In this document: positions 1 through 64,000 of the stretch, piece after piece
How positions within the stretch are numbered: the stretch's first letter is position 1
Layout of the letters: each line of letters opens with the position of its first letter
Assembly: GCF_028583425.1 (NCBI RefSeq)
Contig: NC_072796.1
Span: 88,315,964-88,379,963, forward strand
DNA length: 64,000 nt
Direction: 5' to 3'
From: Eublepharis macularius
Lineage: Eukaryota > Chordata > Lepidosauria > Squamata > Eublepharidae
The notes under the pieces: model-generated
What the model was told of the DNA's origin: nothing
The model's input: the letters and a program-made list of their open reading frames with translations, nothing else
Databases searched by the model: none
Program-made: the position numbers and the translations under genes

Positions 1-38
1 ACCCATCTCCAGATGACGTCATCATTGGGACCGGTCGT

Positions 39-1046
39 GTGTCACCATCTGAGGACTACCGGCTCTACTCTGAGCAGATGGTCAGGATGGCCCGTTCTCT
101 CGACATCGAGATATCGGCCGTAGATCCTAAGCCAAAGGACAAAATTCTTCAATATGTCCAGTCCGGGAACCCTCCAACTATTGCCTTCCCATTCACTGAA
201 GGCTTGGTGGAGATCATCCACGACATCTGTGAAAAGCCGGCCTCTGTGTACGCGACGTCCCGCAAGCTGGAGGCCCTGTATAAGACACGGGATGATGTTT
301 GTGCATACCTCTTTGCACACCCGCCTCCTTCTTCCCTCATTACGGAGGAAATGCAGACCCGCCAACGCCAGGGGTCCTATGCGGTGCCCATTGACAAGGA
401 GAGCAGGAAGTTGGATTCTTTGGGCAAGAAGCTATACTCTTCTGCTGCCCTCACGCTGAAAATCTCCAACTATTCAGCCATCATGGGGGCGTATCAGATA
501 TTCCTTTGGAACCGCATGGCGGCCTTCCTAGAGAAACTCCCAGCAGACCAGAGAGTGTTGGCGAAGGTGATCCTCGATGAGGCCCTGAGGCTTTCCCGGC
601 AACAAATAAATGCGGGCCGTGACACAGTTGACACCTCTGCGAGGGCACTGGCTTCTTCCATCGTCCTGCGCCGGCACTCGTGGCTCCGCACGACTGCGTT
701 GCCAGTGGAGACACGCAATAAGGTGGAGAACCTGCCATTTGAGGGGCAATCCCTGTTTTCTACCAAAACAGATGACTACCTGTCGCAGAAGCGCAAGGAT
801 CGTATTACAGCCCGATCCTATGGTATTCTCCCGGCCAGACCACCCACCGAGAATCGTGGCCAGTATCGCCCTGCCCAGGGTTATCGTGGACGACAGCACC
901 GGTACCAGCCGTATCCACGCTATGGTTCCTACCGGCCATTCCAACCACCAGGCTCTTACCAGCGCCGGAAGCCTACCTACCGCCCTCGTCGCGGCCCTCA
1001 TGCCGCCGATGCCAAAGAGTCAGCTACGCAACCAAAGCAGTTCTGA
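39..1046 (+). CDS. DIRS gag-like region
   Basis: This is the first coding region of the DIRS fossil. About 335 residues can be read. The C-terminal third is rich in Arg, Tyr, Pro and Gln, as expected of a nucleic-acid-binding tail. No zinc knuckle is seen, which is usual for DIRS gag. The true start may lie upstream or outside the window. Assignment rests on position before the polymerase region and on composition. Confidence 0.7.
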   Translation: MSPSEDYRLYSEQMVRMARSLDIEISAVDPKPKDKILQYVQSGNPPTIAFPFTEGLVEIIHDICEKPASVYATSRKLEALYKTRDDVCAYLFAHPPPSSLITEEMQTRQRQGSYAVPIDKESRKLDSLGKKLYSSAALTLKISNYSAIMGAYQIFLWNRMAAFLEKLPADQRVLAKVILDEALRLSRQQINAGRDTVDTSARALASSIVLRRHSWLRTTALPVETRNKVENLPFEGQSLFSTKTDDYLSQKRKDRITARSYGILPARPPTENRGQYRPAQGYRGRQHRYQPYPRYGSYRPFQPPGSYQRRKPTYRPRRGPHAADAKESATQPKQF

Positions 1047-1067
1047 CTAGAGCTCGAACAGGCTGTC

Positions 1068-2951
1068 GTGTTTGGAAACAGATTGGCTCAGTTTGCCTCT
1101 GCATGGGCGGAGATTACGTCCGATAGTTGGGTTCTTAAAATCGTTACAGTTGGATATAAAATTCAGTTTGATGTTTACCCAGTGTTGTCTCTTCCTGACC
1201 ACTCAATACAATCCTCTTCTCATAACTTACAGGCTGAGGTTGTAGCACTGCTAGAGAAAGGGGCTGTGCGGGAGGTGCTCCCTCAGGACCCCCCCTTAGG
1301 CTTTTACTCCAGGATGTTCTTGGTAGACAAGAAGGATGGAGGGGTACGACCCATCTTAGACCTACGGGAACTGAATAAATTCGTTCTCGTCAAGAGGTTC
1401 AGGATGCTTACCTTGAACACGGTCCTCCAGTTAATGCCCGAGGACATGTGGTTCGCTGTCCTGGACCTCAAGGATGCATATTTTCATATTGCCATCCATC
1501 CTGATCATAGGAAGTACCTTAGGTTTCTATGTAACAATAAAGCCTACCACTACCAGGTGCTTCCCTTTGGTCTCTCAACAGCCCCATGAGTTTTTTCTAA
1601 GTGTATGGCTGTTGTAGTGGCTTATTTGAGGGAACAGGGTTGTACCATCTATCCCTATCTTGACAATTGGCTTCTAGCAGCTCCCTCTGCTGATGCACTC
1701 CTGGCCCAGATTCGTACAGTGATGCTCACCTGCTCCCGGTTAGGGCTTTTGGTTAATTTGCAAAAGTCTAACCTTACCCCGTCCAAGAGAATACTGTTTA
1801 TCGGTATGGAATTGGATGGTGGTGTAAACAGAGGTTTTCTCCCCCGGGAGCGTGCATTAAGAATTGGCAGGATGGTGAACCTTTTTTCCAAGTGCAGGTT
1901 CCAATCCGTGACAGCGATCCAGAGGCTGCTGGGCCTAATGGCCTCTTCTACAGCAGTCACCCCTATGGCCCGGTTGCACATGCCACCTCTCCAGCTGTGG
2001 TTCCTGTCGGTTCATGATTTTGAACACGAGTCCCAGAGTAAACGATATTCCATCCCCAGAGGGATTATCCGGGCCTTACGATGGTGGCTTGATGAGACTA
2101 ACCTCCTTGGGGGTGTGGCGTTTGGGTCCATCCAGACCGAGATCACAATCTCGACTGATGCCTCCACAGTAGGATGGGGAGCCCAGTGTGGTGCCCTGAG
2201 GGCACATGGGATTTGGTCGGAGCAGGAAAGGAGAGATCATATTAACCTGCTAGAATTGAGAGCGGTCCGTTATGCCCTTATCGCATTCGCAGACACGCTG
2301 CAGCAGAAAGCGGTTCAGGTGCTCACAGACAATTGCACCACGATGTTCTACCTGAACAAGCAAGGGGGCACTACATCCAAGGCCCTCTGCGACGAGGCCG
2401 TTCGGATCTGGAACTGGGCCGTGGACAGAGGCGTGTTCCTTCAGGCGGTCCATATTCCCGGCACCACCAATGTCATCGCAGAAAAACTGAGTTGGATGCG
2501 ATTCGACAGCTACGAATGGACCGTAGCAGACAATTACCTGAGCTCCATCTTTTCGGACTGGGGGTTCCCAGACGTAGACCTTTTTGCGACGGAGGCCAAC
2601 AAAAAGGCCCCGCAATTCTGCTCCAGGGGAGGGCTAGGTCACCGCTCCCTGGGGGACGCGTTCCAAATACGCTGGACAGGGCACCTGTTTTATGCCTTCC
2701 CTCCGTTCCCACTGCTGTCTCGGGTCGTCAGCAAAATCCAGAGGGATGGGCCGCACTTAATTCTGGTGGCCCCCTTCTGGCCCAGACAAGCATGGTTCCA
2801 ACATGTCATGCAGCTTTCGCAGGGGTCATATTATCGGTTCGCACTGAACCCGGACCTTCTGTCCGACAAAGGGGTTTGGTATCACGACCTGCCCAAACTC
2901 AACCTTACTGCTTGGCACATTCGGGCACGGAGGGGATGTCTGACAGGGTAG
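1068..2951 (+). mobile_element. DIRS reverse transcriptase / RNase H / methyltransferase-like region
   Basis: This is the polymerase region of the DIRS fossil. Reverse transcriptase signatures include VRPILDLRELNKF, the DLKDAYFHI block and LPFGLS. An RNase H stretch follows (STDASTVGWGA, then LLELRAV). The last third contains DVDLFATEANKKAPQF and APFWPRQAWF, which match the methyltransferase-like domain typical of vertebrate DIRS elements. The region ends inside the start of the recombinase region, as is common in the family. It is part of a fossil that is broken about once. Confidence 0.85.
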
Positions 2952-3949
2952 CTGAAATTTTGCTGAATGCCCGTAGGGACACCACTCGCAGGTCATACGC
3001 AGCTAAATGGAAGCGTTTTGAGGCCTGGGCTGCTGACACCGCAGTTAATGTTTGGGATTGCCAGTTGTCTTTTATTTTTGAGTTCCTCCTGTCCCTAAAG
3101 GATGGGGGACTCTCTAATTCCTCTATTAAAGTTTATTTGGCTGCCATTTCAGCCTTCCACCCTAAAATAGATGGGAAGACGGTGTTCTCCCACAGTTTGT
3201 CGAAGTCTTTTTTGAAGGGGTTGTATAATATGTTTCCACAAGTCACGGAAATTGTTCCCCAATGGTCACTGCAGGTAGTGCTGACAGGACTTATGAAATC
3301 ACCCTTCGAACCACTGGCTACCTGTGATTTAAAATGGTTATCCTGTAAAGTGGCCTTCCTGGTTGCCATTACATCTGCTCGCAGAGTTAGCGAGCTTGCT
3401 GCCCTGAGGCGGGATGCTCCCTTTTTGAAGGTCCATCAAAATAAGGTGGTGCTGAGACCTGACCTTCGTTTTAGACCCAAAGTGTCCACTCAATTTCACA
3501 CCTCACAGGACATTGTCCTACCTATCTTTTTTCCTGACCCTTCTGATAACTCTGAAAGGGCTTTACATTCCTTGGATGTGAGAAGGGCTATTTTATTTTA
3601 CCTCCAACGTACATCACAGTTTAGGAGTGCCAAACAACTGTTTGTGTGCTATTATGGGCCCAGGAAGGGAAAGGCTGCTACAGCCCAGTCAATTTCCCGT
3701 TGGGTCACTCAAACGGTTAGAGCCTGCTACTCGCATGCTAAGTTACCTTGCCCCTTGGAACTAAAAGCTCATTCCACCAGAGCACAGGCTGTTTCGGCGG
3801 CCTTCCTTAGGGGCGTGCCCTTGCAAGACATCTGCAGGGCTGCAACGTGGTCGTCTTCTGACACGTTCGCTAAACATTACGCACTAGATGTGTGGGAAAG
3901 GAAAGAGGCTGCTGTGGGTCAAGCAGTGCCTCAGTCTCTTTTTCGGTGA
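2936..3949 (+). CDS. DIRS tyrosine recombinase
   Basis: The region begins MSDRVAEILLNARRDTTRRS and overlaps the end of the polymerase region in another frame, as DIRS elements do. The catalytic layout of a tyrosine recombinase is visible: an Arg in TSARRVSELAALR, the H-x-x-R box in LKAHSTRAQ, and a C-terminal Tyr in HYALDVW. In the family this enzyme inserts a circular DNA intermediate without making a target-site duplication. Part of the fossil element. Confidence 0.85.
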   Translation: MSDRVAEILLNARRDTTRRSYAAKWKRFEAWAADTAVNVWDCQLSFIFEFLLSLKDGGLSNSSIKVYLAAISAFHPKIDGKTVFSHSLSKSFLKGLYNMFPQVTEIVPQWSLQVVLTGLMKSPFEPLATCDLKWLSCKVAFLVAITSARRVSELAALRRDAPFLKVHQNKVVLRPDLRFRPKVSTQFHTSQDIVLPIFFPDPSDNSERALHSLDVRRAILFYLQRTSQFRSAKQLFVCYYGPRKGKAATAQSISRWVTQTVRACYSHAKLPCPLELKAHSTRAQAVSAAFLRGVPLQDICRAATWSSSDTFAKHYALDVWERKEAAVGQAVPQSLFR

Positions 3950-4029
3950 GAACACATGCCCGCCTCCTGGGTAAGTGGCTTGTGAGTCTCCCATGTGGGG
4001 CTGCACAGAAGACGGACAGTGAAAACAAA

Positions 4030-4080
4030 GTTGCGCTTACCGTAACTACTGTTCATTGACATCTTCTGTGCAGACACACA
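4030..4080 (+). repeat. DIRS internal complementary repeat
   Basis: This 51-bp segment is the reverse complement of 4289-4339 with a single mismatch. Together they form the inverted, complementary end structure that DIRS elements use in place of long terminal repeats. A further related copy of the CTGCACAGAAGACG motif lies near 4000-4020. Confidence 0.85.
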
Positions 4081-4288
4081 ACCCTCCCTCCTACCCCGCT
4101 GTGTTCTTCCAGATAATGTGAAGACATCCGGCGGCAAAGGAGAAACTGAGGGGAAAGGGGGCGACGTCGCCCAATGTCGCTCGGGCGGGAAACGGCCGCG
4201 CATGCGCATTGGGAAGGACGTGCGCCCCCTAGTGGACGTTTGCTAGAAAGAAAAATCCGGTCGGCAGGCCTGCGCAGGCGCAGTCCCA

Positions 4289-4339
4289 TGTGTGTCTGCA
4301 CAGAAGACGTCAATGAACAGTAGTTACGGTAAGCGCAAC
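4289..4339 (+). repeat. DIRS right terminal inverted repeat
   Basis: This is the right terminal repeat of the DIRS fossil and pairs with 4030-4080 at 50 of 51 positions. It is taken as the right end of the element because unique intron sequence appears to follow. The matching left terminal repeat is outside the window. Confidence 0.75.
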
Positions 4340-26602
<22,263 letters not shown>

Positions 26603-28330
26603 CAAAAGGGGGCTGCTGTTCCCCCACTGATACTTTGGATAAAAAAATGTAGTTGAGGCAGTTACTTTGGATATATTGGAATACGTGTATCACTTGATTC
26701 CTGAAACTAAAGGCTGCAATTCTGCTGGAAGAATATGAACAATGTAAATTATCATCATCCTGCTTAAGGTTAAAATCCACTATTAATGCTTCCTTTGCAT
26801 TTTGCTTAAACAAACATCCAGATGAGATGAGATGAGCTTTGACTCAGAAGTCAAAAGGAAAATACCGCCATGCCAGTGCTAAACATAAGGAAGAAACAGC
26901 TGCAAACATAATGAACAAATGCAAGTATATGAAGGCAATCAGAATTGCAGCAAATGGCCCTGCAGTACTGTGCATCGTTAAAAAAAAGTCTGTATCAGGG
27001 CCAAATCTGATGTTGCACAGGAAACATCTGAATGTCTCCTAGCAGAATGTCTTAACAGAAGCTTCAGGGGCTACTCTTGGCAGCAGAAGAGCAGTGGTGG
27101 GAGGTACAGGAGAGGGGAAACAGTAGCTACTTAACTTTTCCCCTCCTGCTGTTTGTCTATTAAAAATTCCCACCCAATGTTTTTCAGCTGGAGGACCTTG
27201 TATCTTTTTACTCCTGTGGGGACAATATTAGCTGAAGTTTTGCAGCAGGTCACCAAGGTTTAAAGCATAGAACAAGTAATGGTGTCACTCCCTCTCTTAT
27301 AAATCCTAAATACCAAAATAGTTCACTATTCAAAGGTTCAATGTATGGAATTTGAAATACATTTTATAACTGATAAAAAAACATTATATGTGATGGAGAG
27401 AATAGTTTAAACCCACTTGATAAAGGTAAATGGTTACTAGTCGGTGGAATTCTTTATTTCATGAGGCTCCTAATACTTTTTTTCTATAGACTTTTTAAAA
27501 AAAAAATCACATCCATCTCCTAGTACTAAATGTGCCTTGTTGCAATTGATTAACAGTATCGAGGAAGCTGGTTTCATTGTACAACAACTTCGGAGTTTTT
27601 ACTATTCTCATTCTTGAATCTTTACATTTTATCAAATGTAGTGTTACAAAAGGCACAAGTAAAACGTAAATTTCTTCTTAGGAAGTATAACTTGCTGTTT
27701 GTACAGCCAAAGAGTCTGGTATATTTGCACACACAGGCTTGGAACCAGTCTAATGTTTCCATGCACAGAAGCAGCTCTTTACTGCTGCTCCCCCCCCGCC
27801 CCCCACTGTAGCCTGATATGCTCCTCCTGGAGAATGTAGGATATGCTGCTCTTAGCAACAGCATGAAGGGGGTGGGTGAGTCTGAGGACAGAATTTGTTA
27901 AAAATCACACAAATAGCATGTGTGATATTTGACAAGATCCAACCCATTATCTAGAATGAAAAATCAGATTAAAGATCTTCATGGATACAGGTTTGGGATT
28001 CAAGTCAAAAACTAGATGAGAGAATTGTATGTGAGTTAACTTTGGTAATCTTGTTATTCTGTACATCTACTTTTTCCTCAATTGAACTGTTTTCTTTTTA
28101 TCATTATAAGATTGGGAAGACAATGGTATTAAGGAAATGTTTATTCACAGGATGGTTACTATAAGGAATATGATTCTATTCAGTTGCAAACACATTTTTT
28201 TTAAAAAAATAATAAACATGCTATTTACTATTTTCAAATGAAGGAATCCAGTTGGCAGACTGGTAACCAGTATGTCAACCTGTAAATATTTACATGATGT
28301 GATTTTAATAAATATGCATTCTTGAAACTT
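26603..28330 (+). other. LYN: LYN 3' untranslated region (probable)
   Basis: This follows the LYN stop and carries no recognisable coding sequence. The best polyadenylation signal is AATAAA at 28307-28312. The true cleavage site needs transcript data. There is a C-rich run near 27790 but no transposon structure that I could define. Confidence 0.5.
28307..28312 (+). terminator. LYN: Candidate LYN polyadenylation signal
   Basis: Canonical AATAAA about 1.7 kb after the stop codon, followed within 50 bases by T/G-rich sequence. Earlier, weaker A-rich sites exist, so alternative ends are possible. Confidence 0.45.
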
Positions 28331-30066
28331 TGAACTTGATAGCAGATTCCTTTGTGCACTTACGTTATTGCTAACGAGACATGTTTCTATTTTAACATAG
28401 TTTGACTGGGTCTATGCCTGCTACTCTTCAACTCAAAATCATGGAAACTGTAGATTTTAAAGACTAGAAATACCAATATCAATTTTTGTTATTGTTATTG
28501 TTCAACCTGTAACTAATGAACTAGTTGGTACTGAACTGTGACCTGAATGATCTTGGGCCAGTCATGTATTAAGCTGTCTACTTCACTGTTAGGATACAGT
28601 GGAGGATACAGCCATATACACTGTCCCCCTTCCATAGAAGAATGGCATAAAAATGTGATACTTGCCAAAGTAGACAATGCCAACCTTTATAGACCAGTTG
28701 TCCAGTGCTGTGTAAGGCAGCTTCATTGTGGTATAATAACTCAGTATTGCTGGATGTGCCTTCCTTGCTTTTTCACTATTCCTTTTTGATCCATTATGAA
28801 CAATCCCAACCTTAAGCTCTATGGCAAGCCAAAAGTGAAATCTGTATAAAATTAGAACCTCCAGTGCAAACTGGTTGTTTTCCAAGTAGTAAGTGGCACA
28901 AGTGTAGTTTCCGATTCTGTTTTGCTTTTAGGGGTCTGAAAACAAACACTTAGTAGTCTGAATCTCAGCTGTGTGTGCGTTATGTGCCGTCAAGTCATTT
29001 CCAACCTATGGTGACCCTATGAATGAAAGACCTCCAAAATGTTCTGTCTTTAACAGACCTACTCAGATCCTGCAAACTGGAGGACGTGGCTTCTTAGCTA
29101 TTTTAAAAATTTAATTTGTGACTCCATGGCAGATATTCATAGCATGAACATCCACATTGCAACTGCATAAAGGAATCTCTACATTTAAGCATTAGCATCT
29201 CTGGCTCTGGAACCTTCCCATCCACTGAGCATATATAATGCAACTGAAAACAAATTGTCAAAGAATACCCTCCTCCCCCCACACACTAATAACCAACCCT
29301 TAACTCTCCCCTGACTTCCCAAGAGTGTTGCAAGCTAGTAATCTTCAAGACAAATCTGGATGTGGAAAAGCTGAGGCAGGCAATGTGACAATAGCAACAA
29401 GCTATATTTTGACAATATACCACATCAATATAATTATAGACTTATTTTTTTACTCATTTTAGCATGTTGGAGAAATTTTAGATGTAAACAGGGAAATTTC
29501 AGTTACAGCATATGCTACATAATTCAGTACAATAGCATAGTAAAGGAAAAGATGACTCTTCATGTAGCGTTACTTTTTAGGCTACCTTCAGAAATCAAAT
29601 CTCACACACTATAAGGTCTGGTAATTAATTGACGGCTTTCTAATGGCTGGAACTATGCTATGAATGTAAAAATTTAGCTGTGTCTAATTTTTAAGTTTTG
29701 CCATCACTTCAGCCTTATAACTATGTTTTCCTGGCACAATAATCTTATAATCGGTGTTTAATTTCGGCTACAGTATATACACTGCCACCTGTTTTTAACA
29801 AAGAAACCTGAAGTCATATAGTCCTCACAGAGGTAGCCCATGTCCTGGACAAGCTGTGCAAACATGCCTTCTAGTACATGAATAAAGTGTGTTTATTTTT
29901 CTTTATTGATCCTCTATTTATGGTTGAAGGAATGAGAACAGGGAGCATAGGAGTTGGAGAAGGTCCTCGTTTTCCTCCCAGTTTCATGTTTCCATGCTAG
30001 GAAAGCAAAGCTCATACAACTGCAGGAATTAAAAGTGATTGATGATAATGATCTTACCTTGGGTTC
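28331..30066. other. Intergenic DNA between LYN and the kinesin, with a SINE fragment
   Basis: About 28975-29095 is a reptile SINE piece (GTGCCGTCAAGTCATTTCCA, then AACCTATGGTGACCC). The remainder shows no exon, RNA gene or bounded insertion. Confidence 0.5.
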
Positions 30067-30081
30067 AGAAATGCATGCATT

Positions 30082-30633
30082 CTTTTTTTATTAAAGCAAA
30101 ATTAGGGTACAGAAAAGAAGGGGACAAAAAGGGGACAAGCAAAACAGATGTGAAAAACTGTATACTACAAGGATTATTAAAATACAAAGTATCAAAGTCA
30201 TGACCTTTATAGTTATTAAAATAGTGATTAAATATTTTACCAAAATGAACAACACATGCAAAATTCAAACCTATTTTCTACTCATTATTTTATTAAAAAT
30301 AAACAAGAACAATTATTAACACTAATGCTACTTATTACTTGATATAACTTTATCATAACCTTTAAAAGCCTTGAGATAAAATACTATTAAGAATTCTAAC
30401 CTGTTTCTGCTCCTTATCTTCATTACCTACTACTTATACTTTAGTTAACAGTAACAATGCTGACTTTTTGACAATATTTCAATATTATATAATCTATTAT
30501 CTTAATATAATTCTCTTATAATCGGATTGTCAAATATATCAATATGCCATCATTTTCAAATCTGCAGGACTAAGATATACTTTTTTCCCATTACAAGCAA
30601 AATATTTTCCCCATTTCTCTTCACATTCTTTAA
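30082..30633 (-). mobile_element. L1-like 3' end, 5'-truncated
   Basis: A 15-bp perfect target duplication, AGAAATGCATGCATT (30067-30081 and 30634-30648), bounds it. A T-rich run after the left copy is the poly(A) tail on the minus strand. The minus-strand start reads EKWGKYFACNGK, resembling the last residues of an L1-type ORF2, followed by an AT-rich 3' untranslated region. It is a subfamily different from the other L1s here. Confidence 0.75.
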
Positions 30634-30689
30634 AGAAATGCATGCATTTCTGAATGCTTTCGCAATGTCTCATCTGTTTAAGCTTAAGA

Positions 30690-30975
30690 TTTCCTTATAT
30701 ACCAAATGTAAGGAACCATTTCACTTTGGAACTCCCTCCCCAAGGAGATTGTCTGTCTCCTTCTATCGTAGTCTTCTGCCAAGAGGTGAAGTTTGGCATT
30801 CCCTCACTAACTCTCATTAGTCATCCTCCCTGTTTTGTGTATTGTGTGTTTTAAATATTTTTATATATTTGTATTTCAAATGTTATTTTAATGTTCAGAA
30901 CATTTAATGTTTGACACTTTGGGGACCTTCAGTTGGGGTGAAAAGTGTCATAGAAATGTTTTAAATTAATTTTTA
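30690..30975 (+). mobile_element. LINE 3'-end fragment (CR1/L2-type)
   Basis: Plus-strand motif TGGAACTCCCTCCCCAAGGA (the conserved WNSLP block) followed by a 3' tail with GTTTTATTTTAATG-like and GGGGACCTTCAG-like sequence. Old and diverged. Confidence 0.5.
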
Positions 30976-31639
30976 AAAATCTATTGTTGGGGAACAAATG
31001 CAGTTCTTTGCGTTCTGTCATTTGTCTTTTCCCTTCTATAATGATGAATTAATAAATGATTGCTAGACAAATACTAAAAAAGAGAAACAGGGCTGTTAGT
31101 ATTTCAACAACATAAAATTGCTCCTGCCAAAGGCCCGTTTAGTTTCTCATTCTGCTGCCAAGAGCACCCAGGCAGTCATCCAGCAAGCCCACAAGCAGGG
31201 CATAAAGGCACTCGCCCTTCTCCGTTGTTCATGTCTTCACACACATAGTGGGCCTACTGTCACTGGACAGGGACATCTAACTATCATCATCATTAGCCAT
31301 TCATAAATCCATCTTCCATTACTTTATTATAATGCTTGTGACAGAGAGGTCAATGTCCTGCCCATTTTCTGGCACTTCCCAATTCTTTTAAAGTGCGGGT
31401 TAGAAGCTTCAATCAGTCAGCAGAGCACTTATAATCTTGAGAGCAGATGGGAGGGGAAGGTGGAGCAAAAAGTAGTTAACTGCCATCTTCCCTTCAGCCA
31501 GTGAGGCAGGTTAGGGGATCCTGGGTTGTAGGAGACAGTAGCCCAGTTCACCTGTTTGAGTGAACACTCCTACAGGATGCATGTAGGTATACACCTGTTG
31601 GTAATAAAGGCCAATGTGCATTCACTTTATTGGAGAAAT

Positions 31640-32290
31640 TAGGGATTACTACCTGGATAAATTATTTATTTATGTCATTCTGTCTGCCTTTCTCATCGAG
31701 ACTCAAGGCAGATTACATAGCACTAGCAAGAATCCAACCCAGAGTTCAAGAAATGCTGAAGCAGAGAATAAGCAGTTCTAGGACTGACATTAGACAACAT
31801 AGAACTACCCAACAAGATCATGCTTGAAGCTGAGGTAGCACATACTTAAAGCAACAGATAGGACATAAGGCAACATAGCGGAGAAGTCTATGGTCCCTAA
31901 TGTGTTAGTGAAGCATCTGAGACCCGCCCCCCTCCCTACAATACAGCCCTCTACCTGAATAAAAAGCCTTTTTGAATAATTCAGTTTTGCACTCTTTGCA
32001 GAAAACCAATAGAGAGAGGGGTCTCCTGACCTCAGGCAGGCCATTCCACAGGACAGGGGCCACCACAGAGTATGCACGTGTACTGCAGCTATTGATTTCA
32101 CTCATGTGCAGGGTGGCACCTGCATGAGACCCTGTTCAGATGAGCAAAGCTGCTGTGGAGGAAGAGAGGGAGAGAGGTAGTCCCTTAGGTCTGTTTGACT
32201 CCTGATAACAGCCAAGTTGCAACGTTTTTGCGCCAACTGGAGTCTCCTAAGCAGGAGACCTATGTATAGTGCCTTACAATAGTTGAATAT
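31640..32290 (-). mobile_element. CR1/L2-type LINE 3' region
   Basis: The minus strand reads TRAYSVVAPVLWNGLPEVRR and CKECKTELFKKAFY, the C-terminal block of reptile CR1/L2-type polymerase. The 3' side (31660-31720, CTTTCTCATCGAGACTCAAG) is the usual tail. Interrupted by stops. Confidence 0.6.
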
Positions 32291-33149
32291 AAGAATTGCT
32301 TAATGCATGCACTGTACAAGGATTGCACATGCATTCACTAGCAGAGTGTAGTGTCCAGGGAGGCTCACAGTGATTAAAGAATGAGAACTAATTTTCCAAG
32401 GTACATATTACAGTCATATTTTTAAAGTACTCCAATAGTTCTAATCTGGTATTCAGAATCCCTCGCTCCAGTCATTCATCATTTTCTCTTAGAGTGCAGA
32501 TTGTCTGTTTTTTCTTACTATCCTCAGAATACGGGTTTTTTTCCATACTGGTTTCTCTAGCCTGTGTCCCGCAGAAAGTGAGAGTTACATTTGTATATAT
32601 TTTTGCACTTCACTGCTTCATCTAAGCCTTTAACCCATGTCAGTGAATAAATAAAAGCAATTTGATTTTTTTTACCTCGACTCCTAAGTGGTTATAAGTA
32701 CTTTCCTGATTAATATTCAAAACAGGAGAAAATAAGGCTTATTACAATGGTACCCCTTTAGCGCAAAGGGAAGAAAACCTTATACTCGCATCCATGGTAG
32801 CTTACTTACTGAAAGGGACAACACACTTACACCAAAAAGAACATTCTGAAACTCATGGGTTTAGGTTAAAGATTCCAAGAGAGGGCTCTGGGTTGTGGCT
32901 GCTCTACCCACGATTATTAGATTTTATATAGATCCCACCGTTCTTAAACTCATCTACCTCATGGCCATAGTGCTATACATGGCTGACTTTTGCTACAGAA
33001 AAAAATTAGTATCTACTGGCACTAGCTTCCCTCTAAGCCTCGGAACAGCCGATTGGATCAATGCCGTAGTTTGCAATGTTCTCTTTAGACATCATAAAAG
33101 ATGAACTATGAAAATTTGTAAAAAGAGGGAAACGGGGGTGGTAAATATT
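32291..33149. other. Intergenic DNA, nothing recognised
   Basis: The short open frames here show no family resemblance. It separates the LINE remnant from the presumed 3' end of the kinesin. Confidence 0.45.
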
Positions 33150-33800
33150 CATAAATGAAGAGGTTTTTATTGTACAGCTGTACTTAGGACACATACTAAA
33201 TAACAGCAAAAAGTTAATAATAGGATTAGGGTTAAGATCTTCAGTGGTGCACAAATCTCAATTTTGTATTATATACTAGGGAACAGTTTGCACAAGTCAA
33301 GAACTGGAAACTATTTATTAGCAAATATACAATATAGGCTTTTTGAAACATATTCCATTCCTTCATAACAAGGAAAAACTGTTCGGTGATTGCATTCAAT
33401 AGTTCCTTTTTAATATGTTAGTATCTGTCATGAAATTAAGATAGAAATCTGAATATAAGCTGCTTTTCTTAAAAAATATCAATGTAAAGTTTCAAAAAAG
33501 TGCAAAAAAATCTCAGTGGTTTATTTAAAAAGTGCTCTGATATGCTTGATGCCAAGGTTTTCCAACACTACAGGTGCAGAGAAACTCCTGCAGATTAAGG
33601 TGCACTGCCAAAAAAGCAGAAACTATAGCAATACTGTTTTCCTGTAGAAAGAAAAGAGAAGTGACATGCGGTTTCCCTTCAGGTTACAGTGACATTTAGG
33701 CAGTCTTTATGGTTTTTCTTCTGTGATTTTTCATTAGGGGGAAAAAAAACACCCCATAATCCGACGTCTTCTTCAACTCTGTCATGGTAATTTAACATGC
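33150..33800 (-). other. Kinesin-6 3' untranslated region (probable)
   Basis: Non-coding sequence after the stop on the minus strand. Candidate AATAAA signals (TTTATT on plus) occur near 33522 and at 33166-33171; the latter is followed by sequence suitable for cleavage. No repeat recognised. Confidence 0.45.
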
Positions 33801-34091
33801 CTAAAAAGACTGGAGCGATTCTTTTACTTTATGCACTACTGTTTGTTTACACAAAGCTGTAGGAGACCAATTAGATTTTTCTGAGTCTTTGTTGCTGTTC
33901 GCTTTAGGAACCTCTGCTACTGTGTATTTAAGATTTGCAAAGAAGCCTTTCTTGGATTTTCGATGCTTAAGATCTTCCATGCCAAGGAACCTTTTTTTGC
34001 TTTCATCTAGTTCTTTTTGCAGAAGAGATACTGTGGCTTCAAGTTCACGGACACGTTTAGCCCAGTTTTGAAGGCCTTCAATCTCTTGTTC
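33801..34091 (-). CDS. Kinesin-6 last coding exon (stalk end, basic tail, stop)
   Basis: 291 bp including TAG at 33803-33801. Encodes [20 protein letters not shown], a coiled-coil end, then [20 protein letters not shown] and a Ser/Lys-rich tail ending VKESLQSF. The basic tail could bind microtubules or nucleic acid (inference). It does not resemble the KIF20A C-terminus that I remember. Confidence 0.88.
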   Translation of the reverse strand, partial: EQEIEGLQNWAKRVRELEATVSLLQKELDESKKRFLGMEDLKHRKSKKGFFANLKYTVAEVPKANSNKDSEKSNWSPTALCKQTVVHKVKESLQSF

Positions 34092-37000
34092 CTACGGAAG
34101 CATTAGATGTACATTAGAAGGTTATTCATGGAACTTACTTAATCATCTCCCTAAGCTAAAATGAAGCTAGTTATCCTAGCTGAATTGTTAGAATGTTACC
34201 TCAGAATACAGAACATAGTGAAGGCCATCTTGAAACTACTGGTTGGAGAGATTTATTATTTATTATTTGAATATCAAGGAAAAGATACTGTAGTATAGTA
34301 TTTTCATGCTCTGTAATATATTTACTTACGATATACTGTCTGAGGTTATTCCAAAATACTATTTTATATACCTCAGTTCCCTTTAAAATTCTCCAAAGCA
34401 ATTTATAACAATGATACAATGAGTAGGCTCCTATAAACTTTCTGTTGGTTGAACATAATCTTTTTCCATCTTTTTCTTCGTCTGAAAGTAGAGATGGGCA
34501 CGAACAGCAATATGAACTAAAAAAACCCATAAACAGCCCAATCTGCTGTTCACGAACAAGCTGTTTGTGAGGCCCCATTCCAATTGAACAGGTGGTCATT
34601 GCAAGCCTCTTCGTTGCTGTTTGTCAAGCCAGACAATCTGGCACCTGCAATCAGTTCCCATGGCAACTCAGTCAGGGATTGTCTGAACTCTCTCTGAACT
34701 CCTGCTGTTGCCCTGGAAACCCCAATCTAAGCCCAATTTAGCTTGATAGGCAGGTCTTCCTTCCAAGTGTGGACTGGAGCTCCAAATTTGTTACAAGAGG
34801 AAAAGACCAGGGGGGAGGGGGCTCCCAGCTCTGGCTTTCAGGGAGAGACAGCTGCTGTTAGAGAGACAGGGTGAGTGCATTGGAGCTTGAATTTTCTTTG
34901 TGTGTGGTGGGATAGGGATCTACCCCTTCAGGTTCCAGCGCTGCTGCCAGGCTCTGGGGCCAAGCTATTATTTATTATTGGTACATATCCTGCTGCCTGC
35001 TCAGGTAGGATTTCTGGGAGTGGTGCAGTAGGGATCTTGATGGCTGGAGGAGAGTCTGCTGGCCCCCACGAACAATGAACAACGAACATGTTTGTGAACA
35101 GGATCATGTTCGTCAATGTTCGTGGATAGCAACGAACAATGAACACCATGTTCGTTGGGGTTTTTTCTGTTCGTTCCCATGTCTGTCTGAAAGCCTACGC
35201 TTTGAGATCTGGCAACCAGCAAAGGTTAAATAAATCACAGAAGGCCTCAGTGAAAAGGAAGCATCTGGAAAGATTGCAGATGCAAGAGAGGCAAACAGAC
35301 AGGTGGTAGAGTCTATTCCAATAGTGGCTCCGTTCAGACTTTATTGCAATTGTCTGGATGCAGGACACTCCACTGCACCAGGATCCGAAGCCGATTTATT
35401 AATCAAAGTTCATACTAACTGTGGTTTCATGGAATCTCTGAATGCAGAAATGATCTCTTAAACTTGACTTGTTCTCTGGTGATGCCCCGCAAGGCTTACA
35501 CAATCGGCATTAGACAAGGATTTGTGTGATTGTCTACAAGCTAAATTCTGGTTTCAGAAAATAAAATAAACTATAGCTTTCTCATGATGTTTGAACTAGC
35601 ATAGTAAATGCAATAAAAACCATATAAACAAACTAACACACAATATCCTATCCTTAGTGACCAGCAGTCCTTCCATATGAAGGTGGTTTTCTAACACAGA
35701 AGACAAGATCATAAGCTAAGAACCTACATTAGATTTGAATAGAAACATAAGTACAGAAATCTTATTCTATTGATCTGGCAAATTTATTATGTTGTTGCTT
35801 TCAGTTCCTTCATAATGCTAATGCTTAGAGGTACAATACTGTTACAAACAGAATCACAACTATGCAAGTAGGACACACAAAGGTTGCAATGCAACTTTAA
35901 GAGAAATATGACAAACCTTGAACATTAACACTTGCTTCAGTCTATTATTCTCTTCAACTGTTTTTTTACAGGCATCATTGGCATCTTGTAGCATTTCATT
36001 TAGTTTTTGCATTTTCAACTTCAGCAATTTGATTAACTGCAAACAAGATTATTTTCCTGTTAAAACATTGTAAGCACCAAGGATAAATGGTTGTAAAACA
36101 ACTCTCTTAAGAGGAGTTTGGAGATATGAAAGTGTATTAACTATTATTTATAATATTTTAGCTAATGAAGTTATATCAAGTCTGACCGGCAGGAGCAATG
36201 AAGCTTTCAGACCATTCTTTAACTATTTATTACCACCCAATAAGCTTTTTGCCCAAACCCAGTAATTTGAAGAGTGAATTCTACTACATTATATCCCACT
36301 GAGGTCCCTCCCCAAACCCTGCCCAGTCCCCAGCCCCAAACTCCGGGAATTTCCCAACCCTGAGTTGGCTACTCTACCTGTGAGGTATGTTAGGCTGAGC
36401 ATGTGAATGACCCAAAGTCACTCAACAAGCTTCCACAGCAGAATGGGGATTCATACCTGGTTCTCCCAGACCACAGTCTGACACTGTACCCATTACACCA
36501 TACTGGTAGATCTTAAAGTCATAGGGTATGTAACCTGAAGGGCTACAATCCACTACATATTTACAGCTAATTGTATGTGAAACTTCATATAGTCCAGTTC
36601 TACCTTCTATTTGGTTACTTTGTTTAGCAGCAACAGATATAGGGGTGTAATGGCAGGGTATTAACTGTACAAGGAACAGTAACTTGTGTACTTGCACAGA
36701 GCTGCCTCTGGGAGTCCCCTGAACCCCTGGGACAGTATTTGGGAGGAAGCTGTCAGGGGGTATAGTCTCCCCCCCAAAAAAAAAATTAGTACTCACAGTT
36801 CATTAGATACAATCCACAAAGTCCAAGTGACTGGTAGCAATAACAAGGGAAGTTACCTCATCTCTCTCTTCACACTGCCTTGACAAAGCATCTGAAGTTC
36901 TCTGAATTATCATCTTGTATTTAACATCTGTGTGTAATGAAAAATGTTATGAATATTTGTACCACATACTGAAGAATAGTACAGCTCAGAAATGTAAAAC

Positions 37001-40000
37001 AATTTCTTACCTCGATTAGTTTCTCCTTCTGTAATGTCTGAATTAGGATTTTCCAAAGCGAAGGCACTGGGCTCTCCAAACTTTAGCTTCAACTGCTGTA
37101 TTTTTATCTCTCGATCCTTGAACAATGAGATATATTTTGAGGTTATTATCATCAAAGAATATTGAAAAATGTACGAAGAGATTTTCAGTCTCTTACTGTG
37201 CCAGGAAAAACCTGTAAAAATTATGTTAATCACATGACCAATAGTCCAATTGTCTTTAACCTTATAATCTCCTTAATGAAAATAAAGCATTGTGAAAAGT
37301 GTTTTAATTTTGTGCCACATGCCTATCCCAAATAGGACTTTTGGTTATTAAATGTTTTAAAAACTTTTTCACATCTCTATAGAGTTCTCTCAGTACAATC
37401 CATTAATGCTGCTGGGCAAAGTACTTACTCTCACGTGACATCAGTTACAGTATTCTTGCAGCACAAGCATTTCAAATACAGGAATATATTCAAAACAGCC
37501 AAGATAAACAACCTGAAAAAAAATCTTACAGCTTTTATCTCTCACCATTACTTTTAAATAGAATTCCTGGATACAATTTTAAATAAGTGCAAATTGAGCT
37601 AAGTCAGGATAAATAGTTTTCTGGGAAGACATACCTCAACTTTTGCTTGTTCAGCTATGAACTCTTCAACTGGAACATAGTGCTCTTCAATTTGCTCCAT
37701 TGCACACATATATGCATGTTTCTTTATAGCCTCCTTGTACATTTCAAATTTACTCTCCAGTTTCTCTTCATAGCTTTCTTTCATCTCTTCCAGACGTTTA
37801 CTGGATAGGGTAGCATTAAGACTTACAGAACACTTTTAAGGACTTAGTTACTATTAACCCTCAAATAGGCTGCAATTTTACATTAAGAATAAAATTACAT
37901 GAGCCATGGAGATTGGATCCCCACATTTTTTTTTAAATAAAATTTTATTGGTGAGTGGAAAAACAAAAGAAAATTTTCCAAATTTAACACATATAATCCC
38001 ATTTTTTCCCCTTACTCTGTCCCCCACCCTTTTCCTCCCCCCTCCCTATTGACTTCCAATAGCTTTCCAACCCTTAACCCTTCTTATTACTTAAATCTAT
38101 TTCATTTATATTTTCCTACCAACTTTGAATCATAATATCTCTTACTCTAAGCACATTCTTATTCTTTTACATAAACTCTATCAAACATACTATCAATATA
38201 GTATATCTCATATCAATATAACATAACAATATAGTATAATATATAGCAGGGATCGCACTATCTCTTACTTTAAACTTATTCTATTTCTTTTCTTTTAAGC
38301 ATATACTCCATCAAATACACTATCAATATAGTATATATTATAGTAATATATTATATATATATTGTATGCTATGCCACCAATGTAGCACAGCACACAACAC
38401 CATATAGCACAACCACATAATATGTTATAATATAGAGTCTGATCCACTAACCCGTTATTTTATGTTATATATCATATATAGTATACCTCATTGAGATATC
38501 TGTTTACCCCTTCTCATTATCCCATATATTCAATGTAAAATTCCCTTAAATATTATATTAGCTTAGATTATAATTACATTCCCCCTAAATGGTAAGATCC
38601 CTTCTCTCTTCTCATTGCAACATTGTTCTTTAAAAATTTTCAAACTGCCACAGTTCTCCTTTTACATCCCACTTTTTTTCCAAAAATTGTTTCAATTTCC
38701 CCCAATCAACAATATATTGTCCTAGGTCAAGATCTTTAAGTTTCCTTGTCATTTTGTCCATTTCTGCCATGTACAGCAATTTGTAAATCCAGTCTTCTAC
38801 AGTTGGTATTTCTTGTGTCTTCCATTTCTGCGCATACAAAAGTCTTGCCGCTGCTGTCATATAAAATAACAATGTTCTATACTGCATTGGAACTGCCTCC
38901 ATTCCCAAGCAGTAGCAACAATTCTGGGTTCTTATTTATTTGTATTTGTAAAATCTCATTTATTGCTTCAATTATTTCTCCCCAGTACTGTTTAGCTACT
39001 TCACATGTCCACCACATATGATATAATGATCCTTCATGCTTTTTACATTTCCAGCATTTGTCTGACATGTTAGTATTTCCTAGCGCAATTTTCTTTGGTG
39101 TTAAATACCATCTGTAAATCATTTTATACACATTCTCTTTAATGTTCGTACAAGTTGAAATCTTCACTGTATTTTTCCATAGGTACTCCCATGCCTCCAT
39201 TGTTATTTCTTTATGAAAGTTTATTGCCCACTTCACCATCTGGACTTTTACTGTTTCGTCCACCGTAAACCATTTTAAAAGTAATTTGTAAATCTTGGAT
39301 ATTTCTTTCTTGCCTTCTTGTAGTATCACTTCCTCTAACTCCGAATTTTCCAATCTTATTCCTCCTCTCTGGCAGTCCGCATTATAAAGGTCTCTGATCT
39401 GTCTGTACTGGAACCATCCATAACAAGGAGACAATTCTTCTTCTGTCTTTATTCTCAGCTTTGAATATTGTATTTGTGTAATCTCCTTGTAAGTTAGACA
39501 TTGCTGTTCGTTATCAACAGTTCTCGGATCTATTACTTCATACGGAACCACCCATGAAGGAATTCCATCTTCCATATACAACTTGTATTTCTTCCAGACC
39601 GTGAAGAGGCTTCTCCGAATATAGTGATGCAAAAACATAGAGTCCGCTTTTACTTTGTCATACCACATGTATGCATGCCATCCAAATATTTTTTATGTCC
39701 CTCCAGGGCCAGCAACTTACGGTTTTTTAACATTATCCAGTCTTTCAACCATACAAGACATACTGCCTCATGATACAGTCTTACGTTGGGCAGTTGCAAG
39801 CCACCTCTTTCCTTCGCATCTTGTAAAACCTTCATTTTCACTCGTGGTTTCTTGCCTGCCCACACAAAATCTGAGATTTTCCTTTGCCATTTATCAAATT
39901 GTTTGGAGTCTCGGATAATTGGTATAGTTTGCAACAAGAACATCACACGTGGTAAGATGTTCATTTTTACTGCTGCAATTCTTCCCAGCCATGATAAATT

Positions 40001-43000
40001 CAGTTTGTTCCATTTTATTAAGTCTCTCCCTATTTGTATCCACAGTTTCTCATAATTATTTTTGAACAAATCTATATTTTTCACAGTCAGTTCAATGCCA
40101 AGATATTTATTAGTCACCTCACAGTCTGTTATCTCCGTTAGCTCTTGCTGCTTCTGTTTAGTCATATTCTTACATAAAATCTTTGACTTCTTTTTGTTCA
40201 CGTAAAATCCAGCCAAATCTCCAAACTCTTTTATTTTCTCTATTACCTTTGGCATATTTTCAATTGGATCCTCTACTATTAACATTATGTCATCCGCAAA
40301 AGCTCTGACCTTGTAAGAAAACTCTTTTATTTTCATACCTCGGATTGTGTCATCTTCACGTATTTGAATCATCAATATTTCCAAAATCAAAATAAACAAC
40401 AATGGAGACAATGGGCATCCCTGTCTAGTTCCTTTGCTGATTTTCAATTTTTTTGTCAAATCCTCATTCACTATGATTGCTGCACTCTGGTCTCTATAAA
40501 TTTCCTTGACCGCTTGTATGAACTTTTCTCCCATTTGCAGCTTTTCCATGGTAGCAAACATAAAGTCCCAGTTCAGATTGTCAAATGCTTTTTCCGCGTC
40601 TACGAAGAAAAAACCAACCTCTCTGTCACAGTGCTTGTCATAGTATTCAATAGCGTTTATTACTGTCCTCAAATTGTCTTTAATTTGTCTGTTAGGTAGA
40701 AATCCCACCTGTTTTTCAGCAATGAATTCCGACATCCATCCTTTCAACCTCTCTGCCAACACCTCTGCAAATATTTTATAGTCATTATTCAACAACGAAA
40801 TTGGTCTGTAATTTTTAACATTGGTCAAATCTTGACCTTCCTTCGGAATCAGCGATATACTGGCTTCGTTCCATGAATCAGGAATCCTTTGATCTTGCAT
40901 CACTCCATTCATTGCCTCTTTCAGAAAGGGCGCCAGTTCGTTAGCCATCACTTTATAAAACTTTGCCATTAGTCCATCTGGTCCTGGCGCCTGGTCCTGG
41001 TCCTGGCGCCTTTCCTATTTTCGTTGATTGTATAGCTTCCTTTATTTCATCTTCCGTCACTTCCTTATTTAATTTCTCTTTCCATTTTTCAGGAATTGTC
41101 GGAATTTTCATCTTCTCTAGGTATTCCACTATTGAATCTTTGCTCACTTCTTTTTTTTGGTACAATTTTGCATAAAACTTAAAAAAGGCTCTACTAATAG
41201 CCGCTTGGTCCATAAGCACATTATGTGGTGATCCCCACATATTTTTTAATGTGTAAAAGCAGCTACAGAAGAGGCAACTTTATGCCAGGGCCAGGAAAAC
41301 AAGGAGCTTAAATAAAATAAAGGTTAGAATATGTATACCTCCTGCCTTTTCTCTTGGCTCAAGGTGACTATAGCTCTTGGGACATTTTAAGGCCTTAAAA
41401 GGTAAGGACCAAATGTTTGAAATCTACCCCTCAACCCTGGCCACCACATTTTAGACCTACTGAAGTTTCCATACAATATTCAAAAGACATGCCCCCATGA
41501 AGCACATTATAGTAATCTAACCTGGATATTTCTAAACAGCCTAACACTTTGAAATAATTTGAACTTACATAAAAAATAAAGATCATGCAAGACTAATAGG
41601 CTACCAACATAACATCTAGTTTCCAGTATGGTATTGATTCAATATCAAATCTTCATTTTAGAACTAATGATTCGTCATCCTAACAACACACCTACTCAAT
41701 GCACATATGCAATACTTTGTTCTTTGCCATTACAAGATCTTACAACATACCGCCAGGATTCTTCAGTTTCCAACAGTTGTTGAAACATTGCTTCTGCCAT
41801 TTCTTTCCGTATCTGCACTTCAAGAAGCAGCTTGCTTTGTCTTTCTGAAATCAGTTTCTCCTTTAGGAGCTCAGTAGTTTTCAAGAGATCCTGCGATATA
41901 TTGTTGTGATATTATCAGGAATCAGAAGAATCAAGTATCTCTAGATTCAAGTTTTATCATAAACTGTTATCCTGTTCAGTTGAGGTAAGACTGTTCAACC
42001 TGGCTCCTCCCTGTTTTCCTGGAACAGTAAGCTGATCAGCGGTCCTGATTGGGGAGGGAAGAGCATAGAGCCAGCGACCAACCATCCAACTGTCAGCAGT
42101 GATCCTGAGAAAACTGAATGGGAACAACCAGTCTTAATGAGAATTATAATTTGGGTAGGCATTCCTGTGTCAGGGGAGATGGAACATTCCCAAGTACTGT
42201 TCTGGGTAAGATGCCTTGGGGATCCTTATGGATTGAAAGGAGGGATGATAGAATGAATAAATAAATATTTATAACATAGAAAGGAATGTTAGCCAGCTGT
42301 AGTACATGCCCTTCACTGTAACTTAGTGTGTAGTTTTGTAAGAACCTGTGACAATTCTCTTATACAACTAGGAAAATGTTTAGGATGTCAAACTTGCCAA
42401 GGGATTGGGGCAAGTAACACTACCAAAACCTCCAATCAATATATATTGATTTAAAACCCTATTATAAATGTGTTTATATTGTTACACAAGTTGCATTTGG
42501 AGTGTATTCCCTACCCCAAATCAAACTCCAATATATCAGAGCAAAACAAAGTGTCCCACAACACAAAAAGTCTAGTTTTGTTGGCGAATATCAGTTTGTT
42601 TCACAGCTTTCAGACTTGGTTTCAAATACCAACCTTGATATACACCTCAGCACGAGAGAATTTTGCCCCCTCCATGCTTGAATATTCAATAACATTCCAC
42701 AGAACTATTGTGAGTTATCAGGCCATACTTCTGTGAAATGAAAATGTATCTTTCCAAAGCTCTTCATACTGCTAAAAAAAACTTCTCTCAAATGAACCCA
42801 ATCAAATTGCCTGAGGGAAAATGTCTCAATCATAATTCAATTGATTTTTCTGAGGTTCTTTTATACCCCAAGTGCTTTTTTAAAAACAGCAAAAAACCAA
42901 GTAGTAAATAGGTGTACTTTCAGGAACCAATCCATCACGAAGTGAGAAAGAATGTTATCCTAGAATGATGGTAAACAACTTTAATGCTCAATCCCATTAA

Positions 43001-46000
43001 TCATATCTAAAATTGAAACTGATGTGCAAATTATTTCAGTAGGACCAATGACTTACAGCTTAGTTTTAGGTCTGTTTACAACTAGGTAAATATACAGGGG
43101 ATTACAGCTTTATTTGTCAGAGAATCAAGTCCTCAAATCAACCTAGTCATAACACTTCTTAAATCAATACACCAGCACATGGGATAGCTCATACCAACTG
43201 CTGCAAGCATGCAACATACATCAGCATTGCAATGTGAAAGCACAAGCATTTAGGATCAGAGTTCCAGTGAGAACCCTCTCAACCAGTGAGACTCTTCTCC
43301 TTCGACAGAAAGTGCAGTTTCTGAGGTCTTCATAAAATCAACTAATTGTATTTATAAATACAAACAAATATTATTCACTCAGAATCAAAGAAAGAAGAAA
43401 TCAGTGGGCACATCCGGTAGCTGTAGCTGGGTTAACAGAAAAATTCAGAAAATGTATTAAAAACAACATGGCAAGCAACACATTAACAGTAAAGGGAACA
43501 CAGCTGTAGATATGGAAGACCTCCTTTAAAGGGTATTAATGAGAATGTCCAATTCTCAACCTAGCCAAGCCAAACCAAGTTCCTGCCTACAGTACTTGAA
43601 GAAGGCATCTGGCCAACATCTGTGTACTGGGTCAAGCATACCAGCGTAACAATCTGCTTGTAACAACCTCGAGATTTGTCACACTTAAACCACTGCCTTT
43701 ATGAGCAATGTAGACTTATCGGGGAAAAAAAATCACACAGGCAAGTAAAAACAACATGTACGCTTTGGGACAGTTTTAAATTACCTCATGTGTCATAATG
43801 CTAATATCTATTTCTTCTTCAGAGGAAGAGGATGATATATTAGTATCATCTGGAAGTTCCTCAGCAGATATGTCATCAAACTGCACTGTGGGCTTACCTT
43901 CCCTCCCACTGTTTTGTGGGTTGAAATAATCAAAGATTTTAGGTTGAAATGTTTGAATAATCTGAAAAAAACAGAAGAGGCACAAATGAGGATAAATATG
44001 CAGCTTCTCTACATATTTTAGTTTGGGGTTATTTGCCTTAGAAATCTACTTAAGAAGTTGGGGATACACACTTGCAGCCCAATCATATATCTGTTTATTT
44101 ACAAGCTAATTCCTGTTGATAGCTAGGCTGGAGTTAAACTGGATGTGATGGACAGACTTAAGTCCATCCTCTTTGACCTGTTCTGCCAGACCCCCTTTAA
44201 CCTTGCTGGTGTGGTAGACAGCCAAACAGCTTTTACTATGGAGAAAAGAAAATCAGTGAGCCATTATGATGTAGTGGTTCAGACACCCAGATTTGAGAAA
44301 CACCAGATTTGAGTCCCCTCTCTGCCATGGAAGCTCACTGGGTGACCTTGGGCCAGTCACACATTCTCAGCCTTACTTACCTCACAGGGCTGTTGCAAAG
44401 ATTAAATGGAACATAGGAGAATGTTGTTCTAAAGCCACTAGATACTTATTTGGAAGAAAAGCAGGGTATAAGCATCTATATAAATGAAATTGTACTCACT
44501 TGCTTTGCTACAGCAGAAAACTTCATTACGTGCAGGGTCTCATCATATGTAGAGGCACATTGGTTAATGTTAACTATCATACAAGCTTTGCCTTTACCAC
44601 AGAAGAATGGTTGAAATAAGCGGGTTAGCTTACTCTCTCTGAAGGGAATATATGCCTGCCTTAACCTTGAAGAGAAAATGGTATGAACATTAATGCCAAG
44701 ATACAATAGTAAGGCCAGGTGTGTATACAGTCATATATGATATTTGTTCTTCACCTATAGAAGACACAAGAAGTCTTGTTGATGCAGCTCAACTGTCAAG
44801 AAGAATCACAGTATTTGAAATGAACAACTACAAAAAGGACTGAGATAAGGGTCGCTAAATAATTAAAATATATTCTTATCCAATTAGAAGTGGGTTATTG
44901 ATGTAAAACTTGATCTAACATGCAATACATCCAATTCAATCCTCAGTTACTAGAAAGTAACTAATAAATAATGTAACAAAGTAATTATAACTCATACGCA
45001 ATCAAATATACTTGATGTTGGGTCCAAACATTCCAAATATGTACAACAACTTTCTTTTAATCTTCCTTCTTTCTGAAGAGCTTCTGGGTTAAACCTCATT
45101 TTGGAGTCTTCGTCAGAGGAAGGAGTAAATACAATCATACATATTTCTATAGAGTCATTAAAATTAATAGTCAAAATGATTCTTTGATAACATATCATAG
45201 AAGAGTAGTACAAACACAAAGAAGGTAAGCCAGACCAAACAACACTTACCAAACAATATAAGCAGGAAAAAATAACTGAATCATTGCACAGAAGGCACCA
45301 ATCAACACTTCCTCCAAAGACAAAACTTCAAATATTAATTCCCGCTGGTAAAGCCCTCTTAACAATAGCGCTATCTGGTAGGTTTATGAAGACATAGGTC
45401 TAAACCTCTAACAGCTGTATGCAGAATTACAATATCACCTTAAAAGCACACAGTTTAATGAGTTGCAGTAATAATTTCTCTATTCTACAGAAAGCAAGAC
45501 AATTCTAAATTAAGATTTAATGCATGTGGTGTGTAGGTCTTTAGTCTGTATATACAGATATACTGTATATCTCAGTGCTTTTGTAGTTGTTGTTGATGCA
45601 GCTATCATTAAACTTAGTTGCAATTAAATAATTTTTCATCTTCTTCCCTTCTGTCCACACACCGGGAATGGGAAACCTGCAACTATCTTAGAGCTTAGTT
45701 TCTTCTCAGACCAAGCAAGCAGGAATGGGAATGATGGATTAAGTCAGGAAAGCAGCCTGCTGAACTGACAATAATCACGTCTGCTTGCCAAATGTCGAAT
45801 CTGTTCATTTAAAATATTTTAGACTCTGTTTTTTCCATAAATGTGTTAGAGTCAGCTAACAATAAAATTGCAACTGAATAAATATATAACAGCATAAGAA
45901 CTATGATCTTTTTTATTTGTCATCATAAAAAACAGAAAGTTACTTAAAATATTTGTATGCACTTTTCCACCCAAGGCAGCAAACATTTGAATATTAAAAA

Positions 46001-49000
46001 GAACATTTAATATTAAAAAATCAATAAACACACACACACAACACCATGGAGGGGGACCAATAACAGTTACAGCGGGAAATATGCCAAACAAAACATGCAG
46101 TTGCTGGTGGGTGCTGAGAGATAAATTAATCCCCCTGGGAAGGGAGTACCAAAGTTTTGGCACCACAACCTAGGAGGCCCTTTCTTGGGTTGTCATCTGT
46201 CTAGCCACAGATGATGATGATAACAACAACATTCAATTTCACGACCTGATTACGGCGGAAGCTGGGTAGCTGGCTCAAGGTTGACTCAGCCTTCCATCCT
46301 TCTGAGGTCGGTAAAATGAGTACCCAGTTTCCTGGGAGTAAAGTGTAGATCACTGGGGAAGGCAATGGCAAACCACCCCGTAAAAAGTCTGCCAAGAAAA
46401 CGTTGTGATGTGACGTCCCCCCGTGGGTCAGTAGTGACTCGGTGCTTGCACAGGGGACTACCTTTACCTTTTTTTATAGAAGCATTTACAAAGTGTGTTA
46501 TTATTATCCTCACAACAATCACCCTGTGAGGTGGATGGGACTGAGAAAGATCTGAGAAACTGTGATTGAGCCAGAGTCACCCAGCTGGCTTTAAGCAGAA
46601 GAGTGGGGAATCAAACCCAGTCCTCCAGATTAAAGTCCTGCCACTCTAAACCATTACACCAAACTGGAGCTGAGCTGGTGTAGATGGAACACGACTGGAC
46701 TAATAGGGTCCTTATTGCCCACTCCAAATAGCACTTTAACTGCAGCATTCTGCACCAACTGCAGTCTCCAGACAATCTTCAAGGGCAGCCCCATGCAGAG
46801 TTCATGCAGTAATCTAATGTAAATGTGACCAGGGCATACATTATAGTGGCAAGATCATTCTTGCCCAAGAATGGCCACAGCTGGCTTACCAGTAGAAACT
46901 GGTAAAAGGCACCCCTGACTATAGTTGCCACCTGCTTATACAACAGGAGGTCTGGGTCCAGGAGCATCCCCAGGCTATGAACCCTCTCCTTTACAGGGAG
47001 TGCAACCCAATCCAGAAGAGGAGATGGTCCAGTTCCGGGTTCAGGCCTTCTCCCCGTCACCAGTTCCCCTTTGTTTTGTAGGAATTAAAAAACCCTTATC
47101 ATAAAAGACAAATTACTTAAAAGCTTGGACTTTAATGAAGCTGAACTGTTCTTTATTATATTTGTTAATTAAATGGATTACATAGTCCCTAGAAGTTTCC
47201 ACAGCATTTTTACCCACAGGAAACTCAACTTGTAGCACTGTGCTAGACTTCCCACAACTTGGGGATGTGGCAAGCATGGCACTGGGTTCCAAAATTTGAT
47301 TTTTCACACTTACTTAGGATTTTGATTTTGTTTCAGAGCTGCAATGCATTTTCCAAGGATAAGAAGAGAATTATTAATATTGCCTGCTTCTTTCAGCCTG
47401 TCTCCAAAGCTTTGCGTTTTATTGCAACGTTCTGATCCAGCTAGGTCACACAGAGAGAGTCTAAACAAATAAATACCTGAAGTTAAAACTTGCTGCATTG
47501 CTTTAGATAGGTTGGTACAAGTGAGATCCAGTGTTATATAACACATGCTGCAGAATAACAACTTTCAGTTTGCTGGAAGTCAAAGTGATCTTCCACTAAA
47601 CATTGCCCTGAACAGAAAAGCAAAGAGACAGATATACAGCTCAGAGATGTCCCATTGTTTGGTTCTGAGTTTTCCTATTAACCCTTAGGTGGCAAGCAAC
47701 TCTACAAATACACCAAAGGGCAGAATGGTTTAAGTACTGTAAAATCAATTAGTCTTTGTGGCATTTGCCAAAGTATATTCTCAAAGTAAATACTTTTGTC
47801 CTCTCAGTTCTTAGGATATCAACAAAATCATGAGAAAACCAAAGTAAAGCATTGCTTCATAAGGATTCAGCCAATTTTGACTGCTTGTGCCCAGGAAAAG
47901 TGTTCTAAGGTAAGGAAAACAAACAAATGAACTCACTTGCCTAGGTAGTGAGGTCAGATTGACCTGAAGAAGGGGGAGGAAGTAACTAAAATTTTGTTCT
48001 GTCTTCTACAACACCTCCCTCCATATAGGGAGGGCAGGAAGGGTTACATCAGAGCTTAGTTCTTGTGGCCCCTTATTCCGAAATCTATTTGACTACCACA
48101 TCAGATTAATAAAGTACACTTTTATTTTTACAATAGATTAAGACCACTAATATGCTTTCTGAGAAATACAAATTCTAGTACAGTTTAGCAGAAGAGAGAA
48201 AACACTTACTCAGACACTCCAAGAACACGTGGCACAGTCTCATCACTCAAGTTGATTAGTCTGATAGAAAAGATGCTGTGACTAGAAAAGTACAGAAACA
48301 TGCTTGGTTTCATATTTAAAAGTTATTCCATTTACTCAAAACATCCATCTAATATTTTCCCAATAGGATGTACGTACTACACGTGATGAGTCAGGTCCTG
48401 GACCAGACTCAGTCAAACATTCATGAGGGACCAATCTAAACTTTTCAGTCACTCTGTGTGGCTCCAAACACTGCAAGGAAAAAGGCAAGGCCCTGTGTGC
48501 CTCTTCTTTGGGCTTGTAAGATTAGGAGGACAATTACACTGTCTCTTACTCATGTTTCAGATGGGGATAATCAAAGAGTTAGAAAGGTCTAGAATCTGTA
48601 TATCCTTGCTCTCTACTATCCTGCCACTATCCTTTGATGTGTAAATTGATGTGTAGATTGTATAAATAAATAAATATTCTCAGGGACTTCCTCCTTCTTG
48701 CACCACATCTTCCTCTCATGGTCTCTCCCCTTCTTCATTTTGACACAATGGATGCAGAACATGCCATCCTGCCATCCACCGGCATCTTTAGACTAGACAG
48801 CTAGAAAGAATCCTGTCTCTTCCCTTTCCTATCCTATATGGAGTTCCAACAATAAATGAACTTATATTTCTTTTCTAAAGTTTAACTAAGGCTCTGACGT
48901 TTCTTTCCATTCTGCCCCACAGGCACATACAAATATGCTTCTCTGCAGACTATGCAACTCTAACAGGGCTCCTGCTACCCTGAGCATGTAGAACTCAAGG

Positions 49001-52000
49001 AAGGGGTAAATGGGCCCCCTGTGGCCATGGTGAATATGGCTTCAGAGGGAAGCCTGAAGCCCCTTCTTCTCTCTCTCTCAGTGTTTGGAGCCATGTGGTG
49101 CGACTGAGAGGTTTTTAATAGTCTCCACCTGAGTGTGTGACTAAGAGACAGGTGCCTGCACTATGATCCAGTTCATTGTCACATGAAATGGGTATTCTGG
49201 TCTTAAACTCTGTCTGGGTCCAGAATAGAAGACATGCTTAATCAAAACCCTGCCTTGGGAACCCTATTTTGGGGTAGAAAATGGCATATAAATATATTTT
49301 TAAGGTGTCAATACTTTCCAATATCACATTAGTGTTTTAACCCACAGCAGTTACTTAAAATTAAATAGCTGTCGGCTTCCTTGAGTGATTTTTGACGCCA
49401 TCCATTTACAAAATGGAGGCAGGCAGCCATGAAAGCACCATCATTACTGCCTGCCTCTGTTTTGTAAATGAATGGTGTAAAAATCTTGCAAGGAAGCCAG
49501 CAGCCTTCTGTGAGTATCGCGCTATTTTTAGACCGTGGGGAAATGGCCTTAGGAAGAAAACAAGGCCAATTCAGAATAATTTCTGTTAGCAGAAGAATTA
49601 TCAATGGCCAAAAGGATGAGATTTACAGTAAAGGTGTCTCTGAACTAAGACTTATGGGAAATAGATGGTTTTGTTTGAAGTATCAATATTAGACTGTTAG
49701 AACTAATAGTGCTACTGCTGCTGTCAAACATGTCTTTACGTCTGTTCACAAGCCTGTCCAGGGAACCTGTAATGCTTAGTAACAAGGGGAGAACCAGGGC
49801 TTTTAAACTCCCCTCTGTCTGGAGATCAGGGGGCGGGGCTACTAGCCATGTGACCATTTTCTCCGAGAGCAACCCGTTCCACCACCTCTTTTCCCAGAAA
49901 AAAAGCCCTGGGGAGAACCAAATATTTCCCACACCTCAGGCCTTTATTTCTGGAGGTACATGCAGGTACAGAGTACCAGCACCTCCTTCAGCAGGCAGGC
50001 TTATGACTGAACATCATAAGTACTGGCACATCTTTTTTTTCCCCTTGAAGTGGAAAAAACAAACGACCACATACAAAGCTGCATCCAACTCTGAATTTTC
50101 ATTCTTTCCCTAACAGGAAAAAGTATTATGCATAGAATTCAAGACAGAATACCTTTAGATGTTGTTAATTTACATCAAGTAAATTAAATTTTTATTTGAC
50201 CAGATGTATCTGTACAGTATATGACTTCAAAAAATCCAAGCACTCAGGTTGCCACATGGCAAGAATAAGCTGAAAAGTCCAATATGTGTACAGTTCTGTA
50301 GTCTGAAGCCCTAGAACTGCTACCAGCTTAAGAAGAAAGGCTTAACTATATTTAGAAAGAGCGAACCTTCTACTTGATTGCTGATTCGTCTTAGTGCATG
50401 CCAAACTTCTGTTTTTGTTTCCTATTTTAAGTATTTTGTAAGCTTCATCTATGCTCTTTATATTGATCCACTTCAAGTCTGGATAAGAAAATATTTTTCA
50501 AGTTATTTTTAAATTATGTCTACTAAAGGCATAAAATGATTCATTAGCAATACAGCATAAAAGATTTAGCAAGTTAAATGCAAGAACGAAAAGGGTGACC
50601 AAGACAAAACAGAAAAGCAGCTTTTCTGCAACAAAAGTTGCAACAAAACATTTATAATTAAATTGGGTTGAATGAACTACTCCCTTCTGTGAGTGAAGAA
50701 GTTTCCTGTAGAGTTTCCTCTCATACAGGGTACCAGAGAAAGCACAGCAATACTTTCAACTGCCCACATGAGTGTATAAACAAATTTAATAGAGCAGTAA
50801 TATTATACTTATCCAACAAGCCCATCAGTATCTGAAAATCAAAATTAAGAATTTGCGCACATATCTAAATGTCTCTTGTAACATAAAATCCCAATTCACA
50901 GTATTACACTTTGTTCTGATACTGAAACTAGCAAGGGATGATCGAATTAAATGGTATGCCCTGAACCTTTCAGGAAGCCTTTCATAAAGACATATACAAG
51001 AGGCCGCTAAAAGTTTGCAACATGAAGGATTTTGACAATAGCTGTAAGTTGAATAAAAGCAGCAAAGAGTACACAATGGTTAATTTTCCCAATTAGATAA
51101 AATGTTTAACTTCATTTACATTTTTAAAGGTTTCTTTTTGGAATGTTTTCTATATTTTTATTATGTACGTATCAATTAAAGAAAATCTAGTAATGGAATG
51201 CCCCGGCCCCAAACTTACCTGGGCCGGCGTTTGCGGACCCAAGCGGCCAGGGGGAAGCAAGCAGGAGTGGTGTCCATGCTGGCCCTGCAGAAACGCGCTC
51301 ACAGCCTCGGGCTAGGAATGTGGAATTGAATGATCCCAGCCAATCAGAGCAGCTGTCTGGGAGCTACAAGGGCGGGAGCCGTTGCCTGACCTGAGTGAAC
51401 GAGTTTTCACTCAGGTCCTCCTGCCCTCTATATGGTACTGGGCCAGCCTCCTCTGGACGCAGTCGGCTCCGGAACAGCGATCCCCACCCACCCTCCGCAG
51501 GATCAATTTAGAAGGTTTAGTATGGTTATACGGTTATGTGGGGGGTTGGCGGCGGTATTGCTGATAATAGTGTATTGTCATTCTGAGTTAAGCATTGTTG
51601 GGCTTTATGGAAGATGTTGATGTGTTATTTGTCACAACTTTCAGTGGGCGGTTTGGGCGTTGGGCACCGATCCCTTGGGGGGGAAAGGGCCTGTGTGCAC
51701 TGTTTCCCCATAGAGGGGATCCCCATAAGGGGTCTTGGACCAGGCTTGGCAGTGGTAAGCCCAGCTCGGGGGGCTGACAGAACAAGCCTGCGTTCAGGTG
51801 ACAGGGGGCCACGCAGAGGCTACCGCCTAGTGTGGCTTCCTCATACATCATCCCATGGTGTCCCCTTTCAGCAGGCGGGCTGATAGGGTGGAGAGTCATC
51901 ATTGACAGGCGGGTCTGCCGATGCTGGGATCCGTGCCCTACGCTGCCATGGCTCCTTTATTCTGTAATCAATAAAGTTGTGGCCTATTTTCTCCAAACAA

Positions 52001-55000
52001 GCGTCGGTGTGTTTATTCTGCTTGGAAGACCCGGGCCATATCAAGCTGGGCCCGCAAGCTGCTTTACATTAAGCTGTTTATTATATTGCCTTGAACACTG
52101 TGTGGCAGAAAAGTGGCCTAACATTGTATAAACATAACATCTTTTAAAAGTAACACTCAAAGAAAAGCCGTAAAGCAGTCTGTAGATTGGGAAGAGTTCC
52201 AACTGGATTTCACAACATGAATTCAGCATTAACTATGTGAAGTAATGTGTTTAATGGAGCGTTACCACTTAGGGATTGTAGTCAACAAAACTCCAAACAT
52301 GGAGAATAAATGCATCTTTACACCTCATAATCCATGGGCTGGATCCCACTACACTACTCAGCTAAGGGCAGTACATTCTGTCATACATCAACACAAGCAA
52401 CTCCCCAGCCCAAACCAAGGCTTCATACAGAACAGAGTGGTGGGATGTAACAGTCTCATTGGAGGGGGGGGGGGTGTATACTCTGTATACACATACACAA
52501 ACATACAGACACACATATATCACAACAGGATGAACATACTTTCTGCTTTTGCCTCCTATTACTACAGATAAGACATTTTTGTGATAGAAGTCTGCTTTTA
52601 AAGATGTAACAGCTAAAAATATGTTTGAAGTACCTCTGACTCCCAAATAGGAAAGAGGCAACATCCACAAGGTTTTCAGCAATATTAGAGCTACGGAGAG
52701 TGGTATTAACGCCCCCTAGTGTTAAGAGCTTCCCCATGCATCTGAAGCTTGCCCATGTCTATTCCATTAGGTGGTCCAATACAGTAAGTATTCTTAGACC
52801 TCCCATTTCCATTATTTAATCATTGCACTGAACCTATAACTTTGAAGGGTTATCATTACCTTTTACATAAGAATTTCCTCCTTGATCTTCACAGATCCTT
52901 AGAACTTTGCGCTTTTGAGTTTTTGATATTGGTAATAAGTCCAGTAGTTCATATATGTACTCATTGTAGATTTCAAAGAAAGAAACCCAGACAGAGAAAA
53001 GTATTTTCTGATGCTTGGTACATCTTTCAGAATCTAGCAGTTCATTTCTTTGGTCTGTTAACCAGAAGTAGGAAAAAGGTAGAATAACTCAAAACATCAG
53101 TTGTATGTAAGTGTAAACAAACATAAAGGTCCTCAGGAAAGATGTGCCCCCAAACCAAGACAACAAAGTAAGTACCACACAATTATACTTATGTATCTTT
53201 AACAACTGATTCAAAACCTTTAGAGCAAAATACATGCTTCTGCATTAATTCTTTCCCTCTTTTTTCATGGAAATTAATATTTCCAAAAGAAATTTGTTAA
53301 CCATAACCATTTAGCAGTTACCTAATTGGTCCAAAGCAAGACTGGGTGAGCTACGGTTACTACAAGTTGAATCTGATGTACCCAACGTTGTGGTAAGCTT
53401 CAACGTATTATCAGCCTCCTTGATAGACATAAAAAGATTAAGATTAATGGTGTTCTAATATGTATCCAATTATTATGCTATGCCAGTATATACTTTTTCC
53501 AGTATCTACAAGGTGTAAAATTGTCCATTAAATAAAGATTTTTTTAAAAATGATCTAATTAAATTTTCAAACTTAGTATTTGAAAACTTTCAGTTTACAT
53601 ACTTTGATACAAGTGCAGAACAGTCTATAAATTATTATTACTATTCAACTGCCATGAGCTCAGTAGGTGGCCTTAGGTAAGCCACTCCTCTCAGCCCCAG
53701 CTGCCTTGTGGGGATAACAACAACACGGACTTTGTTCACCACTCTGGGCGGGGCACTAATCTGTCTAGAAGAGCAGTATATAGGCACAGATACTATTTCT
53801 TGCTGTGGATTGCACAGCATAACTCAATGCACATACAAGGGGCCCTCTTGACTGGAAACTCCATGTTTCCCTTACACTGCGTAGTGCTACCATCAAACAC
53901 TTCTAATGCAGGGTTATCTTCAAAGCCCTTCTTGCCACTGACCTCTTTCAAAGAGGCAAGGAGTGCAGCTTTTATGGATTCTTCTCGCTTAGACTGCAAA
54001 TCATCCAGCCTTTTGATAAGATTGCTGAAGCAAGGCTTTAAGTTCATCTTTTGATACTGTCTTTCTCGTATATGGTTAAAGATCATCTCAAGAGCACGAG
54101 GCAGGATACCACCATCTTTTGGACAACCTGTGGAAATAATTCATTTTTCTTGTGTTATATGCTATAGTTTTTGCAGCTGCTAAAATTTGCGTTTCTTGTA
54201 TAGAATTGTGAACATTGAACAGAGAATGTACCATGAACAGTGAACGTTTTGCCAGCATTAGTGACACCATAGGTAAACACAAGACCATTCATTCCTTTGA
54301 TGTATGCTTTTACTATCTCACTCATTGTACCTTCAAAAAATTCACTTTGAGTACTGTCTGGTCCAAAAACCTAAAGAGAGAACAGAGTGTTATACTGTCG
54401 TTGAGAGAACATCGTTTTGTTTGAATATGTGCTTTATTGTTGAGCTTCTCTACATAGCAATAGCCCAATGCTGTCTGGTCACTTTGGCCCAATGGCCTCT
54501 TTGAGAGTAAGTGTGCTGTAATGGTTAGGGAAAGAAGACCCACAATGAAGCTTACTGGATAAACTATGGACAGTTATTCTCTCTAAGCCAATCTACCCCT
54601 AAGGATTATTCTAAAGGATAAAATGGGCAGGTAGGGACTCACTATTCATACCACCTTGAGCTACATCAAACCAAAGGTATTTTCAGGTGGGCAGCCGTGT
54701 TGGTCTGCAGTAGAACAGCAGGATTTGAGTCCAGTGAGGATTAGAGACCAACACGATTTTAAGGGTATAAGCTTTTGATAGTTAAAGCTTATTTGAAGAA
54801 GGAAGCTCTTGAAAGCTTATACCCTGAAAATCTTGTTAGTCTCTAGCGTGCCACTGGATTTAAATTCTGCTTTTCAAAGGGTTAAGTAATAAATAATAGC
54901 ATTTAAGTGATAAAAGTTCTATTAATCAAACCTTCCTAAAATCACATTAAGGATTTCTAGTTAGAATCTGACAGAATTGTTATTCTCATACAGTGGTCCA

Positions 55001-58000
55001 CATTTTATCTAGTTATGCATTTAAGGGTGCAATTTACTCTGGACTAAGCTATATGTCTGTGGACTTATTTCTGAGTAAGCACTCTGGATCAAAGTGCAGT
55101 GTTACAGTGCCTTAAGTCTATTTTGTCCCCAAAGGAAGTTAATCTTACCTGAGTAAAGGTGAATCGATGTGCACATTGCCCAATTCCCTTTTCACTGTTC
55201 TTCATTGCAGCTGATTCTTTAGGTGCCCGAAGAGTTACTTTTTCTTGGTTTTCAATAGTTAAGCAGTCCTTAACAGTATATAAGTTACTTTAAATAAATT
55301 TCCTGAAAAGTACTTCATCTACTAAAATTAACACCTTAGGTTTTAAGCACTCCAAGTGCTCTGCCAAGTACCATCAGAGCGTGAAGTGACCTTCTCCAAG
55401 GTGAGAAAAGAGGGGAAGGGACCAGTGAGAGAGAAGCAGACAGGAAAATTTGCGAGATGTCTGAGGAATTTTTGATGATTAATGTTTTCAGGAAAGTGAT
55501 CTCTTATTCTTAAATAAATACTTTTCTTAGATTTCACCTCCATCCCTTTCCCAGTATCCAGTGCTGGTTAAAAAAATCGACTGCCCTACAGGAATCCTTC
55601 TTACCAATCCCATGCTCTACTTGTACATTTGTAAATAAAACAAATATTACAACAACACTTGAAGGTTCCACTCCTCCAAAGGGAACCAATCCAGGAGGTG
55701 CAGCTTCTAGAATGTTCTGCCCCTCAGACAAGTGTGGAGGATGTTACTGTGATTCTATGTATATGCCCTTTGTTGTTCATTTTGTCTTTTTTGAATTGTT
55801 CTTGAAATACAAATTTTAGGTCAATTTCATATTTAACCAAAAGCATTTTGATGTTGTATATGATTTTAAATATACATCTAAAAGCCCTCTGTTCCAAGAC
55901 AGCCTATTTCCTAAAAGTTTTTTTTTTAAATTGTATCTCATTTTCCTGTTTTGGTTATCCAAGTTTTGTCATCAAACACCCTCCAAATGTTACATCCTTT
56001 CTCTATATCCTGCAGTAATTAAAGCTAGAATCTCACTAAATATTAATAAAGGGGTAAAGCGAATCAAATCCACATTCCTGTGTCTGCAGTTGTAAAAATG
56101 GAACATCACATTTGATACAAAATTCTGAACCTGATTCTACACACATGCATCCAACTAGTGATAAGCTGTACAATTCACCTGGTCTTCATTGTTTTCAAGC
56201 TCTGCCTTGGAGAAAGGTCGCACTCTCAAGTACACTTTCAACGGCTGACACACATCCTAAAAAAAATTAAAGATGACAGTAACAGCCTTCAGATGAAGTT
56301 GCCAGAAATGTCTGAGTTGTGTATTTCCACTTCAACCTTCAGTATTTCTCCACTTGTCTTCATGCTTCACCCAGCTCACCTTGTCCCTGTCTGTGCACTC
56401 CTCACTCTGAAAACTTCTCTCTGTCAAACATATCAAACGTCTTTCCAACAGCCTTCTGCTACAGGACTACATCCCATAACAGACATGCCTTGGCTCCGTT
56501 TGCTAGTCATTTCTGGTTGGTTCCAACTTCACGAGTTAAGCTGCTTGTGCAACTTCCCTCCTTCAGCTTCAGTCCACTTCATGCTCAGTGTTGTTCCAAA
56601 GACTGCAGGAGAAATTCCTCCTTTCCTCCTCAGCTGACAGAAATACACTTGAACTGATAGAAAATTACCATAGGATCCAACACATTGGGCATTTATTTAT
56701 TGAAACCACAACACACAATGATAATGCAAGGACTTCACGTGAGAAAATATCTGCAGAAGCAGTCACAAGAAAGCTTGCCTTGTCTAGCAGAACCATAATC
56801 GCCATCCAATAATTAAGAGGATTCAGGGTGGGCCCACTTTAGCGATATTAATGTAGACATTCCCACTCTGATTCTGCCATCATTTATATATTCCAGAGGG
56901 AAATACAGGATACAAAGCAAATTGAAAAGGGGTGACTATGTAATTTAAACACTTATACACCACTATTTTCAATGGGGACACAAAGTGGTTTACAAAGATT
57001 TTTCCTCAACTATCATCCTGTGAGATAGGTTAGGCTGAGAAAGAATTTAAAATAAGTGGAAATTGAATTAACTATAAGGATTAAATATAAGGATTGAGTA
57101 ACTAATAATATTTTCTTTCTTTGATAAGATTTGTATAATGCACCAAACTGAATGTCTGAAGGTATAGACGAGTCAAATTGATTGACTAGGTGATGAGAGT
57201 TATATAGAATTACCATAAAAAGACAGAATGAGTAATATATAGAGAATAAGTCAAATTGTTTGATTTAAATGTGTAAGATTTTTATGGTTTATGATATATA
57301 GGTTTATGATATATAGAAATATTTAAAAATGGAAAATGGGATAAATTGTTTATCTAAGATGGAAACAAAGACTTACAGTTTGGGTATATAATAAGAAAAA
57401 ATAGTTAAGGATGTACTGCTTAGTATAATGGAGAATATATATTTGTTTTAGATAGAGGAATTTAATAGAAGTAAGGGAAAAGGGACAAAGGGTTGGAAAA
57501 CTGTTGGAAGTCAACAAAAGGGGGGGGGGAAAGGGAGGGGGTTAGAAATGAAAAATTTGGGGAAAATTGAATGTAAATGTAAAAAAAAAACGGATTCTAA
57601 CCCAATAAAAATTTTTTCAAAAAAAAAAAAAAAAGTGGAAATTGAATAGTTTTGAACACATTTTCTGAATAGTTAAACCTTTATTTAATATAAATAGCCA
57701 TGTTTCTATTATCTTTTTCAAAGTTTCACAGGACATGGTACACATTTTGGAAGACTAGTATAGTTGCTTTACTTTGCCTTTTCAAGCAACCAATCTGTCA
57801 CTGCTTCCTTACTTCCTGCAGAAACATGCAAAAGAGTATCTATCTAATTTTTATTCTAGATCTAAGACTGTTCACCACTTTTCACACAAGCTCCATTTTG
57901 CATAAAATAATTTTATTTTGTATCACTGGGAATGTTTAATAATTCCTCCATACAGGTAGGAGAAAGTGATTTCATTTTCAAACAGCCTGTTACATTAAAA

Positions 58001-58189
58001 AAAGAAAAAAGAAAAACTCTTTAATGTCTACATAAAGTCAAACAGCAAGCAGCTCACCTCTTCCTCATAATGTTCTTTAGCGCTGGATATCTCTGACAAC
58101 TCCAGGGGCAAAGTTAAGCCCACCTTAGACACCAAATCCTTCATACTACACGTTGTTGAGAGCACACCAGTTCCTTCCTGACAATTCAT
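33801..58189 (-). CDS. Kinesin-6 motor protein (KIF20A/KIF20B-like), 18 coding exons, complete
   Basis: Kinesin-6 motors walk on microtubules and act at the central spindle and midbody. Joining 18 exons (each listed below) gives 828 codons plus stop, with phases matching at every junction and no internal stop. The motor domain (about 53-473) starts [14 protein letters not shown]. The P-loop GVTNAGKT (145-152), switch I SSRSH (343-347) and switch II DLAGSER (375-381) are intact. A family-typical long loop-6 insertion lies between NLKP and [14 protein letters not shown] neck ([14 protein letters not shown]), an acidic stretch and a coiled-coil stalk (about 532-760) follow, then a basic tail (HRKSKKGFF). 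Length is near human KIF20A (890) and far below KIF20B (about 1800). Some blocks resemble KIF20A ([17 protein letters not shown]), others KIF20B (QKMNLKP), so orthology is open. RPS20 lies upstream on the same strand; LYN converges from the other side. Confidence 0.93.
34092..34480 (-). other. Kinesin-6 intron, nothing recognised
   Basis: Intron between coding exons 17 and 18, up to the hAT insertion. No other feature was seen. Confidence 0.45.
34489..35185. mobile_element. Non-autonomous hAT element with AACGAACA subterminal motifs
   Basis: A 697-bp insertion with a perfect 8-bp duplication, TCTGAAAG (34481-34488 and 35186-35193). Inverted ends: TAGAGATGGGCACGAAC at the left and the complement of CAGACATGGGAACGAAC at the right. 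The right subterminal zone repeats ACGAACA/AATGAACA several times in both orientations. No transposase frame. Confidence 0.87.
35194..35916 (-). other. Kinesin-6 intron, nothing recognised
   Basis: Remainder of the intron between coding exons 17 and 18. No exon, RNA gene or bounded repeat was recognised. Confidence 0.45.
35917..36036 (-). CDS. Kinesin-6 coding exon 17 (stalk coiled coil)
   Basis: 120 bp, phase 0. Encodes [20 protein letters not shown] then [17 protein letters not shown]. Strong heptad pattern. Acceptor TTTGCAG, donor AAG|GTTTGT. Confidence 0.88.
36200..36520 (-). mobile_element. tRNA-derived SINE fragment
   Basis: The minus strand of 36375-36510 reads a tRNA-like head (GTGTCAGACTGTGGTCTGGG, then CAGGTATGAATCCCCATTC) and body. 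The C-rich stretch 36300-36370 belongs to another decayed repeat. It lies in the intron between kinesin exons 16 and 17. Confidence 0.55.
36857..36927 (-). CDS. Kinesin-6 coding exon 16 (stalk)
   Basis: 71 bp. Encodes [20 protein letters not shown] then ERDE. Acceptor CACACAG, donor GAG|GTAACT. A small exon identified by phase and splice sites. Confidence 0.85.
37011..37116 (-). CDS. Kinesin-6 coding exon 15 (stalk)
   Basis: 106 bp. Encodes [20 protein letters not shown] then [13 protein letters not shown]. Acceptor TGTTCAAG, donor CGAG|GTAAGA. Phases agree with both neighbours. Confidence 0.9.
37635..37800 (-). CDS. Kinesin-6 coding exon 14 (stalk)
   Basis: 166 bp. Encodes [20 protein letters not shown] and continues to AEQAKVE. 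Similar to the KIF20A block LLEEMYEEKL. The intron before it holds a 3.3-kb L1. Acceptor TATCCAG, donor GAG|GTATGT. Confidence 0.92.
37927..41229 (-). mobile_element. Long L1 LINE, 5'-truncated, in a kinesin intron
   Basis: An 11-bp target duplication, GATCCCCACAT (37916-37926 and 41230-41240), bounds it. The poly(A) tail is the T run at the left. It starts slightly further 5' than the 16.5-19.6 kb copy, reading [13 protein letters not shown] and [16 protein letters not shown] before the RT. FADD and the [18 protein letters not shown] motif are present. The frame shifts in at least three places (near 40960, 39660 and 38890), including at a CTGGTC-type short duplication around 40980-41010. It is older than the first copy, with a different 3' untranslated region. 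Same strand as the kinesin. Confidence 0.94.
39650..40969 (-). pseudogene. L1 ORF2 piece: reverse transcriptase
   Basis: The longest open piece of this L1 (439 codons). It carries [44 protein letters not shown] and FADD. It is close to the 17218-19629 frame throughout. Downstream pieces (39668-38877 and 38908-38630) continue the C-terminal part in other frames, and 41240-40953 holds the upstream part. Confidence 0.88.
41241..41750 (-). other. Kinesin-6 intron, nothing recognised
   Basis: Sequence between the L1 and exon 13. A short stretch near 41330-41450 (CTCTTGGCTCAAGGTGACTA) may be an old LINE tail, but boundaries are unclear. Confidence 0.35.
41751..41890 (-). CDS. Kinesin-6 coding exon 13 (stalk coiled coil)
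   Basis: 140 bp. Encodes [20 protein letters not shown] and continues [20 protein letters not shown]. Heptad spacing of Leu/Ile/Met indicates coiled coil. It aligns in order with the KIF20A/KIF20B stalk start. Donor TGGCG|GTATGT. Confidence 0.92.
41891..43784 (-). other. Kinesin-6 intron, nothing recognised
   Basis: AT-rich intron of 1.9 kb. No exon, RNA gene or bounded insertion was recognised on either strand. Confidence 0.45.
43785..43961 (-). CDS. Kinesin-6 coding exon 12 (neck, acidic linker)
   Basis: 177 bp, phase 0 at both sides. Encodes [20 protein letters not shown], then an acidic, Ser-rich run ([17 protein letters not shown]). KIF20A has a comparable acidic segment after its neck. 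Donor GAG|GTAATT. Confidence 0.92.
44255..44485 (+). mobile_element. tRNA-derived SINE (squamate CORE/MIR-like)
   Basis: The head shows GATGTAGTGGTTCAGACACC (A-box region) and GATTTGAGTCCCCTCTCTGC (B-box region). The body has TGGGTGACCTTGGGCCAGTC and the end has GCAGGGTATAAG. It is a near-full-length diverged SINE in the intron next to kinesin exon 11. Confidence 0.75.
44500..44659 (-). CDS. Kinesin-6 coding exon 11 (microtubule-binding helices)
   Basis: 160 bp. Encodes [20 protein letters not shown], then [20 protein letters not shown] and [13 protein letters not shown]. The acceptor GGTTAAG at 44660 gives the phase that completes Lys from exon 10. PFRESKLTR is a hallmark of kinesin motors. 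Confidence 0.95.
44660..45929 (-). other. Kinesin-6 intron, nothing recognised
   Basis: AT-rich intron between exons 10 and 11. No exon or bounded repeat was seen. Confidence 0.45.
45930..46205 (-). mobile_element. LINE 3'-region fragment (CR1/L2-type)
   Basis: It shares motifs with 61855-62215: CTTTTCCACCCAAGGCAGCA, TATGCCAAAC, and a block ending GGTTGTCATCTGTCTAGCC. A short CA repeat is at about 46029-46041. Confidence 0.6.
46240..46475 (+). mobile_element. Squamate SINE with CCTTTACCTTTTT tail
   Basis: Contains GACTCAGCCTTCCATCCTTC, GGTAAAATGAGTACCCAG, GGCAATGGCAAACCACCCCG and ends GGGGACTACCTTTACCTTTT. The 3' end resembles squamate SINEs whose tails derive from the Bov-B LINE. Confidence 0.7.
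46490..46680 (-). mobile_element. tRNA-derived SINE
   Basis: The minus strand begins CCAGTTTGGTGTAATGGTTT, has a B-box-like GGGTTTGATTCCCCACTC and the body CAGCTGGGTGACTCTGGC. It lies beside a LINE fragment and another SINE, forming a repeat cluster in one kinesin intron. Confidence 0.65.
46681..47075 (-). mobile_element. CR1/L2-type LINE fragment
   Basis: The minus strand reads [20 protein letters not shown], then [20 protein letters not shown] and [12 protein letters not shown], the thumb region of the reptile CR1/L2-type polymerase. It is truncated at both ends. Confidence 0.75.
47314..47460 (-). CDS. Kinesin-6 coding exon 10 (switch II)
   Basis: 147 bp. Encodes [20 protein letters not shown], then [27 protein letters not shown] is switch II and NINNSL starts the relay helix region. 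Donor CCTAA|GTAAGT. Confidence 0.96.
47461..48209 (-). other. Kinesin-6 intron 9, nothing recognised
   Basis: No feature other than splice sites at the ends. Confidence 0.5.
48210..48281 (-). CDS. Kinesin-6 coding exon 9 (rest of switch I)
   Basis: 72 bp. Completes SSRSH and encodes [20 protein letters not shown] then LGVSE. Acceptor TTTTCTAG, donor CTGA|GTAAGT. Confidence 0.92.
48282..49365 (-). other. Kinesin-6 intron, nothing recognised
   Basis: No exon or bounded insertion was seen up to the fold-back repeat at 49.37 kb. Confidence 0.45.
49366..49503. repeat. Fold-back (MITE-like) inverted repeat
   Basis: Arms of about 57 bp (49369-49426 and 49447-49503) pair with few mismatches around a 20-nt spacer. 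Arm motifs include CGGCTTCCTTGAG and CATTTACAAAATGGAGGCAG. No clear target duplication was found, so the class is unassigned. Confidence 0.75.
49795..49910. mobile_element. Short hAT element (deletion derivative)
   Basis: A 116-bp insertion with a perfect 8-bp duplication, GGGAGAAC (49787-49794 and 49911-49918). It starts CAGGGCTTTT and ends AAAAGCCCTG. The core CTCCCCTCTGTCTGGAGATC is shared with 12896-13112, but most of the left inverted end is missing. Confidence 0.88.
50367..50478 (-). CDS. Kinesin-6 coding exon 8 (up to switch I)
   Basis: 112 bp. Encodes [20 protein letters not shown] and ends NQQSSR, the first half of switch I. The donor AGAAG|GTTCGC is weak. It is accepted because the next exon restores SSRSH exactly. 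Confidence 0.9.
50479..51198 (-). other. Kinesin-6 intron, nothing recognised
   Basis: AT-rich intron between exons 7 and 8, up to the GC-rich LTR-like block. No features. Confidence 0.45.
51199..52056 (+). mobile_element. Probable solo LTR (fossil)
   Basis: A GC-rich 858-bp block starting TGCCCCGGCCC and ending GGGCCCGCA, the TG...CA form of an LTR. Inside, in the expected order, are a CCAATCAG box (about 51340), a TATA-like CTATATGG (about 51427) and a polyadenylation signal AATAAAG (about 51969) followed by a T/G-rich stretch. No internal coding part is present. No target duplication was recognised, so the edges and class are uncertain. Open frames across it are composition effects. Confidence 0.5.
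52057..52859 (-). other. Kinesin-6 intron with simple repeats
   Basis: A G run followed by a CA/TA-rich low-complexity stretch lies at about 52460-52530. Nothing else was recognised. Confidence 0.5.
52860..53033 (-). CDS. Kinesin-6 coding exon 7 (motor core)
   Basis: 174 bp. Encodes [20 protein letters not shown] and [18 protein letters not shown], a highly conserved motor core segment (FFEIYNE). Acceptor CTGCTAG, donor AAAAG|GTAATG. Confidence 0.94.
53322..53418 (-). CDS. Kinesin-6 coding exon 6 (loop-6 insertion, Ser/Thr-rich)
   Basis: 97 bp. Encodes [20 protein letters not shown] then [12 protein letters not shown]. Composition and position match the Ser-rich insertion of KIF20A. It might carry mitotic phosphorylation sites (inference). 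Donor TTAG|GTAACT. Confidence 0.88.
53640..53800 (+). mobile_element. tRNA-SINE fragment
   Basis: Contains TGCCATGAGCTCAGTAGGTG, CAGCCCCAGCTGCCTTGTGG and a tail ending AGAAGAGCAGTATATAGGCA. The 5' head is missing. Same family as 23885-24030. Confidence 0.65.
53943..54127 (-). CDS. Kinesin-6 coding exon 5 (start of loop-6 insertion)
   Basis: Encodes [20 protein letters not shown], then [20 protein letters not shown] and on to SLKE. The donor GAG|GTCAGT was chosen because it is the best phase-0 site that keeps the next exon open. The frame stays open beyond it for about 60 codons, so a later donor is possible and this edge is the least certain of the gene. Confidence 0.8.
54232..54370 (-). CDS. 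Kinesin-6 coding exon 4 (P-loop)
   Basis: 139 bp. Encodes [20 protein letters not shown] and then [25 protein letters not shown] is the kinesin-6 form of the ATP-binding P-loop. The donor is HG|GTACAT, leaving one base for the next exon. Confidence 0.93.
54690..54875. repeat. Fold-back dispersed repeat
   Basis: Arms 54718-54776 and 54811-54870 are diverged inverted copies (ATCCAGTGG / CCACTGGAT and GGGTATAAGCTTT / AAAGCTTATACCC cores). The left flank has CAGCCGTGTTGGTCTGCAGT, a motif of a widespread reptile repeat. It is related to the fragment near 4515-4595. Confidence 0.65.
55149..55268 (-). CDS. Kinesin-6 coding exon 3
   Basis: 120 bp, phase 0 at both sides. Encodes [20 protein letters not shown] and then [14 protein letters not shown], which aligns with the KIF20A stretch ending RGIGQATHRFTFSQ. 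Donor CAG|GTAAGA. Confidence 0.93.
55269..56178 (-). other. Kinesin-6 intron, nothing recognised
   Basis: Intron 2. No exon or bounded insertion was seen. Confidence 0.45.
56179..56256 (-). CDS. Kinesin-6 coding exon 2 (motor beta-1)
   Basis: 78 bp, phase 0 at both sides. Encodes [20 protein letters not shown] then [14 protein letters not shown] is the first strand of the kinesin motor fold and matches KIF20A. Donor CAG|GTGAAT. Confidence 0.92.
56935..57053 (-). mobile_element. SINE/LINE tail fragment
   Basis: CACCACTATTTTCAATGGGG and CCTGTGAGATAGGTTAGGCT are diverged versions of a common reptile retroposon 3' part. It immediately precedes the L1 insertion at 57069. Confidence 0.5.
57069..57632 (+). 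mobile_element. Short L1 insertion (3' end only), very similar to the 16.5-19.6 kb copy
   Basis: A perfect 15-bp target duplication, AAGTGGAAATTGAAT (57054-57068 and 57633-57647), bounds it. It ends CCCAATAAAAATTTTTTC plus poly(A). By eye it is almost the same sequence as the minus strand of 16547-17120, including the G-run and GTTGGAAGTCAACAAAAG. It is antisense to the kinesin, in intron 1. Confidence 0.93.
57648..58057 (-). other. Kinesin-6 intron 1, nothing recognised
   Basis: Ends in an A-rich stretch near 58000-58015 on the plus strand. No exon was recognised. Confidence 0.45.
58058..58189 (-). CDS. Kinesin-6 coding exon 1 (start codon)
   Basis: ATG at 58189-58187 in the context AAACAATGA, with A at -3. 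It encodes [20 protein letters not shown] and on to HYEEE; donor GAAGAG|GTGAGC. A good acceptor (TCTTACAG) sits just 7 bases before the ATG, so a 5' non-coding exon probably lies further upstream. The frame upstream of ATG is open to that acceptor, so a longer N-terminus cannot be excluded. Confidence 0.75.
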
Positions 58190-58198
58190 TGTTTCACT

Positions 58199-60242
58199 GT
58201 AAGATGAGAGTAATAGCAGGTTTGTGTTGGATCCAACCCTCTAGATTTTTACTGATAAAACACTTCCCCTTTAAGTCAATGATATACTTTTTAGATATTT
58301 TAATGCTTCAGCATTGTGGCCACTAAAACCCCCACTTGTTCTCAAAACCTTACAAAAGCAAGAGAAAAATCATACGCGTAGTGAGGCTGCAGCTACAAAC
58401 AAGTTTAACAAAGCTTTATACACACCCTAATGATGAGACATAAGCCTCCTTCTATGAGTAGAAAGATGCCCGTTTCACGGTAATACCAGAAACTGTTTAT
58501 TTGGCCCAAACCACAGATTAACATGTGATGGGATCCAAGCCCACAGAATTCAAGCCCAAACCCAGGTTCTGCTTTCAGAACCAATGCCCCCCTGAGTAAC
58601 ACCACTATCCATTACACCTATGCTTACAAAGCTAGGCCACCTGCTTCTCCACCCACCCACCTCATAAGGAAACAAAGCAAACATGCAGCAATTTAGCAGG
58701 CTCATTAAGCAGCTTCCTCTGATACTTATCTCAAGTCAGTTTTACAGATGGGCTACTACCAAGGCCAAGACACAAGCGATTCACTCTCAGCTACAAAATG
58801 AACACACAATACAGAAGCAGATCTGGACCTGCGGACAGATCCTATTTAACATAAATAAACATACCAAGGCATGTACAGACCTCAGCTGCTCTGTAGTACA
58901 CAATATAACACTTGGCCATAAATAATGTGCCTGAACTTGTGCAGAGTACCTTCCACTTGGGTCTCTTTAAATACATAATGCACCAATTTAATGTAATCTA
59001 CCTAAAGGTCTTGGGCACTTCCAGAAACAAATAATTTAAAAAATACTTTGACTCTGAAATTTCTTGCCTATCAAACTCCAGTTGTGCTTAACATACCCAT
59101 CAACTTTCAACCCCTTAATATATTTCTTTACTGCAGTATTTGCACTCCTTACATATATTCATGGCTCTTACAGCCCAGTCTTATGCAGATTGGGCACACT
59201 TACACCTTTTGGTTACCAAAGGCTTACATATACCTAGCACTTCATAAAAGCAGCATGTCTGGTTGTAATCCTGCATGCAATTACTCAGTACAGCTAGCAA
59301 ATGTACAAAGAATCAGGCTTCTTTCCCACACTTTCATTCAAACTTTGTTCTACTCCTTAGTTTTACAGATAAGACTTTTTCTTGCTTTTGCACACGTTTC
59401 CTTTATCTTACAATTGACTTTACATTTCTTTTGTGTTTACTTACCTACTTTGTCTATAAGCACTACTAAACCCCACTCTCTATTTTATCTCTGATACTCT
59501 CTATGCCCCACACCCCCAAGTTTTATAGGCTGGCCATTGACCAATAAGGAACAGTCAAGTAAGTTATTAATATCCATCAATCCACTCCTAGTCCCACCCT
59601 CTAAATGACTTAGGAAGCAATTATCCTAAGAATGTCTACTCAAAATCTTACTCAGGTCTATTCAATGAGGTTTACTCTCAAGAAAGTGTTCTTAGGAGTG
59701 TGCTGTTAGAACACTAACAGACAAGCAGTTCACAGGCCACAGGCAGGCCTATAAAATCTAATGCCTTACTGTTGTGTAAAACCACTATTCTGATTTGGTG
59801 CTATTTGGGCTTGCAAATATTTTGATGTCAGCATCTTAGTACAAATGGTGATATACTTCTGCCATCTTACGCTTTCTGGAAATAATATTCTCAGAACTTA
59901 CTTTCTGGATAAAGAGGATAGGATCAGATAGTACTCATGTGCATAGCAGGCAAAAGTCATTAAAGTTGACAGTCAATTCCACAATACTAATTGCAGGCCC
60001 AGGAAATAAGGAAAAATAAGCTTGAAGTCAAAGCAGCCATCGCTCATGCAAACAAGTTTAACAAAACTTTATACACACATACACCCACTTCCTCTCTGTG
60101 ATACACCCTGCTGTGTATCTTTGTTCAGTATGACAATTCTTTAATCAAAAATGTTTCATATCAGCCTCTGATATGAAATTAAGTTTTGATATTGGATAGC
60201 ATATTATATAATTAATCTGTTTAGATTTGTGCTACGAGACTC
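58199..60242. other. Upstream region of the kinesin; promoter not located
   Basis: It should contain the non-coding first exon or promoter of the kinesin, but no CpG-rich block or core promoter stands out. A 30-bp direct repeat (AAACAAGTTTAACAAA core) occurs at 58396 and 60049. A small imperfect inverted element bounded by TCCTAAGAA lies at about 59623-59697. Confidence 0.4.
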
Positions 60243-60245
60243 TTA

Positions 60246-60333
60246 CAGTGCAATCCTAAACAGAGTTACTCCAGTCTACGCCCATTGAAATCAGTGGACT
60301 TCAATTGGTGTAACTCTGCTTAGGATTGCACTG
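60246..60333. mobile_element. Harbinger-like MITE
   Basis: 88 bp with inverted ends CAGTGCAATCCTAAACAGAG / CTCTG-TTAGGATTGCACTG type and a 3-bp TTA duplication (60243-60245 and 60334-60336). A TTA duplication with long inverted ends fits PIF/Harbinger MITEs. The sequence is a common one in squamate genomes as I remember it. Confidence 0.78.
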
Positions 60334-60336
60334 TTA

Positions 60337-61854
60337 AATTGCTACCATTGCATTTACTGCCCTCTGCTGTAACATATGGGCAATATAACATCTCACATAA
60401 TTTAAGATACTGTAGCTGTAGTGAGGAAGCAGATTTCTTCTACCACTGGTTGAAAGAGTGTGGCCAGCTGGTGACCAGAAATTAGACATCTTCCTAGCAA
60501 ATAACAACAAAGAGCTTACATAAACTGTGGCTACTGACCTGGTTGCCACAAACCTTTGCAAAAAAATTTGGTTGATCCTGAAGCACACTGTAATCTGGAA
60601 ATATATATATTTTGATTATCTCTTCTTTAGATGTTTATACTATCCCTTACTGCAATTACTTCAGCAAATATTCAGAACTTTCTACAATCTTGCTATAAAG
60701 GAAGGAAATATAATTATACTCCTAGAATTCTACTGGACTCTAGAGGTTCCTGTGTAATGTAAGAATTTATCAGTTTCACAGACCACAATTAATACCATAC
60801 TTTCAACCAATATACTGTTAGTAAGAAATTCTGGCTTTGTTTTTAATATTTAACAGGCTGAGTCATTGCAGTCTTGTTGTAGCAGTCAGGGCCATGTTTG
60901 CAGCTCTCACTCTCGTTCTCTCCTAATCAGAATTGAAAATGTGCTTTAAAAACATTGCCAATTCTGATTCAGGTGGTAAAGTAACCATGATTTTTTTTTT
61001 CATCAGGATATTATGGTCAGTGATTATGCCTCTGGATTCCTTGTGGCTATACAAACCATTTTTGATATGATTTACTCTGATGTTAATACAGATCTTAGGC
61101 ATCTGGACTACTGAAAAACTATCATTTAACATTTGCGGTAGTTCTGGTCTACTTAAATGGGAAAGTCGGAGCTACCCACTCTGTATTTACATCTTTTTTG
61201 TAGTGTTTGGTTAGAAATTCTGTAATATATGGTGTGTATAAAACAAGTAAAAACCACTGAGGAAGGCCTCACAGCTGATACGCGTTTAGTTACACATTTC
61301 AGTGATGTATGTAATAGTACCTGGTCATTTTTAAGATAGGTCAGAGTTGCTTTGGTAACAAGCAACTTGCTTTGGTAACAAGCCCTTGCTTTGGGACAAG
61401 GACTTTAGACCATACTACTGGATACACTGTAGGTATAAAATTAGGGGTAGTTTCCAGTTTAATGTGTCACATCAAATTACTGTTTCAGCAACATTTCATC
61501 AATATATATCCTGTATTTAAACTGTATGCTTCTTTTCAAATTTCCACCATGCATACCGTATTGTATTGTATTGAATGTTCCAGCAGTTGATCACATGGAC
61601 TAGCATAGTGTAATCTGTCTCAGATCTCAGTGAAAGGTGGACTATACATATTTAAAAGAACATTTTCACTATCCTGTCTTCCTTGTATAAACTTCAAGGG
61701 ATCAAAGGTTTTTCTAGAAAAAGCTAATTCCTATATTTAGCCTATATTTAGTTTCTCAGTTACCTGCTGCCATTCAAGTACTTAATCTTCTTCCAAGTAC
61801 CAACAGCAGCATATTTTTCAAGTTCTTCCCCACATTTTAAGCATGACAATATTT
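60337..61854. other. Intergenic DNA between RPS20 and the kinesin
   Basis: No gene was recognised. A small tandem array of about 20-bp units (TTGCTTTGGTAACAAGC) lies at 61347-61403. Confidence 0.5.
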
Positions 61855-62215
61855 AAAATATTTTAATGCTGCTTTTCCACCCAAATAGGGTCCCAAACGT
61901 GGCAAACATGAAACATTTGAGCATTAAAATAGAATTTAAAATATAAAAAAATATTTCAATAAAAACACAAACATGACTCTAAAACCTGGGAGGAGAGTCA
62001 ATACAAGTTATTGGAGGTATGCCAAATGAAATAAAAGTCTTCACCTTTGGTAGAAGATAACCTCCCTAGGCAGGGTGTACCAGACTTTTGGTGCTGCAAC
62101 CAAGGCCTTTCACGGGTTGCCACCCATCTAGCCTCAAACAGCAGGGCCACCCAAATAGGACAAGTGAATGGGTAATGTCACGACAAGCCCAGTGACCGAA
62201 GCCTCACCACCTGCC
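61855..62215 (-). mobile_element. LINE 3'-region fragment (CR1/L2-type)
   Basis: TTTTAATGCTGCTTTTCCAC, CCAAATAGGGTCCC, and the distal block GGTGCTGCAACCAAGGCCTT then GGTTGCCACCCATCTAGCC match the same family as 45930-46205. Confidence 0.65.
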
Positions 62216-62757
62216 AACAAAAGCTGCTGAGCAAGCCTATTTAGGCTGAATGTACAAGTACAGTGCTCCAGCTCCTATCTATGTTCCCTTATCTAGCTAG
62301 CCAAGCTTAAGCCCTTCCCCAGAGTAGCCCAGACCCAGCCTGTCTGCAGACTGCAGGACAGGTAGGTTCATATGGAAAAGGCAGTTCTTAAGGGAAACTT
62401 TTATGGCATTAACTATTCGTCTTAAATATTTTGTAGTTGATAGACAATACAAATTCATTTTATACCAGACTCACTGGTTCAGTAATTCTTTTTATAGGGT
62501 AAACAAGCTGTAATTTTACAAAGCTATTCTACCATTTTTTTTCTTTTTAACAATTGCATGGTATGTGGAATGCAACCCTGGAAATAAGAACTGCAATGAA
62601 ATACTGTATGATATAGTTAAATGCTCCTTGGATTAGGTGATCATCATTGTTCCAAGATTATACAAAAATACTCGACAGGTAATTTTCATTAAATAAGTGA
62701 TCAACAGCAGTAGAATCACTTTATGGAAGAAGAATTTTATCTAGTCAATTTACATTA
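62216..62757. other. Intergenic DNA, nothing recognised
   Basis: AT-rich sequence between the LINE fragment and the hAT element. A short palindrome (CTGTCTGCAGACTGCAGGACAG) is near 62340-62361. No gene. Confidence 0.45.
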
Positions 62758-62765
62758 GTTTGCCC

Positions 62766-63573
62766 CAGGGTGGAAAAAAATCAATGGTTTTTTTTTAAAA
62801 ATCAAAACAATCAGATATTTTTTATTTAAATCGGATTTTTTTAAATAAAATGCTTTTTGAGGAAAATATATTACCATCCAAAGGTTATTCCATCATGAAA
62901 TAAAGATTAGTTTTTAATTATGTAGAATAAGGCTGTATATGTTTAATTTTTTTGGTAAATAAATTCCATTAACCCATTCACAATGTCATGCTCTTCCAGG
63001 TTTTTGTAAGATTGAGCAGTTTCTCCGCATACAAGATATTATCACAGATGCTTGGTTTTGCATTCTCAAAACTGAATTTGTGTCAGCTCAGCAGAGATCA
63101 CATGCCTCTTCTTCACAGCAAAAATGTTATAACATGAACAGAGTTGAGAAAAAGACCTTAAAGACAATGCTGCAAATGTATCCAAGATGAGAAGAAATTT
63201 AGAAGAGCAGGAAGGGAATACAGAGCTAATAACATATGGTTGCAGTGCTCATTTGCTGCACCTCTTAGCCAAAGACTTAAGTGTTCCAGAAATGAAGAAA
63301 TTGCTAAATACTTTCGTAACAATCATTTTGCTGCAGCAGCTCTGAAAAGGATGGGTGGAACCAAGCTAACGCTCCCACAAGATGTTAGATGGAACTCTGT
63401 GGGGGACTGTTTTGAGAAGTATATCAAGAACTGGCCTATTCTGATGACAGTTTGTAAACAATCTTCATCTACTTGCATATTAAAGTTATACCAGCAAGAA
63501 TTAGTCTTTATGTAGAAAACTATGATTTAAATCAAGCCTTACTGACAGTTTGATTTAAATCAAACCCACCCTG
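62766..63573 (+). mobile_element. hAT element with transposase remains
   Basis: 808 bp with a perfect 8-bp duplication, GTTTGCCC (62758-62765 and 63574-63581). It starts CAGGGTGG and ends CCACCCTG, with ATTTAAATC-type inverted subterminal repeats on both sides. The interior holds a broken transposase. One frame reads TYGCSAHLLHLLAKDLSVPE near 63230-63290, another reads LPQDVRWNSVGDCFEKYIKN near 63375-63435. These are conserved hAT transposase blocks, separated by a frame change near 63310. Only part of the transposase length remains. Confidence 0.88.
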
Positions 63574-63731
63574 GTTTGCCCCATTCATATAATTCACAGA
63601 ATTATTTTAATATTCACACTGAGGTTTTTATGTAGTCCTATTTACAAGTGTTCTATTAACTTTCTAGCTGTTCATAATTAAAATCAAGATACTAATTATA
63701 GGCAAGAAAAAAGTTTAAGTGTTTAACAACT

Positions 63732-63737
63732 TTTATT
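63732..63737 (-). terminator. RPS20: RPS20 polyadenylation signal
   Basis: AATAAA on the minus strand, 18 bases after the stop codon. The very short 3' untranslated region is typical of ribosomal protein genes. Confidence 0.85.
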
Positions 63738-63755
63738 GAAACAGCTGACAATCAT

Positions 63756-63938
<183 letters not shown>

Positions 63939-64000
63939 CTAAAATGTGAACAGAAAGAATAAAGATTTCAAGAATTAAATGACCCATACGGCAAGTGAAG

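Follow-up and report, generated by a model that had tools for sequence, protein, structure and literature searches.

A kinesin-6 gene flanked by LYN and RPS20 in Eublepharis macularius, probably a third and ancient KIF20-class lineage

Three features define kinesin-6 motors, namely an extended N-terminus, an insertion in loop 6 and a lengthened neck-linker region, and these motors have been described as three subfamilies, with KIF20B being vertebrate-specific (available part of PMC9581516). For KIF20A, a meiotic role has been reported in mouse (available part of PMC9083010). In chicken, a gene named KIF20AL is placed in the chr2 region of 109.47–111.47 Mb with LYN, RPS20, MOS, PLAG1, CHCHD7, TGS1 and TMEM68, in a 2025 article whose accessible text gives the region genes alphabetically within 2 Mb (PMC12193209). 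That study sampled four tissues, and KIF20AL is among the 30 testis genes differing between large- and small-testis chickens, being up in the large (same accessible text). We have searched the literature for KIF20AL as a whole word, with subscription journals mostly outside the scope, and this article was the only one returned; within the same scope, we saw no account of the gene as a separate subfamily. For cattle, the gene table of PMC3683327, in the part available, has LYN at 24847257–24920713 (+) and RPS20 at 24955079–24956324 (-), and lists no gene between them.

We have analysed a window of 64,000 nucleotides of Eublepharis macularius (NC_072796.1, forward-strand positions 88,315,964 to 88,379,963), where a kinesin-6 gene, labelled X here, runs on the minus strand from 58189 to 33801. 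It is quite probable that X is an intact, ancient, third KIF20-class gene, probably orthologous to chicken KIF20AL, kept in sauropsids and lost in mammals, to which a germ-line central-spindle role may be ascribed. The orthology is probable from the gene name and the neighbourhood: LYN, RPS20 and a TGS1-type match, the latter a single family match ~75 kb before the window start, are common to X and chicken KIF20AL as far as the chicken article is available. Chicken annotation already has the gene under this name, hence it is not undiscovered (PMC12193209, accessible text).

The exons of X have been rebuilt with a splice-chaining script on the minus strand, independently of an earlier sequence-only reading of this DNA. 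The rebuilt model has 18 exons, with the ATG at 58189 and the stop ending at 33801, and all 17 introns are GT-AG with consistent exon phases (Table 1). That is, the 18 phase-matched exons of the sequence-only reading have been recovered, and so has its unbroken frame, which ends in a single, terminal stop; its length of 828 residues did not hold, as the rebuilt product has 837. An intermediate version of 17 exons and 827 residues was dropped, since its weak donor for exon 15 was wrong, and the strong donor it had skipped at 37011 exposed exon 16. The same reading had placed X between LYN and RPS20, and the two flanking exons in Table 1 agree with this.

A splice-acceptor-like sequence, CTCATCTTACAG, is seen at window positions 58190–58210 (-), a few bases before the ATG. 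Because of this acceptor, a non-coding 5' exon is likely, and the promoter of X probably lies further upstream, beyond that exon and towards RPS20. A search around the ATG exon for promoter motifs had no usable outcome, which is explained if the true promoter is probably upstream of a further exon. Elsewhere in the window, open frames at 1047–3949 (+) resemble a DIRS-type RT/RNase H and tyrosine recombinase, and we take them to be a DIRS-type retroelement. An 807-residue open frame at 17218–19641 (-) and a similar but broken copy in intron 13 of X (~38630–41279) both resemble LINE-1 ORF2, which is presumably what they are.

Table 1 Features of the window, in window coordinates.
Feature	Coordinates	Strand	Basis
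LYN last coding exon, within open frame, flanking marker	26171..26602	+	best PDB match LYN
X exon 18, stalk end, tail and stop codon	33801..34091	-	gene model, open reading frame
X exon 17, stalk	35917..36036	-	gene model
X exon 16, stalk; absent from first chain	36857..36927	-	gene model
X exon 15, stalk	37011..37116	-	gene model, strong donor 37011
X exon 14, stalk	37635..37800	-	gene model
X exon 13, stalk begins	41751..41890	-	gene model
X exon 12, extended acidic neck-linker region	43785..43961	-	gene model, intron comparison, neck-linker comparison
X exon 11, motor domain ends	44500..44665	-	gene model, intron comparison
X exon 10, switch II DLAGSE	47314..47460	-	gene model, intron comparison
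X exon 9, switch I end (SH)	48210..48281	-	gene model, intron comparison
X exon 8, switch I first part (NQQSSR)	50367..50478	-	gene model, intron comparison
X exon 7	52860..53054	-	gene model, intron comparison
X exon 6, loop-6 insertion	53322..53418	-	gene model, loop-6 comparison
X exon 5, loop-6 insertion begins	53943..54127	-	gene model, intron comparison, loop-6 comparison
X exon 4, P-loop GVTNAGKT	54232..54370	-	gene model, intron comparison
X exon 3	55149..55268	-	gene model, intron comparison
X exon 2, motor domain begins; 3' intron position common to own KIF20A and KIF20B	56179..56256	-	gene model, intron comparison
X exon 1, coding, start codon 58189	58058..58189	-	gene model
RPS20 exon, flanking marker	63759..63938	-	match to hand-typed human RPS20 query

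As judged from its sequence, the product of X is a kinesin-6, with the N-terminal extension, the loop-6 insertion and the extended neck linker all present. The Pfam Kinesin domain covers residues 55–482 of the 827-residue version (E 5e-95), and the start of the motor at residue 55 leaves room for the extension. In loop 6, X has 93 residues, against 9 in the gecko's own KIF3-type motor and 111 in its own KIF20A, and from the motor end to the stalk start there are 59 residues in X versus 54 in own KIF20A, with the coil start set by homology. The best PDB match is the KIF20A motor at E 2.4e-148 (the next kinesin: 7.7e-53), and chance is therefore excluded. The translation contains GVTNAGKT, NQQSSRSH and DLAGSE, which we take to be the P-loop, switch I and switch II, complete as the sequence-only reading had it. 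Its basic tail is basic only mildly, with 7 K/R versus 4 D/E in the last 47 residues. The tail exon (33801–34091, -) encodes KKGFFANL, a motif similar to the KRPFLQNF that own KIF20A on C4 has close to its C-terminus, and this likeness is perhaps a conserved tail contact.

If X follows the anatomy of its family, its protein would dimerise through the stalk, and two slow plus-end-directed heads on long flexible neck linkers would keep antiparallel microtubules together in anaphase, in the central spindle and the midbody. The tail would carry or anchor cargo for cytokinesis at these sites, in the way that KIF20A handles the chromosomal passenger complex. Germ-cell division may be the main setting, as the chicken testis transcript suggests. 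Such a germ-line bias, the least certain part of this picture, has behind it a single testis record from chicken and the meiotic role reported for mouse KIF20A, and we would give it slightly less than an even chance. That X, though real and ancient, overlaps KIF20A as a general motor of mitosis or of neurons, without any germ-line bias, also comes near to an even chance: cell division and brain development both involve KIF20A and KIF20B (PMC9581516 and PMC9083010, available parts), while the sole expression record found, a thin one, is from chicken testis (PMC12193209, accessible text).

The ancient origin of X is argued by the motor-domain tree. We have built it from seven sequences, namely X, own KIF20A, mouse KIF20A, own KIF20B, own KIF23, human KIF20B and human KIF23, over 382 columns and also over 296 gap-free columns; the two human rows were typed by hand, and a five-row set (296 columns) omits both. 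In this tree, X forms its own branch, and the order among X, KIF20A and KIF20B has a UFBoot of 53 and an SH-aLRT of 39.8. For X inside KIF20A, the AU p is ~1e-5 on 382 columns and ≤1.1e-6 on 296; the milder SH test on seven rows does not reject this placement (0.076 and 0.062, respectively), and in the five-row set AU gives 0.0002 and SH 0.001. For X inside KIF20B, a clade test that uses the hand-typed human row, the AU p is ≤1.5e-6 (382 columns) and ≤0.0004 (296 columns), and SH rejects it on 382 columns (0.025–0.027) but not on 296 (0.091 and 0.099). For X with KIF23, AU gives 1.5e-8 (382 columns) and ≤4.9e-6 (296 columns). The placements outside both clades, sister to KIF20A and sister to KIF20B have AU values of 0.69, 0.43 and 0.23 on 382 columns; X may thus be sister to KIF20A, to KIF20B or to both, all three remaining compatible with the tree.

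Overall, these tests agree with the expectation of the sequence-only reading that X would fall outside both clades, by AU and more mildly by SH. The mixture of KIF20A-like and KIF20B-like blocks which it had described is seen as well: X goes with KIF20A in 18 of the 43 clade-diagnostic columns, with KIF20B in 12 and with neither in 13. On the basis of these comparisons, X is very probably a deep lineage of its own within the KIF20 class, the third beside KIF20A and KIF20B. Over 296 columns, the identity of own KIF20A is 78.4% to its mouse counterpart and 59.5% to X; since X is thus more distant from the mouse and gecko KIF20A than these are from one another, it should predate the mammal/reptile split.

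The intron layout tells how X was formed. Exact alignment column and phase are common to own KIF20A, of which 15 exons have been modelled, in 11/17 introns of X; two further introns lie within four columns of own KIF20A introns and have the same phase, and eight match own KIF20B, in a partial model without the loop-6 exon. Least certain is the match of intron 14, in a part of the stalk that aligns poorly. From these shared positions and phases, X is therefore a duplicate of genomic DNA rather than a retrogene. The common layout would also suit a recent, lineage-specific duplication of the local KIF20A or KIF20B, as would the SH test alone, which allows X inside KIF20A on seven rows and inside KIF20B on 296 columns (0.09–0.10). 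Such an origin is nevertheless very improbable, given the identities of own KIF20A above and the AU rejection of X beside own KIF20A (0.0004, 1e-5 and, without the hand-typed rows, 0.0002) and beside own KIF20B (1.3e-7 on 382 columns, 1.6e-6 on 296).

X could also be a decaying pseudogene that still looks intact, although this is very improbable. In the gecko it is known from genomic sequence alone, no CpG island was found at its ATG exon, and two of its donors score poorly (0.2 for exon 4 and -0.2 for exon 8); both weak donors share their position and phase with own KIF20A and KIF20B. We have simulated 500 copies at each level of neutral substitution, and 13.4% of them were stop-free at 0.02 substitutions per site; a gene that had lost its function only very recently would thus escape notice. 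At 0.05, however, the proportion drops to 0.4%, with a mean of 4.6 stops per copy, and at 0.1 no copy was stop-free, while X has no stop in its 837 codons. Among the motor columns invariant in the other six sequences, X keeps 84/88, against 84 of 84–90 for each of those six, and among the five KIF20-class rows it keeps 136/150 otherwise invariant columns, against 136 of 143–156 for the others. Moreover, KIF20AL, which has these neighbours in chicken, is transcribed there (PMC12193209, accessible text).

To place X among the kinesins of its own genome, we have run a search over the whole assembly (2.24 Gb, 72 contigs), in which only the best kinesin candidates were scored, and at least two further KIF20-type loci were found among them. 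Own KIF20A lies on C4 from 93439141 onward, with two ANAPC8/CDC23 family matches ~15–20 kb beyond it; CDC23 presumably adjoins KIF20A in human, and the N- and C-termini of this gene are, as we take them, like those of human KIF20A. It looks intact, with a well-kept C-terminal exon (C4:93452623 onward), and its model has exons to 15, without exons 16–18. The motor exons of own KIF20B are on C6 from 103374644 downward, with 64.7% identity to the hand-typed human KIF20B row (377 columns); a weak, below-cut-off match to the family of RPP30, presumably a gene of the KIF20B neighbourhood, lies ~0.55 Mb away. Own KIF23 is on C18, with 85.3% identity to the hand-typed human KIF23 row (354 columns). 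Another candidate for KIF23, at C12:35.39 Mb, was rejected by its translation, which looks to us like a kinesin-8. Two single-open-frame kinesin motors were considered as retrocopies of X; the one on C5 matches KIF3B best, and the one on C1 was read by eye. We have also searched for the vinculin/catenin family, as a mark of a whole-genome-duplication block shared by the KIF20A and KIF20B loci, and of the 53 matches listed none is on C4; a weak one is on C7 and the rest are spread over C1, C6 and C10, which speaks neither for nor against such a block.

Because KIF20A, KIF20B and KIF23 are found elsewhere in the genome, the first two at separate loci, a check proposed by the sequence-only reading, X is a further gene rather than one that changed its place. 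The alternative of that reading, a transfer of KIF20A or KIF20B itself to the side of LYN in this lineage, would fit the similar and high motor identity of X to both (58–61% over 296 gap-free columns), but is practically excluded by KIF20A being on C4, with its closeness to mouse KIF20A and ANAPC8/CDC23 nearby, by KIF20B being on C6, and by X lying outside both clades by AU.

The reading preferred from the start, namely a separate paralogue lost from mammals, is supported by the tree and by KIF20A and KIF20B standing elsewhere; for mammals, its statement that LYN and RPS20 are neighbours without a kinesin agrees with the available part of the one cattle table, and to our knowledge human and mouse have no such kinesin gene between the two either. 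Within this scope, neither of the two outcomes that the reading had named as refuting it was seen. A loss of X in mammals is quite likely, taking the absence from the cattle annotation table together with no such gene being known to us in human and mouse. X would have arisen by a DNA-level duplication before the reptile–mammal split, and would have been retained in the LYN–RPS20 interval in sauropsids and lost on the mammal line.

More tentatively, X might represent a fourth vertebrate kinesin-6 subfamily beside KIF23, KIF20A and KIF20B, which branched off the common stem of KIF20A and KIF20B before these parted (the best, weakly supported topology), became specialised for germ cells, and was lost as mammals let KIF20A take over male meiosis; we regard this fuller picture as rather doubtful. 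If it is true, the three-subfamily account of vertebrate kinesin-6 is a mammal-centred view. With a further ancient KIF20 lineage in the gecko and, by name and place, in chicken, but not in mammals, models of cytokinesis drawn from mammalian cells would miss one motor of the other amniotes. The mammalian loss of X would also be a natural test of which KIF20A functions widened, such as the meiotic role in mouse (PMC9083010, available part).

Compared with the known motors, X shares with KIF23 (MKLP1) the kinesin-6 class, but it is only 43.5% identical to own KIF23 over 336 columns, and a grouping of X and KIF23 apart from KIF20A and KIF20B is rejected. With KIF20B (MPP1) it shares the class, a motor identity of 53.8% to the gecko's own copy over 385 columns and the eight introns, whereas KIF20B has a far longer stalk (the human protein has about 1800 residues) and its clade excludes X by AU. 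KIF20A (MKLP2) is similar in overall size (about 890 residues in human, 837 in X), in its colinear motor (52.9% identity between X and mouse KIF20A over 459 columns), in the length of its loop-6 insertion and neck linker, and in the 11 common introns. It differs from X in its locus, in a clade to which X does not belong by AU, and in the C-terminal stalk and tail, which have diverged in X. Chicken KIF20AL (GGA2, ~110 Mb), as far as its source is available, has the same region with LYN, RPS20, MOS, PLAG1 and TGS1, a name meaning KIF20A-like, and a testis transcript.
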